Part shown: positions 1 to 64,000 of the stretch, piece by piece | How the letters are laid out: the number at the start of each line of letters is the position of its first letter | How positions within the stretch are numbered: the first letter of the stretch is position 1 | Assembly: GCA_001898965.1 (NCBI GenBank) | Contig: MKVW01000009.1 | Coordinates: 1,594,479 to 1,658,478 of the forward strand | DNA length: 64,000 nucleotides | Direction of reading: 5' to 3' | From: Rhizobiales bacterium 62-17 | Lineage (GTDB): Bacteria > Pseudomonadota > Alphaproteobacteria > Rhizobiales > Beijerinckiaceae | Translations under genes and position numbers: made by a program | Notes under the pieces: model-generated | What the model was told of the DNA's origin: nothing | Databases searched by the model: none | The model's input: only the letters and a program-made list of their open reading frames with translations

Positions 1-14
1 CTGAAGGCAGCTTC

Positions 15-34
15 TCATACCACATTCATACCAC
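15..34. repeat. Short direct repeat TCATACCAC x2
   Basis: The 9-mer TCATACCAC occurs at 15-23 and again at 26-34, an 11-bp period, close to the truncated tRNA at 162-206. Short spaced direct repeats near an att site can be integrase arm-binding sites. That role is inference only; two copies next to the window edge are weak evidence. Confidence 0.35.
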
Positions 35-161
35 GATCAATTAGCAAGGAAGGCCCGGTCGCGTAATTCTGGAAATCAGTTGATTTTTTAAGTTATTGAT
101 TTATGTATATAATTGTGTCGCGCCTCAAGCGCTACGAGACGGCAGAAATTACTGAAAAAAG

Positions 162-206
162 CTACGAATCTGGGGGTCAGAGGTTCGAATCCTTTCGGGC
201 GCGCCA
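162..206 (+). tRNA. Truncated tRNA-Arg(ACG), 3' half; candidate att site
   Basis: The stretch reads as anticodon loop (CTACGAA, anticodon ACG at 164-166), 3' anticodon stem, variable loop, T-arm with GGTTCGAATCC at 182-192, a 3' acceptor strand and an encoded CCA at 204-206. The matching 5' half is absent: the bases before 162 are AT-rich and do not pair, so this is not a functional tRNA. Tyrosine recombinases of islands and prophages often use exactly this anticodon-loop-to-CCA segment as crossover core, leaving a 3' fragment at the distal end. By that rule the mobile element would lie to the left of the window and the chromosome to the right. Identity of the fragment is fairly secure; the att role is inference. 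Confidence 0.72.
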
Positions 207-593
207 TTCTTTTCAAGACATTAGCGAGATCACGCCGTTTCTAACCGCTGGTTTGAAACGGTTTCGGCCGCGATTGGCGACACGGACCGAAGCCGAACCG
301 ATTTTACGCCGCAATGCGCTTTGGATCTGCGGACGAAAGCTCGTCGTCCAGGGACTGGCCCGATCATCGTGCGCGTCGTGTTGAACGCTATCTGACTTGC
401 CAGCTATGCCGCTCTCGATAGGGCGCAAATAAGCCGTGATCCAGCTGCCTAAGCGCGGTCTCATCCTTCCACAAATTTCGCCCGATAATGCGCGCGCACC
501 AAGTTGAGCCTGACGCGGAATGGCCGCGCAACATATTGCCGTCTGATTGCTGCTGCCGCTGAGCCAGGTGAGTAGATGAGGCCGTATTGCGGA
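207..593. other. Intergenic region with no supported gene
   Basis: Between the tRNA fragment and the MarR gene there are only short overlapping open frames on both strands, without ribosome binding sites or recognisable protein families. I see no tRNA, terminator hairpin or repeat here. It may be chromosomal flank or decayed sequence next to the integration scar. Confidence 0.5.
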
Positions 594-1130
594 TTATCGA
601 CTGGCGCCGGGCCCGACGTAGAACATAAGAATAGACAGTGCGGTCTCGCGCTCATCAACGCTTAGCTTATTGGTGAACTGGTTCACAAGCGGCCGCACCT
701 CGGCATCAATCCGATGGCAGACATCCCGGCCGGCTGCCGTCATCCGCAATACGGTCACACGCAAGTCGTTGGGCACGGATTCCCGCTTGATGAACTTTTG
801 TTTAACCAGCCCCTTGATGAGATTTGAAGCGAAGGCGGGCGCAATGTCGAGCCGGTCGGCGAGCTCGCTGACCCGAAGCTGCTGCTGAGGGCTGCCGTAA
901 ATCTGTAGAAGAGCCTGATGGGCAAGAGGCTCCAGGCCAACGTCTTTGGCCTTCTCCTCGATCATCCGGAAGACCTTGCGCAGAATGAAGCGGACATGCG
1001 CAACGGCCATAAAGTAGTCGTGCTTATTGGCGCCATCGCGCGCTCGCACCGCGTCGCGGGTCCGCTTCTTCACTCGGCTGAAATCGACACTTTCGAGCAT
1101 GGCTAAATCCCAGTCGCGCTTGGCCTTCAT
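594..1130 (-). CDS. MarR-family transcriptional regulator
   Basis: A 178-residue winged-helix DNA-binding protein. The helix-turn-helix lies at about residues 85-112 (VSELADRLDIAPAFASNLI) and is followed by the wing with the MarR hallmark NDLRVTVLRMT at 121-131. An N-terminal extension of about 40 residues is longer than in minimal MarR proteins, so translation might start at a later Met (residue 11). It is divergent from the UbiD-type decarboxylase at 1308, with 177 bases between them. MarR proteins next to aromatic-acid genes usually repress the neighbour and respond to the aromatic substrate or its CoA ester. That it controls the decarboxylase is inference from position. Confidence 0.85.
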   Translation of the reverse strand: MKAKRDWDLAMLESVDFSRVKKRTRDAVRARDGANKHDYFMAVAHVRFILRKVFRMIEEKAKDVGLEPLAHQALLQIYGSPQQQLRVSELADRLDIAPAFASNLIKGLVKQKFIKRESVPNDLRVTVLRMTAAGRDVCHRIDAEVRPLVNQFTNKLSVDERETALSILMFYVGPGASR

Positions 1131-1268
1131 ACCTTTGTCTTTGTACCGCCGGTGAATTGAAAGTCGATAGCCTTTCGTCCAGGCCAGAACAAATTTGCCT
1201 CTTCGCCGAGCAATTTGGCCAGAAAACGATCTCTGTCGGACGTTGCGCTATTCATGTAAGTTTACTAA

Positions 1269-1274
1269 TATAAT
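1269..1274 (+). promoter_or_regulatory. Consensus -10 box upstream of ubiD-like gene
   Basis: A perfect TATAAT lies 34 bases before the ATG at 1308, inside a strikingly AT-rich patch (about 1256-1290) in otherwise GC-rich DNA. No good -35 sits at 16-18 bases; TTGCGC at 1243-1248 is 20 bases away, which would suit an activated or weak promoter. The MarR protein may bind this patch. Confidence 0.4.
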
Positions 1275-1307
1275 ACGTTAAATAACATTTCAATTGGAGT
1301 TTGCCCA

Positions 1308-2735
1308 ATGTATCGCGATTTGCGGGATTTTATCGGCCTCGTCGACGATCTGGGCGCTTTACGACGGATCGACGGCGCCGACGCCTTTCTGGAAATCGGC
1401 GGTGTGACCGAGCTTGCCGCGGGTATGCCGGATGGTCCCGCGTTGCTGTTTGATAATATTAAAGGCTATCGACCCGGGTATCGCGTGTTCAGCAATGCGA
1501 CAACGAGCGCGCGCCGCGCTGCGCTGGCGCTTGGTCTTGATGCGTCCCTGCGGCCAATCGAGGCGTTGAAAGCCTGGATCGAAAAGCGTCAGACATTGAA
1601 AATGCTCGACCCGATCGAGACGAAAGACGCTGCGTTCCTTGAGAATTCAATGAGCGGTGCGGATGTCGATCTCGGCCAGTTTCCTGCGCCGCATTGGCAT
1701 CCCAAGGATGGTGGCGCTTATATCGGTTCCGGTAGCCTGGTCGTCATGGGGGACCCAAGCGACGGTTGGGTCAATGCCGGCATCTATCGTGTCCAGGTCC
1801 ATGGGCGCAATCAGGTGACGATTCAGTTCGATCATCTGGGTCGCCACGGCGCCATGATCTCAGCGAAATACTGGGAGAAGGGCAGGGCTTGTCCGGTTGC
1901 CGTGGTCAATGGCGAGGATCCAGCGCTGTTCATCGCCGGATTCGAGTATTTGCCGGCGGGACAGTCGGAATACGCCTTTGCCGGTGCGATCAAGGGCGCG
2001 CCGATTGAAGTCCATAAAGGGCCAGTGACCGGGCTCCCGATCCCTGCCTATGCGGAGAGCGTGCTCGAAGGCGAACTGCTGCCGAGCGATCAGTCAAACC
2101 TGCTGGAAGGGCCGTTCGGCGAATTTACCGGATATTACGCGGCCGATAAACGCGCGTGTCCCGTGATGAAGGTCAAGGCCATTCATCATCGCACCAACCC
2201 GATCCTGCTTGGATCGCCGCCCATGAAGCCGCCCCGTTTCCACTTCGGCCTGCCGCTGCGCGGCGCAGGCATCTGGAACAATCTGATCGCCTCGGGCATC
2301 ACCGATGTCACGGGTGTCTGGCAGCACGTCTCTCAACTGATGACAGTGATTGCAGTCAAGCAACGTTACGCCGGCCACGGCAAGCGCGCGGGCCTGATCG
2401 CCGCAGCCAATAGCTATATGGGCCGACTGGTCGTGATCGTGGACGATGACGTCGACCCGTCCAATCTGGCAGACGTGATGTGGGCTGTGACGACACGGTG
2501 CGAGCCGGCGGAATCGGTCGATATCATCCGCAACGGCTGGAGTTCGAATCTCGATCCGCGGATCCCCGCGGAGAACAAGGAAAAAGGCATCACTTCAAAT
2601 TCGAAGATGATCATCGATGCCTGCCGGCCGTTCGGCTGGCGCGACCAGTACCCGGCGACATCGGCTCTGTCGATCCAGGAGTTGCGCCAGATCGAAGATA
2701 AATGGCTGCCCGCGTTGGTTGGAGCGCGATCATGA
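1308..2735 (+). CDS. UbiD-family prFMN-dependent decarboxylase
   Basis: A 475-residue cytosolic UbiD-fold (de)carboxylase. These enzymes use prenylated FMN to decarboxylate aromatic or alpha,beta-unsaturated acids. The catalytic signature is intact: Asn156 and Arg161 in WVNAGIYR, and the paired acids Glu267 and Glu272 in LLEGPFGEFTGYY, matching the Arg/Glu/Glu triad of characterised family members. The start ATG follows GGAG at a normal distance. The length fits the family. No UbiX-type prenyltransferase gene is in the window, so the cofactor must come from elsewhere. The substrate cannot be read from sequence; a hydroxybenzoate or phthalate-type acid is plausible because the neighbours are uptake and aromatic genes. 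Confidence 0.88.
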   Translation: MYRDLRDFIGLVDDLGALRRIDGADAFLEIGGVTELAAGMPDGPALLFDNIKGYRPGYRVFSNATTSARRAALALGLDASLRPIEALKAWIEKRQTLKMLDPIETKDAAFLENSMSGADVDLGQFPAPHWHPKDGGAYIGSGSLVVMGDPSDGWVNAGIYRVQVHGRNQVTIQFDHLGRHGAMISAKYWEKGRACPVAVVNGEDPALFIAGFEYLPAGQSEYAFAGAIKGAPIEVHKGPVTGLPIPAYAESVLEGELLPSDQSNLLEGPFGEFTGYYAADKRACPVMKVKAIHHRTNPILLGSPPMKPPRFHFGLPLRGAGIWNNLIASGITDVTGVWQHVSQLMTVIAVKQRYAGHGKRAGLIAAANSYMGRLVVIVDDDVDPSNLADVMWAVTTRCEPAESVDIIRNGWSSNLDPRIPAENKEKGITSNSKMIIDACRPFGWRDQYPATSALSIQELRQIEDKWLPALVGARS

Positions 2736-3231
2736 GATTTGCCGCTGTTTGATATGAAGCGGTAGCCATCGCGGGGGACGTGCGCGTGAAGAGATCGCCG
2801 GCGATAGCGACATCCGCCGACCTATGCATCGCGATTCTGGAATAGCAAAGCTTCTATGCGGTTCGCGAGCACGCTTCGCTTCTTATTCTCGCAGAGCCGC
2901 AAGTTCCCGCTGCCTTCGTCCATAGACGGATGAAGGTCAGTCGATGTCGATGAGGCCACCATTACGCGATCCAGGAGGCAACGCGTCGTCGGCCACCAGT
3001 GTTCAAGAATGGCTATCGATTGGAGGCGTGTGACGTCTGCCTGATGCAGCGGCTAATATGCCCTATGTGATGCACCATATGCCTATTTAAGTAACTTGAC
3101 ATGATATTTAAGTTTTGTAAGCTATTTTCATCTTCTTAGGCTAAGCGAAGGCGCATCTTGCAACGCAAGATGATCGAACAGCTCCACGGCAAGTGTCGCT
3201 GAGAACAATAATTCGATGTGGGAAGGGCGGT
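2736..3231. other. Intergenic region, promoter of the first ABC operon only
   Basis: About 500 bases without a credible gene: open frames are short and lack family resemblance. The only structure I see is the promoter-like element at 3096-3123. The stretch may contain decayed coding sequence, but I cannot identify it. Confidence 0.5.
3096..3123 (+). promoter_or_regulatory. Sigma70-type promoter for the first ABC operon
   Basis: A perfect -35 TTGACA at 3096-3101 is followed by a 16-base spacer and the -10-like TAAGCT at 3118-3123, about 110 bases before the binding-protein ATG at 3232. It is set in an AT-rich patch. The long leader leaves room for regulation. Confidence 0.45.
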
Positions 3232-4281
3232 ATGAAGCGATTTATCAATTTAGCGCTTGTCGTGTCGGGCGTTCTGTTTGGCGCTATCCAGGCGGCTGCG
3301 GCCAAGGACATGATCCGCGTGGGTTATGGTCCCTTCCTGTCAGGCGGTGGCCTGTTTATCGCCAAGGAGAAGGGCTATTTCGACAAGATGGACGTGACGG
3401 TCGAGTTGCGTCGCTTCGACGATGGTTCCCTGGCTGTACCAGCGATGATCGCAGGTGAACTCGAAGTGACGAACCTGCCGGCGGCGGCAAATCTCTTCAA
3501 CAGTGTGGCAAAAGGGGCGCCACTCGTCGTTTTCGCCGATTGGGGCAACAATCGAGCTGGCTTCGGCTATACGGCCTTCAGCGTCTCGCAAAAGCTCCAT
3601 GACGACGGCATAAAGACCATTGCTGATCTTGTGAAACTCAAAGGTAAGAAGGTTGGCGTCGGCGCGCTCGACAGCATCAATCACTACAATGCCGCTCAGA
3701 TATTGCTGAAGGCCGGTCTTAATCCGTCGAGCGATGTCGAGTGGATTACAAATATAGCGCAGCCTGATTTGATGAAAATGCTGGGTCAGGGGCAAATCGA
3801 CGCGACGGATCTTTCGTTCAATCTTGCGGTCTTCGCGCAGGCGAACAAGATGGGCAGCATTATCGCTAATGGCGATCAAATTGCGCCGGGCGCGCAGATC
3901 GCGGCTTTCGTCGTCCGCAAGAATTTTCTCAATGAAAAACGCGACGCCATGCTGCGTTTCATGATCGCTTATTTGCAGGGCATCAAAGAATTTAACGCGG
4001 CGGCGAAGGACCCGGATAAATATCCGGAAATCGTCACCATCATGGCGAAATAGACGACGCTCAACAAGCCGGAGTTGGTGAAGCAGATCGCGCCGAACTG
4101 GGCCTATCTCAATGAAGATGGCATGCCGCAGGTCGATTCGATCATGACGATGCAGGACTTCTGGAGCGGCCCATACTTCCGCTATGTTCAGAAGAAAGTG
4201 TCGCGCGAACAGCTGTTCGATTTGACGGTCGCCAAGGAAGCCAAGGAACGCTTCGATCGGGAGAAGCCTTTCGGCAACTGA
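3232..4281 (+). pseudogene. NMT1/THI5-like ABC substrate-binding protein, interrupted by in-frame TAG
   Basis: Periplasmic binding protein of the nitrate/sulfonate/taurine-type ABC family. The ATG at 3232 follows GGAAGGG and starts a clear signal peptide (MKRFINLALVV...AIQAAAAKD). An in-frame GTG at 3193 is a less likely start because it would put 13 polar residues before the signal. The reading frame is stopped by TAG at 4051-4053 after residues IMAK, then continues in the same frame to TGA at 4279-4281 with good family character (LNKPELVKQIAPNWAYL, then a typical Gln/Trp-rich C-terminus). With the stop read through, the product would be about 349 residues, the normal family length; the truncated product lacks about 75. 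A single base change (for example TAC or TAT to TAG) explains it. The ATPase and permease downstream are intact. Confidence 0.85.
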
Positions 4282-4367
4282 TCCGTTGCAAAGTCTAGGC
4301 ATCGCTCATCGATCATCAAGCCAACTACCGGGCACACCTTTGAGGTGGAAGCGCGTTCGAGAGACAC

Positions 4368-5180
4368 ATGGATATCTCCGTAGAGAACGTGACGCAGATC
4401 TGGAAGAGCCGCAACGGTTCCAAAGTGACCGCGTTGGATCAATTCTCGCATCAGTTTAAATCCGGCCAGTTTTCTTGCATTCTTGGCCCAAGTGGCTGTG
4501 GCAAGAGCACTTTGGCGCAGATCGTCGGAGGAATCGAGAAGGCCACAACAGGCACGGTCTCCATTGGCGCGGCGGACAACCCGGCGGTGACGTCCATTGG
4601 CGGGCCATCCGTCATGGTTTGGCAAAGCCAAAACCTTTTTCCTTGGCGAACGGTCATCGACAATGTTGCTTATGGCCTCGAAATGGCCGGCGTATCGCGC
4701 GCCGAACGCTATGAGCGGGCGAGAGTTCTGATTGCTTCCGTCGGCTTGAAAGGGTTTGAGAGCCATTTCCCCAGTCAGCTGTCTGGCGGCATGCGACAGC
4801 GCGTGGCGCTGGCACGGGCCCTCATCCTCGATCGTCCCATCTTGCTGATGGATGAACCGTTCGGCGCTCTTGATGCGCAGACCAAGATCGTCATGCAGGA
4901 GGAATTGCTGCGCATATTCGATGAGACGCACAAGACAGTGATCTTCGTCACACATTCGATCGATGAGGCTATTCTGCTCGGTGATGAGGTGATCGTGATG
5001 ACCGCGCGACCTGGCCGCATCAAGGAAGTTCTGCCGGTCAATCTACCGCGCCCCAGGTCCGTCGAGATGATCGGTACGCCGGAGTTCGGCGCATTGTTCG
5101 ATCATGCGTTCCATCTCATCCGGGACGAAGTCACTAAGGCGATGGCCGAGCAGAATGCCGCGGCGGGGGCAAAATTATGA
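4368..5180 (+). CDS. ABC transporter ATP-binding protein (nitrate/sulfonate/taurine type)
   Basis: A 270-residue importer ATPase. Walker A GPSGCGKST at 40-48, Q-loop around 86-88 (WQSQNLFPWRT), signature LSGGMRQR at 138-145 and Walker B ILLMDEPFGALD at about 158-169, followed by the switch His in FVTHS. All catalytic elements are present. It overlaps the permease by 4 bases (ATGA), so the two are translationally coupled. It would energise uptake of the ligand bound by the interrupted binding protein upstream. The ligand is unknown; this family carries many small acids as well as sulfonates and thiamine precursors. Confidence 0.93.
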   Translation: MDISVENVTQIWKSRNGSKVTALDQFSHQFKSGQFSCILGPSGCGKSTLAQIVGGIEKATTGTVSIGAADNPAVTSIGGPSVMVWQSQNLFPWRTVIDNVAYGLEMAGVSRAERYERARVLIASVGLKGFESHFPSQLSGGMRQRVALARALILDRPILLMDEPFGALDAQTKIVMQEELLRIFDETHKTVIFVTHSIDEAILLGDEVIVMTARPGRIKEVLPVNLPRPRSVEMIGTPEFGALFDHAFHLIRDEVTKAMAEQNAAAGAKL

Positions 5181-5959
5181 ACGAAGAGCGGAGCTGGAGC
5201 GGCCTTGCCGAGAAAGTTTTACCGGCCCTGAGCATTGTCGCCTTTATCGGGGCGTGGCAGATATTTGTCGACTATAACAAGATTGCCCCGATCTACCTGC
5301 CATCGCCTCTCGCCATTTCTGAAGCGCTTCTGGCGATGATCGGCGATGGAACGCTGTTTACGAATCTCGGCGCCACGCTGTTGCGCATCTTCGCTGGGTT
5401 CGCTCTTGCTGCGGTAACGGGCATTTTCTTCGGCCTGTTGATGGGCATGTCGCGGATCGTCGCGCGCGTGGCAGATCCTTGGATCGCCGCACTTTATCCG
5501 CTACCGAAAATATCTCTTATACCGTTGTTGATTATCTGGCTTGGTACAGGCGAAAGCTATAAAATCGTCATTAGTGCGATAACGGCGTTTTTCCCCATCG
5601 TCATGAGCACCTATGCCGGGGTGCGCCAAGTGGATCGAGGGCTCGTCAAAGCAGCTCTGGATCTTGGCGCGAACGCCTCGCAGGCGCAGCTCACCGTGGT
5701 TCTCCCCGGGGCCATACCGACTATCTTCGCTGGCCTGCAGTTGGGTATGGGCGTGACCATCATTCTCGTTGTCGCCGCCGAGATGATCGGTGGTTCGGCG
5801 CGAGGCGGTATGGGCAGTCTTCTCATTCAGGCCGGGCAGGTCATGGAGACCGAGAAAGTGTTTGCCGCGCTGGTTGCGTTAACATTGATGGGCGCGGCAA
5901 TCATGAAGGGCCAGCAATGGCTCGATCATCGGCTCGCGCCCTGGGCGGATCATCGGTGA
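5177..5959 (+). CDS. ABC transporter permease (SsuC/TauC-like)
   Basis: A 260-residue inner-membrane permease with about six hydrophobic segments and the BPD-type cytoplasmic coupling loop DLGANASQAQLTVVLPGAIPTIFAGLQLG, which matches the EAA motif (G in the middle, then LPGAIP). The ATG overlaps the ATPase stop. It ends 14 bases before the amidase start, so the amidase is likely in the same transcript. Transport specificity cannot be inferred. Confidence 0.9.
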   Translation: MNEERSWSGLAEKVLPALSIVAFIGAWQIFVDYNKIAPIYLPSPLAISEALLAMIGDGTLFTNLGATLLRIFAGFALAAVTGIFFGLLMGMSRIVARVADPWIAALYPLPKISLIPLLIIWLGTGESYKIVISAITAFFPIVMSTYAGVRQVDRGLVKAALDLGANASQAQLTVVLPGAIPTIFAGLQLGMGVTIILVVAAEMIGGSARGGMGSLLIQAGQVMETEKVFAALVALTLMGAAIMKGQQWLDHRLAPWADHR

Positions 5960-5973
5960 CGCTCAGGCGGCAG

Positions 5974-7392
5974 ATGCCGGCGACCGACGCATTCTGGCGC
6001 TGGAGCGCTGTCGATCTGGCCCGCGCGATCGCCGCGCGGCAGATATCCTGTCGGGAGGTGGTCGGCAGCGCGCTGCAACGGCTTGATGCGGTCAATCCCC
6101 GCATCAATGCAGTCGTCGACGTTCTGGCGGATGAAGCCCTGGCGATTGCCGACGATGCCGACGCCAAGGTCGCGCGTGGTGATGCGCTTGGGCCACTGCA
6201 TGGGGTTCCGGTCACCGTCAAGATCAATGTCGATTACGCCGGTCGGCCGACCACCGTGGGTGTCGTCGCTTTTAAAGATGACGTCGTCGCCGACGACAGT
6301 CCATCGGTCGCCAATTTGCGCCGTGCCGGCGCGATCATCATCGGGCGAACCAACGTGCCGGCTTTCTGCGCGCGTTTCTTTACTGATAACGATCTACATG
6401 GACGTACGATAAATCCGCTAGCCGCGGATCGTACGCCCGGCGGCTCCAGTGGCGGTGCCGCAGCGGCGGTTGCAACGGGTATCGGCGCCATTGCACACGG
6501 CACCGATCGTGCTGGTTCAATTCGCTATCCGGCCTATGCCTGCGGCGTCGTCGGCCTGCGGCCGTCGTTTGGCCGGTTGCCGAGCTACAGCGCCAATCCG
6601 TCGGTTGAAGCGACGATGGCAAGCCAGCTCATGAGTGTACAGGGTCCGCTGGCCCGGACGGTTGCCGACGTTCATCTCGGCCTTCGAGCGCTCAATCAAC
6701 CGGATGCCCGCGACCCCTGGTGGGTGCCGGCGCCACTGCCCGCGACACTTACGGCGAACGCCGGGCTCAAAATCGCTGTCTTTGAAGGCGGCAAAGACGC
6801 CGTCATAGATCCCGTGGTCAAGGCAGCGGTCGGGCAGGCGGCCCGGATTTTCGAGCAGGCTGGTTGCCAGGTGGAAGCTGCTGAGCCCCCGCATTTTGCC
6901 GAGGCAGCCAGTATCTTCTTCTCGCTCGTCAAGACCGAGGAAAGCGATAGCACCTCGATGGCCATCGACCGTCTTGGCGATGCGGCGCTTCGGTGCGCGC
7001 GCGCCGGCACCATGGCGGGGGCAACCAAATTCACGCTCGAACAATATGTCGAAGCTCTGGGGCGCCGTAGCGCCCTCATCCGGGCATGGCAGCGCTTCAT
7101 GGAAGCATACGATGTCCTGCTTCTGCCCGTTTCATATCGACTGCCATTCCCGATCGATGAGGATCAAAAGGGTGAGGCTGCTGTTGCGGCGCTCGTCGCT
7201 GCGCAGGCGCCGCTGCTGGCCGTTTCTACGGTTGGCTTCCCCGCCCTGGCGATGCCAGTTGGAAGAGAAGATGGCCTTCCCATTGGTGTTCAACTTGTAG
7301 CGGGACGCTTCAGAGAGGATCGCTGTCTCCAGGCGGCTGCGATGATCGAAGAGCACTATGGCCCTTGTGCGCCGGTTGATCCGTCAGCATGA
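5974..7392 (+). CDS. Amidase signature family hydrolase
   Basis: A 472-residue amidase. The Ser-cisSer-Lys triad is complete: Lys83 in VPVTVKINVD, Ser158 in the glycine/serine stretch PGGSSGG, and nucleophile Ser182 in DRAGSIRYP. The frame is open back to 5917, but the ATG at 5974 lies just after the permease stop and the extra N-terminal residues do not look like the family. The last gene of the first ABC operon, it could hydrolyse an imported amide to an acid plus ammonia. It is not GatA: there are no GatB/GatC neighbours and the site residues around Ser182 are less strict. Substrate unknown. Confidence 0.88.
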   Translation: MPATDAFWRWSAVDLARAIAARQISCREVVGSALQRLDAVNPRINAVVDVLADEALAIADDADAKVARGDALGPLHGVPVTVKINVDYAGRPTTVGVVAFKDDVVADDSPSVANLRRAGAIIIGRTNVPAFCARFFTDNDLHGRTINPLAADRTPGGSSGGAAAAVATGIGAIAHGTDRAGSIRYPAYACGVVGLRPSFGRLPSYSANPSVEATMASQLMSVQGPLARTVADVHLGLRALNQPDARDPWWVPAPLPATLTANAGLKIAVFEGGKDAVIDPVVKAAVGQAARIFEQAGCQVEAAEPPHFAEAASIFFSLVKTEESDSTSMAIDRLGDAALRCARAGTMAGATKFTLEQYVEALGRRSALIRAWQRFMEAYDVLLLPVSYRLPFPIDEDQKGEAAVAALVAAQAPLLAVSTVGFPALAMPVGREDGLPIGVQLVAGRFREDRCLQAAAMIEEHYGPCAPVDPSA

Positions 7393-7420
7393 GCGTCACC
7401 CAGGGTCGATCCTTCAATCG

Positions 7421-8068
7421 TCATTGCGATGCAGCCTTGAAGACCGCCAGTTGCGCCGCAAAAGCCCGTTGAAAGGCGGGGCGAGCCTCGGCGCGGGCGA
7501 GATAGGCTGAAAGATTGTGATGTTCCTCCAGCAGGCCTGAGTCTTTCAGCCTGAGCAGCACCGTCGCCATCATGAGATCGCCGGCCGTGAAGCTGCCATC
7601 GAGCCAATCGGCTTGGCCAAGATGAGCGGAAAGCGCGCTGAGCCGCTTACGGATGTTTGTTTCCAGACTTTGCAGCCGCGGCGCGTACCAGGCCTCATCG
7701 CGTTCCAGGATCATCGCCATCGTACGCTCGAAGATGGGCGGCTCCACCGTGTTGAGGGCGGCGAACATCCAGGCGATGGCGCGCGCACGCGCCTTCGGAT
7801 CGTCGGGCAGCAATTTCCCATGGTGCTCCGCGATATGGAGCACGATCGCCCCCGTTTCGAACAGCGTGAGATCGCCGGCTTCATAAGTCGGAATTTGCCC
7901 AAAAGGCTGGATCGCCAGATGCGCGGGTTCCTTCATCGCCTCGAAGGTCAGAAGGCGGGCTTCATAAGGCTGACCGACTTCTTCGAGCGCCCAGCGCACC
8001 CGCATGTCACGCGCCAGCCCCCGGCCACGATCAGGTGACTGTTTGAACGCGGTTATGGTGGGGATCAT
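7421..8068 (-). CDS. Glutathione S-transferase family protein
   Basis: A 215-residue cytosolic protein. The N-terminal thioredoxin fold has ALEEVGQPYEARLL and the cis-proline motif FGQIPTYEAGDLTLFETGAI (proline with the ET/ES glutathione-binding pair); the C-terminal helical domain follows. The start ATG at 8068 follows GGAGG; longer in-frame extensions run into the promoter of the next gene and are not credible. It converges on the amidase with a 28-base gap and no obvious terminator. Reaction unknown; GSTs near aromatic genes may isomerise maleyl-type products or detoxify electrophiles such as epoxides. Confidence 0.88.
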   Translation of the reverse strand: MIPTITAFKQSPDRGRGLARDMRVRWALEEVGQPYEARLLTFEAMKEPAHLAIQPFGQIPTYEAGDLTLFETGAIVLHIAEHHGKLLPDDPKARARAIAWMFAALNTVEPPIFERTMAMILERDEAWYAPRLQSLETNIRKRLSALSAHLGQADWLDGSFTAGDLMMATVLLRLKDSGLLEEHHNLSAYLARAEARPAFQRAFAAQLAVFKAASQ

Positions 8069-8396
8069 GTGAAGCCTCCGGACTGCGATAGCCTCCTGAG
8101 GACGAACGGCGGGCGCCATCGCCGACAGCTTCCCTGAATAATTTTTGGCCAGGCTTCCATGGGCAATCGAGACGCTCCCGTCGGCGCGATCGATGCTGCT
8201 GCCCCGGTAAAGGCGATACGGAACGGTTATGTCCTTTAGACAAAAAGGAAGTAGCGGTGATGGGCGGAGGCTGATCAACATAAATAGGAATTGGCAATAA
8301 GACCCGTCCGAAAGCGGCCCGCAACATGTCGGCACATGGGAGATGCTCTTGGCGCACAGGCGCGGGGGCTCGGTAACAGGATCGGAGAAAACGCCC
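8069..8396. other. Divergent intergenic region between GST and amidohydrolase genes
   Basis: 328 bases carrying the promoters of two divergent genes. It contains a perfect inverted repeat at 8232-8249 (separate entry). I see no coding sequence, RNA gene or terminator. Confidence 0.5.
8232..8249. promoter_or_regulatory. Inverted repeat TCCTTT-N6-AAAGGA
   Basis: A perfect 6-bp inverted repeat with a 6-base spacer, in the divergent promoter region upstream of the amidohydrolase (8397) and the GST gene. The symmetry suits a dimeric regulator. No regulator gene is adjacent, so the binding partner is unknown. Confidence 0.35.
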
Positions 8397-9290
8397 ATGG
8401 ATGACGCGCCGACCTATCTGCAATGGGAGAGGAATACGCGCCGTCCTCGCCCGGCACCGCCACCGCACAGTTGCGACTGCCAATTTCATATCTATGGCGA
8501 TCTAAACCGCTATCCGGTCAAGGAGGGGGCACTCTACGATCCCCCAAAGGCCACTTTCGAGGACATGAGGGGCGTGCTCGGGAAACTTGGTTTTGAGCGC
8601 GGCGTCATCGTACATCCCATGCCCTATGATACCGATCACCGGCTGTTGATCGATACGCTGGCGGGCATTCCCAACAACGATCACATCCGCGCCGTCGGCA
8701 TCATCAAGGATCACGTCAGCGATGGTGAGCTTGAGCGGTTGAATGCGCTCGGCGTGCGGGCCGCGCGCTTCAATATCGGCAGATATTACAAGGAGCGACG
8801 TTCGCCGGAGTCTTTAGTCCGTTCGCTGGAGCGGGCCCGTGAAATCGGCTGGCATGCGCGGCTGCATGTCGCCGGTCCCGATATCATTGACTATGCGGAT
8901 ATCCTGTCGTCGGTGCGCGATCTGACGTTTGTCGTCGATCACATGGGCCATGTCGATTTCAGCAACGGTCTACAGGCATCCACATGCCAGTGGCTTCTCG
9001 ACAGATTGCGCCATCACGGCTGGTGGATGATGCTCTCCAACGGCGCCAGGCTGTCGCGGATGACGGATGATTGGGACGATGCCGTACCGTTTGGGCAGGC
9101 CTTTGTCGAAGCGGCCCCAGATCGCATGATCTGGGGATCGGATTGGCCGCATGTGCGCTGGCGCAAGAGCCGGATGCCGAACGATGCCGAATTCGTCGAG
9201 CTGATGTATCGCTACGTCGATCATGATGCCGGTCTCATCCAGAAAATCCTGGTCGACAATCCGGCGCGGCTGCATGGATTCCCAGCTTAG
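8397..9290 (+). CDS. Amidohydrolase-2 family hydrolase (2-pyrone-4,6-dicarboxylate lactonase-like)
   Basis: A 297-residue TIM-barrel hydrolase. The first-strand motif is DCQFHIYGD, with VVDHMGHVDF mid-protein and WGSDWPHVRWR near the C-terminus, the pattern of the LigI (PDC lactonase) and 4-sulfomuconolactonase group of amidohydrolases. Those enzymes open lactones formed from protocatechuate, gallate or sulfocatechol. The ATG at 8397 follows GGAG; upstream in-frame codons lack a binding site. It leads a three-gene set with a Bug receptor and a class II aldolase, which fits a gallate/protocatechuate-like meta pathway, but no ring-cleavage dioxygenase is adjacent, so the substrate is open. Confidence 0.82.
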   Translation: MDDAPTYLQWERNTRRPRPAPPPHSCDCQFHIYGDLNRYPVKEGALYDPPKATFEDMRGVLGKLGFERGVIVHPMPYDTDHRLLIDTLAGIPNNDHIRAVGIIKDHVSDGELERLNALGVRAARFNIGRYYKERRSPESLVRSLERAREIGWHARLHVAGPDIIDYADILSSVRDLTFVVDHMGHVDFSNGLQASTCQWLLDRLRHHGWWMMLSNGARLSRMTDDWDDAVPFGQAFVEAAPDRMIWGSDWPHVRWRKSRMPNDAEFVELMYRYVDHDAGLIQKILVDNPARLHGFPA

Positions 9291-9372
9291 CGCAAACAGG
9301 CTCGATAGAACGAGCACGGAGGATGGAAAGATCGACGTTCGACGACAATGACATCACCCTGGGGAGGAGCGG

Positions 9373-10404
9373 ATGTATAAGCTCATTCTGGCCGGATTGT
9401 TGGTCGTGTTCGCATGGGGAAATGCCGCGCGCGCCGAGACCGTTGAGGACTTCTACAAAGGCAAACGGATCACGATCTACGTTGGCTCGTCGCCAGGTGG
9501 AGGAACCGACACCTACGGTCGTGTGATCGGTCAGTTTCTCGGCAATCATCTGCCGGGCAAGCCCAGCATCGTCGTCGCCAATGTGCCGGGCGCCAATGGC
9601 CTGGTGGTGGCCAATCAATTGGCGAAATCCCTGCCGAAGGATGGAACGGCGCTTGGCACGTTCGATCGCAACGCCGCGCTTCATTCGATCTGGGGCAATC
9701 CGGCGGCGCGTTTTGTCGCCGCCGATCTGGCGTGGATCGGCAGCGCCAATGTTGACACCAGCACCTGCGTGACATGGCATACGACGGGGATCGACACGCT
9801 GGAAAAATTCATGACGCGCGAGATCGTGCTCGGCTCATCGGCGGTCTATCACGCCAATCTGCTGAATGCCTTGTTCGGCGCCAAACTGAAACAAGTGTTG
9901 GGCTATCAGGGTGGCAACGACGTCGTTCTCGCCTTGGAGCGGGGCGAGGTGCAGGGCCGTTGCAACTGGTCCTGGTCGTCGATCATCGCGACGCGGCCGG
10001 CCTGGGTGCGGGACAAGAAGATCAACATCATCCTGCAATTCGCCGAGGAAAAGCATCCTGAACTTCAGGACGTGCCTCTGGTCAGGGAACTCGCCAAGAC
10101 GCCGGAGCAGAAACAAATTCTTGATTTGGTTCTCACCAGCCAGACCATGGCGCGCCCCTTCGCGGCGCCGCCGGATGTCCCGCCGGAGCGGGTGGCGGCG
10201 CTGCGCGAAGCCTTCATGGCGGTGTCGAAAGACCCTGACTTTCTTGCTATGGCCCAGGCGCAACAGCTCGAAATCTCATTCGTCGAGGGCGCTCGTATTC
10301 AAGACAGCATCCAGCGCATCTCCCATGCGCCGAAAGAACTCGTCAGGACGCTCCGCGATGTTATGTTGGGACCTGAAGCCTCCGCCGAGATGGATCGTAA
10401 ATAG
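9373..10404 (+). CDS. Bug/TctC-family periplasmic solute receptor
   Basis: A 343-residue exported binding protein with a signal peptide (MYKLILAGLLVVFAWGNAARAE) and the Bug beta-strand pattern: ITIYVGSSPGGGTDTYGR near residue 35, then NVPGANGLVVANQLAK. It is a diverged member: the usual carboxylate-binding loops are present but the C-terminal half differs from the typical family. GGGGAGGAG precedes the start. Bug receptors deliver carboxylates to tripartite tricarboxylate (TctAB) transporters; none is encoded nearby, so the receptor is an orphan. Position between a lactonase-like hydrolase and an aldolase suggests a matching aromatic or dicarboxylic ligand. Confidence 0.85.
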   Translation: MYKLILAGLLVVFAWGNAARAETVEDFYKGKRITIYVGSSPGGGTDTYGRVIGQFLGNHLPGKPSIVVANVPGANGLVVANQLAKSLPKDGTALGTFDRNAALHSIWGNPAARFVAADLAWIGSANVDTSTCVTWHTTGIDTLEKFMTREIVLGSSAVYHANLLNALFGAKLKQVLGYQGGNDVVLALERGEVQGRCNWSWSSIIATRPAWVRDKKINIILQFAEEKHPELQDVPLVRELAKTPEQKQILDLVLTSQTMARPFAAPPDVPPERVAALREAFMAVSKDPDFLAMAQAQQLEISFVEGARIQDSIQRISHAPKELVRTLRDVMLGPEASAEMDRK

Positions 10405-10477
10405 GTCTATCCGATCATATCCGGGGCTTTCCGAAAAAGACGACGCAGCTCGTCGGATAAGATGAATTGGAGGATCG

Positions 10478-11230
10478 ATGCCTGAGCCGGTTGAATTGCC
10501 ATCCAAAAGCATGACGCGCCTGGCGGCTGAACTTGCCGCCGTCTCGCGAATGCTCGAAACCATGAATATTCTGAGTTACAGCGGCCATATCGCCGTGCGT
10601 ATCCCGGATCGCGAGGCCTTGATGGTTCAACGGCGTACCGATAGCCGCGCTGAATTGACGCCCGATCGCATGTTGCTCGTCGACTTCGACGGTAAGGTGA
10701 TTCAAGGCGACGGTAAACCGCCGTCCGAGACGTCGATCCACATCGAAGCCTTCCGGGCGCGTCCGGACGTCAATACCTCGCTGCACAGTCACATGGATCT
10801 GGCTATCGCTTTCACGATGATGAAGGGCGTGCAGCTGCTGCCGATGCGGGCGCGCGCGACGCGCTGGAAAAGCGGCATCCCGACCCATCCCGATCCGAGC
10901 CACATCAAGTATCCGCAGCAGGGACGCGAACTCGCGGCGACGCTTGGGCCACACCATGTGGCGCTGATGCGTGCGCATGGTCTGCTGCTCGTGGCGGAAT
11001 CACTGCCGGCGCTGTTCAGCGACGCCGTGCATTTTCAGGAAAATGCGCAAGCCCAAATGGACGTGATGCAAGCTGGCGCCGCGCCAGAACCGCTGAGCGA
11101 TACGGAAATCGATAAGATCCTCGCGCTGGAAGATCGCCCGCATCATGTGGCCAAGTTGTGGAACTACTATATCCGCAAAGGCCTGGCGGCGGGCTCGGTG
11201 GACAAGGGCTGGAACTTGCTCGCGGCATAG
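10478..11230 (+). CDS. Class II aldolase/adducin family protein
   Basis: A 250-residue cytosolic enzyme. Zinc ligands of the family are visible: the HSHMD pair near residue 106, and a later His in MRAHGLLLV; the catalytic region PPSETSIHIEAF precedes them. The ATG follows TTGGAGG. Relatives include L-fuculose-phosphate aldolase and decarboxylating enzymes acting on 3,4-dihydroxyphthalate or 3-hydroxy-acids. Together with the lactonase-like gene two places upstream it could close an aromatic or hydroxy-acid pathway, either by C-C cleavage or by decarboxylation. Substrate unknown. Confidence 0.85.
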   Translation: MPEPVELPSKSMTRLAAELAAVSRMLETMNILSYSGHIAVRIPDREALMVQRRTDSRAELTPDRMLLVDFDGKVIQGDGKPPSETSIHIEAFRARPDVNTSLHSHMDLAIAFTMMKGVQLLPMRARATRWKSGIPTHPDPSHIKYPQQGRELAATLGPHHVALMRAHGLLLVAESLPALFSDAVHFQENAQAQMDVMQAGAAPEPLSDTEIDKILALEDRPHHVAKLWNYYIRKGLAAGSVDKGWNLLAA

Positions 11231-11271
11231 AGAAGAGAAATCGCATCAGCAATGCGGGCGGGGTTTGATAA

Positions 11272-11342
11272 CTGGATTGCTTCGTCACTACGTTCCCCGC
11301 AATGACGAAGCCCGTCATTGCGAGCGAAGCGAAGCAATCCAG
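11272..11342. repeat. Nested palindromic intergenic repeat
   Basis: Outer arms CTGGATTGCTTCG (11272-11284) and CGAAGCAATCCAG (11330-11342) are perfect inverted repeats; inner arms GCAATGACG (11299-11307) and CGTCATTGC (11313-11321) form a second stem. This closely resembles the dispersed palindromic repeats found in many copies between genes of Bradyrhizobium and Rhodopseudomonas. It lies between the aldolase and the convergent LysR gene, where it may also stabilise or end transcripts. Confidence 0.75.
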
Positions 11343-11380
11343 GGCCGTTCGCTGCAACCCAAAACCATCATGGTCCAGAA

Positions 11381-12325
11381 CTACTTCTTTTGCCGCGTCT
11401 TCTTGGCGTCGTTCACCTCGCGGCAGACGGGAAAGAGCGGCGCGGATTCGACCAGGAACGCAATCAGGGCTTCGACGCGCGCGGGGCGCGGGCCGCCCGG
11501 CGGCATCACTAGATGTAACCCCGCAGGCGGCGAGGGCCAATCCGGGAGCAGCACTTCGAGCTTCTTCTGATCGAGGGCTTCATACAGCAGAAAATCCGGC
11601 AGGGCCGCGATACCGCAGCCGGCGATGGCAGCTTCCACCATGGCTTCGCCACTATTGCTGACGAGCGGGCCGTTGATGCGCACGCTGGCTTCCTCGCCAC
11701 GCGTATTCTCGAAGCGCCAGGTGCGCGGATTGGGGACGTTCGTGTAGACGAAACATTGATGTTCCGCCAATTGCAGCGGATGCGTCGGCCGTCCGTGTTT
11801 TTCCAGATAACTCGGTGCCGCGACGATATAGCGATGCACGTCGGCAAGACGGCGCGCGACCAAAGATGAATCCGGCAACACAGCGATGCGCAAGGCGAGG
11901 TCGAAACCCTCGCCGATCAGATCGACCATCGTGTCGCTGAGCTGCAGATCCACCGAGACATGAGGATAGGTTTCAAAAAACCTCGGCAGCAGCGGCGCGA
12001 TGGTGCGCATGCCAAATGACATCGGCGCAGCCAGCCGCACCAGGCCGCGCGGCGAGGAGGATTCCGCCTGGGCGTCGCTTTCCGCCGCCTCGCCCGACAC
12101 CAGGATATGTTCGGCCCGCTCCGCCAGCCGCCGCCCGGCGTCGGTGAGGGACAGGCGTCGTGAAGTGCGGTTGAGCAGGCGCGTGCCGAGCTTCTGTTCG
12201 AGCCGGCTCACCGCTTTCGAGACGGTGGCTTTCGAGGCGCCCAGTTCGGTGGCCGCACCGGCAAAGGAGCGGGTGCGGACGACCAGGGCAAAGATAGCCA
12301 GAGCTTCGAGATCGGGTAGGCGCAT
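11381..12325 (-). CDS. LysR-family transcriptional regulator
   Basis: A 314-residue LysR protein. The N-terminal winged helix (residues 1-60) reads LEALAIFALVVRTRSFAGAA then ASKATVSKAVSRLEQKLGTRLLNRTSRRLSLT; the effector domain follows from about residue 90. It is divergent from the pirin gene at 12438, with 112 bases between. LysR/pirin/quinone-reductase neighbourhoods are common in proteobacteria, where the regulator controls the divergent gene and responds to electrophiles or quinones. The C-terminus (KKTRQKK) is unusually basic. A candidate binding site is at 12339-12362. Confidence 0.92.
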   Translation of the reverse strand: MRLPDLEALAIFALVVRTRSFAGAATELGASKATVSKAVSRLEQKLGTRLLNRTSRRLSLTDAGRRLAERAEHILVSGEAAESDAQAESSSPRGLVRLAAPMSFGMRTIAPLLPRFFETYPHVSVDLQLSDTMVDLIGEGFDLALRIAVLPDSSLVARRLADVHRYIVAAPSYLEKHGRPTHPLQLAEHQCFVYTNVPNPRTWRFENTRGEEASVRINGPLVSNSGEAMVEAAIAGCGIAALPDFLLYEALDQKKLEVLLPDWPSPPAGLHLVMPPGGPRPARVEALIAFLVESAPLFPVCREVNDAKKTRQKK

Positions 12326-12338
12326 GGGTCAATTCCGG

Positions 12339-12362
12339 AAACGATGAGTTTCATTAGTTTCT
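12339..12362. promoter_or_regulatory. Candidate LysR operator GAAAC-N5-GTTTC-N4-GTTTC
   Basis: GAAAC at 12339-12343 and GTTTC at 12349-12353 are an inverted repeat centred in the divergent LysR/pirin promoter region, with another GTTTC at 12358-12362. Dyad plus extra half-site is typical of LysR recognition and activation sites. The assignment rests on position and symmetry only. Confidence 0.4.
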
Positions 12363-12437
12363 ATTTTTATACCACACGTTCTGGCTTAAGTCTTCGGTCA
12401 ACGAGGGCGCCATTTCGGGGCCTGAAGGAAAGCCACA

Positions 12438-13133
12438 ATGATCGAGACCCGTCCGTTCGACCGCTTGATGAGCGCCGACCACGGTTGGCTCAAGGCAAGA
12501 CATCACTTTTCTTTTGGGGATCATTACGACCCTGATCGCGTTCATCATGGCGCGCTGCGGGTCTGGAATGACGACGAGATTGCGCCGAATTCGGGCTTCC
12601 CGCCGCATCCCCACGCCAATATGGAAATCATCACTTATGTTCGCGAGGGTGCCATCACGCACCAGGACAATCTGGGCAACAAGGGCCGCACCCAAGCCGG
12701 TGACGTTCAGGTGATGAGTGCCGGCACGGGCATCCGCCATGCCGAATACAATCTTGAGCCGGAGACGACGAAGATCTTTCAGATCTGGATCATCCCGACG
12801 CGCGAAGGCGGCGAGCCTTCCTGGGGATCGAAGCGGTTCCCGAAGGGCGACAATGCCGGCAAGTTCGTCACTCTGGCGAGCGGCATTGCCGGCGACGCCG
12901 AGGCGCTGCCGATCCGCGCCGATGCCCGCGTGCTCGGTGCGACGCTGAAGAAGGGCGAGAGCACCGAATACGATCTGCGTGGTCGCAACGGCTATCTCGT
13001 GCCCGCCAGCGGCGCGGTTGAAGTCAATGGCGTCAAGCTCGGCACCCGCGATGGTGCGGCGATCGCCAACGAAAACGTCGTGCGCGTCACCGCGCTTGAG
13101 GATGCTGAACTGGTCCTCGTCGACGCTGCCTAA
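12438..13133 (+). CDS. Pirin family protein
   Basis: A 231-residue bicupin. The metal ligands of pirin are all present: His57 and His59 in PPHPHANME, His101 and Glu103 in GIRHAEYN. The second cupin half is the conserved short form. Homologous YhaK/YhhW-type proteins have quercetinase activity in vitro or act as redox sensors. The start follows GAAGGAAAG. It sits between the divergent LysR regulator and wrbA, so a role in quinone or electrophile stress is likely. The direct substrate is unknown. Confidence 0.92.
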   Translation: MIETRPFDRLMSADHGWLKARHHFSFGDHYDPDRVHHGALRVWNDDEIAPNSGFPPHPHANMEIITYVREGAITHQDNLGNKGRTQAGDVQVMSAGTGIRHAEYNLEPETTKIFQIWIIPTREGGEPSWGSKRFPKGDNAGKFVTLASGIAGDAEALPIRADARVLGATLKKGESTEYDLRGRNGYLVPASGAVEVNGVKLGTRDGAAIANENVVRVTALEDAELVLVDAA

Positions 13134-13220
13134 CACAAGGCTTTGTCATGCGCGGGTTATGCCCGCGCATGATGCTTGTCTGCTCACCTCTCACTCTCTG
13201 AATGTCAAAAGGAGCCTGTC

Positions 13221-13820
13221 ATGGCGAAAGTTCTGGTGCTGTATTATTCGGCTTATGGCCATATCGAGAAGATGGCGGAAGCCGTTGCTGAAGGCGCGCG
13301 TGCCGCCGGCGCGACCGTCGACATCAAGCGCGTACCGGAACTGGTGCCGGAAGAGATCGCCAAGAAATCCTATTACAAGCTCGATCAGAAGGCGCCGATC
13401 GCCACCATCGACGACCTTGCCAATTACGATGCCATCATCGTCGGCACGGGTACGCGCTTTGGCCGCATGGCCTCGCAGATGGCGAACTTCCTCGACCAGG
13501 CCGGCGGACTCTGGGCCAAGGGCGCGTTGAACGGCAAGGTCGGCGCGGCCTTCACCTCGACCGCCACGCAGCACGGTGGTCAGGAGACAACGCTGTTTTC
13601 CATCATCACCAACCTCTTGCATTTCGGCCTCGTGATCGTTGGCCTCAACTATGGTTTCGCCGACCAGATGAAGCTCGACGAAGTCGTCGGCGGCGCGCCC
13701 TATGGTGCGACGACGATTACGGGCGGCGACGGTTCGCGTCAGCCCTCCGATGTCGAGCTGGAAGGCGCCCGTTATCAGGGCCGCCAGGTCGCCGAAGTGG
13801 CGAAGAAACTGTTCGGCTGA
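13221..13820 (+). CDS. wrbA: NAD(P)H:quinone oxidoreductase, WrbA type
   Basis: A 199-residue flavodoxin-like FMN protein that reduces quinones by two electrons and so avoids semiquinone radicals. FMN-binding segments are clear: [14 protein letters not shown] at about 8-21, [13 protein letters not shown] near residue 76 and [12 protein letters not shown] near 113, all characteristic of WrbA. The ATG at 13221 follows AAAAGGAG; an upstream in-frame ATG at 13176 has no family residues. It is 87 bases after pirin and followed by a strong terminator. Quinone protection makes sense beside aromatic catabolism. Confidence 0.94.
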
Positions 13821-13842
13821 TTTTCGTTTCATCCCGCATTCC

Positions 13843-13879
13843 GAAAGCCCGGCTGGTTCGTCCCGCCGGGCTTTCTTTT
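13843..13879 (+). terminator. Rho-independent terminator after wrbA
   Basis: An 11-bp perfect stem (GAAAGCCCGGC at 13843-13853, GCCGGGCTTTC at 13865-13875) with an 11-base loop, followed by TTTT, 22 bases after the wrbA stop. Confidence 0.85.
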
Positions 13880-14040
13880 GGCTTGGCGAGAAAACTCGCA
13901 GCCAGACCATTTACACCGTTGCGCAAGTATGTAAGATTTTTTATGAAATATCACGTGCAAGGGCAGGCAACTGCCGTGGCTGGACAGGCAAAGGGGCTTG
14001 TTCGGGCTCGGTTCCGTGCGCGCCAACAACGAGGGCTTTC

Positions 14041-15054
14041 GTGCGGTCCAACTCACGCAATGGCATCACTCGGCGTATCGCCATGTCTTGGGGCATGTCT
14101 TGGGGCTCGTCTCTGGCTCTAGCCGGCTTGGCGAGCACGCAGCTTCGTGCCGCCGATTATCCAACGCGCACCGTGACTTTGATCGTGCCCTATGCCGCCG
14201 GTGGCACCGCTGACATTCTGGCGCGCATCACCGCCGAAATTCTTGGCGAGAAACTAGGCCGAAGCTTCGTCGTCGAGAACAAGCCCGGTGCCTCCGGCAT
14301 GATCGGCTGCAATGCCGTCGCCAAGGCCGCGCCAGATGGTTACACCTTGCTGTTCACCGCCGGTGGCCCCCTCACCATCGGTCCGCATCTGACCAAGAAC
14401 GCGCAATACCGCACGGAAGCGGACTTCACGCCTTTGGCTTTGATGACGGAAGTGCCGAGCTTCCTCGTCGTCAATCCGAACAATCCGGCGAAGACCGTTG
14501 CCGATCTCATCGCGGCTGGCAAAGCGCAGCCGAAGAAGCTGAACTTCGCTTCGCCCGGCGTCGGCACGTCCGTTCATTTGCTTGCGGAGCTGTTTCGCCT
14601 GGAAGCGGGCTTTGAAGCGACGCATGTGCCTTATCGCGGCGGCGCGCCGGCCGTGAACGATCTCATCAGCGGCCATGTCGATTTTCTGTTCGAGAATGTG
14701 CCGCAGCTTCTGCCGCAGGTGACGGCGGGTACTTTGCGCGCGCTGGCCGTGACCGCGCCGTCGCGATTGCCCTCCGCGCCTAATGTACCGACGCTCGAGG
14801 AAGCGGGCTTGCGCAATATTGGTGTTGGCACGTGGTACGGCTTGCTGGGACCGGCCGGACTGCCTACGGAAATATCGACGCTCGTTGCTCAAGCGTTGCG
14901 TGGCGGCCTCACGGAAGCGACGCAGGTGAAACGCCTCGCCGATCTCGGTGTCACCGCCGATCTGAAAACCGGCAAGGATTTCGCCGCTTTCCTCGCGGGC
15001 GATGGCGCGCGTTGGAAATCCGTTATCGAGCGCGCCCGGATCGAAGCCCCATGA
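14041..15054 (+). CDS. Bug/TctC-family periplasmic solute receptor
   Basis: A typical Bug receptor of about 337 residues with family motifs TLIVPYAAGGTADILAR, VVENKPGASGMIGCNAVAKA, THVPYRGGAPAVNDLISGHVDF and LPSAPNVPTLEEAG. The open frame extends back to 13702 but that part overlaps wrbA and the terminator. The GTG at 14041 gives RRIAMSWGMSWGSSLALAGLAS, a plausible export signal; ATG at 14083 is an alternative. No TctA/TctB genes are nearby. It is followed 47 bases later by a second Bug gene and then by the GntR regulator, so both may supply the substrate of the operon at 17253. Confidence 0.85.
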   Translation: MRSNSRNGITRRIAMSWGMSWGSSLALAGLASTQLRAADYPTRTVTLIVPYAAGGTADILARITAEILGEKLGRSFVVENKPGASGMIGCNAVAKAAPDGYTLLFTAGGPLTIGPHLTKNAQYRTEADFTPLALMTEVPSFLVVNPNNPAKTVADLIAAGKAQPKKLNFASPGVGTSVHLLAELFRLEAGFEATHVPYRGGAPAVNDLISGHVDFLFENVPQLLPQVTAGTLRALAVTAPSRLPSAPNVPTLEEAGLRNIGVGTWYGLLGPAGLPTEISTLVAQALRGGLTEATQVKRLADLGVTADLKTGKDFAAFLAGDGARWKSVIERARIEAP

Positions 15055-15101
15055 TGCCGAGGCGTGTCTGCCTCTTACGAACACTTGAGGATTGGAGCCT
15101 G

Positions 15102-16109
15102 ATGATGAGGAAGCAGTCGATGCGGCGACAGAGCGGTATGAAACAAGCGTTGCGCGGATTGGCCTTCGCTGCCCTTGGTTTCGCCGGTTTGGGCATGGCG
15201 CAGGCGCAGACCTTCCCGTCGCGCAGCGTCACCATCGTATCGCCCTATCAAGCTGGTGGGACGAGTGACATCATCTCGCGTCTGCTGGCGCAGAAATTAG
15301 GCGATCTCTGGAAGCAGTCGGTCATCGTCGAAAATCGCCCCGGCGCCAATGGCAGTGTCGGCGTTCTGGCGGTGGCGCGCGGCCCGGCTGATGGCCACAC
15401 GCTGCTCGCGGTGGCGTCCAGCGCCTTGACGCTCAATCCCTTACTCTATCGTTCTCTTGGCTATGATGTTGGTCGCGATCTGGCACCGGTGACGCGCACC
15501 GGTTCCGTGCCCAACGTGGTCGTCGTTCACCCGTCCGTTCCGGCGAAGACGATTGCCGAATTGGTCGCTCTGACGAAAGCCAAGCCCGGCAGCCTCAATT
15601 ATGCCTCGCAAGGCAATGGCTCGAACGGCCATCTCAATGGCGAAATGTTTCGTCAGTTGACCGGCGCCGACATGGTCCATGTGCCTTATAAGGGCAGCGC
15701 GCCGGCGGTGGCCGATCTCATCAGCGGCCATGTGCAGGTGATGTTCGACAACCTGCCGTCGGTGCTTGAGCAGATTCGCGCCGGTCAATTGCGGGCGCTG
15801 GCGGTGACGACGGCGCAACGCGCCGAGCCCTTGCCCGACGTGCTGACGATGGCCGAGGCCGGTGTCGCCGGTTTTGAAACCAGCGCCTGGTTCGCCGTCC
15901 TTGTTGCCAAGGGAACGCCCGAGCCACTGCGTGCGGATTTGGAAAAGGCCATCGTGCAGGCGCTGGGCGATGCGGAACTGCGCGGCAAGCTGGCGCAAGT
16001 CGGCATCACTGCCCTGGGCGATGGTTCTGCCGCCATGGTTCAGCGGATCGATGCGGAAACGCGCGTGTGGCGCGAGGTCATTCAACGCGCCAAGATCAGT
16101 ATTGAATGA
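15102..16109 (+). CDS. Bug/TctC-family periplasmic solute receptor
   Basis: A 335-residue receptor, second of a tandem pair. The ATG at 15102 follows TTGAGGATTGGAG; the signal peptide is MKQALRGLAFAALGFAGLGMAQAQ after a short basic leader. Family motifs are VTIVSPYQAGGTSDIISR, VIVENRPGANGSVGVLAVA, VHVPYKGSAPAVADLISGHVQV and LPDVLTMAEAGV. It differs from the receptor upstream throughout, so the pair is not a recent duplication. Like it, it lacks a membrane partner in the window. Probable ligand: a carboxylate; identity unknown. Confidence 0.9.
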   Translation: MMRKQSMRRQSGMKQALRGLAFAALGFAGLGMAQAQTFPSRSVTIVSPYQAGGTSDIISRLLAQKLGDLWKQSVIVENRPGANGSVGVLAVARGPADGHTLLAVASSALTLNPLLYRSLGYDVGRDLAPVTRTGSVPNVVVVHPSVPAKTIAELVALTKAKPGSLNYASQGNGSNGHLNGEMFRQLTGADMVHVPYKGSAPAVADLISGHVQVMFDNLPSVLEQIRAGQLRALAVTTAQRAEPLPDVLTMAEAGVAGFETSAWFAVLVAKGTPEPLRADLEKAIVQALGDAELRGKLAQVGITALGDGSAAMVQRIDAETRVWREVIQRAKISIE

Positions 16110-16146
16110 TTAAAAACGGCGTTGGGCGGGCGCTTCGACAGATATT

Positions 16147-16169
16147 TCATCAGTTATTTTTAGTGATGA
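16147..16169. promoter_or_regulatory. Candidate GntR operator 1: TCATCA-N11-TGATGA
   Basis: An inverted repeat with 6-bp arms in the promoter of the GntR gene at 16257. It shares the composite TCATC-N9-TAGTGAT with the site at 17213-17242 in front of the next operon. Two related dyads flanking one regulator gene are good evidence for autoregulation and operon control. Confidence 0.55.
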
Positions 16170-16256
16170 CTAAGTCTTGCGCTGACGCTGCGTAAGGAAT
16201 AGTCATCGGGCTATTTCCCGGCGGACGATTCCCGTCGCTGATGAGGAGCTGGGCCG

Positions 16257-17057
16257 ATGGCCGCGACCCCGAAGCCGAAAAAAGCGGCCTCTGCGCCGAA
16301 ACGACGATCTGCTCCGGCGACGGAGCGGAAGGTCGCGGGCGGTGTTTCGGTGGGTCAATCAGAGAGCAAATCGGAAGCGAAGTCGCTCGTTCAGCAGGCT
16401 TATGAAAGCATCAAAGAGCGGATCATCAATCTGCACTTTCTGCCTGGTCAGTATTTGAACGAAGCGGCGATCTGCGCACAGCTTAAATTGGGCCGCACGC
16501 CCGTCCATCAAGCGTTGCAGCGGTTACAGATGGAAGGGCTTGTCGACGTGTTGCCGCGCAAGGGCATCATCGTTCAGCCTGACAGTCTCGCCGAAATCAT
16601 GAAGATCCTGGATTCCCGTGTGACCGTGGAACCGGAACTGGCGCGCTCCGCCGCGCGCCGCGTGAAGGCCGGGGAGATCACGGCGGATCAATTGAAGCGC
16701 GTGATGGAAATCGCTACCGCAACCGCCGATGAAGACCCGCCCGATATCGGCGCCTTCACGGCCAACGATCGCTGGTTCCATCGCGAAGTCGCGCAAATGT
16801 CCGGCAATGCGATCATGAGCGATTTCGCCCGCCTGCTGCACGAGCGCTCGACCCGCTTCTGGTATCTCAACCTGTGGCAGACGATCGACGTGCCGCTGAC
16901 CAATCGCCAGCATGCCGAAATCGCCGCGGCGGTGATCGCCGGCGATGGCGAACTGGCGGCGCAGCGCATGCTCGATCACATCTCGGCGCTGCGCTCGCGC
17001 CTGGAAAAACTGCAGCGCATGTCGCCCAACGCCTTCCGCCAGCCGCCGTCCATCTGA
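16257..17057 (+). CDS. GntR-family transcriptional regulator, FCD (FadR-like) type
   Basis: A 266-residue regulator. After a 40-residue basic, alanine-rich tail, the winged helix spans about residues 42-105 (YESIKERIINLHFLPGQYLNE, RTPVHQALQRLQMEGLV), followed by an all-helical FCD effector domain with the usual metal-site residues (ANDRWFHREVAQMSGN, then HAEIAAAVIAGD). The ATG follows GAGGAG. It sits between two Bug receptor genes and the eight-gene catabolic operon, and related inverted repeats occur in both promoters (16147-16169, 17213-17242). FCD regulators usually bind small carboxylates; the effector here is probably the pathway acid. Confidence 0.92.
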   Translation: MAATPKPKKAASAPKRRSAPATERKVAGGVSVGQSESKSEAKSLVQQAYESIKERIINLHFLPGQYLNEAAICAQLKLGRTPVHQALQRLQMEGLVDVLPRKGIIVQPDSLAEIMKILDSRVTVEPELARSAARRVKAGEITADQLKRVMEIATATADEDPPDIGAFTANDRWFHREVAQMSGNAIMSDFARLLHERSTRFWYLNLWQTIDVPLTNRQHAEIAAAVIAGDGELAAQRMLDHISALRSRLEKLQRMSPNAFRQPPSI

Positions 17058-17212
17058 CGCGGTTTTCCAGGGCTTTCGCAGGGACCGCGCGGCCACGGCC
17101 ATGTAGCTGATGACGCGGCGTTTCCATCGCTCGTGAAGCTGTCACGCGGAAGCATTTCAATGTGTCGCCAGTGGAAGCCTACGGACAAAGCACTTGCTTT
17201 TTAAATCACCTG

Positions 17213-17242
17213 AAATATCATCTAATCTGTTTAGTGATATTT
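17213..17242. promoter_or_regulatory. Candidate GntR operator 2: AAATATCA-N14-TGATATTT
   Basis: A perfect 8-bp inverted repeat ending 10 bases before the cupin ATG at 17253. It contains TCATC-N9-TAGTGAT, also found at 16148-16167 in front of the GntR gene. Its place over the expected transcription start fits repression of the operon 17253-23677. Confidence 0.6.
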
Positions 17243-17252
17243 GGATGACAAG

Positions 17253-17666
17253 ATGACCAGCAAAGTGCCGCCGACTCCGCCGGGCATGCCCTCCTTGAGT
17301 GAAATTCTGATCCAGACGGCCGACGTGCCCTGGCGTGAAAAATCGCTGAAAGGCGTGCACGAGAAGATGCTGTGGCGTGACGAGGAAACCGGCGCCACCA
17401 TCGCTCTGATCCGCTTCGACAAGGGCACGAGCATTCCGACGCCGCATCTGCATGCGTCCAACCAGTTCATGTTCTGCCTGGAAGGCCACTACGAATATAC
17501 CAACACCGGCGTCACCCTGCGGGCCGGCTCGTTCTACTGCAATCCGAAGGGCAATGTGCATGGCCCGACGCTCGCGCATGAAGACACCATCGTCGTCGAG
17601 ATGTACGACGGGCCGCACTATCCCGAGCGCCCGTCCTGGTACACCAATGACGAGGACGCGCGCTGA
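17253..17666 (+). CDS. Cupin protein, 2,4'-dihydroxyacetophenone dioxygenase-like
   Basis: A 137-residue single-domain cupin. Metal ligands His65 and His67 (TPHLHASNQF) and His103 (NVHGPT) are visible; Gln71 holds the place of the usual Glu. The N-terminal stretch WREKSLKGVHEKMLWRDEETGATIALIRFDKG resembles the dihydroxyacetophenone dioxygenase-like cupins. A TTG at 17241 is an alternative start, but lies inside the operator dyad; ATG at 17253 is preferred. The only candidate oxygenase with a metal site in this operon, it may cleave a C-C bond of the hydroxylated intermediate. Its stop overlaps the next start by one base. Confidence 0.8.
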   Translation: MTSKVPPTPPGMPSLSEILIQTADVPWREKSLKGVHEKMLWRDEETGATIALIRFDKGTSIPTPHLHASNQFMFCLEGHYEYTNTGVTLRAGSFYCNPKGNVHGPTLAHEDTIVVEMYDGPHYPERPSWYTNDEDAR

Positions 17667-18733
17667 TGTCGAAGGGCGCTGACGGCGGAATTTCCGCTGC
17701 GGCCCTGACGGAAGCTGTCGCCAAGATCTTTATCGCGACGGGCATTTCGCCCGCCGATGCGGCAATGGCCGCTGAAGATCTGGTCGCTGCCGATGTCGAG
17801 GGCGTTGCATCCCATGGTGTGATGCTGATCCCGATGTATGTCGATCGCCTGCGCGCCGGGTCGGTCTCGACCGCATCGGCCGGTGAAATCGTCTCCGATC
17901 GCGAGGCGGCGGTGGTGATCGATGCGCAGAATGTGCTGGGGCAGTTGACGGCCCGCCAGGCCGTCTCGCTCGCCGTGGCGCGGGCCAAGCGCTATGGCCT
18001 TGCGGCTGTCACCGTGCGTAACGCCTTTCACTTCGGCTCTGCTGGCCGCTATGCCCGCATGATGGCCGATCAGGGCTGCGTCGGCATGGTGATGGCCAAC
18101 ACGCGTCCCTTGATGCCGGCGCCTGGCGGCGCCGAACCGCTGACCGGCAATAACCCGTTGGCGATCGTCGCGCCCAGCAATGCGCCATTCTCGCCCGAGA
18201 TCGACATGGCGTTGAGCGCGGTGGCGATGGGCAAGATCCGCAATGCCGCGGCTGCTGGGCAGCCGATCCCCGAGGGCTGGGCCGCCGATAAGAGCGGCGC
18301 GGTGACGACCGATCCCAAGGCGGCGATCGAGGGCATGTTGCTGCCGGCCGCTGGCCCCAAAGGCTTTGGTCTGGCCTTCCTCATCGATCTACTTTGCGGC
18401 GGCCTTTCCGGCGGCGGCATCGGTGCGGAAGTCGCGCCGCTCTATGGCCCGCCGAGCAAGCCTTATGGCAGCGCCAGCTTCTTCCTGGCGATCGACGTCG
18501 GCCATTTCGTGCCGGCCGATACGTTTAAGGCCCGGACGCAAGCCGAGCTTGCCCGCGTCGCCGCTTCGCGTCGTGCGCCAGGCATCGAGCGCATCTATGC
18601 TCCGGGCGAACTGGCCTTTGCGGCACGCACGGCGGCCGGTGGCCGCTGCAAGGTATCGCCAGCCGCTCTATCGAGCCTCGTTGAGACGGCGCGTGGCCTT
18701 GGTGTCGACATCAGCTCACTTCTCTCCAACTGA
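17666..18733 (+). CDS. Ldh family (YlbC/malate-lactate type) NAD(P)-dependent oxidoreductase
   Basis: A 355-residue enzyme of the sulfolactate/malate/ureidoglycolate dehydrogenase family, which is not homologous to classical LDH. Diagnostic residues are the ASHG motif with His50, the NAFHFGSAGRYARM segment near residue 117, and GGAEPLTGNNPLAI with the nucleotide-contact region. It would oxidise a 2-hydroxyacid, or reduce a 2-oxoacid, in the cytosol. It overlaps the preceding cupin by one base and is followed 11 bases later by RidA, so it is firmly in the operon. Confidence 0.9.
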   Translation: MSKGADGGISAAALTEAVAKIFIATGISPADAAMAAEDLVAADVEGVASHGVMLIPMYVDRLRAGSVSTASAGEIVSDREAAVVIDAQNVLGQLTARQAVSLAVARAKRYGLAAVTVRNAFHFGSAGRYARMMADQGCVGMVMANTRPLMPAPGGAEPLTGNNPLAIVAPSNAPFSPEIDMALSAVAMGKIRNAAAAGQPIPEGWAADKSGAVTTDPKAAIEGMLLPAAGPKGFGLAFLIDLLCGGLSGGGIGAEVAPLYGPPSKPYGSASFFLAIDVGHFVPADTFKARTQAELARVAASRRAPGIERIYAPGELAFAARTAAGGRCKVSPAALSSLVETARGLGVDISSLLSN

Positions 18734-18744
18734 AAGTCAAAAAC

Positions 18745-19143
18745 ATGAAACAACAAATCACCAGCGATAAACTCGCCAAGCCGAACGGCCATTTCTCCCA
18801 GGCCACCACCGTGGAAGCCAAGGGCAAGCTGGTTTTCATTTCCGGCATGACCGCCCGCCGCGCTGATGGGTCGATTGCAGGCGTTGGCGATATCGATGCG
18901 CAGACGCGTCAGGTCTGCGAAAACCTCAAGGCGGCGGCGGAAGCGGCCGGCGGTTCGCTCGACGATATCGTGCGCGTCGACGTTTATGTGCGCAACATCG
19001 AACATTTCGCCGCCATTCACAAAGTCCGCCAGGAATATTTCAAGGCGCCCGTGCCGGCCTCCACCATGGTCGAAGTCGCCAAAATGGTGTCGCCAGACTA
19101 TCTGATCGAAATCAGCGCCATCGCCGTCCTGCCGAACGGCTGA
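18745..19143 (+). CDS. RidA family (YjgF/YER057c/UK114) protein
   Basis: A 132-residue protein. RidA enzymes deaminate reactive enamine/imine intermediates, and some catabolic members (aminomuconate deaminase group) work inside ring-cleavage pathways. Family features: ISGMTARRADGSIAGVGDIDAQTRQVCENLKAAAEAAGG, then DDIVRVDVYVRNIEHF and ASTMVEVAKM with the conserved Glu. The arginine that binds the 2-imino acid in canonical RidA (in an R-x-A-V-E context) is replaced, since PVPASTMVEV lacks it, so a non-canonical substrate is likely. Confidence 0.88.
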   Translation: MKQQITSDKLAKPNGHFSQATTVEAKGKLVFISGMTARRADGSIAGVGDIDAQTRQVCENLKAAAEAAGGSLDDIVRVDVYVRNIEHFAAIHKVRQEYFKAPVPASTMVEVAKMVSPDYLIEISAIAVLPNG

Positions 19144-19149
19144 TCGATC

Positions 19150-20058
19150 ATGCGTCTGTGTACGGTTAAAGTTTCAGGGCATCCGCGTGTCGGCCTCATT
19201 GAGGCCGACCGCATTCGTCTGCTGCCGGCGCAGGCCGGCGACATGGTTGCTCTGATCACACAAGGGCGTGCCGCGATCGATCGCCTCGCCGCGCGCGGCG
19301 ATCTCGAAGCCGTGCCCCTGGTGCAAACCGATCTGATGGCGCCGATCCAGCGTTTTGGCCGCGACGTGCTGTGCACGGGCTGGAACTATTGGGATCATTT
19401 CGAGGAAAGCCGGGGTAAGCGCGACGGCCAGGACGTCGATCGGCCGAAAGCGCCGACTTTCTTCACCAAGAGCCCAAGCACCATCGTCGGTCCCTATGGC
19501 GACATCGGTCTCGACGGTCACATCTCGGCCAAATGGGACTATGAGGCGGAAGTCGCTTTGGTCATCGGCAAGCGCTGCCGCAGCGTGTCGCAGGCGGAAG
19601 CGCTCGATTGCGTCTTCGGCTATTTCCTCGCCAATGATGTCTCGCAGCGCGACTTGCAGCGCCGCCACGGTGGCCAGTGGCTGAAGGGCAAGAGCATCGA
19701 TCGCACCATGCCGATCGGTCCCTGGATCGTCACGCCCGATGAACTCGATCTGCCGGAAGCGCAGCTCGAATTGCGGCTGAACGGTCAGGTCATGCAGAGC
19801 GCTTTTGTGAAGCAAATGGCCTTTCCGATCGCCGAGCTGATCGCGGAACTGTCTTTTGGCATGACCCTTGAGCCCGGCGACGTGCTGATCACCGGCACGC
19901 CCTCTGGCATCGGCAATGCAAGGGAGCCGCAAGTCTTCCTCAAGGCCGGGGACGAAATGGTTGTGTCTGCCACCGGTCTTGGCGAGTTGCGCAATCGCAT
20001 TGTGTCGGCGAACCTGCATGGCACGACCGATATTCCATCCATGAGCGAGGCCCTATGA
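19150..20058 (+). CDS. Fumarylacetoacetate hydrolase (FAH) family protein
   Basis: A 302-residue FAH-fold enzyme. Metal-binding acids are in WDYEAEVALVIGKRC (the E-x-E pair, near residue 135) and the Asp of NDVSQRD; the C-terminal GDVLITGTPSGIGNAREP loop is strongly conserved. Relatives hydrolyse acylpyruvates or decarboxylate 2-oxo-diacids (fumarylpyruvate hydrolase, 4-oxalocrotonate decarboxylase). In this operon it would process the ring-cleavage product. Its stop overlaps the SDR start by 4 bases. Confidence 0.9.
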   Translation: MRLCTVKVSGHPRVGLIEADRIRLLPAQAGDMVALITQGRAAIDRLAARGDLEAVPLVQTDLMAPIQRFGRDVLCTGWNYWDHFEESRGKRDGQDVDRPKAPTFFTKSPSTIVGPYGDIGLDGHISAKWDYEAEVALVIGKRCRSVSQAEALDCVFGYFLANDVSQRDLQRRHGGQWLKGKSIDRTMPIGPWIVTPDELDLPEAQLELRLNGQVMQSAFVKQMAFPIAELIAELSFGMTLEPGDVLITGTPSGIGNAREPQVFLKAGDEMVVSATGLGELRNRIVSANLHGTTDIPSMSEAL

Positions 20059-20795
20059 AGGCGAGTTTCGATGCCACCGGCGATGTGATCGCCATCACCG
20101 GTGGTGCCAATGGGATCGGACGGGCTTTGGCCCTGGCCTGCGCCAAGATCGGCGCCCGGGTCGTGGTCTGCGATGTGAACGACGAGGCGCTGGCGAGCCT
20201 GCAAACTGAGGCGCCGTCGATTGCGGTGCGCCGCCTCGATGTCAGTGACCGCGCTGCGGTCACGGCCTGTTTTACGGAGATCGCCCAGTCGATTGGCCCG
20301 ATCGACGGTCTGGTCTGCGCGGCGGCGATCCAGCCGCGCACTTTGATCCACGAGATGGACCCGGCCGAATGGCAGCGCGTCATCGGCATCAATCTCAATG
20401 GCGTCATGTGGTGCTATCAGGCGGTCATCGGTTCGATGATCGCGCGCCGCAAAGGCTCGATCATAGCCTTTTCGTCGGGACTGGCTCATCAAGGCTGGCC
20501 GAAGGCTTCGGCCTATGCCGCGACCAAAGGCGCGCTGATTGCCTGGGCCAAGAGCGCCGCCAAGGAAGTCGCCGAACATCGCGTGCGCATCAATCTGATC
20601 GCGCCCGGTGTCATCGACACGCCGCAATATCGCGCGGCCAATGCCGGCGCCGATCACGCGAGCTGGAAAACATCCACGGGCGTCGGTAGCCCGCAGGATG
20701 TCATCGGCCCGCTGATGTTCCTTCTGTCCGATGCGGCGACCATGACGGCATCGCTGATCAGTCGCGACATGGCTTATACGCGAGACGAAGACTAG
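20055..20795 (+). CDS. Short-chain dehydrogenase/reductase
   Basis: A 246-residue classical SDR. Cofactor motif TGGANGIG near residue 15, acidic Asp after the second strand (VVVCDVND), suggesting NAD(H), catalytic Ser in FSSGLAHQG and Tyr/Lys in YAATK near residue 155. It oxidises or reduces a hydroxyl/keto group. Overlapping start and stop (ATGA) with the FAH gene and 13 bases to the hydroxylase place it in one transcript. A dihydrodiol or hydroxy-acid dehydrogenase role is possible but not determined. Confidence 0.92.
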   Translation: MKASFDATGDVIAITGGANGIGRALALACAKIGARVVVCDVNDEALASLQTEAPSIAVRRLDVSDRAAVTACFTEIAQSIGPIDGLVCAAAIQPRTLIHEMDPAEWQRVIGINLNGVMWCYQAVIGSMIARRKGSIIAFSSGLAHQGWPKASAYAATKGALIAWAKSAAKEVAEHRVRINLIAPGVIDTPQYRAANAGADHASWKTSTGVGSPQDVIGPLMFLLSDAATMTASLISRDMAYTRDED

Positions 20796-20808
20796 GAGAC
20801 GAGAGCGG

Positions 20809-22365
20809 ATGAAACCGGTTCTTGTGGTGGGAGCCGGCCCGGTGGGGCTGATGACGGCTCTCGCCCTTAAATTCTATGGCATCGACTTCCGCCTCTTTGA
20901 GGAAGATCGCGAATTTTCGAGCGACACCAAGGCCGGGACGATCCTGACCCGCACCATCGAGGCCTTTCGCCGCTATGGCGTCGATCGCGCCGTGCTGTCG
21001 AAGGCGTTGCGGCTGGATGAAATTGGCGAGATCGAGCGGGCGACAAATGCGCGCCGCGCCTCGGTGCTGACGGAAACGCTGATCGAGGAAACGCGCTTCC
21101 CCTTCGTCATCAACATGCCGCAGCATCATCTCGAGCCGATCCTGGCCGACAATCTGTCCGATCTGCCGCCGGGCGTCGTCAATCTGCGTCATAAGCTTTT
21201 GTCGTTCGAACAAACCAAGGATGGCGTTATCGCGCGCTTCGAGACACCGGACGGTCCGCGCGACGTCGAAGGCTCCTATCTCATCGCCTGCGATGGCGGC
21301 CGCAGCACGGTGCGGGGCCAGCTCGGCATCGAGGTCGAAGGCACATCGTTCGATGTGCGTTACATGCTGGTCGACATTCTGGTCGATCTCGATAAGTCCA
21401 ATCCGCGCGATTATCCCTATCTGGCTTATTTCGCCGATCCGACCGAGTGGATGATTCTCGTGCGTCAGCCCCATTGCTGGCGCTTCCTGTTTCCACTGGC
21501 GCCGGGTGCCGATGCGGCGACACCGGCGGAACTCGAAAGCAAGGTGCGGCATTTCATTGGCGATGTCACATCGCTCGAAGTCATCAACACCGTCACTTAC
21601 CGGGTGCATCACCGCATCGCCTCGCAATGGCGCAAGGGCCGGGTGTTCCTGGCTGGCGATGCGGCGCATCTCATCACGCCGATGTGGGCGCTTGGACTGA
21701 ACACCGGCGTGCTGGATGCGATCAATCTGCCCTGGCGTCTGGCCTGGGTCTTGCGTGGCTGGGCCGAAGACAGTCTGCTCGATGGTTATGAGCGGGAGCA
21801 GCGGCCTCTGGCGGCGCATGGATCGGGCGAGATGGCGGAAGCGGCCCGCAAGCTGATGGGCGGTGAAAAGGACGGCGCCCGCGCCATGTCCGGCTCCGAT
21901 TGGGCCAATGCAATGACGCGCTCCATGCTCGGCGTCCGCCTCGATGTCGACGGCTCCGGCCTCTGGTCGATCGTCAAGACCGAGCGGGAAGCCCTTCGTG
22001 TTGGCGACCGCGTGCCCGATATGCCGTTGTTCAACGGGCAGGGCAGCCAGGTGCATCTGCACGATCTGTGCGACAACAGCTTTGTCGCGCTTTATTTCAC
22101 CGACGTGCGCCGTCGTCCGAACCTGCCGGCCGACGATCAGCCGGGCTTAAAGAGCTTCGTCGTCTCGCGCTGGGACGCGCCGCTCGATTCCGGCTTGCGC
22201 GACCGGGCGCTGCTCGACATCGGCAACCGGCTGCGCACGCGGCTGGGCTGCGCCGAGGACACGGTTGTTTTGCTGCGACCGGACGATCATGTCGCCGCGA
22301 TTCTGCCGATCGGCTCACGCATGATCGCCGACATCTATCTGCGGATCAGAGGAAAGGCTCAATGA
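20809..22365 (+). CDS. FAD-dependent aromatic hydroxylase (MhpA/PheA-like)
   Basis: A 518-residue group A flavoprotein monooxygenase. N-terminal FAD motif VVGAGPVGLMTALAL, central DG motif (ACDGGRSTVRGQLGI) and GD motif FLAGDAAHLITPMWALGLNTG are all present, with a C-terminal thioredoxin-like domain as in 3-(3-hydroxyphenyl)propionate and phenol hydroxylases. It would ortho-hydroxylate a phenolic acid using NAD(P)H and O2. The start follows TAGGAGACGAG. The unusual MWALGLNTG in place of MPPFGGQG-type residues suggests a distinct substrate pocket. It overlaps the ACMSD-like gene by ATGA. Confidence 0.9.
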   Translation: MKPVLVVGAGPVGLMTALALKFYGIDFRLFEEDREFSSDTKAGTILTRTIEAFRRYGVDRAVLSKALRLDEIGEIERATNARRASVLTETLIEETRFPFVINMPQHHLEPILADNLSDLPPGVVNLRHKLLSFEQTKDGVIARFETPDGPRDVEGSYLIACDGGRSTVRGQLGIEVEGTSFDVRYMLVDILVDLDKSNPRDYPYLAYFADPTEWMILVRQPHCWRFLFPLAPGADAATPAELESKVRHFIGDVTSLEVINTVTYRVHHRIASQWRKGRVFLAGDAAHLITPMWALGLNTGVLDAINLPWRLAWVLRGWAEDSLLDGYEREQRPLAAHGSGEMAEAARKLMGGEKDGARAMSGSDWANAMTRSMLGVRLDVDGSGLWSIVKTEREALRVGDRVPDMPLFNGQGSQVHLHDLCDNSFVALYFTDVRRRPNLPADDQPGLKSFVVSRWDAPLDSGLRDRALLDIGNRLRTRLGCAEDTVVLLRPDDHVAAILPIGSRMIADIYLRIRGKAQ

Positions 22366-23345
22366 GCAAACAACTTATTCCGCTCGACGTTCACGCGCAT
22401 CTGGCGCCTGTGGTGCCGGAAAAGCTGGCGCAGCTTGACGGCGTATCCTGGGATGCCGACAAGGGCGTGATGGTGATCGACGGCCATGTCGTCGGCATGA
22501 AGCCATTGTTCAAGCCGCAAGCCCTGAGCCAATGGATGCACGATCAAGGCGTCGCGCATGCCTGGATTTCCGCGCCGCCGCCGCTCTATCGGCAACAGTT
22601 GCGTGGCGCGCAGGCACGGGCCTGGGCGACCTATGTCAACGAAGGCTTGCGCGATCTGGCGGCTGCTTCCGATGGCCAGTTTTCCGCGCTCATGCATCTG
22701 CCGATCGAAGACCCGGCGGTGGCCACCGAGATTGCGCAAGAGTGGATCGGCCGTGGTCATGTGCTCTTCGCCATGCCGACGGGGACGGGCGACGATCGCA
22801 CGCTCGGTGATGCGGAATTCGCGCCTTTGTGGCAAGCGCTCGATCAGGCCGGCGCCTTCGTCTTCTTTCATCCCGGCGAATGCGCCGATGGCCGGCTGCA
22901 ATCCTTCTATCTCACCAATCTGCTCGGCAATCCTTACGAGAGCACGGTGGCCTTGGCGCATCTGATCTTTTCGGGGGTGCTGGAGCGCCATCCCAATATC
23001 ACGCCGTGCTTTGCCCATAGCGGCGGCCTGTTGCCGATGGTCGCTCCCCGCTGGGATCGCGGTCATGCCACGGCTCGGCCCGATATCGATACCAAACTGG
23101 CCCGGCCATCGACGTTGATGAAACGCATCCTCGTCGATTGCATCTGCCATAGCGATGCGGCGGCCGAACTGGCCGATCAGACGTTCGGGCGTGACAATGT
23201 CGTCTTCGGATCGGACTGGCCGTTTCCCATGGGCGTGATCGAGCCGCAGCAGCAACTGGCGGATTTTTCGGCGGAGCGCCGCCAACGATATCTGGCCGAT
23301 AACCCGGCGCGCCTGCGGGCGCGCTTCAACTGCAAAGAGGTATGA
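22362..23345 (+). CDS. Amidohydrolase family protein, ACMSD-like decarboxylase/hydrolase
   Basis: A 327-residue TIM-barrel metalloenzyme. Zn ligands are visible: DVHAHL at residues 9-14, FFHPGE mid-protein, FAHSGG and the catalytic Asp in FGSDWPFPMG. This is the layout of 2-amino-3-carboxymuconate semialdehyde decarboxylase and the o-pyrocatechuate/resorcylate decarboxylases. The ATG at 22362 overlaps the hydroxylase stop; the frame is open far upstream but that part is shadow of the hydroxylase. Either ring decarboxylation before cleavage or removal of a carboxyl after it would fit. Confidence 0.88.
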   Translation: MSKQLIPLDVHAHLAPVVPEKLAQLDGVSWDADKGVMVIDGHVVGMKPLFKPQALSQWMHDQGVAHAWISAPPPLYRQQLRGAQARAWATYVNEGLRDLAAASDGQFSALMHLPIEDPAVATEIAQEWIGRGHVLFAMPTGTGDDRTLGDAEFAPLWQALDQAGAFVFFHPGECADGRLQSFYLTNLLGNPYESTVALAHLIFSGVLERHPNITPCFAHSGGLLPMVAPRWDRGHATARPDIDTKLARPSTLMKRILVDCICHSDAAAELADQTFGRDNVVFGSDWPFPMGVIEPQQQLADFSAERRQRYLADNPARLRARFNCKEV

Positions 23346-23677
23346 GCATGAGCGAAGTTCGCATGCCGGAAGGCACCGTTCTTGGCGCCATTGGCGACGA
23401 GGTCATTTTCGAGAATGAGACCATCCGCGTCTGGCGGCTCAGCTTGCCGCCGGGCGGCATCCAGCCCTGGCACAAGCACGATATGCATTATCTGATCGTG
23501 CCGCTGACACTAGGTGAAAACATCATGCGCTTTTCCGATGGCCGCGTGCGCGAGACCAAGGAAACGCCGGGCGAGGTGATGTGGCGCGAACCTGGCATTC
23601 CCCATGAACTGGAGAATGCCAGCAAGGGCGTCTATTCGAACATCCTGATCGAATTCAAACAGGTCGTGAAAGCCTGA
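23342..23677 (+). CDS. Cupin domain protein
   Basis: A 111-residue small cupin. His residues in IQPWHKHDMHYLIVPL and GIPHELEN form the expected metal site. The ATG overlaps the preceding stop (ATGA); a second ATG at 23348 would give 109 residues. Last gene of the operon, directly followed by a strong terminator. It may be a dioxygenase, isomerase or an accessory protein; the sequence does not decide. Confidence 0.8.
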   Translation: MSMSEVRMPEGTVLGAIGDEVIFENETIRVWRLSLPPGGIQPWHKHDMHYLIVPLTLGENIMRFSDGRVRETKETPGEVMWREPGIPHELENASKGVYSNILIEFKQVVKA

Positions 23678-23683
23678 AACGAA

Positions 23684-23715
23684 AATCCCCGGAGCAGGCT
23701 CCGGGGATTCTTTTG
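23684..23715. terminator. Terminator at the end of the eight-gene operon
   Basis: A perfect 12-bp stem (AATCCCCGGAGC at 23684-23695 and GCTCCGGGGATT at 23698-23709) followed by CTTTTG. It lies between two convergent genes (the cupin, and the binding-protein gene ending at 23733) and can serve both strands. Confidence 0.88.
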
Positions 23716-23732
23716 TGCGGTCCGCTGCCGAA

Positions 23733-24746
23733 TTACTTCTGTGCCGGCAGAATTGGCGTCTTCGGCAGGAAGCCCGGCACATAGGTCTGATCCGCTTCGA
23801 GCTTGCCGCCGGCGACCTCGACATTCGAATTGATGAAATCGAATGTCTTGGCCATTTTGGCTGGAATGATATGGCCGAAACCATTGGCTTTCACGTCGGC
23901 ATTGACGCCGATGCGTTCCAGAAGGTCGATTTCTTCCCGCACGATGCCGCGGTCGAGCGCGGGCACGCTCTTGACGATGATCGCGGTCGCTTCGTCGCGA
24001 TTGGCCAGGGTGTATTGCCAGCCACGCAGCGCTGCGCGCACGAAGCCGCGCACCGCATCGGGGTTCTGATCGAGGAAGCTCTTCTTCACGCCGATCGAAT
24101 TGGCATAGAGATCGAGACCATAATCAGCGGCGAACAAGCACACCGGCTCCTTGCCTGGCGCGGCGCGGCGAATGGCGGGGGCGGCCATCAGGAATTGGTC
24201 GACGCCACCCACCTGGCCGGCGGCGAGCATGGGCACGCGGGCGGCGGCATCCACATTGACGATCTCAAGCTTCGAACCGTCGAGGCCATTCATCTTCATA
24301 AACGCGCGCCAGATCTGCGGCACGAAGGAGGCCGAGCTCGAACCGAACTTCAGGCCTTCCAATTGCGCCGGCTTGGTGACATTGGCGCCGGGATTAAGCG
24401 AATAGACGCAATAGGGTGCTTCTACGTAGGAACTGGCGACGATCTTGACCTCGCTGCCGGCCTTGCCCGAGGCAACCAAGCTGGGCACGTCGATGAAACC
24501 CATCTGTGCGATGCCGGTGACGACGCCGCGGATGGCATCGGCCGTGCCTTTCGACGGCATGATCTCGACGTTCAATCCCTCCTCTTTGAAGAAGCCCTTC
24601 TCCAGCGCGACATACCAGGGCGCGTGGCGGCCGAGGCTGATGAAATCGAGCATGAATTTGACATTGGTATCGGCCGCAGCCGCGCCTGTAGGCGCTGCGG
24701 CCAGGCACGAGAGCGTGGTGATGACGCCGGCCATTCTTTTCAACAT
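23733..24746 (-). CDS. NMT1/THI5-like ABC substrate-binding protein
   Basis: A 337-residue periplasmic protein with signal peptide (MLKRMAGVITTLSCLAAAPTGAAAA) and the family core FISLGRHAPWYVALEKGFFKEEGLNVEIMPSKG, GIAQMGFIDV and LEGLKFGSSSAS. Members bind thiamine precursors, sulfonates and aromatic acids such as phthalates. It is divergent from the ATPase and permease at 24924-26483, which complete the importer. Intact, unlike the paralogous gene at 3232. Ligand unknown; the adjoining catabolic operon suggests its substrate. Confidence 0.9.
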   Translation of the reverse strand: MLKRMAGVITTLSCLAAAPTGAAAADTNVKFMLDFISLGRHAPWYVALEKGFFKEEGLNVEIMPSKGTADAIRGVVTGIAQMGFIDVPSLVASGKAGSEVKIVASSYVEAPYCVYSLNPGANVTKPAQLEGLKFGSSSASFVPQIWRAFMKMNGLDGSKLEIVNVDAAARVPMLAAGQVGGVDQFLMAAPAIRRAAPGKEPVCLFAADYGLDLYANSIGVKKSFLDQNPDAVRGFVRAALRGWQYTLANRDEATAIIVKSVPALDRGIVREEIDLLERIGVNADVKANGFGHIIPAKMAKTFDFINSNVEVAGGKLEADQTYVPGFLPKTPILPAQK

Positions 24747-24923
24747 CGAGAACTCCTCTGGTGTCTGCCGGGCTTATGCCGCGCGGCTTCCTGGTTTTCA
24801 TTGACCACAGAGACATCATAAGATATTTCAGTAGACATTCAAGCTGATCGCGTTATGCGAAAACACCGTGCCGTCCGCAGGTTGTCGTCGGCGAACGGGA
24901 ATGAGCGTGCAGAAAGGAATGGG

Positions 24924-25691
24924 ATGGGCTTCGTCGAGATCACGAACGTCCGCAAGGTTTTCGGGGGCAAGGAAAAAGAGGTCGTCGCCCTCGACGAGGC
25001 GAGCCTGACGTTCGACGAAGGGGAATTCGTCGCTCTGATCGGGCCAAGCGGCTGCGGCAAGACGACACTTTTGACGATAGTCGCGGGCCTTGCGTCGAAA
25101 ACATCCGGTTCGGTGAAGGTCGGTGGCAAGGAAGTGACCGGCCCTTACCCCGATTACGGCTTCGTCTTTCAGCAGCCGAGCCTGATGCCGTGGCGCTCGG
25201 TGCTGCAGAATGTTCTCTTTCCCATGGAAATCCTCGGCCGCAACGATGCGCAGGCCAAAGCGCGCGCCGAACAACTCCTGGAGATGACTGGTTTGCATGC
25301 GTTCGCCAATGCGCGTCCGCATGAACTTTCCGGTGGCATGCAGCAGCGCGTTTCGCTTTGTCGCGCGCTGATCCACAAACCGAAACTTCTCTTGATGGAT
25401 GAGCCGTTCGGCGCCCTCGACGAATTCACGCGCCTCGACATGAACGATCTTCTGCTGAAGATCAAAGCCGAGACCGGTGCTTCGGTTCTGTTCGTCACCC
25501 ATTCGATTTCGGAAGCGGTTTATCTTTCCGACAAAGTCGTCGTCTTCACGCGCCGGCCGGCGCGGGTCAGCGCCGAATTCCAGATCGACATTCCCGCTCC
25601 GCGCACGCAGGCTTGCCGGTTTACGCCCGAATTTATTGAGGCGGAACGTCGCGCCAGCGAAGCCCTCGGCCTTCTGGTCGGCACGCACTAA
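24924..25691 (+). CDS. ABC transporter ATP-binding protein (nitrate/sulfonate/taurine type)
   Basis: A 255-residue ATPase. Walker A GPSGCGKTT near residue 40, Q-loop VFQQPSLMPWRS, signature LSGGMQQRVSLCRAL and Walker B LLLMDEPFGALDEFTR are all present. The ATG at 24924 follows AAAGGAATGGG; an upstream ATG at 24855 would add 23 residues with no family similarity. With the permease 18 bases downstream and the divergent binding protein it forms a complete importer. Confidence 0.93.
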   Translation: MGFVEITNVRKVFGGKEKEVVALDEASLTFDEGEFVALIGPSGCGKTTLLTIVAGLASKTSGSVKVGGKEVTGPYPDYGFVFQQPSLMPWRSVLQNVLFPMEILGRNDAQAKARAEQLLEMTGLHAFANARPHELSGGMQQRVSLCRALIHKPKLLLMDEPFGALDEFTRLDMNDLLLKIKAETGASVLFVTHSISEAVYLSDKVVVFTRRPARVSAEFQIDIPAPRTQACRFTPEFIEAERRASEALGLLVGTH

Positions 25692-25709
25692 GTATTGAGA
25701 GCAACGAGA

Positions 25710-26483
25710 ATGAATAGCACGACGACGACCACTCAGATCGCTTATCCCCTGATTGGCGTGGCCATCCTGTTTGCCATCTGGGGCGCTTACTGCTGGCTGT
25801 TCAGCGTTCCAGAAGTGGTTCTGCCATCACCGGGCCAGGTGGCTGTCGCCTTCTTCGACAGTTTTGGCGTTCTGATGCGCGAAGGTTGGGTCACACTGGT
25901 CGAGACGGTGTTGGGCTTTGCGCTCGCCATGGCGGTCGGCCTGCCGCTGGCCGTGGCGATCGCCAATTCGCGGCCATTGAATCTGATGTTCTATCCGCTG
26001 CTGGTGGCGCTGCAATCGGTGCCGAAAGTCGCTTTGGCGCCGATCGTTCTCGTCTGGCTCGGCACGGGCTTGGAGTCGAAACTCGCCATCGTCTGGCTGG
26101 TGGCCTTCTTTCCCATCATCATCGACACCGCTGCCGGTCTGCGTTCGACGCCGCGCGAACTCATTCAATTGGCGCACAGCCTGAAAGCTTCGCCCTGGCA
26201 GATTTTCTACAAGGTGCAGTTTCCGGCAGCGCTACCCTTCGTGCTCACCGGCGCCAAAGTGGCGATCACGCTGGCGGTCATCGGTGCGGTCATCGGTGAA
26301 TTCATGGGTTCGAGCAGTGGGCTCGGCTATCTGTTGCTCAGCGCCACGTCGCAGCTCAATACGCCGCTCGCCTTTGCTGCGCTGTTCGCCCTTTCATTCC
26401 TCGGCCTCGGCGTTTACGCGGTCGTGGAGCTTGTTGAAATCGCCATCGCCCGCTGGCTCCCGCCCCGCGCGACGGGGCACTGA
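25710..26483 (+). CDS. ABC transporter permease (SsuC/TauC-like)
   Basis: A 257-residue inner-membrane protein with about six hydrophobic segments and the EAA-type loop LAHSLKASPWQIFYKVQFPAALPFVLTGAK. The ATG at 25710 follows GAGAGCAACGAGA. It is the last gene before a bidirectional terminator. Together with 24924 and 23733 it forms the second NMT1-type uptake system of the window. Confidence 0.9.
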   Translation: MNSTTTTTQIAYPLIGVAILFAIWGAYCWLFSVPEVVLPSPGQVAVAFFDSFGVLMREGWVTLVETVLGFALAMAVGLPLAVAIANSRPLNLMFYPLLVALQSVPKVALAPIVLVWLGTGLESKLAIVWLVAFFPIIIDTAAGLRSTPRELIQLAHSLKASPWQIFYKVQFPAALPFVLTGAKVAITLAVIGAVIGEFMGSSSGLGYLLLSATSQLNTPLAFAALFALSFLGLGVYAVVELVEIAIARWLPPRATGH

Positions 26484-26508
26484 GAAGCCTTCTCCGTCCC
26501 ATAAATCA

Positions 26509-26538
26509 AAAGGCCGGCTCAACAGCCGGCCTTTCTTT
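26509..26538. terminator. Bidirectional terminator between convergent genes
   Basis: A perfect 11-bp stem (AAAGGCCGGCT at 26509-26519, AGCCGGCCTTT at 26524-26534) with a 4-base loop, T-rich tail on the plus strand and A-rich sequence on the other side. It can stop both the permease transcript and the convergent Bug transcript. Confidence 0.88.
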
Positions 26539-27516
26539 TCAGTTCGTGCCCAGCGCATCCTTGATCAGAAGCGGGATGGTTTCGAATTCCCGTTCGAAAG
26601 CGGCGCGGAACTCTTCCGGCGTATTGGCGATCACGTCGAAGCCCTGTCCTTTGACGAAGGCGTTGAGTTCCGGATCGGCCATTGCCTCCCTGACGCTGCG
26701 CGCAGTCTGCTCGATGATGTTTTGCGGTGTCTTGGCAGGTGCGGCCATACCCAGCCAAGTCGGCGCCAAGAACACCGGATCGGCATATCCAAGCTCGGCG
26801 AAGGTCGGTACGTCGGGCAGCAGGGCCGAACGATTGGGACCATTGGTGGCGATGGCGGTGAGCATTTTCTTTTCGACGAAAGGCGCGGCGAGAATGGCAC
26901 CGGTATAGGTGATCTCGACATTACCGCTCAGAACATCCTGCACCGCCGGTGCCGAACCCTGATAGGGCACGGTGTTCAACGAAATGCCAGTTTTCTTCGC
27001 CAACGCGCGCGTAATCAAGTTTTGCGGCGAAGCGGGCCCGGTGACCCCGACGTTCCAGCCGGCGGGCGTGGAGCGCACCTTGGCGATCAATTCGCTCAAG
27101 GTATTAACACCCAGTTGCGGGCCAACCAGCATCACATAGCCGGCCGAGCCGATCTGGCTGACCAAGGCGAAATCTTTTTTCGGATCATAGGTGACCGATT
27201 TCATCGAAACCGCATTGGCGACCAAGGCATCGCCAGTGGAGACGAGAAAGGAATAACCGTCGCCGGGAGAACGGGCGACGTCGGCGGCGCCGATCGTTCC
27301 CGCAGCGCCGGTCTTGTTCTCGATGTAAATCTTCCAGCCGGTCTTCTTGCTCATCACGTCGGCGAGCTTGCGCGCCACCGTATCGGTGGGTGCGCCGGCG
27401 GGATAAGGCACGACCCAACGGATCGGCCGGTCGGGATAGGTGTCGCTGGCATGCACGGTGCCGACCTGTGTCAGCGCCGCCAAAGCAAAAGCCGAGGCCC
27501 CCAAGATACGCTTCAT
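26539..27516 (-). CDS. Bug/TctC-family periplasmic solute receptor
   Basis: A 325-residue receptor with signal peptide MKRILGASAFALAALTQVGTVHAS and Bug motifs IRWVVPYPAGAPTDTVAR, IENKTGAAGTIGAADVA and NTVPYQGSAPAVQDVLSGNVEI. The ATG at 27516 follows AGGAG. The fourth member of this family in the window; again no TctA/TctB partner. It is 94 bases downstream of the M20 amidohydrolase on the same strand and may import its amide substrate. Ligand unknown. Confidence 0.92.
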   Translation of the reverse strand: MKRILGASAFALAALTQVGTVHASDTYPDRPIRWVVPYPAGAPTDTVARKLADVMSKKTGWKIYIENKTGAAGTIGAADVARSPGDGYSFLVSTGDALVANAVSMKSVTYDPKKDFALVSQIGSAGYVMLVGPQLGVNTLSELIAKVRSTPAGWNVGVTGPASPQNLITRALAKKTGISLNTVPYQGSAPAVQDVLSGNVEITYTGAILAAPFVEKKMLTAIATNGPNRSALLPDVPTFAELGYADPVFLAPTWLGMAAPAKTPQNIIEQTARSVREAMADPELNAFVKGQGFDVIANTPEEFRAAFEREFETIPLLIKDALGTN

Positions 27517-27610
27517 CGCATGTCTCCTTCTATGCACGCTCGATCGAGAGCCGCGCCGGTTATTGCCTCTCGGGTCCTCTCCTGAGACGATTTTGGAATG
27601 CTCTTAAAAG

Positions 27611-29035
27611 CTAGGCCGCGGACATCTCGACCGGCGGCTTGATGTCGTCGGGCATTGGGCTGCGATAGCGCGCCTTGCCGGCACGCTTGGCGTGATCGGC
27701 CTTGGCCTGTTCGATGAGGCCGTGGTCCTGGAACAGATCGATGGCGGTGGCCGCCATCACTTTGGCGGCATGGACCATGCCCTTATGTGCCGCCGGGCTT
27801 TTGCCTTGCGCGACCATCTGCCAGGTGTGGAATTGCGTGCCGACCGCGAATGTCGCGCCGAAAAGCTGTGCCGTGGGCACGACCCAGCTCACATCCGAAA
27901 TATCGCCGGAGACCGTGAGAGGCGAGGCCGGCGTAAGGCCTTTGGGAACGAGAATGTCGCCGAGAGGACGATTGGTCTCGGGATCGAGCCCATATTGCGC
28001 GCAGGTATTGGCAATGTCGGTGTCTTCGAGCGTCGCCTGAATCTCGCGGGCGAAAGTCACGTCGGCATCGTCGAATTGCGGCGGCCCGATTTCATCGAGC
28101 TTGCGGCGCATCACCTCGTTGAGGCTGGCGGTGTGAACCAGATTGGCGACGCCGCTCAAGGCTTCGATGCTTACTTGCGTTTCCGTCATCAAAGCCGCGC
28201 CCTGTGCCACGGCTTTGACGCGCTCGATCAAAGGCAGCAGGTCGGCCAGCGAACTGGCGCGAATGGCGTAGCGTACCTTGGCGCGTCGCTGCACCACATT
28301 AGGGGCAATGCCGCCGCCATCGATCATGGCATAGTGAATGCGCGCATCGCTCGGCATATGTTCGCGCATGTAGTTGACGCCGACATTCATCAGCTCGACG
28401 GCATCGAGCGCGCTGCGGCCAAGATGCGGCGAGGCGCCGGCATGCGAAGCCTTGCCGTGGAAGGTGAAGTCGAACCGGGCATTGGCGAGCCAACTGCGCG
28501 TCATCACGTCGGCGAAGCAACCGGGATGCCATGAAAGAGCGATATCGACATCGTCGAAGAGACCGGCCTTCACCATGAAGACTTTCGCCGCGCCACCTTC
28601 TTCGGCCGGGCAACCATAATAACGCACCGTGCCGGGCAAGCCGTTCGCGGCGAGCCAGTCCTTCACGGCCGTCGCCGCCAGCATGGCACCGGCACCGAGC
28701 AGGTTGTGGCCGCAACCATGCCCCTTGCCGCCATCGGCGAGCGGGATCGGCTGGGCGACGCCGGCCTGTTGGCTGAGATCAGGCAAAGCGTCGAATTCGC
28801 CAAGAAAGGCGATGATCGGGCCGCCCGATCCGGCCTCGCCCACCAGGGCGGTCGGCATGCCAGCGCAGCCGGCTGTCACGCGAAAGCCTTGTGCTTCGAG
28901 TTCGGCCACATGGGCGGCGGCCGATTTGACCTCGGCGAAGCATAGTTCTGGGGTCTCCCAGATCTGATCGGAGAGCGCGGTCAGGCGCGCTTGCTTCTCG
29001 TCCACCAGGGTCCAAATTTCAGGGATATTGCTCAT
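27611..29035 (-). CDS. M20 family amidohydrolase, AbgB-like
   Basis: A 474-residue metal-dependent amidohydrolase. Zinc ligand region GKGHGCGHNLLGAGA, acid pair PAEEGGAAK, then WHPG and FHGKASHAGASPHLGRSALDA with the dimerisation domain. Full-length relatives include the p-aminobenzoyl-glutamate hydrolase subunit AbgB, which is larger than the IAA-amino-acid hydrolases; the C-terminal extension here (GDISDVSWVVPTAQL onward) fits AbgB. It cleaves N-acyl amino acids, possibly aroyl-amino acids, giving the aromatic acid. Divergent from a LysR regulator. The ATG at 29035 is preferred to a longer in-frame start at 29101. Confidence 0.88.
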   Translation of the reverse strand: MSNIPEIWTLVDEKQARLTALSDQIWETPELCFAEVKSAAAHVAELEAQGFRVTAGCAGMPTALVGEAGSGGPIIAFLGEFDALPDLSQQAGVAQPIPLADGGKGHGCGHNLLGAGAMLAATAVKDWLAANGLPGTVRYYGCPAEEGGAAKVFMVKAGLFDDVDIALSWHPGCFADVMTRSWLANARFDFTFHGKASHAGASPHLGRSALDAVELMNVGVNYMREHMPSDARIHYAMIDGGGIAPNVVQRRAKVRYAIRASSLADLLPLIERVKAVAQGAALMTETQVSIEALSGVANLVHTASLNEVMRRKLDEIGPPQFDDADVTFAREIQATLEDTDIANTCAQYGLDPETNRPLGDILVPKGLTPASPLTVSGDISDVSWVVPTAQLFGATFAVGTQFHTWQMVAQGKSPAAHKGMVHAAKVMAATAIDLFQDHGLIEQAKADHAKRAGKARYRSPMPDDIKPPVEMSAA

Positions 29036-29146
29036 CGCCCGCCCACAGCCTTCGTTGTTCCGATGACTGGATATTGAGGCGGGAGTTGAACTTGCAGACA
29101 AGTGAATTATGCTAAGCCAAAATCAACTAATTGGTTAAGTTGCACC

Positions 29147-30091
29147 ATGAGCATTCGCGACCGGTTGACGCTCAGGCATTTGCGGCACGTGCTCGCCGTG
29201 TCAGAGCTTGGCCGTCTCAATCTGGCGGCTAACCGTCTTCACATCAGCGAGGCCGCCGTCTCCAAATCCTTGGCGGAAGTGACGGCCATCGTCGGCGTGC
29301 CGATCTTTCGGCGCGAGAGAACCCGCTGGGTGCCGACCGAACCGGGTGTGCGCCTGATCGCCTTCGCGCGCCGTGTCACCGCTGAATTCGATGCCTTCGA
29401 TGGTGTGATGCGCGATTTGCGCAGCGGCGTGCAGGGCACGGTGGTCATCGGCCTTCATGTCATCACCGGTCAATTGTTCATCGCCGAGACCCTTGCCAAA
29501 GCCAAGCGCGATTATCCCGGCATATTCGTTCGCGTCATCGAAGGGGTGCTTCCCGATCTTGTCGACGATCTACGCAATGGCACGGTGGATCTCGTGTTCG
29601 GTCGGATCGGGCAGGTGGCCTTGGACCGGGACTTCGACAGTGTCGGCATAGCCAACGAGGCGGCGCTGGTGGTGGCGAGCCCCGATCATCCGTTGAGCAA
29701 AAAACGCAAGCTCACCTGGGCCGATGTGGTGGAAGCGGGTTGGATCTTACCGCCGACGGGCACGCCGACGCGCGAAGCGCTCGCCGATTATCTGTCGCGG
29801 CAGGGGTTTGATCTGCCCGCCAACAGGATCGACACGAAGTCGATTTCCCTCATCCAATCGCTGCTGAGTGCGGGGTCCTTCATTTCGATCGCGCCGCAAT
29901 CCGTCGCCCGGCACTGGGCTGAGCGCTTGTCCATGCACATTCTGCCTTTGCCGCCCATCGACGTCAGCACGCCCATTGGCTTGATCTGGTCGAAGACCAA
30001 TCTGTTGCCGGCCGCTGAGATCATGAAGGATTACGTTCTCGATAATCTGAAAGCGGACGGTCCGAGGCGCTCGAGACGAGCCTCGCGTTAA
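29147..30091 (+). CDS. LysR-family transcriptional regulator
   Basis: A 314-residue LysR protein: winged helix at 1-65 (RHLRHVLAVSELGRLNLAANRLHISEAAVSKSLAEV), then the effector domain with GTVVIGLHVITGQLF near residue 100. This form resembles the PcaQ/GbpR subgroup. The ATG at 29147 is preferred; an earlier frame start at 29102 adds unrelated residues. It is divergent from the M20 amidohydrolase with 111 bases between them, in which an imperfect AACTAATTGGTT dyad (29125-29136) is a possible binding site. Likely target: the amidohydrolase and Bug genes. Confidence 0.92.
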   Translation: MSIRDRLTLRHLRHVLAVSELGRLNLAANRLHISEAAVSKSLAEVTAIVGVPIFRRERTRWVPTEPGVRLIAFARRVTAEFDAFDGVMRDLRSGVQGTVVIGLHVITGQLFIAETLAKAKRDYPGIFVRVIEGVLPDLVDDLRNGTVDLVFGRIGQVALDRDFDSVGIANEAALVVASPDHPLSKKRKLTWADVVEAGWILPPTGTPTREALADYLSRQGFDLPANRIDTKSISLIQSLLSAGSFISIAPQSVARHWAERLSMHILPLPPIDVSTPIGLIWSKTNLLPAAEIMKDYVLDNLKADGPRRSRRASR

Positions 30092-30097
30092 GCGCTT

Positions 30098-30904
30098 TCA
30101 CGGCAGGCGATCGAGAAATCCTTTGATGGCCGCGATCGTCTCGCTCGGGGCCTCCCGATGCGGTGAATGCTGAATGCCAGGCAGAATGACGCGCTCGAAA
30201 TGGCCACCGGCCGCGCCAATGGACGATTCCAAAACGTCGATCTGCGCCAGCGTTCCATATTGATCGGCATCGCCCTGCATGCCCAGAACAGGTATGCGAA
30301 AGCCAGTCAGCTCTTCGCGCATCTCCAGCGCCGCGCCGAAATCGGGATTAAGCCAGACATCGTTCCAGCCGCGAAAGGCGCCATCGACATCCTTATGCCA
30401 GCGCGCGAGTTTTGCGCGCAGATCCGTCGTTTCGTAAGCGACTTTCGTCTTGGCGATCTCCCGGATCGAAAAATCTTCGACGAAGAAGTGCGGCGCGATC
30501 AGCACCGCGCCACACACGCGGGGATCAGGCTTCGCCGTTGCATAAAGAGCGGCGATGGTCGCGCCATCCGAATGGCCGACGAGGAGAATACGCGTTGCAT
30601 CGATCCCGGCAATGACGTCGGGAAGAACATCGCGCACATGTTGGCGCATATAATCGAGCGGACGCGGCAATTGAATGGGGCTGGAGGCGCCATAACCCTC
30701 GCGCGAATAGGCAAAGGCGCCGGCGCCGGTGGCCTCGGCCAAAGCGGTTCTGAACCCACCCCAAAGCTGTGCGCAGCCGAGCCCTTCATGCAGCAGAAGA
30801 ATGACGGGGGCATCGGCGGAAGCCGGTGGCTCGAACGTATATTCGAGCGCATATCCGCCCGCTTCGACGAAGCCAGACTTCGTTGTTGCTGTGGAACTGG
30901 TCAC
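30098..30904 (-). CDS. Alpha/beta hydrolase
   Basis: A 268-residue alpha/beta-hydrolase-fold enzyme. Oxyanion motif LHEGLG (a variant of HGxG), nucleophile elbow VGHSDGAT (Ser near residue 112), acid in MQGDADQYG and His in GIQHSPHRE. The start overlaps the stop of the DUF4863 gene by 4 bases, so both are cotranscribed from a promoter carrying TGCA-type sites. In other box clusters a similar hydrolase accompanies the genes; it could hydrolyse a lactone or an ester/thioester formed by side reactions of the epoxide pathway. The reaction is not established. Confidence 0.85.
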   Translation of the reverse strand: MTSSTATTKSGFVEAGGYALEYTFEPPASADAPVILLLHEGLGCAQLWGGFRTALAEATGAGAFAYSREGYGASSPIQLPRPLDYMRQHVRDVLPDVIAGIDATRILLVGHSDGATIAALYATAKPDPRVCGAVLIAPHFFVEDFSIREIAKTKVAYETTDLRAKLARWHKDVDGAFRGWNDVWLNPDFGAALEMREELTGFRIPVLGMQGDADQYGTLAQIDVLESSIGAAGGHFERVILPGIQHSPHREAPSETIAAIKGFLDRLP

Positions 30905-31383
30905 GCTTTCTGGCCCGTGAATTCGATCGCGCCTTCAGGCAGCAGATAGAGGATACAGGCTTTGCCGCCGGTGACGGTCGGGAAATGCGATGATCCCGGT
31001 GGATAGACATACCAGCCGCGTGGCTTCCCATCGAACAAAGGGTTTCCCGCGACCGGCATGATCATGCCGATCTCGCCGGTCGTATGCACATGGTGCGGCC
31101 CAGCGATATCTTCCATCACGACCACGTCGACGCTGAAGGTGCCGGTGTCCTGTCCCGGCTTGACGGCGCGGCCATAAGCGATGCCGCCAGCCGTGCGTGC
31201 GCAGAGCCAGCCTTCTTTGACGCCGTTGAAGACGAGCTGTTCCAACGCATCGAACGGCGCTTCTCCGGGCGGAAAGCGGCTTTGCAGAAAGTGTTCGAGA
31301 TCGGCGTTCAGCGGCTGTGTGCCAATGGCTTCGGCGATCTGGCCAACAGCCGAACGGAATTGGTCTTCTCCGGTTGACGGCAT
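30901..31383 (-). CDS. DUF4863 family protein (4-hydroxylaminobenzoate lyase/PnbB-like)
   Basis: A 160-residue cupin-like protein: VVVMEDIAGPHHVHTTGEIGMIMP gives a His-x-His site, with PRGWYVYPPGSSHFPTV later. To my knowledge DUF4863 includes the 4-hydroxylaminobenzoate lyase PnbB of 4-nitrobenzoate degraders, and family members also accompany benzoyl-CoA (box) genes. No nitroreductase is present, so a nitrobenzoate role is unlikely and the function here is open. The start follows GAGGGAGAG. It is divergent from the PaaG-like gene and sits directly behind the TGCA-N6-TGCA site at 31405-31418. Confidence 0.75.
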   Translation of the reverse strand: MPSTGEDQFRSAVGQIAEAIGTQPLNADLEHFLQSRFPPGEAPFDALEQLVFNGVKEGWLCARTAGGIAYGRAVKPGQDTGTFSVDVVVMEDIAGPHHVHTTGEIGMIMPVAGNPLFDGKPRGWYVYPPGSSHFPTVTGGKACILYLLPEGAIEFTGQKA

Positions 31384-31404
31384 GGCCGCTCTCCCTCAGA
31401 AATA

Positions 31405-31418
31405 TGCAGAATAATGCA
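31405..31418. promoter_or_regulatory. Candidate BoxR operator TGCA-N6-TGCA (DUF4863 side)
   Basis: TGCAGAATAATGCA lies 22 bases in front of the DUF4863 start. On the minus strand a TTGACT -35 sits at 31449-31444, so the site falls near the transcription start, as in the box promoter. Its reverse complement shares TGCATTAT with the site at 33327. BzdR/BoxR of Azoarcus are described to recognise TGCA-containing repeats. Confidence 0.6.
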
Positions 31419-31456
31419 GATTTCTTCCGTTAGAATTTCTCAAAGTCAAGAAGAAA

Positions 31457-31470
31457 TGCATTATATGACA
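31457..31470. promoter_or_regulatory. Candidate BoxR half-site TGCATTATAT (PaaG-like side)
   Basis: TGCATTATATGACA, 35 bases before the PaaG-like ATG. The 11-mer ATGCATTATAT (31456-31466) recurs exactly at 33326-33336 in the boxC promoter. It overlaps a -10-like TATATG. Confidence 0.55.
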
Positions 31471-31504
31471 TCACGACGGGTGTCTTGCGTCTAAGGAGAA
31501 GGTT

Positions 31505-32311
31505 ATGGCGGAACAACAGGAGCCCAGCATTCTCCTGCGCAAGGATGGTCCTGTCGGGCGCATTATTCTGTCTCGTCCGCAACGTCTCAACGCCTTGACC
31601 GCCGACATGCTGGACGCCTTGCAGGCGGCGCTGCGCGATCTCGATGGGGATGCAAGCATTCGCGCCATTGTGCTCACGGGCGCTGGCCGCGCGTTCTGTG
31701 CAGGTCAAGATCTCTCCGAGCGCGATCCCCGCCAGCGCAGCGAGCCTTTTGATCTCGAGGCGATCCAACGTCGCAGCTATCACCCGATCCTGCGGCTGAT
31801 GCGCTCGACACCCAAGCCCATCGTCACGGCCGTGAATGGCCTCGCGGCGGGTGCCGGCGTGGCGCTGGCGCTGGCCGGCGACATTGTGGTGATGCGCGAG
31901 AATGCTCGTCTGGTCTTCTCCTTCGTCAAAGTCGGGCTGTCTGTCGACGCCGGTTTGGGCTGGAGCCTGGTCAAGGCATTGGGGCCGGCCAAAGCGCGGC
32001 TGCTGTTGATGCTGGGCGGCGAACTGGCGGCACGCGACGCATCGTCGTCGGGGCTTGTCAGCGAATGTGTGGCCGACGATGCCTTTGAGGCGCATGTCGA
32101 AACGATCGTCCAGACGCTGTCAGCTGGCCCAGCGACGGCGCTGGCCGGATTGAAGCGGGCGGTGGAGGCAGCGGCGGCCGCGCCCGATTGGGAAAGCTAT
32201 CTCGACGTCGAAGCGAAATGCCAGGGCGCGGCAGGCTTTGATCCTGATTATCGCGAAGGCGTGCTGGCCTTTCTTGAAAAGCGCGCGCCCCGCTGGCGTG
32301 GGCTGGCCTGA
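31505..32311 (+). CDS. Enoyl-CoA hydratase/isomerase family, PaaG-like
   Basis: A 268-residue crotonase-fold protein. Oxyanion segments are IVLTGAGRAFCAGQDL and NGLAAGAGVALALAGD. Both Glu residues needed for hydration are replaced (Ala after GAGV; Lys in FVKVG), while LSVDAG keeps an Asp as in PaaG (LIPDCGG region). So it should be an isomerase: in the box pathway the 3,4-double bond of 3,4-dehydroadipyl-CoA must be shifted or hydrated, and this enzyme is a good candidate for the shift. The ATG follows TAAGGAGAAG. It abuts the convergent BoxR gene with no gap. Confidence 0.87.
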   Translation: MAEQQEPSILLRKDGPVGRIILSRPQRLNALTADMLDALQAALRDLDGDASIRAIVLTGAGRAFCAGQDLSERDPRQRSEPFDLEAIQRRSYHPILRLMRSTPKPIVTAVNGLAAGAGVALALAGDIVVMRENARLVFSFVKVGLSVDAGLGWSLVKALGPAKARLLLMLGGELAARDASSSGLVSECVADDAFEAHVETIVQTLSAGPATALAGLKRAVEAAAAAPDWESYLDVEAKCQGAAGFDPDYREGVLAFLEKRAPRWRGLA

Positions 32312-33217
32312 TCAAGCATGCGTTAAAGTCGCCGGCAGATCGAGAATTCGGTCGATCTCGTTCAGGCACGCTTCCGGCGAGAGATCCGTAGTGTCGACGA
32401 CGAATTCGGCACGCGCATATTCGTCCTCGCGCGAGATCAGCAGATTGCGGACGTGTTCGAGCGCGCGTGGCGCCGCCTTGATCGGGCGCATGTCGCCTTG
32501 ATTGATCACGCGCTGCAAATGCGCTTCTGGCGAAGCCTTCAGCCAGATCGTGCGGAATGACGAAATGATCGTACTCATCGCTTCTTTGTTGGCGACGATA
32601 CCGCCGGCGGTCTCGACGACGATGAAATCGCCGCGATTGAGAAGAGCATTGATCGCCTCGTTCTCCATGGCGCGATAGGCATCCGGGCCACCAAGATTGA
32701 ACAAATCGTCGAGGGAAATGCCGGTGCGCCGCTCGATCTCGCGTGTGACGCTGACGAAAGGCACGTTGTGGCGTGCCGCGAGCTGGCGACCGAGAGTCGA
32801 TTTGCCGGCACCGCGTAAGCCGAGCAGCGCCACGCCGCGTTGACCCCGCCGCCGTTCGGCGAGCCAGGTCTGGAGCGCGGGAATGCAGCTCTGCTGCTCA
32901 GCCCGCGACATGCTGCCGATCAAAGCGCCGAGATTTTCATCGATGGAAAGGTCCGTGGGGCGGGCGAAGGTGTCGCTGCCATCGTTCAGCAATTGCGTCA
33001 GCTCGACATCGAGCGCGGTCGCAATGCGCGACAGGACCGAAAGGCTGACATTCGATTCCGCCGCTTCAAGCTGAATGAGATAGCGCTCGGATATTCCGGC
33101 CGCCTCCACCACCTCCCGGCGGGACAAGCCGCGCAGGTCGCGCAGCGCCCGCACCTTCCGCCCGACGCGAACAGCCAAGTCTTCAGAATCGAGCGTTTCA
33201 TCAGATTTTATCGTCAT
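32312..33217 (-). CDS. boxR: BoxR/BzdR-type regulator (XRE HTH fused to shikimate-kinase-like domain)
   Basis: A 301-residue repressor of the benzoyl-CoA sensing type. Residues 20-75 form an XRE helix-turn-helix (LSRREVVEAAGISERYLIQLEAA); a linker at 85-125 leads to a C-terminal shikimate-kinase-like domain with P-loop GLRGAGKST at 133-141. Shikimate kinase activity is not expected: in BzdR this domain binds benzoyl-CoA and releases the DNA. The gene is divergent from boxC, with 151 bases between that contain a strong promoter and a TGCA site. Candidate sites also occur at 31405-31470 and 58645-58701, so its regulon may be wider than the box operon. Confidence 0.93.
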   Translation of the reverse strand: MTIKSDETLDSEDLAVRVGRKVRALRDLRGLSRREVVEAAGISERYLIQLEAAESNVSLSVLSRIATALDVELTQLLNDGSDTFARPTDLSIDENLGALIGSMSRAEQQSCIPALQTWLAERRRGQRGVALLGLRGAGKSTLGRQLAARHNVPFVSVTREIERRTGISLDDLFNLGGPDAYRAMENEAINALLNRGDFIVVETAGGIVANKEAMSTIISSFRTIWLKASPEAHLQRVINQGDMRPIKAAPRALEHVRNLLISREDEYARAEFVVDTTDLSPEACLNEIDRILDLPATLTHA

Positions 33218-33293
33218 TCATGAACCATAGTTCAGAAAAAGCAGGCGATCAAGAGCCGAAAGCAGGCTGGAACGAGAAAAATCACAAACTGTA

Positions 33294-33323
33294 TTGACTC
33301 TCACGCGCTGCGGTGCGTAGATA
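33294..33323 (+). promoter_or_regulatory. Promoter of the box operon
   Basis: A -35 TTGACT at 33294-33299 and -10 TAGATA at 33318-33323 with an 18-base spacer, 46 bases before the boxC ATG. The candidate BoxR site at 33327-33340 begins just after the -10, the geometry expected for steric repression. Confidence 0.6.
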
Positions 33324-33326
33324 ATA

Positions 33327-33340
33327 TGCATTATATCACC
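33327..33340. promoter_or_regulatory. Candidate BoxR operator in the boxC/boxR divergent region
   Basis: TGCATTATATCACC directly downstream of the -10 box. It shares the 11-mer ATGCATTATAT with the site in front of the PaaG-like gene (31456-31466), and TGCA-Y-TAT with those at 31405 and 58688. Located to control the divergent boxR as well as boxC. Confidence 0.6.
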
Positions 33341-33368
33341 TGTTTTGGGTCGGTGGGAGGGTTAATTC

Positions 33369-35069
33369 ATGAACTATCGCGCAGATCGGCCAACGGCCGC
33401 CGCCCAGCCTTCCGAGACGACGATCGACTTCCTGACGTCGCCCGATCGCTATCGGCACTGGAAGCTCACCGTGAACGGCGATGTCGCCGAACTCGTCATG
33501 GACGTGAACGAGAACGCGCCCCTGATGCAGGGCTATCAGCTCAAGCTCAATTCCTACGATCTGGGTGTCGACATCGAGCTGTCGGACGCGCTGCAGCGTC
33601 TGCGTTTCGAACATCCCGGCGTCAAAGTGGTGCTGCTCAAGTCGGGCAAGGACAAAGTGTTCTGCGCCGGCGCCAACATCCGCATGCTCGCTGCGGCGTC
33701 TCATGTGCACAAGGTGAACTTCTGCAAGTTCACCAACGAGACCCGCAACAGCATGGAGGATTCATCCGAGAACACCGGTCTCAAATTCCTCTGCGCCATT
33801 CGCGGAACGGCTGCCGGCGGTGGTTATGAACTGGCGCTGTCTTGCGACCACATCATTCTGTCCGACGACGGTTCATCTTCCGTCTCTCTGCCGGAAGTGC
33901 CGCTGCTGGCGGTTCTGCCGGGCACCGGCGGTCTCACCCGCGTCACCGATAAGCGCAAGGTGCGCCGCGATCGCGCCGACATTTTCTGCACGGTGGAAGA
34001 GGGCATCAAGGGCAAGCGCGCCGTCGAATGGCGCCTCGTCGATGAAGTGGTGCCGAACTCCAAGTTCGAGGCCGCCGTGCAATCGGCGGCGGCGGCACTG
34101 GCCGCCAAATCCGACCGTCCAGCCGACGAGAAGGGCATCATCTTGACGCCACTGTCGCGCGACATCGGCGCCGATCGCATCGCTTACTCCCTGGTCACGG
34201 TCGATCTCGATCGCGCGGCGCGCCGTGCCACCATCAAAGTGCTGGGCCCGCAGGATCCTGCGCCCGCCTCGGTCGCCGATGCCAAGGCGTTGGGCGCGCA
34301 ATTCTACAGCCTGCGTGTCGCCCGCGAGATGGACGACGCGATCGTCCATCTGCGGCTCAATGAACCGGAGATCGGCACCTGGGTGTTCCGCACCGAAGGC
34401 GACGCTGATCTCGTCTGCGCCTATGACCGCTTCCTGGAGCAGAACAGCAAGGATTGGTTCATCCGCGAAACCCTGCATTTCTGGAAGCGGGTGCTCAAGC
34501 GTATCGACGTTACCTCGCGCTCGCTGGTGGCTTTGATCGAAAGCGGATCGTGCTTCGCAGGTTCGCTCGCTGAAATCGCCTTCGCTTGCGACCGTTCTTA
34601 CATGTTCGCGGGCACGGTCACCGGCGGCAATCAATCCATGGCGCATATGACGCTGACGTCGTTGAATTTCGGCCAATACCCGATGTCCAATGGCCTGACG
34701 CGTCTCGAAACCCGTTTCCTCGGCGAGCCCGAAACCGTGGCGAAGGTGAAGGAGAAGATCGGCGAATCCCTCGACTCGTCCGATGCCGAACTGCTTGGCC
34801 TTGTCACCGAATCCTTCGACGAAGTCGATTGGGACGACGAAGTCCGTATCTTCCTTGAAGAGCGCACCAGCTTTTCGCCCGATGGTCTCGTTGGTCTCGA
34901 AGCCAATCTGCGTTTCGCTGGCCCCGAGACGATGGAAACCAAAATCTTCGGCCGTCTCACCGCTTGGCAAAACTGGATATTCCAGCGTCCCAATGCCGTC
35001 GGCGCCGATGGTGCGCTGAAGCGCTACGGCACGGGTCTCAAAGCCGAATACGACATCAAGCGCGTCTGA
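33369..35069 (+). CDS. boxC: 2,3-epoxybenzoyl-CoA dihydrolase (benzoyl-CoA-dihydrodiol lyase) BoxC
   Basis: A 566-residue cytosolic enzyme of the crotonase superfamily, in the size range of known BoxC (about 550). It uses two water molecules to open the ring of 2,3-epoxybenzoyl-CoA, giving 3,4-dehydroadipyl-CoA semialdehyde and formate. The sequence shows the N-terminal crotonase half (VVLLKSGKDKVFCAGANIRMLA, then GTAAGGGYELALSCDHIILSDDGSSSVSLPEV) and a second half with a related fold (LVALIESGSCFAGSLAEIAFACDRSYMF). The start follows GGGAGGG. First gene of boxC-boxB-boxA, 33 bases before boxB. Confidence 0.95.
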   Translation: MNYRADRPTAAAQPSETTIDFLTSPDRYRHWKLTVNGDVAELVMDVNENAPLMQGYQLKLNSYDLGVDIELSDALQRLRFEHPGVKVVLLKSGKDKVFCAGANIRMLAAASHVHKVNFCKFTNETRNSMEDSSENTGLKFLCAIRGTAAGGGYELALSCDHIILSDDGSSSVSLPEVPLLAVLPGTGGLTRVTDKRKVRRDRADIFCTVEEGIKGKRAVEWRLVDEVVPNSKFEAAVQSAAAALAAKSDRPADEKGIILTPLSRDIGADRIAYSLVTVDLDRAARRATIKVLGPQDPAPASVADAKALGAQFYSLRVAREMDDAIVHLRLNEPEIGTWVFRTEGDADLVCAYDRFLEQNSKDWFIRETLHFWKRVLKRIDVTSRSLVALIESGSCFAGSLAEIAFACDRSYMFAGTVTGGNQSMAHMTLTSLNFGQYPMSNGLTRLETRFLGEPETVAKVKEKIGESLDSSDAELLGLVTESFDEVDWDDEVRIFLEERTSFSPDGLVGLEANLRFAGPETMETKIFGRLTAWQNWIFQRPNAVGADGALKRYGTGLKAEYDIKRV

Positions 35070-35102
35070 CGCGTTAACGGCCTCATATTCAGGGAGCATA
35101 TC

Positions 35103-36572
35103 ATGTCGAGTTCCTCAGCAGCATTTGTCGAAGGCGCGGTGGATTATTCGACCCGGATTCCGAACAATGTCGGCCTCGTCAATGACGCGCGCGTCCTCAA
35201 GGCGATGGAGCAGTGGTATCCGAGCTACATCGATTGGTGGATGAACATGGGGCCGGACGGCTTCCAGACTTCCGACGTCTATCTGCGCACCGCGGTGTCG
35301 ATCGATCCGAAAGGATGGGCGCAGTTCGGCTATGTCAAAATGCCGGACTACCGCTGGGGCATTCTGCTGGCGCCGCAGGAAGAGAACCGGCTCGTCAATT
35401 TCGGTTCCAACAAGGGCGAGAAAGCCTGGCAGGATATTCCCGGCGAACATCGCGCCAGCCTGCGCCGGCTTGTCGTGATCCAAGGCGATACGGAACCCGC
35501 TTCCGTCGAACAGCAGCGGGCGCTCGGCGCCACCGCGCCATCGCTCTATGACATGCGCAATCTGTTCCAGGTCAATGTGGAAGAAGGCCGTCATCTGTGG
35601 GCGATGGTCTATCTGCTGCAGAAATATTTCGGCCGCGACGGCCGCGAAGAGGCCGAGGGTCTGTTGCAGCGTCGCTCCGGCGATCCCGACAAGCCGCGCA
35701 TGCTCGGCGCCTTCAACGAGGCAACGCCGGACTGGCTGTCCTTCTTCATGTTCACCTTCTTCACCGACCGTGACGGCAAGATGCAGCTCGAAAGCCTGGC
35801 GCAATCCGGCTTCGATCCGCTGTCGCGCACCTGCCGCTTCATGCTGACGGAAGAAGCGCATCACATGTTCGTCGGCGAGACCGGCGTCGGCCGCGTCATC
35901 GAGCGCACCTGCGAAGCCATGAAGGGGGCGGGGATCGACGATCCCTATGACATCGACCGCGTGCGCGCCCTGGGCGTCATCGATCTGCCGACCATTCAGA
36001 AGAAAGCCAATCTGCACTTCTCGCTGTCGCTCGATCTGTTCGGTTCGGAAATTTCGACCAATGCCGCCAATTTCTACAATGCCGGCCTAAAAGGCCGGTT
36101 CATGGAAACCAAGATCGACGACGATCACGTTCTGACCAATGCGACCTATTCGGTTCTGAAATATGTTGATGGCCAGATCCGCTATATCGATGAGCCGGCC
36201 TTGACCGCGCTCAACATGCGCCTGCGCGACGATTACGCCAAGGATTGCCAGGGCGGTGTCAATCGCTGGAACAAGGTCATCGAGAAATACGGCATCGACT
36301 TCAAACTGACCTTGCCGTCCGTCGCCTTCAACCGGCAGATCGGTGAATTCCGCAGCGTTCATACGTCGCCGGAAGCGCAGATCCTCAGCGACGAGGAATG
36401 GATTAAGAATCGCGACAAATGGCTGCCGTCATCGGACGATGGCGCCTTCATCCATACTTTGATGAAGCCGTGCTGGGAAAAGGGCCAATACGCCTCGTGG
36501 ATTTCGGCGCCGAAGGTTGGCGTCGACGGAAAGCCGGGTGATTTTGAATATGTCGCGATCCATCGCGGCTGA
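35103..36572 (+). CDS. boxB: Benzoyl-CoA 2,3-epoxidase, oxygenase subunit BoxB
   Basis: A 489-residue diiron oxygenase component that inserts one oxygen atom of O2 into benzoyl-CoA, forming the 2,3-epoxide. The two E-x-x-H iron-binding pairs are visible: residues 160-164 (EEGRH) and 250-254 (EEAHH). A third acidic ligand region is DTEPAS near 130. This ferritin-like helix arrangement matches Azoarcus evansii BoxB (473 residues) apart from small extensions. Start after AGGGAG. It works with the reductase BoxA, encoded 61 bases downstream, and the product goes to BoxC. Confidence 0.96.
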   Translation: MSSSSAAFVEGAVDYSTRIPNNVGLVNDARVLKAMEQWYPSYIDWWMNMGPDGFQTSDVYLRTAVSIDPKGWAQFGYVKMPDYRWGILLAPQEENRLVNFGSNKGEKAWQDIPGEHRASLRRLVVIQGDTEPASVEQQRALGATAPSLYDMRNLFQVNVEEGRHLWAMVYLLQKYFGRDGREEAEGLLQRRSGDPDKPRMLGAFNEATPDWLSFFMFTFFTDRDGKMQLESLAQSGFDPLSRTCRFMLTEEAHHMFVGETGVGRVIERTCEAMKGAGIDDPYDIDRVRALGVIDLPTIQKKANLHFSLSLDLFGSEISTNAANFYNAGLKGRFMETKIDDDHVLTNATYSVLKYVDGQIRYIDEPALTALNMRLRDDYAKDCQGGVNRWNKVIEKYGIDFKLTLPSVAFNRQIGEFRSVHTSPEAQILSDEEWIKNRDKWLPSSDDGAFIHTLMKPCWEKGQYASWISAPKVGVDGKPGDFEYVAIHRG

Positions 36573-36633
36573 ATAGGGCTCCGCCAAGGCCGTGGGCTCA
36601 GCCCGCGGCCGATCACGTGGAGGAGGAACGCGC

Positions 36634-37842
36634 ATGCCAGAGGATGTGGTTTCGTCGGAGCTGCGCAAGCAGCACCTTATCGACCCTGAGATCTGCATCA
36701 GGTGCAACACCTGCGAGGCCACTTGCCCCGTGGGCGCTGTGACGCATGACGACAACAACTATGTCGTCGATGCGGAGAAGTGCAATTTCTGCCTTGATTG
36801 CATCGCGCCATGCCCGACCGGCTCGATCGACAACTGGCGCGTCGTGCGCGCGGCCTGGTCTCTCGAAGATCAATTGGGTTGGAATGAACTGCCGCCGCAA
36901 GAGGACATTGCCGGCGATACCAGCCAACTGACCGGCGATGCGGTCGAGGATGAGATCGAGGCGCTGCTTGCCACCGCCCATGCAGGCGCCGGTGGTAAGG
37001 TCGGGCCGCCGGAATCGGCGGCGAAGCCGGCGGTCAATCTGTTCCGGCGGCCGAAGCCCGCCATTGCGGTGGTGCAGGGCAATTATCGCATCACGGCGCC
37101 GGACACCGAAAGCGATGTCCGCCATATCGTGCTCGGCTTTGGCGACACGCCGTTCCCCGTGCTGGAAGGCCAGTCGATCGGCATCGTGCCGCCGGGTACA
37201 CGCGCCGACGGCAAGCCGCATGATGTGCGTCTCTATTCCATTGCTTCGGCCCGCGACGGCGAAAAACGCAGCGCCAACAATCTGGCGCTCACGGTGAAGC
37301 GCGTTCCTGGCGGTGTCGGCTCCAACTACGTCTGTGATCTCAAGATCGGCGACAAAGTGCAGGTGACCGGACCATTCGGCGCCACCTTCCTGATGCCCAA
37401 TGCCCATGATGCCAATGTCATTATGATTTGCACGGGCACGGGATCGGCGCCGTTCCGCGCCTTCACCGAGCAACGCCGCCGCACGGGTCAGAACGCGACC
37501 GGCAAATTCGTGCTGCTCTTCGGCGCGCGCACGCCGCAGGAGCTGCCTTACTTCGGCCCTCTGCAAAAGGTGCCGGATTCGCTTCTGGAGAAGCATCTCG
37601 TCTTTTCCCGCGTGCCAGGCAGCGACAAGGAATATGTGCAGGATCGCATCCGCCGGGAGGCGGCGGATATGGGCGCGCTTCTGCAATCCCCCAAAACCCA
37701 TATCTTCATCTGCGGCCTGAAGGGCATGGAGGCAGGCGTCGACGAGGCTTTGGCCGATGTCTGCCGCAAGCACCGGCTCGATTGGACGGCATTGAAACCG
37801 GATATGCGCGCGCAAGGTAGGTTCCATGTTGAAACCTATTGA
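36634..37842 (+). CDS. boxA: Benzoyl-CoA 2,3-epoxidase, reductase subunit BoxA
   Basis: A 402-residue iron-sulfur flavoprotein that passes electrons from NADPH to BoxB. The N-terminus has two 4Fe-4S motifs (CIRCNTCEATCP at about 22-33 and CNFCLDCIAPCP at about 51-62). The rest is a ferredoxin-NADP reductase domain: FAD motif RLYSIAS, glycine motif ICTGTGSAPFRAFTEQRR for NADP, and C-terminal HVETY typical of the family. The ATG at 36634 follows GGAGGAGG; an upstream ATG has no family residues. It overlaps the thioesterase gene by 17 bases. Confidence 0.95.
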   Translation: MPEDVVSSELRKQHLIDPEICIRCNTCEATCPVGAVTHDDNNYVVDAEKCNFCLDCIAPCPTGSIDNWRVVRAAWSLEDQLGWNELPPQEDIAGDTSQLTGDAVEDEIEALLATAHAGAGGKVGPPESAAKPAVNLFRRPKPAIAVVQGNYRITAPDTESDVRHIVLGFGDTPFPVLEGQSIGIVPPGTRADGKPHDVRLYSIASARDGEKRSANNLALTVKRVPGGVGSNYVCDLKIGDKVQVTGPFGATFLMPNAHDANVIMICTGTGSAPFRAFTEQRRRTGQNATGKFVLLFGARTPQELPYFGPLQKVPDSLLEKHLVFSRVPGSDKEYVQDRIRREAADMGALLQSPKTHIFICGLKGMEAGVDEALADVCRKHRLDWTALKPDMRAQGRFHVETY

Positions 37843-38290
37843 GCAGGACGCGCCGCCGCGCCCCTTCGTCCATGCCATCGCGCCCTATTGGGCCGACGCC
37901 GATCCCGCCGGCATCGTCTATACGGCGCGCTTCACCGACTATGCCCTGCGCGCCATCGACGCCTGGATGATCGATCGCATCGGCGCGGGCTTCTATGTGA
38001 TGAACACCACATGGGGCATTGGCACGCCTTTCGTTCATACGGAATGCGATCTGCGCGCGCCGGCGCGGCCGGGCGAAAATCTCAACATTTCGGTTTCCGT
38101 CGAACGTCTCGGCAAGACGTCGATCACGTTCGCGGTGCAAGGCCATGGTGCCCAACGTGGCCTGCTGCATTTCGAGGGGCGTTTCATCTGCGTATGCGTG
38201 AGTTCACTGGAGGAGAACGTCGAGGTGCAACCGATCGCGCTCGATATACGTATTCGATCGGCCGCCGAGGCGGAACTGAGGGTTACCTGA
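37826..38290 (+). CDS. Hotdog-fold acyl-CoA thioesterase (4-hydroxybenzoyl-CoA thioesterase type)
   Basis: A 154-residue hotdog-fold protein. The catalytic motif DADPAGIVYTARFTDYA at about 24-40 includes Asp26, equivalent to Asp17 of Pseudomonas 4-hydroxybenzoyl-CoA thioesterase. It would hydrolyse aromatic CoA thioesters. In an oxidative benzoyl-CoA pathway such an enzyme can recycle CoA from dead-end products such as non-productive epoxides or hydroxybenzoyl-CoA. A 17-base overlap with boxA makes it the fourth box operon gene. Confidence 0.9.
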   Translation: MLKPIEQDAPPRPFVHAIAPYWADADPAGIVYTARFTDYALRAIDAWMIDRIGAGFYVMNTTWGIGTPFVHTECDLRAPARPGENLNISVSVERLGKTSITFAVQGHGAQRGLLHFEGRFICVCVSSLEENVEVQPIALDIRIRSAAEAELRVT

Positions 38291-38327
38291 AACGGACCAT
38301 GTAACGATCAATCGAGGAGGGGAAAGC

Positions 38328-39512
38328 ATGCTCAATCATGGGTCTATCAATCGTCGCCGCCTGCTTCGCGTCGGTGGCGGTTCACTTGTCGCGGCCACGA
38401 TTCCGACGACTTGGGCCATCGCGCAGGCCAAGCCCGTCAAGGTCGGCCTGATGCTGCCCTATTCGGGCACGTTCGCGCAGCTTGGCGAAAACATCACCCA
38501 TGCGGTCGAAATGCTGGTCGCCGAAAAGGGCGGCACTTTGGGCGGCCGTCCCGTTCAGTTTGTGCGCCTCGACGATGAATCAAAGCCCGAAGCGGGGCCG
38601 CAGAATGCCGAGCGCCTGGTCAAGAAAGACAATGTCGATGTGTTGATCGGCACGGTCCATTCCGGCGTGCAGATGGGCATTCACAAAGTGGTGCGCGAAA
38701 GCGGCACGCTGACGATCATTCCCAATGCCGGCAATAACGATGTGACGCGCAGCCTGTGCGCCCGCAACGTCTTCCGCACGTCCTTCACCAATTGGCAGCC
38801 GGCCTATGGCATGGGTCTCGCTTTGGCGAAGAAAGGCGTCAAACGCGCCGCCTTTATCACCTGGGATTATGCGGCGGGCCAGGAATCAGGCGCGGGCTTC
38901 AAGGAGGGGTTCGAGAAGGGCGGCGGCACGTTCGTGCGCATGCTGACCTTGAATTTTCCAGAAACCAATTTCCAGCCGCTATTGGCGCAGGTTCCCGGTC
39001 TCGATGTCGATGCGATCGGCGCCTTCTTTGCCGGCGGCGGTGCGGTGCAGTTCGTCAAGGAATATGCGGCCGCGCAGCTCAAGCCGGCTCTGTGCGGCGC
39101 GGGCTTTCTCACTGAAGGCACATTGCCGGCGCAGGGCAAGGCGGCCGAGGGCATCGAGACAGCGCTGCACTATGGCGACAATCTCACCGGCGCCAAGAAC
39201 GAAGCCTTCATGAAGGCCTTCCGCGCCAAGGCGGGCCGCGATGCGGATGTTTATGCGGTGCAGGGCTATGATGCCGCGCAATTGCTTGCCGCCGGTCTGG
39301 ACGCTGTGAAAGGTGATCTCGACAACGAGGCCGGCCTTTACAAGGCGATGCGCGGTGCGAAGCTTGAAAGCCCGCGTGGCCCGATTTCCTTCTCGGATTC
39401 GCAGAACGTCATCCAGAACATCTATCTGCGTCGCGTCGAGAATGGGCTGAACAAAGTGGTCGGCGTCGCTGTCGAATCGCTCGCCGATCCTGGCACCGGT
39501 TGCAAAATGTGA
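38328..39512 (+). CDS. HAAT (branched-chain/aromatic) ABC substrate-binding protein, Tat-type signal
   Basis: A 394-residue periplasmic binding protein of the LivJ/LivK family, with KVGLMLPYSGTFAQLGENI, DVLIGTVHSG and AAGQESGAGFKEGFEKGGG. The N-terminus SINRRRLLRVGGGSLVAATIPTTWAIAQA has a twin-arginine look (RRRLL) rather than a plain Sec signal. The ATG follows GAGGAGGGG. It starts the importer 38328-42989, between the box genes and benzoate-CoA ligase, so benzoate or a related aromatic acid is the probable ligand. A hairpin at 39522-39545 separates it from the permease genes, which usually allows higher expression of the binding protein. Confidence 0.92.
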   Translation: MLNHGSINRRRLLRVGGGSLVAATIPTTWAIAQAKPVKVGLMLPYSGTFAQLGENITHAVEMLVAEKGGTLGGRPVQFVRLDDESKPEAGPQNAERLVKKDNVDVLIGTVHSGVQMGIHKVVRESGTLTIIPNAGNNDVTRSLCARNVFRTSFTNWQPAYGMGLALAKKGVKRAAFITWDYAAGQESGAGFKEGFEKGGGTFVRMLTLNFPETNFQPLLAQVPGLDVDAIGAFFAGGGAVQFVKEYAAAQLKPALCGAGFLTEGTLPAQGKAAEGIETALHYGDNLTGAKNEAFMKAFRAKAGRDADVYAVQGYDAAQLLAAGLDAVKGDLDNEAGLYKAMRGAKLESPRGPISFSDSQNVIQNIYLRRVENGLNKVVGVAVESLADPGTGCKM

Positions 39513-39521
39513 ATGAAACGG

Positions 39522-39545
39522 CCGGCTGCGCGCAATCGCAGCCGG
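39522..39545 (+). terminator. Intercistronic hairpin after binding-protein gene
   Basis: Stem CCGGCTGCG (39522-39530) and CGCAGCCGG (39537-39545) with a 6-base loop and no T-run. Such hairpins behind binding-protein genes protect the upstream mRNA or give partial termination. Confidence 0.6.
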
Positions 39546-39574
39546 TCCTGTCCTCGCTCGAATGAAGGACTGTC

Positions 39575-40477
39575 ATGAGCGCCGCTTTGCTCTCGCAGCT
39601 TTTGAACGGCCTGCAATATGGGCTGTTGCTCTTTTTGATCGCCAGCGGTTTGACGCTGGTTTTTGGCGTGCTGGGGATCATCAATCTCGCGCACGGCAGC
39701 CTGTTCATGATCGGCGCCTATATCGTCTTCTTCGTCGTCAGCAAGGTCGGCTCGCTGTGGATCGCCATTCCGGTGGCGGTGATCTGCGGTCTGGCGCTTG
39801 GCGCACTTCTGGAACGCTTTCTGTTCCGTCATTTCTACGATCGCGAACATCTCGATCAGGTGCTGCTCACCTTCGCGCTGATCCTGATCTTCGAGGAAGT
39901 GCGCTCGCTGCTCGTTGGCAATGATTTCCATTCCGTGCCCGTGCCGGCCATTCTCGATTTCTCGGTGCCCATCACCGGCACGTTCAGCTATGCCGCCTAT
40001 AGGCTCTTCGTCATCGCCATGTGCCTGGTCGTGGCTGCGGTTCTTTTCTATTGGATCGAGCGTACCAAAATGGGCGCGATCATCCGTGCGGCGGCGGAGA
40101 AACCGGAGATCGTCGATATTCTTGGCATCGATGCACGCCGCATCCATCTCGTCGTCTTCGCCGTCGGCGCCGCCTTGGCGGTGATGGCCGGCGGATTGGC
40201 CGCGCCGCTCACCTCGGTTTATCCCAACATGGGCTCGGGCCTGCTCATCATTTCCTTCGTCGTCGTGGTGGTTGGCGGTCTTGGTTCCGTCAGCGGCGCT
40301 TTCTGGGCGGCTTTGCTCATCGGCCTCATCGACACGTTAGGCAAAGCTTATGGCTCGTCCCTGGTCAGCCTTCCTCTTGGTCAGGTTCTTGCGGCGCTCG
40401 CCTCCATGTCGGTCTATATTGTGATGGTCGCCATTCTTCTGTTCCGGCCCACGGGGCTGTTCGGGAGGCGGGCATGA
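39575..40477 (+). CDS. livH: HAAT ABC transporter permease LivH-type
   Basis: A 300-residue inner-membrane permease of the LivH group with about eight hydrophobic segments and the conserved N-terminal QLLNGLQYGLLLFLIASGLTLVFGVLGIINLAHGSL. The C-terminal VVVVVGGLGSVSGAFWAALLIGL is the family signature. Start after GAAGGA; its stop overlaps the LivM start (ATGA). It pairs with LivM to form the channel of the importer next to benzoate-CoA ligase. Confidence 0.93.
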   Translation: MSAALLSQLLNGLQYGLLLFLIASGLTLVFGVLGIINLAHGSLFMIGAYIVFFVVSKVGSLWIAIPVAVICGLALGALLERFLFRHFYDREHLDQVLLTFALILIFEEVRSLLVGNDFHSVPVPAILDFSVPITGTFSYAAYRLFVIAMCLVVAAVLFYWIERTKMGAIIRAAAEKPEIVDILGIDARRIHLVVFAVGAALAVMAGGLAAPLTSVYPNMGSGLLIISFVVVVVGGLGSVSGAFWAALLIGLIDTLGKAYGSSLVSLPLGQVLAALASMSVYIVMVAILLFRPTGLFGRRA

Positions 40478-41532
40478 GTTCATCGCATATGTTGCCGCAG
40501 TCCTGGATCGGCTGGTGCGCGCTCGCCGTCGGCGCGCTGGTGCTTGCCATTCTGCCGTTTTACGTGCCGTCTTATTATGTCGGCCTGACCACCGTTGCGA
40601 TGATCGCCGCCATGCTGGCGCTGAGCGTGCATCTGTTGGTGGGCGGCGCAGGCATGGTCAGTCTCTGCCACGGCGCTTTCTATGGCGTCGGCGCCTATAC
40701 GGTTTTCTTCCTCTCGCCGGAGGGCTCGCCCCAGCCGACATGGCTCACTCTGCCGGCGGCCATGCTCGTTTCCGGCCTTTGCGCTTTAGTCGTCGGCGCG
40801 CTGTCGATCCGCACCAAGGGGTTCTTCTTTCTGATGGTGACTTTGGCCTTCGGTCAGATGCTGTTCACCGTCCTGCATGACACCAAGCTCGGTGGTGGCA
40901 CCGACGGCGCCTATCTCGCCAAGCCGATCCTCTCGCTGTTCGGTTATACGTTCGATCCGATGTCGCTGCCCCGCAGCCAGCGTTCATTTCCGGCCTATTA
41001 CGTGGCGCTCGGCCAGCTCGTCGTGACCTATCTGGCGCTGGCTTTCCTGTTGCGCTCGCTGTTCGGTCGCGTGTTGCATGGCATCAAGCTGAACGAACAC
41101 CGCATGGAGGCGCTGGGTTACAATACCGGCCTCTACAAGCTCGGCGCTTTCACCATCGCCGGCGTGTTTGCGGGCGCCGCCGGTCACATGTGGAGCTTGC
41201 AGTCGGGCTTCGTCAATCCGGAGCTTCTGGCCTGGCATAAATCGGCCGAGGCTTTGTTGATGATCCTACTTGGCGGCATCAATTCGCTGGCTGGCGCCAT
41301 TATCGGCGCTTTCGCCTTCACGGCCCTGGGTGAAGTGGCGCTGAGCCTCACCGATCGCAAGCTGCTAGTCCAAGGCCTGGTCGTTCTGCTTGCGGTGATC
41401 GTCCTGCGTCACGGCATTGCCGGCATTCGCTTGCGCGATCCGCGCCGATGGCTGCAATCGATCCGATCATCGGGCAAATGGCCGAACCTGACCGTTCGCA
41501 AGCCCGTGCAGGAGGCGCGTCAAAATGATTGA
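40474..41532 (+). CDS. livM: HAAT ABC transporter permease LivM-type
   Basis: A 352-residue permease with about nine hydrophobic segments. Family landmarks are GAGMVSLCHGAFYGVGAYTVFF, TKGFFFLMVTLAFGQMLF and the cytoplasmic coupling loop LNEHRMEALGYNTGLYKLGAFTIAGVFAGAAGHMWS. Length is normal, unlike the second LivM at 48675. It overlaps LivH by 4 and LivG by 8 bases, so the genes are translationally coupled. Confidence 0.93.
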   Translation: MSSSHMLPQSWIGWCALAVGALVLAILPFYVPSYYVGLTTVAMIAAMLALSVHLLVGGAGMVSLCHGAFYGVGAYTVFFLSPEGSPQPTWLTLPAAMLVSGLCALVVGALSIRTKGFFFLMVTLAFGQMLFTVLHDTKLGGGTDGAYLAKPILSLFGYTFDPMSLPRSQRSFPAYYVALGQLVVTYLALAFLLRSLFGRVLHGIKLNEHRMEALGYNTGLYKLGAFTIAGVFAGAAGHMWSLQSGFVNPELLAWHKSAEALLMILLGGINSLAGAIIGAFAFTALGEVALSLTDRKLLVQGLVVLLAVIVLRHGIAGIRLRDPRRWLQSIRSSGKWPNLTVRKPVQEARQND

Positions 41533-42283
41533 TCAGCCGATCCTGCAAACGGAGGATGTCTCGCGCCGTTTCGGCGGTTTGTTCGCCGTTCGCAATGTCA
41601 CCTTCGCGCTCGCCCCGCGCGGCCTGCATGCGGTGATCGGGCCGAACGGCGCCGGTAAGTCGACCTTTGTCAATCTGCTCTCCGGTCAGGTGCAACCCTC
41701 CGCCGGTCGCATTCTGTTGCGCGGGCAGGATGTCTCGGGCCTGCCGGCCTGGCGGTTTCCGCATCTGGGCGTGACGCGATCGTTTCAGCGCACCAATATT
41801 TTCAAATCCTTCTCCGTCCATGAGAATGTCCGCCTGGCTGCCCAGGCGACGCGGGTCTTCGGCAAGGACATTTTCTCGACGGTGCGTCGCACGGCGCATT
41901 TGAACGATGTCGCCGATCGGGCGATCGAGCGCGTCGGCCTGGCTGATCAGCGCGAGACGATCGCCGGCATTTTGAGCCATGGCGCGCAACGCCAGCTTGA
42001 AATCGCCATGACGCTGGCCGTCGAGCCACAGATCATCCTGCTCGATGAGCCGTTGGCCGGCATGGGGCAAGATGAGAGCGAGCGCATGGCGGCGCTGATG
42101 GGTGGCCTGGCGGAGGATCATGCGGTCCTGCTGATCGAACATGACATGGATTTCGTTTTTCAGGTCGCAGACCGCATGACGGTGCTGGTCGAAGGCAAAA
42201 TCCTCGCGACCGGAACGCCAGAAGAAATCCGGCGCAACGCGGCGGTGCAGGCGGCATATCTGGGGGACAACGATGTCCACTAA
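41525..42283 (+). CDS. livG: HAAT ABC transporter ATPase LivG-type
   Basis: A 252-residue ATPase. Walker A GPNGAGKST near residue 38, family LTRSFQRTNIFKSFSV region, a signature present as LSHGAQRQLEIAMTLA (G and H where LSGGQ is usual), and Walker B IILLDEPLAGMGQDE. The altered signature LSHGAQR is common in LivG proteins. It overlaps LivF by 11 bases. It works with LivF to drive uptake. Confidence 0.92.
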   Translation: MIDQPILQTEDVSRRFGGLFAVRNVTFALAPRGLHAVIGPNGAGKSTFVNLLSGQVQPSAGRILLRGQDVSGLPAWRFPHLGVTRSFQRTNIFKSFSVHENVRLAAQATRVFGKDIFSTVRRTAHLNDVADRAIERVGLADQRETIAGILSHGAQRQLEIAMTLAVEPQIILLDEPLAGMGQDESERMAALMGGLAEDHAVLLIEHDMDFVFQVADRMTVLVEGKILATGTPEEIRRNAAVQAAYLGDNDVH

Positions 42284-42989
42284 GCCGCTCATCGCCGTGC
42301 ACGGCTTGAACACATTTTACGACGCGAGCCATATCCTGCGCGACGTCACGCTCGAACTCCGTGAAGGCGAAACCCTCGGCCTCATGGGCCGCAACGGCAT
42401 GGGCAAGACGACCCTGTTGCGCACCATCATGGGGCTGGTGAAACCGCGCTCGGGCCGCGTCAGCGTGGCCGGCCGAGACGTCACAGGCGAAGCGAGCTTT
42501 CGCATCGCCCAACAGGGCCTCGCTTATGTGCCCGAAGGGCGCGGCATCTTTGCGACGCTCAGCGTTTTGGAGCATTTGCAGATCGCCGAACGAACTGGCG
42601 TCGATGGCAGCCGGGATTGGACATTGCAGCGCGTGCTCGATCTTTTCCCGCGCCTGCGGGAACGGCTCGGCCATCGCGGCGATCAATTGTCTGGCGGCGA
42701 GCAGCAAATGGTGGCGATCGCCCGCGCGCTGCTGACCAATCCGCGCGTGCTCATTCTCGACGAGGCGACGGAAGGCCTGGCGCCGCTTATCCGAGAGGAA
42801 ATCTGGAAAATCATTCGCCTGGTGAAAGGCGCCGGCCTTTCGAGCCTGATCGTCGACAAAACGGTTTCGGAAGTGGCGGCGGTGTCCGATCGGATCGCGA
42901 TCCTGGTGAAGGGCGAGGTGGCGTTCAATGCGACGCCGGATGTTTTGAAGGCCGATCCGGATCTCATGCACCAGTATCTGGGCGTGTGA
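42273..42989 (+). CDS. livF: HAAT ABC transporter ATPase LivF-type
   Basis: A 238-residue ATPase with canonical Walker A GRNGMGKTT, LivF landmarks FRIAQQGLAYVPEGRGIFATLSVLEHL, signature LSGGEQQMVAIARALL and Walker B VLILDEATEGLAPL. The Lys of the P-loop is present, in contrast to the second LivF (50695). Last gene of the first HAAT importer, 27 bases before benzoate-CoA ligase, which suggests that uptake and activation are cotranscribed. Confidence 0.93.
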   Translation: MSTKPLIAVHGLNTFYDASHILRDVTLELREGETLGLMGRNGMGKTTLLRTIMGLVKPRSGRVSVAGRDVTGEASFRIAQQGLAYVPEGRGIFATLSVLEHLQIAERTGVDGSRDWTLQRVLDLFPRLRERLGHRGDQLSGGEQQMVAIARALLTNPRVLILDEATEGLAPLIREEIWKIIRLVKGAGLSSLIVDKTVSEVAAVSDRIAILVKGEVAFNATPDVLKADPDLMHQYLGV

Positions 42990-43016
42990 GAGGGAGGCCA
43001 GAGGGAGGACTTGCAG

Positions 43017-44600
43017 ATGAACGCGATGACGATGGATCTGACCTGGGCGCCCCCGGCGGGCGAATATAATGCGGCGAGCGATCTGGTCGATCGTACCGTG
43101 GCGGCAGGCTTCGCCAACAAAGCCGCCTTCATCGATCCGACGCGGCAGATTACCTATCGCGAGCTGCAGCAGCGCTGCAATCGGTTCGCCAACGGTTTGC
43201 GCCGGCTCGGCATCCGCCGTGAAGAGCGCATCGCGCTGATCACGCTCGATACGGTCGATATGCCGGTGGTGTTCTGGGGCGCCATCAAGGCCGGCATCGT
43301 GCCCATCCCGATCAACACGCTTCTGACGCCGGAATTCTGGACCTACATGATCGAGGATTCCCGTGCGGCGGCCGTTGTCGTCTCCGCCGAATTGCTCGAT
43401 CGTGTCGGCCCGGTGCTCGAAGCCATCCGCCAGCAGCGGCCGCTGCATGTGATCGTCAGCGGGCAGGGCGTATTCCCAGAGGCTGTCAATCTGGAAGCCT
43501 TTCTTGGCGAAGGTTCCGATGAAGCCTTGGCCGCGCCGACGCGCGCCGATGAAGTGGCCTTCTGGCTCTATTCGTCTGGCTCCACCGGCGCGCCGAAAGG
43601 CACGCGCCACTTGCACGCCAGCCCGATGTACACCGCGCGGCTCTTTGCCCAGAACGTGTTGAAATTCTCGTCGGAAGACGTGGTGTTCTCCGCCGCGAAA
43701 CTGTTCTTCGCTTATGGGCTGGGCAACAGCATGTCTTTTCCCATGTCCGTTGGCGCGACGGCGATCTTGCTGCCGGATCGCCCGACCCCAGACAGCGTCG
43801 TGAAAGTGATGCGCGATCACCAGCCGACGATCTTCTGCGGCGTGCCGACCCTGTTCGCTTCCATGCTGGCGAACAAGGACATCGGCCAAGGTGCCGGCTC
43901 CGATCGCCTGCGTCTGACGACGTCGGCCGGCGAAGCCCTGCCGGAGGAAATCGGTCTGCGTTGGCAGGAGAAGGTCGGCACCGAAGTGATCGACGGCATC
44001 GGCTCGACCGAGATGCTGCATATCTTCGTTTCCAACCGCCCGGGCTCCGTGCGTTACGGTTCGTCGGGCACGCCCGTTCCCGGCTACGAGGCGAAACTCA
44101 TCGACGACGCCGGCAATCTCGTGCCGCAAGGTGAGATCGGCGAACTCATCATCAAGGGGCCATCCTCGGCCGAGGGCTATTGGCTGCAGCGCGCCAAGAC
44201 CCGCCGCACGTTCTGTGGCGAATGGACGTACACGGGTGACAAATATCGGATCGGCGAGGACGGCTTCTATTATTACTGCGGCCGCACCGACGACATGTTC
44301 AAAGTATCGGGCATCTGGGTCTCGCCCTTCGAGATCGAGAGCGTCTTGCTCACCCACGCGTCCGTTCTCGAAGCGGCTGTCGTCGGCAAGGAAGATACGG
44401 ACGGGCTCGTCAAGCCGAAGGCCTTCGTCGTCTTGAAGCCCGGCGCCGCCAACAGCGAAACGCTGTTTGAAGATCTCAAGGCGCACGTCAAGAACAATGC
44501 CGGCGCCTGGAAATATCCGCGCTGGATGGAAGTGCGAGAAGACCTGCCCAAGACGGCGACGGGCAAAATTCAGCGTTTTAAATTGCGTGAGGAATCATGA
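43017..44600 (+). CDS. bclA: Benzoate-CoA ligase
   Basis: A 527-residue adenylate-forming enzyme that makes benzoyl-CoA from benzoate, CoA and ATP, the entry step of the box pathway. P-loop-like YSSGSTGAPKGTRHLH near residue 182, motif GSTEMLHIFVSNRPG, the hinge region YCGRTDDMFKVSGIWVSPFEIE and the C-terminal catalytic Lys in KTATGKIQRFKL are as in known benzoate-CoA ligases. The ATG at 43017 follows GGGAGGAC; a TTG at 43011 is an alternative. It overlaps the BoxD-type gene by 4 bases. Hydroxybenzoate ligase activity cannot be excluded. Confidence 0.93.
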   Translation: MNAMTMDLTWAPPAGEYNAASDLVDRTVAAGFANKAAFIDPTRQITYRELQQRCNRFANGLRRLGIRREERIALITLDTVDMPVVFWGAIKAGIVPIPINTLLTPEFWTYMIEDSRAAAVVVSAELLDRVGPVLEAIRQQRPLHVIVSGQGVFPEAVNLEAFLGEGSDEALAAPTRADEVAFWLYSSGSTGAPKGTRHLHASPMYTARLFAQNVLKFSSEDVVFSAAKLFFAYGLGNSMSFPMSVGATAILLPDRPTPDSVVKVMRDHQPTIFCGVPTLFASMLANKDIGQGAGSDRLRLTTSAGEALPEEIGLRWQEKVGTEVIDGIGSTEMLHIFVSNRPGSVRYGSSGTPVPGYEAKLIDDAGNLVPQGEIGELIIKGPSSAEGYWLQRAKTRRTFCGEWTYTGDKYRIGEDGFYYYCGRTDDMFKVSGIWVSPFEIESVLLTHASVLEAAVVGKEDTDGLVKPKAFVVLKPGAANSETLFEDLKAHVKNNAGAWKYPRWMEVREDLPKTATGKIQRFKLREES

Positions 44601-46171
44601 TCGAGCTTTCCAGTCATGTGTTGGGGCGTTGGCTGCCGCCGGTATCAGGTGGTGCGGAGATTCGCAGCGCTGTTACCGGCGAGCCAGTGGCGCGGGTGGC
44701 GTCGGAGCCGATGGCCATGGCGGACGTGCTGGCCTATGCCCGCAAGACTGGCGGCCCGGCCTTACGCAAGGCGACGTTTCGCGAACGAGCGGAACAGCTC
44801 AAGAAGCTCGCCGAATATCTGAATGCCCATAAAGAACAGCTCTACGAACTGTCGCGCCATGCCGGCGCCACGAAAATGGATGCCATGCTCGATGTGGACG
44901 GCGGCATCGGCGTGTTGTTCGTTTATGCGTCCAAAGGGCGGCGCGAGCTGCCGGCATCCAATCTGCTGCTCGATGGTGACGTTGAACCCCTGACGAAGAG
45001 TGGCAATTTCATCGGCCGCCATGTGCGCACGCCCTTACAGGGCGCGGCGGTTCACATCAACGCTTTCAACTTCCCCTGCTGGGGTCTGCTCGAAAAATTT
45101 GCGCCGGCTTTTCTGGCTGGCGTGCCCGTCATCACCAAGCCGGCGACGGTCACGGCCTATGTAGCCGAACGGCTTGTGCGTCTCGTCGAAGCCTCCGGTG
45201 TATTGCCCCCCGGTGCCTTGCAGACGGTGATCGGATCGACGGGCGATCTCTTCGATCATCTCACCGGCCAGGATGTGGTCTCCTTCACCGGCTCGGCCGA
45301 GACGGCGCAGATCTTGCAACGCCATCCCGTCATCGCGCGCGAGGCCGTGCGCTTCATCGCCGAGCGGGATTCGGTCAATGCGGCGCTGCTGGCGCCAGAT
45401 GCGGCACCCGGCACGCCGGAGTTCGATCTTTTCGTCAAGGAAGTGGCGCGCGAGATGACCGTGAAGGCCGGCCAGAAGTGCACAGCCATCCGTCGCGCTT
45501 TCGTGCCGCGCGGTGCGCTGGCGGCGGCGACGGAGGCATTGCGGGCGCGCCTCGCCAAAGTGGCGGTCGGCGATCCGGCGCTGGAGAATGTTCGCATGGG
45601 GCCTTTGGTCGGCCTCAGCCAGCGCGGGCAGGTGCTCGATCTCGTCGGCAAGCTCAGGCAGGAATGCGAGCTGGCTTTCGGCGATCCGCAAGCCTTCGAA
45701 GTCGTTGGCGCTGATGCGAAGACCGGCGCGTTCCTGCCGCCGCTTTTGCTGAGCTGCGCGTCGCCGGCCACCGCCAAATACGTTCATGACGTGGAAGCCT
45801 TCGGCCCGGTTTCGACGCTCATGCCGTATGACGATCTCGATCAGGCGATGGAACTGGTCAATCGCGGCCAAGGCAGCCTCGTTGCCTCCGTCTACACCTA
45901 TGATGCGGCGGCCGCGGCGCGCATCGTGCAGGACATCGGCTCGTTCCATGGCCGTCTGCTGTTCATCGATCGTGATTGCGGCGCCGAGCAGACCGGCCAC
46001 GGATCGCCGATGCCGCATCTGCTGCATGGCGGCCCGGGCCGCGCCGGCGGCGGCGAGGAACTCGGTGGCCTGCGCGGGATGATGCATTACTTGCAGCGCA
46101 CGGCTTTGCAGGGATCGGCGGCACGCATCGCATCGATCACGGGTGAACCGCTGGCTGTCCCGGCCTCATAA
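44597..46171 (+). CDS. boxD: 3,4-dehydroadipyl-CoA semialdehyde dehydrogenase (BoxD-type)
   Basis: A 524-residue NADP-type aldehyde dehydrogenase that oxidises the product of BoxC to 3,4-dehydroadipyl-CoA. Catalytic Cys is in VKAGQKCTAIRRAFV (about residue 295) and the general-base Glu in RFIAERDSVNAALL; the N-terminal NAFNFPCWGLLEKFAPAFLAGVPVITKPAT is shared with BoxD and PaaN. Length is characteristic (about 520 residues against 490 for ordinary ALDHs). Overlaps the ligase by ATGA and ends before a strong terminator, which closes the box block. Confidence 0.9.
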   Translation: MIELSSHVLGRWLPPVSGGAEIRSAVTGEPVARVASEPMAMADVLAYARKTGGPALRKATFRERAEQLKKLAEYLNAHKEQLYELSRHAGATKMDAMLDVDGGIGVLFVYASKGRRELPASNLLLDGDVEPLTKSGNFIGRHVRTPLQGAAVHINAFNFPCWGLLEKFAPAFLAGVPVITKPATVTAYVAERLVRLVEASGVLPPGALQTVIGSTGDLFDHLTGQDVVSFTGSAETAQILQRHPVIAREAVRFIAERDSVNAALLAPDAAPGTPEFDLFVKEVAREMTVKAGQKCTAIRRAFVPRGALAAATEALRARLAKVAVGDPALENVRMGPLVGLSQRGQVLDLVGKLRQECELAFGDPQAFEVVGADAKTGAFLPPLLLSCASPATAKYVHDVEAFGPVSTLMPYDDLDQAMELVNRGQGSLVASVYTYDAAAAARIVQDIGSFHGRLLFIDRDCGAEQTGHGSPMPHLLHGGPGRAGGGEELGGLRGMMHYLQRTALQGSAARIASITGEPLAVPAS

Positions 46172-46191
46172 ACGGACCTCCAAGAGGTCAG

Positions 46192-46229
46192 GCCAAGCCA
46201 GCGGCTTTGCTGCCGCTGGCTTGGCTTTG
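46192..46229 (+). terminator. Terminator after boxD
   Basis: A perfect 14-bp stem (46192-46205 with 46212-46225) and 6-base loop, then TTTGG. The longest hairpin in the window; it separates the box block from the second HAAT transporter and its own promoter. Confidence 0.8.
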
Positions 46230-46279
46230 GACGGACAAAATCGCAGTTTAGATTTTCGAAAAATGTAAAAAGTATATTA

Positions 46280-46308
46280 TTGACATAAAGACCCTCCCTC
46301 CCTAGTTT
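46280..46308 (+). promoter_or_regulatory. Promoter of the second HAAT operon
   Basis: A perfect -35 TTGACA at 46280-46285, 17-base spacer and -10 TAGTTT at 46303-46308. It follows AAAAAG and overlaps the 12-mer TATATTATTGAC (46273-46284) that recurs at 60675-60686. A 118-base leader runs to the binding-protein ATG at 46426. Confidence 0.6.
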
Positions 46309-46425
46309 GCCGGCGTTTTTGCCGGGGTTCGAGAAAAGCCTGGCCGGATTTGAACGATCCGGACCGCTGGTTGGCTTTCCGAAGGGGATTGGACTCGCCC
46401 CGGTCCAACCAGTGGAGGGATGTCG

Positions 46426-47664
46426 ATGAAATCCATACGCCTATTCGCTCTGGCCGCCGTTTCGGCCCTGGCTCTTGGAGCGGGCGCGGCCAAGGCCGAT
46501 CCGGTGAAGGTCGCTTATCTGACCCCGAAGACCGGACCGCTGGCGTTCATCGGCGCGATGTACGAGCCGACCGTGGATTTCGTCGCCAAACCGTTCAATG
46601 CCGCCGGCGGCTGGAACGGCAACCCGCTGCAAGTGACCATCTATGACGATGCCGGCACCACCCAGGGCGCGGCCGATCGCTTCAAACAGGCTATCGCCGA
46701 TGGCGCCCGCATTTTCATCGGCGCCGGCACGTCGCCTTTGGCGTCGCAGAACCTCGCCGACGTACAGCGCTGGAACCAGCGCAATCCCGATGATCCGGCC
46801 GTGCTGCTCATCGTCGGCGCCGAAGGGCTCAACTTCACCGGTAAGGACTGCAACTACTATTCCTTCCGCTTCACCACCACGCCCTACATCCGTCAGAACG
46901 CGCTCGCGAAAGTGATGAAGGACAAAGGTATGCTCGGCGAGCGCATCTATTCCCTGCAGCCCGACTATACGATGGGCCGAGAGATGGAAGCGGCTTCCGA
47001 TGAAAACGCCAAGACCTACGGCTATGAAGTGGTCGGCAAGGCGCGTCACGACGTCTTCAAGATCCGCGACTTCTCGCCCTTCATCGAAAAGGTCCGTGCC
47101 GCCAAGCCCGACACGGTGTTCACGGCGAGCAGTGGCAGCGATCTTCTGCTGATCCTGCAAGCGGCTTCCGCCTCGGGGTTGAAGACCAAATTCGCCGGCA
47201 TGTTCCTCGACGAGCCGGGCAATCTGGCGAGCGCCGGCGCCGCCGCTCTTGGTGGTTACAGCGCGCAGATCTTCAATGCCGAAGCGGGCGGTGAAGCGGG
47301 CGAGGCCTATCGCGCCGCGTTCAACACGGCGACGGGTCGCGATCCTGTGGCCTTCATGAGCAACGGCCTGATCACCATGACCATGTTGACCAGCGCCGTG
47401 AAGTCGCTGCCGGCGGGAAGCAAGATCAACATCAAGCAGCTCATCACCGCGCTTGAGAACAACAAGGTCGAATGGCCGATGGGCACGCTGTCGATGCGCG
47501 CGCAGGACCATCAGCTGCAACTGCCGCTGGTTGTTTCCATCGTGTTGAAGGACGCCAAACACAAGCTCGATGGCACCGACATGGGCTTCCAACCGGTCAA
47601 ACTGCTGAGCGCCGAGGAAACCTCGGTGCCTGTCAGCGCCGAATGCAAAATGGTCCGTCCCTGA
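46426..47664 (+). CDS. HAAT ABC substrate-binding protein
   Basis: A 412-residue periplasmic binding protein of the Liv family with a Sec signal peptide (MKSIRLFALAAVSALALGAGAAKAD) and KVAYLTPKTGPLAFIGAMYEP at the start of the mature part. The ATG at 46426 stands 7 bases behind GGAGG; the ATG at 46420 is too close to it. The ligand pocket cannot be read, but operon company (LivHMGF, then CoA-ester oxidation genes) fits an aromatic or phenylalkanoate acid. Clearly different from the first HAAT binding protein. Confidence 0.92.
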   Translation: MKSIRLFALAAVSALALGAGAAKADPVKVAYLTPKTGPLAFIGAMYEPTVDFVAKPFNAAGGWNGNPLQVTIYDDAGTTQGAADRFKQAIADGARIFIGAGTSPLASQNLADVQRWNQRNPDDPAVLLIVGAEGLNFTGKDCNYYSFRFTTTPYIRQNALAKVMKDKGMLGERIYSLQPDYTMGREMEAASDENAKTYGYEVVGKARHDVFKIRDFSPFIEKVRAAKPDTVFTASSGSDLLLILQAASASGLKTKFAGMFLDEPGNLASAGAAALGGYSAQIFNAEAGGEAGEAYRAAFNTATGRDPVAFMSNGLITMTMLTSAVKSLPAGSKINIKQLITALENNKVEWPMGTLSMRAQDHQLQLPLVVSIVLKDAKHKLDGTDMGFQPVKLLSAEETSVPVSAECKMVRP

Positions 47665-47678
47665 CCGGAGCGAACGCG

Positions 47679-47704
47679 GCTGGGCATCGTCGGCGATGCC
47701 CAGC
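47679..47704 (+). terminator. Intercistronic hairpin after second binding-protein gene
   Basis: An 11-bp stem (GCTGGGCATCG at 47679-47689, CGATGCCCAGC at 47694-47704) with a 4-base loop and no T-run. Same place as the hairpin in the first HAAT operon, so probably it also favours the binding protein. Confidence 0.6.
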
Positions 47705-47729
47705 TTGAACGCTCCCGGAGCTTGAAAAT

Positions 47730-48671
47730 ATGGATACTGTTGTTGTCGCGTTGCTGAACGGGGTGATCTACGGGCTCTTGCTCTTCATGATCAGCTCCGG
47801 TCTCACGCTCATCTTTGGCATGATGGGCATTTTGAACTTCGCCCATGCGTCGTTCTATATGTTGGGTGCCTATCTTGCCTTCACGGCAGTGACGATTTTC
47901 GGCTTTTGGGGCGGCATTTTGGTCGGCACGCTCGGCGTGGCGCTGATCGGCTTTGTGTGCGAGCGCTATTTGCTGCGGCATGTGCGCTCCTTCGGCCATG
48001 TGCAGGAATTGCTGCTCACCTTCGGCCTGTTTTTCGCTTTCGAAGAGCTGGTGAAACTGTTTTACGGCCCCTATGCGGTCGCCTATTCGGTGCCCGAAAG
48101 CCTGCGTTTCGCCGCGTTCACCATTGGCGATGCGTCTTATCCGTTCTTCCGCGTGCTCATCGGTGCCACCGCGATCGTGATGTTCGCGGCGATCTTCTGT
48201 CTGTTGCGCTTTACGCGCATCGGTCTTGTCGTACGCGCGGCCGTTCTCAATCCGGATATGGTGCGGGCGCTCGGTTATAATGTCTCCGCCATTTTCTCGG
48301 CCATGTTCGCGGTCGGCGCCGGATTGGCCGGCCTCGCGGGTGCCATGGGTGGCGCCTATTACACAACGAGCCCCAATATGGCGACGGAACTCGGCGTCAT
48401 CGTCTTCGTCGTCGTGGTCGTCGGTGGTCTGGGCTCCGTCGGCGGGGCGCTCATCGCCTCATTGCTGATCGGCATACTGGTCAACGCCGTCGTCTATCTC
48501 GACGTCACCTTTGGCCAGATCCTGGCGACGATCGGGCTCGTCTCGCAAAAGACCGCCAGCGATCTTCTCGCCGTGCCGCTGTCCAGCACGGCCGGCGTTC
48601 TGCCCTTCCTGCTTATGCTGTTGGTGTTGATGTTCCGTCCGCAAGGCATTGCGGGCGACGATAGAGCTTAG
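47730..48671 (+). CDS. livH: HAAT ABC transporter permease LivH-type
   Basis: A 313-residue inner-membrane protein with LivH landmarks: ALLNGVIYGLLLFMISSGLTLIFGMMGILNFAHASFYMLGAY at the N-terminus and VVVVVGGLGSVGGALIASLLIGIL toward the end. A start follows CGGAG. Three bases separate it from LivM. It pairs with the longer LivM at 48675. Confidence 0.93.
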   Translation: MDTVVVALLNGVIYGLLLFMISSGLTLIFGMMGILNFAHASFYMLGAYLAFTAVTIFGFWGGILVGTLGVALIGFVCERYLLRHVRSFGHVQELLLTFGLFFAFEELVKLFYGPYAVAYSVPESLRFAAFTIGDASYPFFRVLIGATAIVMFAAIFCLLRFTRIGLVVRAAVLNPDMVRALGYNVSAIFSAMFAVGAGLAGLAGAMGGAYYTTSPNMATELGVIVFVVVVVGGLGSVGGALIASLLIGILVNAVVYLDVTFGQILATIGLVSQKTASDLLAVPLSSTAGVLPFLLMLLVLMFRPQGIAGDDRA

Positions 48672-48674
48672 GTC

Positions 48675-49946
48675 ATGAAGAGCATTTCCTACATCCTGAT
48701 GGCCGCCGTGGCCGCCCTCCTGATCGTCCTGCCCTATGTCGGCGATCTCGCTAGCCAGAATCTGGCGATCAAGGTGATGATCGCGGCGATCTTCGCGCTC
48801 GGCTTCAATCTGCTGTGGGGGCAGGCGGGCCTGCCGTCCTTCGGCCACGCCGCTTACTATGGCATCGGCACCTTCGCGACGATCTATGCGATGGAAGCGA
48901 TCGACAAAGGTGGCTTCTTGCCGACGCCTTTGCTGCCACTCGTCGGCGCCGCGGCCGGATTTGTCTTCGGCTTGATCGCCGGCTGGTTCGCCACCATTCG
49001 CACCGGCGTTTATTTCGCCATGATCACCGTGGCATTGGCGGAGCTCGTCAGCGCCATCGCGGTGAAATGGGAAGGCGTGTTCGGTGGCGAGTCGGGCCTG
49101 CGCTCGATCCGCTCCGATTGGGGCCCGTTCGCCTTTCAGACCACCACGTCGGTCTATTACCTGACCTTGGTCTGGGCGGTTCTGGTGATGTTGTTCCTTT
49201 ATTGGCTCCAGGGCAGCCCCTTCGGCCTCATCGTCCGTGGCATCCGCGAGCGCGAGTTGCGCGTCAAGTTTCTGGGTTACGATGCGCGCAAGGTGAAGAC
49301 GCTGGTCTTTGCTCTGTCGGCCGCTGTGTCAGGCCTGGCCGGTGGGCTACTCGCCATCTCCGATGAATCGGCCAACATGGTTCTGTTCCAGGGCGCCGGC
49401 TCGGCCTTCGTCGTTCTCAACACGGTCATCGGCGGCGCCAATGTCTTCTTCGGGCCGGTGATTGGCGCGGCCCTGACCACCTGCTTCGGCTATTTCGGCG
49501 CCAATCTCTCGCACTTCTGGATGTTCTATCTGGGCGTCGCTTTCGTCGCCACGGTGCTGTTCGCGCCGGAGGGCATTGGTGGCGCCATCGTCGAGCGCGC
49601 GCGTCAGGTGCGTGCGGGCGAACGAGCGCTGCTGAATCTTTCGGACATCGCCAATCTGTCGGCTCTGATCGTCGCGATCGTCGGTCTGATCATTCTCGTC
49701 GAAGTGACCGGCACGATTTGTTCCGAGTCTTATCGCGCGGCTGTGGCCTCTGGCCAAGGCGTCTGGCCGGCGGTGAAACTGATGGGGCTCTCGTTCAATC
49801 CGCTGTCGCCGCTGACGTGGATTGCCGGTATCGGCGGGCTGCTGCTCGGCACATGGGTGCTGTTGAAACAGGGCCTGGCGAAATGGCCGTCCTTCCTGCG
49901 TCGTACCGAGCTTGCCCAACCCGTCGGCACGGGAGAGGCGAAATGA
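48675..49946 (+). CDS. livM: HAAT ABC transporter permease LivM-type with C-terminal extension
   Basis: A 423-residue permease. The first ~310 residues are a normal LivM (WGQAGLPSFGHAAYYGIG, RTGVYFAMITVALAELVSA, coupling loop IRERELRVKFLGYDARKVK). The extra ~110 residues hold two hydrophobic stretches, about 326-343 (LIVAIVGLIILVEVTG region) and 379-397 (LTWIAGIGGLLLGTWVLL), and a polar tail. LivM proteins usually end near 310-350 residues, so the extension could add two membrane segments. It overlaps LivG by 4 bases. I cannot assign a function to the extension. Confidence 0.9.
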   Translation: MKSISYILMAAVAALLIVLPYVGDLASQNLAIKVMIAAIFALGFNLLWGQAGLPSFGHAAYYGIGTFATIYAMEAIDKGGFLPTPLLPLVGAAAGFVFGLIAGWFATIRTGVYFAMITVALAELVSAIAVKWEGVFGGESGLRSIRSDWGPFAFQTTTSVYYLTLVWAVLVMLFLYWLQGSPFGLIVRGIRERELRVKFLGYDARKVKTLVFALSAAVSGLAGGLLAISDESANMVLFQGAGSAFVVLNTVIGGANVFFGPVIGAALTTCFGYFGANLSHFWMFYLGVAFVATVLFAPEGIGGAIVERARQVRAGERALLNLSDIANLSALIVAIVGLIILVEVTGTICSESYRAAVASGQGVWPAVKLMGLSFNPLSPLTWIAGIGGLLLGTWVLLKQGLAKWPSFLRRTELAQPVGTGEAK

Positions 49947-50695
49947 GCGACATCACCCTCAGTCTCGCCTCCGTCGCCAAAAGCTTCGGCATTGTTCGCG
50001 TTCTGGAAGCGATTGACCTTGAGATCGCGCGCGGCGAGCGCCACGCGTTGATCGGCCCCAATGGTGCCGGCAAGTCGACCCTGTTCAATTTGATTTCCGG
50101 GGCCTTCGCCCCGACATCGGGCACGATCACGCTGAATGGAGCCGCTATCGGCGGTCTGGTGCCCCATAAGATCAATCGGGCTGGCCTCGGCCGCTCGTTT
50201 CAGATCACCCATGTGTTCGACAAGCTGACAGTGCGCGAGAACATCATGCTGAGCGTGATGGGGCGCTTCGGCAAGCGCTGGAGCCTGCTGCGTCGCGGTC
50301 CGGTCTGGACCGACATCGCCCGTGAGACCGATGCTATCCTTGAAGGCGCCAATCTCACCACCCGCGCCCATAAGCGTGCCGGCGATCTCGCCTATTCTGA
50401 ACAGCGCGCGGTCGAAATTTGCATGACCGTCGGCACGGGTGCTGATCTCATTCTGCTCGACGAACCCACCGCCGGCATGTCGCGCGAGGAAACCGAACAT
50501 GTCATCACCTTCATCCGGCGCATGACCGAAGGGCGCACCCTGGTGATGGTCGAGCACGACATGGACGTGGTCTTCAATCTCGCCGATCGCGTTTCGGTTC
50601 TGGTGAACGGTCGCATTCTCATGACCGGCACGCCCGCCGAGATCCGCGCCGATGCGCGCGTCAAGGAAGCCTATCTGGGCGAGGGGGCGCACTGA
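49943..50695 (+). CDS. livG: HAAT ABC transporter ATPase LivG-type
   Basis: A 250-residue ATPase with Walker A GPNGAGKST near residue 37, LGRSFQITHVFDKLTVRENI, signature present as LAYSEQRAVEICMTV (diverged from LSGGQ) and Walker B LILLDEPTAGMSREE. The ATG at 49943 overlaps the LivM stop; longer in-frame extensions are shadow of LivM. Its stop overlaps the LivF start by one base. Confidence 0.92.
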   Translation: MSDITLSLASVAKSFGIVRVLEAIDLEIARGERHALIGPNGAGKSTLFNLISGAFAPTSGTITLNGAAIGGLVPHKINRAGLGRSFQITHVFDKLTVRENIMLSVMGRFGKRWSLLRRGPVWTDIARETDAILEGANLTTRAHKRAGDLAYSEQRAVEICMTVGTGADLILLDEPTAGMSREETEHVITFIRRMTEGRTLVMVEHDMDVVFNLADRVSVLVNGRILMTGTPAEIRADARVKEAYLGEGAH

Positions 50696-51399
50696 TGCTC
50701 GATATTGCCAATCTGCACGCTGCCTACGGCCATATCAAAGTCTTGAACGGCGTCACCTTCCAGGTGCCGAACGGTTCGATCGCCACCATCTTGGGACGCA
50801 ACGGTTCCGGCCGTTCCTCGACCTGCAAGGCGGTGATGGGCCTCTTGCCGCCCTCGCGCGGCACGGTGAAACTCGGCGGCCGCGAACTCGCCGGTATGCC
50901 CGCCCACGAGATTGCTCATGCCGGTATCGGCTATGTCCCCGAGGATCGGCAGATTTTCCGCAACCTCACGGTCGATGAGAATATGACCATCGGAGTCAAG
51001 GCCGGCGTCTCGCCGCGCCCGGCCTGGACGCGCGATGAACTCTACGATGTGTTTCCACGCCTGCGCGAACGGCGCAACATCAAGGCCGGCTTTTTGTCGG
51101 GCGGCGAACAGCAGATGCTCACTCTGTTCCGTTCCCTGCTCGGCAATCCCGATGTCATGCTGATCGATGAGCCGACTGAAGGGCTTGCGCCGAAAGTTAT
51201 CGACGCCCTGGCCGAAACCATTCTGGAGATGAAACGGCGCGGCCTGGCGATTCTTCTGCTCGAGCAGAAACTCTCCATGGTCATGCGACTGACCGACAAG
51301 GTTTTTGTCATGGGCCGAGGCGAGATCGTCTTTTCTGGCTCCGTCGCCGAATTCCAGGCGAATGATGTCGTGCGGAGCACCTGGCTGGAAGTAAGCTGA
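50695..51399 (+). CDS. livF: HAAT ABC transporter ATPase LivF-type, Arg in Walker A
   Basis: A 234-residue LivF with signature LSGGEQQMLTLFRSLL and Walker B VMLIDEPTEGLAPK. The P-loop reads GRNGSGRSST: Arg (codon CGT) stands where Lys is invariant in most ABC ATPases. A similar Arg occurs, to my knowledge, in some HAAT LivF proteins, so the protein may bind nucleotide normally, or the pair may rely on the LivG site. VLILDE-type Walker B and the LivF switch region are otherwise intact. Last gene of the second transporter, 52 bases before the FadB-like gene. Confidence 0.9.
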   Translation: MLDIANLHAAYGHIKVLNGVTFQVPNGSIATILGRNGSGRSSTCKAVMGLLPPSRGTVKLGGRELAGMPAHEIAHAGIGYVPEDRQIFRNLTVDENMTIGVKAGVSPRPAWTRDELYDVFPRLRERRNIKAGFLSGGEQQMLTLFRSLLGNPDVMLIDEPTEGLAPKVIDALAETILEMKRRGLAILLLEQKLSMVMRLTDKVFVMGRGEIVFSGSVAEFQANDVVRSTWLEVS

Positions 51400-51451
51400 A
51401 TCCTAAGGCACATTCGTCGAACCGTTTCGTCATGCATTCAAAGGGTAAATT

Positions 51452-53518
51452 GTGATCACCTGGGCCCGGACGGAAGACATCGCCGTCGTCACCATCGATA
51501 ATCCGCCGGTGAATGCCGGTTCCCATGCCGTGCGCCAGGGACTGTTGCAGGCCTTGACCGAGATCGCCGCGACACAGGGACTTGCAGGCGTCGTGCTCAT
51601 CGGTGCGGGCAAGACCTTCATCGCGGGCTCCGACATCAAGGAATTTGGCGCGCCGCTCAGCGAACCACAATTGCCGGCGGTGATTGCCGCCATCGAGGCT
51701 TTGCCGCTTCCTGTTGCTGCGGCCATTCATGGCGCGGCGCTTGGCGGTGGTTATGAGCTGACCTTGGGGTGCGATCTGCGCGTCGCTCATCGCAAAGCGG
51801 TGGTGGGCCTGCCGGAAGTCAGCCTGGGCATGTTTCCGGGCGCCGGCGGCACGCAGCGTTTGCCGCGCCTGACCGGCATCGCCAAGGCGATCGAAGTGAT
51901 TTGCGATTCACGTCGGGTGCCGGCGGAAGAAGCTTTGAAGATCGGCATGATCGACGCGATCAGCGATGGCGATCTGTTGCAGGACACGATCGCCGCATTG
52001 CGCAAATTCAACCGCAAGCGGCGTCTGGGCGACGAACCGGTGCCGGCCTTCGACCTCGCGCAGGCGAAAGATGTTGCCAAAAAAGCCGTTGCCAAAGCCA
52101 AGGGGCGCCCTGCGGCCGTGCAGGCCGCCGATCTCGTTCTCTTGGCGTCGCAAAAGCCTTTCGGCGAGGCGCTGACGATCGAGCGCGCGGCTTTCCAAGA
52201 GATTCGCGTGTCGCTGGAAGCCTTCGCGATCCGGCATTTGTTCTTTGCCGAGCGCAAGGCGAGCAAGATCGACAATGTGTCGGACGGCAAGCTGACGCTC
52301 GAACGCTGCGCCGTTATCGGTGCCGGCACGATGGGGGCCGGCATTGCTTACGCCTTGTTGAATGCGGGACTTACCGTCACCGTGGTCGAACAAGGGCGGG
52401 ATGCACTCGCCGCGGGCAAGGCTCGGTTGGAAGGGTTGTTGTCTGTTGATCTTGACCGCAAGCGTTTGACCGTCGAGCGGGCCGAGCAATTGCGCGGCCG
52501 CCTTGCTTTCGCCGACGATTTGGCAGCCGTGGCAGCAGTCGATCTGGTGATCGAAGCTGTCTACGAGGATATAGCGGTCAAAAAGCAATTGGTTGGTCGC
52601 CTCGGCGAAATCGTCAAACCCGGCGCGATCGTTGCCACCAACACATCCTATCTAGACGTCGATGAACTGGCTGCGGTCCTGCCGCATCCCGAGCGTTTCC
52701 TCGGCCTGCATTTCTTCAGCCCGGCGCATATCATGAAATTGCTCGAAGTGGTGCGCGGCAAAGCCACCAGTGATGCTACTTTGGCGATCGGCCTGGCGCT
52801 GGCCAAACGGCTCGGCAAACAGGCCGTCGTCGCCGGCAATGCTTATGGCTTCATCGGTAACCGCATCTACAATGCCTATCGCCGGCATTCGGAATTCTTG
52901 ATCCAGGACGGCGCGACGCCGGAGGCCGTCGATCGAGCCATGACCGCCTTTGGCATGGCGATGGGGCCTTTCGCCGTTACCGACCTTTCCGGGCTCGATA
53001 TCGCTTATCGCATGCGCAAGGCCACGGCCGCTTCGCGCGATCCCAAGGCGCGTTATGTCGATATCGCCGACCGTCTTTGTGAGGCAGGGCGGATCGGCCG
53101 CAAGAGCGGCGCCGGCTATTACACTTATGCCGACGGTAAGCCGGCGATCGATCCGATTGTGGCGGGGATCATCGCGACATCGCGTAAAGAAGCCGGCGTG
53201 ACGCCGCGCGCCATCGATGACGACGAGATTCGCGCCCGCTGTCTCGGCGCCATGGTCAATGAAGCCGCGCTACTGCTATCGGAAGGCGTGGCGCAGCGCG
53301 CTTCCGACATCGACGTGACTCTCGTTCATGGCTATGGCTTCCCGCGTTGGACGGGCGGACCGCTGTGGTGGGCCGCGCATGTATCGCCAGATGTACTGGC
53401 CGATGCCTTGGCGAAGACGGCTAAGGCCGAAGGGGCGACATTCCGCGCGGGCGATGTCGCCTCCGCGCTCAAGGACCTGGCGCCGACGCGCGCCGATCGG
53501 ATTAAGGAGACCGTGTGA
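51452..53518 (+). CDS. FadB-like multifunctional 3-hydroxyacyl-CoA dehydrogenase/enoyl-CoA hydratase
   Basis: A 688-residue fusion. Residues 1-180 form a crotonase domain with both catalytic Glu residues (GGGYELTLG, Glu102; GLPEVSLG, Glu122). From about residue 290 a Rossmann domain begins (CAVIGAGTMGAGIAYALLNAGLTVTVVE), followed by HFFSPAHIMKLLEVV and the helical HAD domains. It hydrates enoyl-CoA esters and oxidises the 3-hydroxy product to 3-oxoacyl-CoA. In the box pathway this would convert dehydroadipyl-CoA to 3-oxoadipyl-CoA. The GTG start is after AAAGGGTAA. It overlaps the next crotonase by one base; no thiolase gene follows. Confidence 0.92.
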   Translation: MITWARTEDIAVVTIDNPPVNAGSHAVRQGLLQALTEIAATQGLAGVVLIGAGKTFIAGSDIKEFGAPLSEPQLPAVIAAIEALPLPVAAAIHGAALGGGYELTLGCDLRVAHRKAVVGLPEVSLGMFPGAGGTQRLPRLTGIAKAIEVICDSRRVPAEEALKIGMIDAISDGDLLQDTIAALRKFNRKRRLGDEPVPAFDLAQAKDVAKKAVAKAKGRPAAVQAADLVLLASQKPFGEALTIERAAFQEIRVSLEAFAIRHLFFAERKASKIDNVSDGKLTLERCAVIGAGTMGAGIAYALLNAGLTVTVVEQGRDALAAGKARLEGLLSVDLDRKRLTVERAEQLRGRLAFADDLAAVAAVDLVIEAVYEDIAVKKQLVGRLGEIVKPGAIVATNTSYLDVDELAAVLPHPERFLGLHFFSPAHIMKLLEVVRGKATSDATLAIGLALAKRLGKQAVVAGNAYGFIGNRIYNAYRRHSEFLIQDGATPEAVDRAMTAFGMAMGPFAVTDLSGLDIAYRMRKATAASRDPKARYVDIADRLCEAGRIGRKSGAGYYTYADGKPAIDPIVAGIIATSRKEAGVTPRAIDDDEIRARCLGAMVNEAALLLSEGVAQRASDIDVTLVHGYGFPRWTGGPLWWAAHVSPDVLADALAKTAKAEGATFRAGDVASALKDLAPTRADRIKETV

Positions 53519-54279
53519 TGGCTTTGATCGTCGACAAGAAAGACAAGGTGGCAACGGTGACGATCGATCGGCCGCCGGTGAATGCCATCACTCTGGCGAT
53601 CTACGAGGAGATCGCCGAGACGTTCGAAGCCGCCGCTGGTTGGGCCGACATCAATTGCATCGTCTTCACCGCTGTCGGCAGCAAGGCATTCTGCGCCGGG
53701 CTTGATCTCAACGAATTCCTTGCCGCGAAGGTGGAAGATGATCCGGCACGCGCGAAAATCATTCGCCGCTGCTTCAGCGCCGTGCGCCAGGCCGCCGTGC
53801 CGGTGATCGGCGCCATCAATGGCCCGGCGTTGGGTGCGGGCTGCGTCCTGGCCTCGGTCTGCGACGTGCGCATCGCCGCCGAGAATGCCACCTTCGGCAT
53901 GCCGGAGATCAACGTCGGCCGGTGCGGTGGCGCGGCTCACATGGCCCGTCATCTGCCGCAAGGCCTGCTACGCAAAATGTATTTCACCGGCCGTCCGATC
54001 GATGCGCGAGAAGCCTGGCGCATCGGTTTCGTCCAGGATGTCGTGCCCTTCGATGATCTGTCACGCACCGCGCAGGAACTTGCCACGCTGATCGGCTCTA
54101 AGGCGCCGATTGGCCTACGCATGGCGAAGGAAGCTTTGAACAAAGTCGAATTCATGCAGACCGAAGAGGGCTATGAACTCGAACAAGGCTATTCGACCAA
54201 ACTGATGGCGACGGAAGATGCGCGTGAGGCGACGCGCGCCGTCGTGGAAAAGCGCGCGCCGGTTTGGGTGGGACGCTGA
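53518..54279 (+). CDS. Enoyl-CoA hydratase/isomerase family protein
   Basis: A 253-residue crotonase. Oxyanion residues are in FTAVGSKAFCAGLDL and NGPALGAGCVLASVC. The Glu corresponding to Glu144 of rat hydratase is Val110, while the Glu164 equivalent (Glu130, GMPEINVG) is kept. That pattern fits an isomerase, lyase or decarboxylase rather than a simple hydratase. The ATG at 53518 follows AAGGAGA; a GTG at 53515 is possible. It overlaps its neighbours on both sides and shares the operon with the FadB-like enzyme. Confidence 0.9.
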   Translation: MALIVDKKDKVATVTIDRPPVNAITLAIYEEIAETFEAAAGWADINCIVFTAVGSKAFCAGLDLNEFLAAKVEDDPARAKIIRRCFSAVRQAAVPVIGAINGPALGAGCVLASVCDVRIAAENATFGMPEINVGRCGGAAHMARHLPQGLLRKMYFTGRPIDAREAWRIGFVQDVVPFDDLSRTAQELATLIGSKAPIGLRMAKEALNKVEFMQTEEGYELEQGYSTKLMATEDAREATRAVVEKRAPVWVGR

Positions 54280-55052
54280 TGCTCAATCATCGTATCGAAC
54301 GCGCCGCTCTCGAACACGGTGGCGATACCGCGCCCTGGATTGTCTTCGGCAATTCGCTGATGACCGATCTGAGTCTTTGGGACGCGCAGGTCGCGGCGCT
54401 CGCCGGCCGCTTCAACATCTTGCGTTACGATCAGCGCGGACATGGCGCTTCCGCCGTGCCGGACGAATTGCAGACGATCGAACTGCTGTCGGACGACCTC
54501 ATCGCTCTGCTCGATCACTGCAAGATCGCTACCTGTACCTATGTCGGCCTCTCCATGGGCGTGCCGACAGGCCTCGCCGCTTATCGCAAGGCGCCGACGC
54601 GGTTCGAGCGGCTTATCCTGGTCGACGGGCAGGCGAGCAGTTCCGCCGCGAGCAAGGCAGCTTGGGAAGAACGCATCGCCTTCGCAAAGGCCAATGGCAT
54701 GGTGGCCATGGCGGATCAGACGGTGCGGCGTTGGCTGCGGCCGGAGCGGGTCGCGCAGCCGCTCGGCGAACGGCTTCATGCGATGATCGCCGCGACGCCG
54801 CTGGACGGTTTCGTCGCCTGCGCCACCGCGTTGCAGAACTATGATGAAGTGGCGGTGCTCGCGCGCGTGGCTGTGCCGGCTTTGTTGCTGGTCGGCCAGG
54901 AAGACGGCGCCATGCCGGCGACCATGCAGGCCATGGCGGCGGCGATTCCCGGCGCCACCATCCAGGAGATCGCCGATGCGGGCCATCTCCCTAATTACGA
55001 GCGTCCGGACATGTTCAACGAGATTCTTCTGTCATTTCTGAAAGTTAGCTGA
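54279..55052 (+). CDS. Alpha/beta hydrolase, 3-oxoadipate enol-lactonase (PcaD)-like
   Basis: A 257-residue hydrolase similar to PcaD in layout: YDQRGHGASAVPDELQTIELLSDDLIALLDH, nucleophile elbow GLSMG (Ser near residue 94), acid in VGQEDGAMP and His in DAGHLPNYERP. PcaD opens the enol-lactone of the 3-oxoadipate pathway. No protocatechuate dioxygenase, cycloisomerase or other pca gene is here, and a CMD-like gene follows two genes later, so a different lactone or ester is likely. The ATG overlaps the crotonase stop by one base. Confidence 0.85.
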   Translation: MLNHRIERAALEHGGDTAPWIVFGNSLMTDLSLWDAQVAALAGRFNILRYDQRGHGASAVPDELQTIELLSDDLIALLDHCKIATCTYVGLSMGVPTGLAAYRKAPTRFERLILVDGQASSSAASKAAWEERIAFAKANGMVAMADQTVRRWLRPERVAQPLGERLHAMIAATPLDGFVACATALQNYDEVAVLARVAVPALLLVGQEDGAMPATMQAMAAAIPGATIQEIADAGHLPNYERPDMFNEILLSFLKVS

Positions 55053-55082
55053 TCAAGCATTAAAAATCATAAACATAACTTA

Positions 55083-55112
55083 TTGACTATTTGGCGGCCC
55101 TGTTTCTACAGT
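55083..55112 (+). promoter_or_regulatory. Promoter-like element before the GST gene
   Basis: TTGACT at 55083-55088, 18-base spacer and TACAGT at 55107-55112. If used, transcription would begin near 55119, after the in-frame GTG at 55111, which supports the TTG at 55162 as the GST start. Confidence 0.4.
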
Positions 55113-55161
55113 GCCGCAGGTTCACCAGGCGGTACGCCCGCCCAGTTCGGATTCGTCGGTT

Positions 55162-55824
55162 TTGAAACTCTATTGGTCCCCCAAATCGCCGTTCGTGCGG
55201 AAGGTCATGATCGTGCTTCATGAGCTGGGCTTGGCGGACCAGGTCACGCTGGTGCGCACCGTGGCGACACCGCGCGGGACACCCAATCCGGTCATTCTCT
55301 CCGAGAATCCGTTGGGCAAGATTCCTGTCTTGTTTGTCGATGGTTTGCCGCCGCTGTTCGATTCCGCTGTCATTGCCGAATATCTCGTCGGTCTGGCGCG
55401 CGAAGGTATGCGCCTTCTGCCGGCAGCGGGGCCGGAACGCTTCGCGCAATTGCGTTGGCAGGCTTTGGGCGATGGCCTCACCGATAATCTGTTGTTGTGG
55501 CGGATCGAGCGGCAGAGCGCGTCGGGTGGCGATCTTGAAACCATCCTGTCCTATCGGGCCAAGGTCTATGCCGCGATGCGAGTGCTGGAAGCCGAAGCGC
55601 CTCGTCTGCGCGAGTCGTTCGGTGTGGGTCAGATCGCCATTCTCTGCGCCTTGGGGCAGCTTGATTTCCGCTTTGCGCAGTGTGGCTGGCGCGCGGCGCA
55701 TCCGACACTGGCGCAATGGGAAGCCGATGTCGCCAAGCGGCCTTCGCTTGAGGCTTTGCCGATCGTCAATGATCAAGAGGCCGATGCCGGCCCGCACATG
55801 CACTTGAATTTTGGGGAGGACTGA
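55162..55824 (+). CDS. Glutathione S-transferase family protein
   Basis: A 220-residue protein from the TTG at 55162, giving LKLYWSPKSPFVRKVMIVLHELGL, the typical GST N-terminus with the SPF active site. The cis-proline motif NPLGKIPVLFVDG and DSAVIAEYLVG follow, then the helical domain. A GTG at 55111 would add 17 residues but overlaps the promoter-like element. Directly before the CaiB-type gene with a 2-base gap. GST may isomerise or detoxify a pathway intermediate; its reaction is unknown. Confidence 0.87.
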   Translation: MKLYWSPKSPFVRKVMIVLHELGLADQVTLVRTVATPRGTPNPVILSENPLGKIPVLFVDGLPPLFDSAVIAEYLVGLAREGMRLLPAAGPERFAQLRWQALGDGLTDNLLLWRIERQSASGGDLETILSYRAKVYAAMRVLEAEAPRLRESFGVGQIAILCALGQLDFRFAQCGWRAAHPTLAQWEADVAKRPSLEALPIVNDQEADAGPHMHLNFGED

Positions 55825-55826
55825 TT

Positions 55827-57035
55827 TTGGCGGGACCGCTTTCGCACATCAGGGTGCTCGATTTGAGCCGCATCATGGCGGGGCCATGGTCGGGCCAGAT
55901 TCTGGCTGACCTCGGCGCTGATGTCATCAAGGTGGAACGCACTGGCGAAGGCGATGACACGCGTCGCTGGGGACCGCCGTATCTCAAGGGCGCCGACGGC
56001 AACGCGACCAAGGAATCGGGCTATTATCTTTCGGTCAATCGCGGCAAGCGCTCGGTCGAAGTCGATATCTCGACACCAGCGGGCCAGGAGGTCATTCGCG
56101 CATTGGCGAAGACCTCCGATATTCTGCTCGAAAATTTCAAGTCGGGCACTTTGGCGCGTTATGGCCTCGGCTATGAGGATTTGAAAGCGATCAATCCCGG
56201 TCTCATCTATTGTTCGATCACGGGCTTTGGCACGACCGGTCCGAAACAGGCCGATGTCGCTTATGATTTCATGATCCAGGCGATGGGTGGCCTGATGAGC
56301 GTCACGGGCGAACGCGATGGCGTTCCAGGCGGCGGTCCGCAAAAGGTCGGCGTGCCGATCGTCGACATCATGACCGGCATGTATGCGACCATAGCGGTGC
56401 TCGCCGCTCTGGCGCGTCGCAGCCAGAGCGGCGTCGGCGATTTCATCGATATCGCCATGCTGGATGTTTCGGTGGCGATGCTCGCCAATCAGGCGATGAA
56501 CTATCAGGTGTCGGGCCGGACGCCGATCCGTCGCGGCAACAAACATCCCAATATCCAGCCGCAGGATGTTTTCCCGGTGGCGGATGGTCACATCGTTCTG
56601 GCCGTCGGCAATGACGAACAGTTCCGCCGCTTCGCCGAAGTACAGGGCCGGCCCGAATGGGCCGACGATCCCAGATTCTCCACCAATGCGGCGCGCGTCA
56701 CCCATCTCGATATTCTGCATCCGATGATCTGCGAACGTTTCGCCACGCAGCCATTGCAGTATTGGCTGGAGCATCTCGGTGCGGCTAAAGTGCCGTGCGG
56801 GCCGATCAACACCATTCCAATGGTGTTCGAGGAACCGCAGGTGAAACATCGCGAGATGCTGCGACATCTGCCGCATCCGATCGCTGGCACCGTGCCTCAG
56901 GTGGTGAGCCCCATGCGCTTCACCAATGCACCGCTGGCCTTTGAAAAAGCACCGCCGCTGCTGGGGCAGCACACCCTTGAGATTTTGAACGAGCTCGGTC
57001 TCGCGACAAAGATGGATAAAGTAGGCCGCGCATGA
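55827..57035 (+). CDS. CaiB/BaiF-family CoA transferase
   Basis: A 402-residue family III CoA transferase. DLSRIMAGPWSGQILADLGADVIKVER at the N-terminus and VAYDFMIQAMGGLMSVTGERDG with the catalytic Asp (about residue 150) are diagnostic. It moves CoA between carboxylic acids without ATP and could activate the hydrolase product or recycle CoA from succinyl-CoA. The TTG start follows GGGGAGGACT. It ends with ATGA overlap on the CMD-like gene. Confidence 0.93.
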   Translation: MAGPLSHIRVLDLSRIMAGPWSGQILADLGADVIKVERTGEGDDTRRWGPPYLKGADGNATKESGYYLSVNRGKRSVEVDISTPAGQEVIRALAKTSDILLENFKSGTLARYGLGYEDLKAINPGLIYCSITGFGTTGPKQADVAYDFMIQAMGGLMSVTGERDGVPGGGPQKVGVPIVDIMTGMYATIAVLAALARRSQSGVGDFIDIAMLDVSVAMLANQAMNYQVSGRTPIRRGNKHPNIQPQDVFPVADGHIVLAVGNDEQFRRFAEVQGRPEWADDPRFSTNAARVTHLDILHPMICERFATQPLQYWLEHLGAAKVPCGPINTIPMVFEEPQVKHREMLRHLPHPIAGTVPQVVSPMRFTNAPLAFEKAPPLLGQHTLEILNELGLATKMDKVGRA

Positions 57036-57640
57036 AAACCGGAGCACGCATTTCTCTGCCTGACACCGACGGCATGAACGACGCACAGCGCCGGGTGTTC
57101 GATGGCATCGTCAACGGCAAGCGTGGCGAGTTGGTCGGCCCACTCCGCGCGGCGTTGCACAACCCGGAATTGGCGGAGCGCTGGAGCAAGCTCGGCGAGA
57201 GCCTGCGTTTTCAGACGCGCATTCCGCCACGCCTGAGCGAACTCGCCGTGCTGATGACGGCGCGCGCTTGGAATAGCGACCTCGAATGGGGCGTGCATCG
57301 CCGCGCCGCCGAAAGCCACGGGCTCGAGGTCGGGATCATCGACGCGCTGCGCGATGGCCGTGTTCCTCCCTTCAAGGAAGAAGCCGACCGGGAAGTCTAT
57401 CGCTTCGTCGCCGAGCTTTTGACGCGCGCCTATGTGGAAGACGCGGCTTATGCCGCAGTCGTCGCGCGTTGGGGCGAGGGCGGCGTCATGGAGCTGACGG
57501 CGCTCGTTGGCTACTATTGCATGGTGGCGATGACGTTGAACGTCCATCGCATTCCCTTGCCGACAGGTGTTAGCGCGGAATTGCTGCCGTCAGGCCGTTT
57601 TCCGGCAAGCTTCACGGCTCTGCCGCCCTTGGCGGAGTGA
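57032..57640 (+). CDS. Carboxymuconolactone decarboxylase (CMD)-like protein
   Basis: A 202-residue AhpD/CMD-like helical protein: ELAVLMTARAWNSDLEWGVHRRAAESHGLEVGIIDALRDG matches the conserved CMD core with Glu and His, but the peroxiredoxin-like Cys pair of AhpD is absent. CMD acts next to PcaD in the classical 3-oxoadipate pathway; here both flank a GST and CoA transferase instead of pca genes. A long C-terminal part (FKEEADREVYRFVAELL and beyond) resembles the larger CMD-like proteins of unknown function. Overlaps the CoA transferase by 4 bases. Confidence 0.85.
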   Translation: MKTGARISLPDTDGMNDAQRRVFDGIVNGKRGELVGPLRAALHNPELAERWSKLGESLRFQTRIPPRLSELAVLMTARAWNSDLEWGVHRRAAESHGLEVGIIDALRDGRVPPFKEEADREVYRFVAELLTRAYVEDAAYAAVVARWGEGGVMELTALVGYYCMVAMTLNVHRIPLPTGVSAELLPSGRFPASFTALPPLAE

Positions 57641-57693
57641 GGCCGCGCGCCGGTAGTCGCTCTTGCTTCTTGCGTTCCTGCTTTTGAATGCAA

Positions 57694-57722
57694 AAACAGC
57701 ATATGCTATACAATTGCTGTTT
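57694..57722. promoter_or_regulatory. Candidate HutC-type operator AAACAGCA-N13-TGCTGTTT
   Basis: Perfect 8-bp inverted repeat in front of the GntR/UTRA gene (start 57776), containing the palindrome AGCATATGCT at 57699-57708. HutC-family regulators often bind dyads in their own promoters. No second copy was found in the window. Confidence 0.5.
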
Positions 57723-57775
57723 AGCACGGCCGCCGTTTTGAGTGTCGGATAGGTGCAGCCATCAAGGAGGAGCGT

Positions 57776-58531
57776 TTGTCCAGCACGGTAGTCCGGTCTG
57801 CCTCGACCGCCGAAGCGCTGAAAAAAAGCGCGGTTGCCCGCTATATTCAGCTCGCCACCCTGTTTCGCCGCCGCATTGAGACCGGCGAGTGGAGTGTCGG
57901 CTCGAAAATGCCGACCGTCGAGGAGCTCGCCCAGGAATGCGGCGTCGCCACCATGACGATTCGTCAGGCGCTGGACATTTTGGAGAATGACGGTCTCATC
58001 GAGCGCTACCGCGCCAAGGGCACGTTCGTGCGCGAGCGGCCGGCGCAGGATCTGTGGTGCCAGGTTCAGACCGATTGGAGCGGCATGCTGATCGCGCGCG
58101 ACAATGCGCGCATCGAGGTGCTGTCCGACGAGCGCAACGTGAAATTGCCGCCGGGTCATCGCCAGCTTGGGCGCCCGGCCGAGGCTTATCGTCATCTGCG
58201 CCGTCGCCACACCCGTGATGGCGAAGCTTTTCTTCTGGCCGATGTCTATGTCTCCGAGCGGGTCTGCCCGCTGATCCCGGAAGAGGCCTACACGTCCAAG
58301 ACCGCGATGCGTTTGGTTGCCGACATTCCGGGCATCGAGATCACCGACGCCACCCAGACATTGACGATCGGCAGCGCCGATCTGATGACCTCCGATCTTC
58401 TCAACATTCCCTTGAGCCATCCGATTGCCAAGGTGGAGCGTTGCGCTGTGGATGGCGAGGGCGAACTGGTCATCGTCGCCGATGGCATCTATCGCGGCGA
58501 CAAGGTGCGCGTCGATCTGAAGCTGCGATAG
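57776..58531 (+). CDS. GntR-family regulator, HutC type (UTRA domain)
   Basis: A 251-residue regulator. The winged helix (ATLFRRRIETGEWSVGSKMPTVEELAQECGVATMTIRQALDILENDGLI) spans about residues 25-80; a UTRA effector domain follows, with the duplicated sheet segment TLTIGSADLMTSDLLNIPLSHPIAKVERCAVD. TTG start follows AAGGAGGAG. An inverted repeat in its leader suggests autoregulation. Likely targets are the adjoining CoA transferase/CMD operon on one side and the ligase gene (58748) on the other. The ligand is unknown. Confidence 0.92.
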   Translation: MSSTVVRSASTAEALKKSAVARYIQLATLFRRRIETGEWSVGSKMPTVEELAQECGVATMTIRQALDILENDGLIERYRAKGTFVRERPAQDLWCQVQTDWSGMLIARDNARIEVLSDERNVKLPPGHRQLGRPAEAYRHLRRRHTRDGEAFLLADVYVSERVCPLIPEEAYTSKTAMRLVADIPGIEITDATQTLTIGSADLMTSDLLNIPLSHPIAKVERCAVDGEGELVIVADGIYRGDKVRVDLKLR

Positions 58532-58545
58532 ATTCCTGTTTCAAT

Positions 58546-58568
58546 GCGTTTTCTTCGCTCGAAAACGC
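58546..58568 (+). terminator. Hairpin after GntR gene
   Basis: Stem GCGTTTTC (58546-58553) and GAAAACGC (58561-58568), 7-base loop, then CTATAAG. There is no T-run, so termination would be weak. Confidence 0.45.
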
Positions 58569-58624
58569 TATAAGCCACCCGAAAAGTACCTCTCTCCCAA
58601 CGCGATTTCGCGTGATCGCATGCA

Positions 58625-58652
58625 TTGACGGCCGTCGAGTGGCGTGTATTAT
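58625..58652 (+). promoter_or_regulatory. Promoter of the feruloyl-CoA-synthetase-like gene
   Basis: -35 TTGACG at 58625-58630, 16-base spacer, -10 TATTAT at 58647-58652. The -10 is embedded in the first TGCA-type operator at 58645-58658, so a bound BoxR-like repressor would block RNA polymerase. Confidence 0.55.
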
Positions 58653-58658
58653 TTTGCA
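58645..58658. promoter_or_regulatory. Candidate BoxR operator 1 before ligase gene
   Basis: TGTATTATTTTGCA (TGTA-N6-TGCA), overlapping the -10 box. Its reverse complement matches the site at 31405 in all but a few positions. Confidence 0.5.
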
Positions 58659-58687
58659 TGAAGATGGCCCGGGCGTTGAGGGAATTC

Positions 58688-58701
58688 TGCACTATTATGC
58701 A
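58688..58701. promoter_or_regulatory. Candidate BoxR operator 2 before ligase gene
   Basis: TGCACTATTATGCA (TGCA-N6-TGCA), a 4-bp inverted pair, 43 bases after site 1 (four helical turns). Extended, TCTGCA-N6-TGCA agrees with the reverse complement of the site at 31405-31418. Confidence 0.55.
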
Positions 58702-58747
58702 GAATTAGCGTGAGGGTATCTCCGAGGCCGAGGGAGGGCTGCCGGCG

Positions 58748-60610
58748 ATGACTATGTCCGTGGAAGCAGGGGACGCGCGCGCACGACATCTCTTCGCTCA
58801 GCCGCGCATCACTTCTCGTCAAAGCGCGGATGGCAGCATCGTGCTGGCCTCCGCTGAGCCCTTGAAGGACTACGCCCGTTGCGCTGGCGATTGGCTCGAG
58901 CAAGCGGCGGCGCGTGTGCCCGACCGCATCTTCATGGCGGAAAGAGCGCGCGCCGATGCGCCTTGGCGGCAGCTGACCTATGGCGATGCCCTCAGTCAGG
59001 TGCGCACGGTCGCCGGCTGGCTTCTGGACAACGGCTTGGATGCCACGCGGCCCGTTGCGATCCTCTCCGAAAATTCCGTCGATCACGCGGTGCTGATGCT
59101 GGCCGCCATGCATGTCGGCATTCCCGTCGCCTCCATCTCGCCGGCTTATTCGCTGATCTCGAAAAGCTGCGAGAAGCTGAAAGATATGATCGCGTTGCTC
59201 GATCCGGGCATCATTTTTGTCTCGAACGGAAGCGCCTTTCAGCCGGCGCTCGCGGCCATCAATGGCTTGCATCGCGCGCCCGTATTGGCCAGCGTTCCGG
59301 CAGGGCCAAAGCAACAGCCGTTTTCGACACTCAGCTCGAACAGTCACGATGCCGTCGAACGCGCCTTTCGTGCCGTGACGCCGGATACGATTGCGAAACT
59401 GCTGTTTACTTCCGGCTCGACGGGCTCGCCCAAGGCGGTGATCAACACGCAACGCATGATGACGTCCAATCAGGCGGCCAGGGCGCAAGTTTGGCCGTTC
59501 CTCGAGGAGACGGATGATCTCGTTATCTTGGATTGGTTGCCGTGGAGCCATACCTTCGGCGCCAATCACAATTTCAATTGCGTGCTCAGGAATCAGGGTA
59601 CGCTTTACATCGATAGCGGTAAGCCGGTCCCGGGCCTGTTCGAGCTTTCATTGGCCAATCTACGCGATGTAAGCCCCACCATCTATTTCAACGTTCCTCT
59701 CGGCTTCGAGATGTTGGTGCAAGCGCTTGCTCAAGATACCACGCTGCGGCAGCGCTTCTTCGAACAAACCCGCCTTGCTCTTTATGCCGGCGCCGCGCTT
59801 CCCCAGAACATCTGGAAAGCTCTTGAGGCCATGTCGGTTGAAACTGTCGGCTATGTCATGCCGTTGGTGTCCGCATGGGGGTCCACAGAGACCGCGCCCA
59901 TGGCGACCGACTGTCATTTCCAGGCGCCGCGTTCAGGCAATATCGGGGTGCCTGTTCCAGGCACGGAACTGAAGCTGGTTCCTGCCGGTGACAAACTTGA
60001 AGTGAGAGTGCGCGGCCCGAATGTCACGCCCGGCTATTGGAAATCGCCTGAGCAGACCAAGAATGCCTTTGATGACGATGGCTTCTATATGATCGGCGAT
60101 GCGGTGGCCTTCGCCAGTCCGAACGAGCCCGAGAAAGGCCTGTTCTTCGACGGCCGCGTTTCTGAAGACTTCAAGCTTTTGTCAGGCACGTGGGTCAGTG
60201 TCGGGCGGCTGCGTATCGATGGCGTCGCGGCTCTTGCACCGATCGCGCAGGACATCGTCGTCACCGGCCATGACAGAAAAGACATCGGTTTCCTCGTCTT
60301 TCCCAATCTCGCGGCCTGCCGCACGATCGGTCAGTTCGCCGCCGATGCCCCCGCCGATGAAGTTCTGAAATCACCGGCGATCCGTGATCGGATGGCGCAA
60401 GGACTGGCGGCGCTCAAAGGGCGCGGCGGCGGATCATCGACTTTCGCGCGCTATGCGTTGCTGCTCTCTGAACCGCCCTCGGTCGATCAGGGCGAGATCA
60501 CCGACAAGGGCTACATCAATCAACGGGCCGTGCTCGCGCGGCGCGCGGAAGCGCTGACGAGGCTGTATGATGACAGCAGCCTTGAACGGATAGAGTGCCC
60601 GCAGCAGTAG
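58748..60610 (+). CDS. Feruloyl-CoA synthetase-like acyl/aroyl-CoA ligase
   Basis: A 620-residue adenylate-forming ligase. P-loop LLFTSGSTGSPKAVINTQRMM near residue 222, then WLPWSHTFGANHNFN, AWGSTETAPMAT and DGRVSEDFKLLSGTWVSVG, all in the pattern of proteobacterial feruloyl-CoA synthetases (about 600-630 residues; the common YSLISKSCEKLKDMIALLDPG segment is present). The GG substitutions of canonical Lys in the C-terminal catalytic loop (KGYINQRAVLARR) fit this subgroup. Activates a hydroxycinnamate or related phenylpropanoid acid. The ATG follows GGAGGG. Controlled by a promoter with two BoxR-type sites. A feruloyl-CoA hydratase is not adjacent; the crotonase at 53518 may serve. Confidence 0.88.
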   Translation: MTMSVEAGDARARHLFAQPRITSRQSADGSIVLASAEPLKDYARCAGDWLEQAAARVPDRIFMAERARADAPWRQLTYGDALSQVRTVAGWLLDNGLDATRPVAILSENSVDHAVLMLAAMHVGIPVASISPAYSLISKSCEKLKDMIALLDPGIIFVSNGSAFQPALAAINGLHRAPVLASVPAGPKQQPFSTLSSNSHDAVERAFRAVTPDTIAKLLFTSGSTGSPKAVINTQRMMTSNQAARAQVWPFLEETDDLVILDWLPWSHTFGANHNFNCVLRNQGTLYIDSGKPVPGLFELSLANLRDVSPTIYFNVPLGFEMLVQALAQDTTLRQRFFEQTRLALYAGAALPQNIWKALEAMSVETVGYVMPLVSAWGSTETAPMATDCHFQAPRSGNIGVPVPGTELKLVPAGDKLEVRVRGPNVTPGYWKSPEQTKNAFDDDGFYMIGDAVAFASPNEPEKGLFFDGRVSEDFKLLSGTWVSVGRLRIDGVAALAPIAQDIVVTGHDRKDIGFLVFPNLAACRTIGQFAADAPADEVLKSPAIRDRMAQGLAALKGRGGGSSTFARYALLLSEPPSVDQGEITDKGYINQRAVLARRAEALTRLYDDSSLERIECPQQ

Positions 60611-60674
60611 CGGCTGGATTGCGAATATTTTCAAGTGCTTGTGGTCACTGCCTCTTTAGAATTAAGTAAAAAGA

Positions 60675-60687
60675 TATATTATTGACT
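60675..60687 (+). promoter_or_regulatory. Promoter -35 region before aldo/keto reductase gene
   Basis: TTGACT at 60682-60687 is part of TATATTATTGAC (60675-60686), identical to 46273-46284, with AAAAAG just upstream in both. No convincing -10 is visible at 16-18 bases. Confidence 0.4.
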
Positions 60688-60790
60688 TTTAAGGGGATGC
60701 ATGCGATCTCCGCCCGATAGGTAGGTGACGCGAGTGGTCGGGCCCAACGACACTTGCTGCGTGGGTCGAACGGCCTCTCGGAGTCGAGTT

Positions 60791-61756
60791 TTGAAATTCG
60801 TACAGCTTGGACGGACAGGAACCCGAGTTTCCAACATCTGCTTCGGTACGATGTCCTTCGGGTCCTACAGCGACGCGAAAACCGCGCGCGCTATGTATGA
60901 CGCGTGCCGCGACAAAGGCATCAACTTCTTCGACTGCGCCAATTCCTATGCCGGCGGCGGCAAGGCCGAAACCATCCTCGGCGAATGCATGGCGGCGGAT
61001 CGCCAGAACGTGGTGATCACCACAAAAGTCTGCCGGCCGATGTCGAAAGACCCGAACGATTCAGGCCTGTCGCGCCGCCACATCATGCAGGAGGTCGAAA
61101 ACAGTCTGCGGCGATTGAAGACCGACTACATCGACGTCTATTTCGCCCATCATTACGATCCCTTCACGCCGCCCGAAGAAACTTTGCGCGCCTTCGACGA
61201 TCTGCGGCGCCAGGGCAAGATCATCTATGCCGGCGTTTCGAACTGGTCGGCTTGGCGGATCGCGCAGGCGATTGGCATCTCTGAACGCGAGGGGCTTGCA
61301 CGCTTCGATGTCGTTCAGCCCATGTACAATCTGGTCAAGCGCCAAGCCGAAGATGAACTTTTTCCGCTGGCGCGGGAGATGGGCCTTGCCGTCATGGTCT
61401 TCTCGCCCCTGGCAAGCGGTCTGCTGACCAAGGCCAACGCCGATGTGAGCGGGCCGCGCACCGGCCGCCTGGCGGAAGCACGGTATCTGAAGCGCTACGA
61501 GGATCAGCGCAATTTCGAGATTGCCGCTGCATTCTGCGCGATCGCTGCCGAGATCGATGTCGATCCGGCCATGCTCGCCGTCGCCTGGGCGGCCTCGCAT
61601 CCGGCGGTCACGACGCCGATCATCGGTGCCGAAACAGTCGAGCAGATCGACAATTACGTCGATGCCGTTGCTTTCGACATGACACCCGAGCTGCGCGCAC
61701 GCATCGCCGCGCTCGCGCCCAGGCCCGATTACGAAATCGAGCGCACCATCGATTGA
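60791..61756 (+). CDS. Aldo/keto reductase
   Basis: A 321-residue TIM-barrel NADPH reductase. The tetrad is present: Asp in INFFDCANSYAGG with the catalytic Tyr, Lys in VVITTKVC and His in YFAHHYDPF. The TTG at 60791 gives LKFVQLGRTGTRVSNICFGTMSFG, the normal family start; the frame is open to 60725 but lacks similarity. It reduces an aldehyde or ketone, or works in reverse as an alcohol dehydrogenase, near a CoA ligase and two aldehyde dehydrogenases. An alcohol-aldehyde-acid funnel is plausible; substrate unknown. Confidence 0.88.
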   Translation: MKFVQLGRTGTRVSNICFGTMSFGSYSDAKTARAMYDACRDKGINFFDCANSYAGGGKAETILGECMAADRQNVVITTKVCRPMSKDPNDSGLSRRHIMQEVENSLRRLKTDYIDVYFAHHYDPFTPPEETLRAFDDLRRQGKIIYAGVSNWSAWRIAQAIGISEREGLARFDVVQPMYNLVKRQAEDELFPLAREMGLAVMVFSPLASGLLTKANADVSGPRTGRLAEARYLKRYEDQRNFEIAAAFCAIAAEIDVDPAMLAVAWAASHPAVTTPIIGAETVEQIDNYVDAVAFDMTPELRARIAALAPRPDYEIERTID

Positions 61757-61837
61757 CGGTCCGACGGGCGTTTCTCTCGCTTGCCGTTGCGAACGCACGC
61801 CCAAATTCAAGTTCGAAAGCAAATTCGAAAGAAAGCA

Positions 61838-63286
61838 ATGACTATGGCAGCCCTTGAACTCGACCATCTCATCGACAATCAGGACGTGGCTTCGCCCACG
61901 CGCGATGATCTCAGTGACCCTGGTCGTCTTGATGACGTGGTGGCGCGTGTCGCGCGTGGCGGCGCTAGCGAAGTCGACGCGGCGGTCAAATCAGCCCATC
62001 GTGCCTTTCAGAGCTGGAAGAAAACCACCTATGCCGAGCGCGCCGAACTGCTGCGCAAAGCGGCCGACCTGTTGGATGCCGAGGCTGAAACGGTCGTCGA
62101 GCTCATGGCACGCGAGTCCGGCATGTTGGTGCCGACCAACAAGGCCGAAATCGGCATGGCCGCCAATATCGTGCGCGACAATGCCGAGGCGGGCGAGACA
62201 TTCCTCTCGGCTAAACAGGTCGAAGACAACGAAAGCTGGGTCAGCGTCGAGAAGCGCCCGATCGGCGTGATCGCCGCGATCATTCCCTGGAATGCGCCGA
62301 TCATTCTGGCCATGCGCAAAGTATCGCCGGCCCTGGTCTGCGGCAATACGATCGTCGTCAAGCCGGCCCCGACCGCACCGCTTGGCCTCTCCATCCTGCT
62401 CAAGAAAATGGCGGCGCTGTTTCCGCCAGGGGTCATCAACGTCGTGCATGGTGGCGGCGATGTCGGTCATGCCCTGACCGTTCATCCGCTGGTCGGCAAG
62501 GTCTCCTTCACCGGTGGCGGCGCGGTGGCGCGCATGATTATGAAGGACGCGGCCGACGGCATCAAAGGCGTGCAGTTCGAACTCGGCGGCAATGATCCGG
62601 CGATCCTGCTGGACGATGCCGATCTCGACGATGCTTTGCCAAAATTGCTCGGCGGTGCTTTTCGCCGTTCCGGCCAGTTTTGTTTCGCGGTTAAGCGCGT
62701 CTATGTGCCGTCGTCGATCTATGAAGAAGTCGTCAAGCGCATCGAGGCTGAGGTCGATAAGTTCAAGGTTGGCCATCCGCTGACCAAGGGCGTCAACTTC
62801 GGGCCGATCAACAACAAGGGCCAATTCGATTTCCTGAAAGGCCTGCTCGAGCGCACCCGCAAGGGCGGCTATACGGTCAAAGAACTCGGCAGCGTCGTCG
62901 CGTCGGAGACCTGGGAGCAAGGCTATTACATGCGCCCGGTCGTGGTGTCCGACATCGATCTCGAAGCCGAACTCGTCCAGGTCGAACAGTTTGGCCCACT
63001 GCTGCCGGTCGTGCGTTACGACGATCTCGATCAGGTGGTCGACAGCATCAACGATTCAGAACTGGGGCTCGGTTCCAGCATCTGGACGCGTGATTTCGAC
63101 AAGGCGCTGAAACTCGCTCAACGGCTCGAAGTCGGCATGACCTTTATCAACAACTCCGGCACGTCGCGGCTCGGCCAGAAGAACATTCCCTTCGGCGGCG
63201 TGAAGCAGAGCGGCATCGGCCGCGAAAGCTCGCCCATCGGCCTGCGTGAATATGTCGAATATCATGCGATCAATTTCCATAAGTGA
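61838..63286 (+). CDS. NAD(P)-dependent aldehyde dehydrogenase
   Basis: A 482-residue class 1/2-type ALDH. Cofactor motif IIPWNAPIILAMRKVSPALVCGNTIVVKPAPTAP, SFTGGGAVARMIM, general-base Glu in FELGGNDPA and the catalytic Cys in RSGQFCFAVKRVYV are all there. The ATG at 61838 follows GAAAGAAAG; an in-frame start at 61781 is inferior. It is followed after 10 bases by a second ALDH, so the two are a tandem pair. Likely oxidises an aromatic aldehyde to the acid that feeds the ligases. Confidence 0.9.
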   Translation: MTMAALELDHLIDNQDVASPTRDDLSDPGRLDDVVARVARGGASEVDAAVKSAHRAFQSWKKTTYAERAELLRKAADLLDAEAETVVELMARESGMLVPTNKAEIGMAANIVRDNAEAGETFLSAKQVEDNESWVSVEKRPIGVIAAIIPWNAPIILAMRKVSPALVCGNTIVVKPAPTAPLGLSILLKKMAALFPPGVINVVHGGGDVGHALTVHPLVGKVSFTGGGAVARMIMKDAADGIKGVQFELGGNDPAILLDDADLDDALPKLLGGAFRRSGQFCFAVKRVYVPSSIYEEVVKRIEAEVDKFKVGHPLTKGVNFGPINNKGQFDFLKGLLERTRKGGYTVKELGSVVASETWEQGYYMRPVVVSDIDLEAELVQVEQFGPLLPVVRYDDLDQVVDSINDSELGLGSSIWTRDFDKALKLAQRLEVGMTFINNSGTSRLGQKNIPFGGVKQSGIGRESSPIGLREYVEYHAINFHK

Positions 63287-63296
63287 GGCATCCGTC

Positions 63297-64000
63297 ATGA
63301 CCAAACGCGTTACACCGGCCACGTTGACGGTGGACAATTTCATCGACGGAGCCTGGGTCGGATCGGACGAGCGTTTCGACGTCCGCGATCCCGGCCGGCG
63401 CGCGGACGTTATCGCGCGTGTCGCCGTCGCCGATGAGGCGCAGGTCGATCGCGCCGTCGAATCCGCCCATAAGGCATTAAAACCTTGGGGCGCCATTTCG
63501 ATCGACGATCGCGCCGCCGCCGTTCTGCGTGCGGCCGACCTCATCGAGGCGGAGGCGGAGAAGGGCATCGAAGGCTTGGCCGGTGTCGTGGTGCGCGAGA
63601 CTGGTATGCTGCCCGTCGAAATCATCATGGAGCTGCGTGGCGCGGCCTATGCGGCCCGCGACAATGTCGAAGCCGCCAAAGTGGCGCTCGAACCGGTCAT
63701 CGTCGAAGACAAGGCGAGCATCGTGCGCATCGAACATCGCCCGATCGGCGTCGTCGCCGCCATCGTGCCGTGGAATGCGCCCATTGTCCTCCTCATCCGC
63801 AAGTTCGCCCCGGCACTGGTGGCCGGCGACACGCTGGTGATCAAGACGCCGCCAACGGCCCCTGTCGGTGTCGCCATTCTGATGGAAAAACTGGCCGGTC
63901 TGTTCCCGCGCGGCGTCATCAATGTGGTGCACGGCGGCGCTGAGACGGGTGCCGCGCTCTCGGCGCATCCGAAAGTCCGCCTGATTTCCTTCACCGGCGG
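63297..64000 (+). CDS. Aldehyde dehydrogenase, 5' part (cut by window edge)
   Basis: An open frame from ATG 63297 to the window end, 234 codons. It matches the N-terminal cofactor half of an ALDH (NFIDGAWVGSD, then VVAAIVPWNAPIVLLIRKFAPALVAGDTLVIKTPPTAP, VINVVHGGAETGAALSAHP). The residues ISFTG end at the edge, so the catalytic Glu and Cys lie outside. A paralogue of the gene 10 bases upstream with the same domain order. Confidence 0.88.
   Translation, partial: MTKRVTPATLTVDNFIDGAWVGSDERFDVRDPGRRADVIARVAVADEAQVDRAVESAHKALKPWGAISIDDRAAAVLRAADLIEAEAEKGIEGLAGVVVRETGMLPVEIIMELRGAAYAARDNVEAAKVALEPVIVEDKASIVRIEHRPIGVVAAIVPWNAPIVLLIRKFAPALVAGDTLVIKTPPTAPVGVAILMEKLAGLFPRGVINVVHGGAETGAALSAHPKVRLISFTG

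Follow-up and report, generated by a model that had tools for sequence, protein, structure and literature searches.

Can a gene that lies 25 kb from the genes of benzoate breakdown be switched together with them? The question is raised by a stretch of 64 kb (the window), which carries a box gene cluster and a distant acyl/aryl-CoA ligase gene, LIG. The ligase is probably switched in this way, because a BoxR-type operator pair precedes it, and its promoter is judged to be a putative detached new target of a known type of regulator, BoxR. The genes concerned are the following.

30098..30904, minus strand: alpha/beta hydrolase, the lactonase-type gene of BoxR clusters (Abhydrolase_6, 4.2e-12)
30901..31383, minus strand: DUF4863/PnbB-type gene (PF16155, 6.8e-43)
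31505..32311, plus strand: PaaG-like enoyl-CoA hydratase/isomerase (TIGR02280, 248.6 bits, below the cut-off of 345)
32312..33217, minus strand: boxR, XRE-type HTH plus shikimate-kinase-like domain (PRK08154, 283 bits, cut-off 204)
33369..35069, plus strand: boxC (TIGR03222, 945 bits, cut-off 712)
35103..36572, plus strand: boxB (TIGR03225, 886 bits, cut-off 499)
36592..37842, plus strand: boxA-type ferredoxin/FAD/NAD reductase (Fer4, FAD_binding_6, NAD_binding_1), named by position and domains
43011..44600, plus strand: bclA, benzoate-CoA ligase family (TIGR02262, 763 bits, cut-off 375)
44597..46171, plus strand: gene matching PRK11903 (640 bits, cut-off 444) and also PaaN-DH (712 bits, cut-off 563)
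57776..58531, plus strand: GntR/UTRA regulator adjoining LIG (PF00392, PF07702)
58748..60610, plus strand: LIG, acyl/aryl-CoA ligase of a box-linked clade, related to PRK12582 (756 bits, cut-off 777; tree; box linkage)
60725..61756, plus strand: aldo-keto reductase gene following LIG (Kv_beta, 151 bits, short of the cut-off)
61781..63286, plus strand: aldehyde dehydrogenase gene, likewise following LIG (PRK13473, 365 bits, short of the cut-off)

The protein encoded at 32312 has the domain layout of BoxR/BzdR regulators (HTH_3, 1.6e-10; SKI, 7.1e-31), and its gene has their neighbourhood, between the PaaG-like gene and boxC/boxB. The BoxR/BzdR regulons of Betaproteobacteria are described with the motif ATGCACTATAGTGCAT and with sites mainly 3–5 turns apart (Suvorova and Gelfand 2019, PMC6449761), while BzdR at the PN promoter of Azoarcus sp. 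CIB has TGCA(N6)TGCA in OR2 and OR3 (PMC6678401). The initial annotation had singled out five related 14-bp sites in the window and likened them to such operators. All five 14-mers were found at its coordinates, and they are copies of the TGCA-N6-TGCA element given in PMC6449761 and PMC6678401. Two weaker sites that were absent from its list, 33221 and 33370, both lie at the boxR/boxC promoter. The sites, given without strand, are as follows.

31405..31418: BoxR-type candidate operator TGCAGAATAATGCA (window rank 1, score 22.2), about 21 bp ahead of the DUF4863/PnbB-type gene start, first member of a pair 52 bp apart
31457..31470: BoxR-type candidate operator TGCATTATATGACA with one good half (window rank 5, 16.2; core alone 11.2), about 34 bp ahead of the PaaG-like gene, second member of that pair
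33221..33234: palindromic site TGAACCATAGTTCA, weaker, at the start of boxR (10.2)
33327..33340: BoxR-type candidate operator TGCATTATATCACC before boxC with one good half (rank 3, 16.6; core alone 9.2)
33370..33383: another of the weaker sites, TGAACTATCGCGCA, at the start of boxC and 43 bp away from 33327 (10.5)
58645..58658: BoxR-type candidate operator TGTATTATTTTGCA covering the -10 of the ligase promoter (rank 4, 16.3), first member of a pair spaced by 43 bp
58688..58701: BoxR-type candidate operator TGCACTATTATGCA, 46 bp ahead of the start of the ligase gene (rank 2, 18.6), second of that pair

These scores come from a matrix of 20 columns with the consensus TGCATTATAATGCA, built from 45 unique sites that lie upstream of boxC in other genomes. 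It was scanned over the window and the fetched stretches, and the genome as a whole was surveyed by patterns. In the window the five sites take ranks 1–5 with scores of 16–22, followed by a next best of 10.5, under a matrix that is not wholly independent because its training sites were chosen with a consensus seeded from the window; for 31457 and 33327, flanking columns supply much of the score. By plain consensus matching, 31405 and 58688 (12/14) alone stand clear of chance, and these are also the two exact TGCA-N6-TGCA elements of the window. By the same measure 31457 and 58645 (11/14) are level with 57679, and 33327 (10/14) is at chance level, with about 8 expected. The exact 11-bp repeat reported earlier is confirmed, ATGCATTATAT being present at both 31456-31466 and 33326-33336, and TGCATTATAT occurs twice in the whole 5.66-Mb genome, both times in the window.

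The sites could in principle be chance AT-rich words in promoters. Single sites scoring at least 16 are expected about 3.7 times per genome by chance, and they occur at at least 6 other places in the stretches of this genome that were scanned; TGCATTATAATGCA with up to 3 mismatches is found at at least 61 genome places, against at least 40 for the reversed control. Moreover, 13 other near-consensus places were fetched among the genome matches listed; 9 of these fall inside open frames, and the genes flanking the three intergenic ones (EutA-like; a TPP enzyme and an SbmA/BacA-type ABC gene; another ABC gene) have no evident benzoate link. As a lead, an acyl-CoA dehydrogenase pair on contig C9 remains among the near-consensus places listed. 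Against chance, the window holds five sites of at least 16, in close pairs, where 0.067 are expected per 64 kb, and chance pairs with both sites at this level within 60 bp are expected 0.00014 times per genome. In addition, TGHANTATNNTDCA, a pattern picked after the sites had been seen, has 4 of its 18 genome places in the window, with 0 for the reversed control. Enrichment, pair rarity and the TGHANTATNNTDCA count together led to the rejection of chance for the site set, for which it is an extremely improbable explanation, a verdict that applies to the set and not to every single site.

The box-side sites are conserved in a relative. Genome G022, with an 88% BoxR, keeps all five of them, including the 52-bp spacing: 31405 and 31457 correspond to L149:12782 (27.2) and L149:12834, 33221 to L149:14643 (TGAACTGTAGTTCA, 9.7), 33327 to L149:14737 (20.5) and 33370 to L149:14780 (12.1). 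Conservation of 33370 may reflect coding, since this site overlaps the first codons of boxC. The site at 33221 makes autoregulation of boxR possible. More widely, 64 of the 74 usable boxC upstream regions contain a site matching at least 11/14, compared to 3.7% of random stretches from the same loci, and the spacing of site pairs at these loci shows helical phasing (56 unique pairs, R 0.67).

At the ligase, the pair (16.3 and 18.6, 43 bp apart) exceeds chance, and a sigma-70-like promoter, TTGACG-16-TATTAT, was found at 58625-58652 with its -10 inside the 58645 site. The earlier claim that several sites lie at -35/-10 elements thus stands for 58645, but by the same scan criteria there was no sigma-70-like promoter at the other two site regions. 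The GntR/UTRA gene at 57776, on the same strand and about 216 bp from the ligase, suggests a different reading, in which its product is what really regulates the ligase locally, the TGCA pair being incidental. The pair is far beyond chance, however, and no relative of the GntR gene turned up within about 1.5 kb of the other ligases compared, nor in 19 kb around the ligase of Afipia G068, itself preceded by a similar operator pair (25.0 and 18.6, 41 bp apart). Control by GntR instead of BoxR is therefore very unlikely.

The ligase itself had been called feruloyl-CoA-synthetase-like. It matches PRK12582, an acyl-CoA synthetase family that carries a feruloyl-CoA synthetase label, over nearly its whole length, but its 756 bits fall below the curated cut-off of 777, which does not bear out that label for LIG. 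Searches of solved structures returned distant ligases, shikimate kinases and XRE domains only, with no closer substrate hint for LIG. In the tree, LIG groups with proteins of Afipia and of family f26 (Bradyrhizobium-type), away from its genus-mates, and its clade is box-linked and separate from most 40–50% homologues in the PRK12582 family. The genome holds a second ligase homologue among those, outside the LIG clade.

The analysis supports a tie between this clade and the box pathway in other genomes. All 18 other genomes found by the ligase alone, without regard to box genes (class and order samples; 13 of the 18 belong to one genus), have boxB, in 15 within 45 kb of the ligase, while boxB occurs in 63 of the 397 genomes of the order sample. 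When genomes reached via box genes are included, boxB lies within 45 kb in 24 of 31. The ligase comes after boxA in G003, G013, G015 and G700; in G034 it comes after the lactonase gene. Operators are seen before the box cluster in four of these five, the exception being G015, whose contig begins inside boxB so that the cluster front is not visible. Across 30 ligase loci of other genomes (the G034 gene is partial and stands outside this count), one (G068) has its own pair, four lie behind boxA, and 25 have neither within about 1.5 kb. G022 has no close LIG orthologue (best 50%).

The earlier proposal of a BoxR regulon wider than the box operon stands in part: the sites are of BoxR type, the ligase pair is far above chance and the clade is box-linked, but the link is unseen at those 25 loci. 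It is likely that a BoxR-family repressor uses the five sites as its operators and that the ligase is co-induced with the box pathway. BoxR dimers would sit on TGCA-N6-TGCA elements paired a few helical turns apart, holding boxR itself as well as the hydrolase/DUF4863 pair, the PaaG-like gene and the boxC operon; at the ligase, one dimer would cover the -10 and another would lie some four turns downstream. The repressor would come off in the presence of benzoyl-CoA, which is the inducer published for its relative BzdR, and therefore the ligase would be induced along with the box pathway. Induction would extend to the aldo-keto reductase and aldehyde dehydrogenases that follow the ligase, and this set may feed further aromatic acids or aldehydes towards the box pathway. 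If the detached pair is a true operator, the benzoyl-CoA signal would gate upper routes into the pathway too, and the finding points to a ligase clade tied to it.

Much of this matches known systems. The BoxR regulons, as presented in PMC6449761, have in common with the window an XRE-plus-shikimate-kinase repressor, TGCA-N6-TGCA elements, multiple sites with a like spacing of mainly 3–5 turns, and boxCBA, lactonase and pfam16155 genes as targets. By contrast, the targets described there form divergent clusters with boxR, whereas here a ligase promoter 25 kb off is added and sites are also present on another contig, at a locus headed by a second BoxR; the matrix consensus is TGCATTATAATGCA, and the genomes are mostly alphaproteobacterial. 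The BzdR/PN system of PMC6678401 shares with the proposal several dimers per promoter and benzoyl-CoA as inducer, but concerns anaerobic bzd genes with three operator regions and demonstrated binding, compared to the predicted sites here. Among the titles and abstracts of the matches listed in open-licence PMC, no paper describes a detached BoxR operator pair before a box-linked ligase.

Some genomes carry two boxR copies (PMC6449761, regulon descriptions). In this one, contig C6 encodes a second protein of the BoxR family, which is 37% identical to that at 32312 and may share the regulatory job. The BoxR at 32312 is most likely the acting repressor, perhaps with both copies taking part. It is unlikely that the C6 protein is the main reader of the ligase pair and that the 32312 protein acts on its own cluster alone. 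In the tree, the C6 BoxR falls with those of genus-mates and two other families (97/92) and would be the genus's inherited box repressor, now adjoining a hydroxyacyl-CoA dehydrogenase gene, while the 32312 protein sits on a long branch apart from the genus-mates. The promoter of the C6 gene bears TGTATTATAATACA (20.0), whose TGTA half is shared by 58645, a site that is also similar to TGTAATATTTTGCA, present at BoxR/BclA promoters in G013 and G020; TGTA-type halves occur in 5 of 21 genus-mate sites and 5 of 82 elsewhere (Fisher 0.028, a weak, post hoc test), and genus-mate ligases sit in clusters with C6-type BoxR. Yet 58688, the stronger of the two ligase sites, is a plain TGCA pair, the ligase does not group with those of genus-mates, and the residues invariant across 77 BoxR proteins (S43, R45, E51, N56) are kept in both copies. 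The two differ at HTH positions 47, 48 and 52–55; their specificity may differ, because position 48 is isoleucine in the 32312 protein and alanine in the C6 one, as in 72 of the 77 proteins overall.

A tentative, somewhat doubtful extension would be one shared regulon under two repressors, one acquired with the box cluster (also in G022) and one inherited, beside the hydroxyacyl-CoA dehydrogenase gene, with an upper-pathway ligase recruited repeatedly to the benzoyl-CoA signal. Such recruitment is suggested by the at least three ways in which broad-family ligases appear to have come under BoxR control within the same genus. The two repressors and three promoters would form a ready assay of how an acquired and an inherited repressor share operators. 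The three arrangements are a ligase behind boxA or the lactonase gene in genus-mates, a different ligase (43%) behind boxD in G022, and the detached operator pair before the ligase of the window.

The five related 14-bp sites reported in the initial annotation are all found in the window (C9:1594479-1658478; the genome totals 5.66 Mb on 9 contigs), as is the exact repeat it lists. TGCATTATAT occurs twice in the whole genome, with both copies in the window. The features concerned are as follows.

30098-37842: box side, with genes for an alpha/beta hydrolase (lactonase-type), DUF4863 (PF16155), a PaaG-like protein, boxR, boxC, boxB and a boxA-type reductase
31405 and 31457: putative BoxR-type operators
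32312-33217, minus strand: boxR
33221 and 33370: two weaker sites
33327: putative BoxR-type operator
58645 and 58688: putative BoxR-type operators
58748-60610, plus strand: acyl/aryl-CoA ligase gene, about 25 kb from the box genes

Each of the five sites copies TGCA-N6-TGCA in whole or in half, with TGCATTATAATGCA as the symmetric ideal. Exact TGCA-N6-TGCA occurs at 59 genome places, 2 of them in the window, compared to 37 for a reversed control. TGCANWATWNTGCA is found exactly at 5 places (2 within the window) and with at most one mismatch at 21, against 3 for the reversed control. Two results count against the sites. TGCATTATAATGCA with up to three mismatches gives 61 places versus 40 for the control. 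By consensus matching alone, site 33327 reaches 10/14, which is chance level, and position 57679 equals 31457 and 58645. The looser pattern TGHANTATNNTDCA, picked only once the sites were known, has 18 distinct genome places, 4 in the window, and none in the reversed control.

Comparison with other genomes used the best 80 boxB-centred loci among those listed for named genomes; 6 of them offer no usable DNA upstream of boxC. In 64 of the remaining 74, boxC is preceded by a site of at least 11/14, compared to 3.7% of random stretches from the same loci. The 45 unique 20-mers used to build a matrix, selected by resemblance to a consensus derived from the window, exclude this genome and its same-genus relative G022 and include one same-genus genome (L086). 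The core consensus, again TGCATTATAATGCA, has the same form as the published betaproteobacterial motif ATGCACTATAGTGCAT (PMC6449761). Over the window, the five sites take the top five ranks in the matrix scan (22.2, 18.6, 16.6, 16.3 and 16.2), followed by the two weaker sites of the boxR/boxC promoter, 33370 (10.5) and 33221 (10.2). The scores of 31457 and 33327 lean on flanking columns, their cores reaching only 11.2 and 9.2. The stretch that separates the box genes from the ligase, 46420-57640, has no site of at least 9 (best 8.97, at 55056); it carries a second branched-chain-type ABC transporter, two hydratase/dehydrogenase genes, a hydrolase, a GST and a class III CoA-transferase.

A third-order model of this genome predicts 3.7 single sites scoring at least 16 per genome by chance, and 0.00014 pairs within 60 bp. 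Such scores recur at no fewer than 6 further places in the examined stretches of this genome, mostly stretches chosen for their sites; single sites are thus weak proof, and the weight rests on pairing. Site pairs across the 80 loci are helically phased (56 unique pairs, many from Bradyrhizobium and so not independent; Rayleigh R 0.67, ~1e-11). The 52-bp spacing of 31405/31457 agrees with the mean phase, while the 43-bp spacing of 58645/58688 and the weak-site spacings of 106 and 43 bp (33221/33327/33370) depart from it by about 2 bp.

In G022, whose BoxR is 88% identical to the window BoxR, each of the five box-side sites has its match, down to the 52-bp spacing and the two weaker ones. Given this conservation, the prediction that BoxR controls the hydrolase/DUF4863 pair, the PaaG-like gene, boxR and boxC is well supported. 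In Betaproteobacteria, BoxR regulons that include lactonase and pfam16155 genes have been described (PMC6449761). In G851, boxA is flanked by two boxB copies (L195:14738-18904).

The ligase scores 756 bits against PRK12582, below the cut-off of 777. A 48-protein tree makes it the sister of Afipia and family f26 proteins, including Bradyrhizobium (99/92), and the genus-mate ligase clade is more remote. The clade to which the ligase belongs, searched for at E 1e-200, is present in 17/397 genomes of the order and 4/385 of the class, this genome counted. In the 18 other genomes picked by the ligase alone, box genes ignored, boxB is always present, and within 45 kb of the ligase in 15. Across the order sample, boxB occurs in 63/397 genomes and in 17/17 ligase genomes, for which the hypergeometric value of 3e-15 overstates the link because 13 of the 17 belong to one genus. 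Matches to boxB or BoxR led to another 12 genomes, whose box genes are therefore no proof of linkage; with these and this genome included, the two genes lie within 45 kb in 24/31.

The ligase follows boxA in G003, G013, G015 and G700, and shares an 11-kb contig with boxR in G066. Afipia G068 has its own site pair before the ligase (25.0 and 18.6, 41 bp apart). In G034 (a partial gene, not among the 31) the ligase comes after the lactonase gene, with sites at a 51-bp spacing upstream, and G069 carries a more distant ligase (49%) with a single upstream site of 33.6. Counting against the link, at 25 of the 30 other ligase loci, most of them Bradyrhizobium by name or tree place, neither an own pair nor a position behind boxA is found within about 1.5 kb. 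No close orthologue is present in G022; the nearest homologue there (50%, contig C2) sits at the base of the ligase clade on a long branch, and another member of the broad ligase family (43%; L150:7671-9395) lies immediately behind boxD. Both the family of operators and its link to the ligase are well supported, and the ligase would be a detached target in a known kind of system.

Upstream of the ligase, the -10 of a promoter-like TTGACG-16-TATTAT falls within 58645, with 58688 some four helical turns farther downstream. On a plain reading, two dimers at 58645 and 58688 would repress this promoter. Benzoyl-CoA would release the repression, as is described for BzdR (PMC6678401). Behind the ligase come genes for an aldo-keto reductase and an aldehyde dehydrogenase and, further on, across or past the window end, genes for another aldehyde dehydrogenase, a short-chain dehydrogenase and a cupin. 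This gene set is suggestive of a feeder route that starts from aldehydes or acids.

The window BoxR may not be the only repressor to act here. Two BoxR-family proteins of this genome pass 1e-40, the window BoxR and one at C6:456982-457779, and they are 37% identical. A 77-protein tree puts the window and G022 BoxR together on a long branch (1.94) apart from genus-mates, while the C6 protein groups with BoxR from genus-mates and from two other families (97/92). This placement suggests that the window box cluster may have been acquired and that C6 BoxR, now beside a hydroxyacyl-CoA dehydrogenase gene, may be the inherited repressor. A perfect palindrome, TGTATTATAATACA (20.0; C6:457983-457996, L145:15983), precedes both of these C6 genes, and a related site is present in G022 (L151:6118). 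In the HTH, S43, R45, E51 and N56 are invariant in 77/77 proteins and Y46 and Q49 are kept in 74/77; between the two BoxR proteins of this genome, positions 47, 48 and 52-55 differ, the window BoxR having I48 where 72/77 have alanine. The two may or may not read the same operators. Site 58645 carries a TGTA half, as at C6-type promoters, a weak leaning towards that type. Perhaps the two repressors share one regulon.

Other BoxR-like sites occur in this genome. Two (21.8 and 13.5, 124 bp apart) precede an acyl-CoA dehydrogenase gene at C9:1860983-1861120 (L204:14983 and 15107), and G022 has a like pair (15.9 and 21.8, 125 bp apart). At the other 9 genus-mate loci of this gene no site reaches 9, L216 having no upstream DNA. 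Lone intergenic sites lie beside an EutA-like gene (C9:1530599; 19.9) and between TPP-enzyme and SbmA/BacA-type ABC genes (C3:528623; 16.3), and both 14-mers are also among the G022 matches listed.
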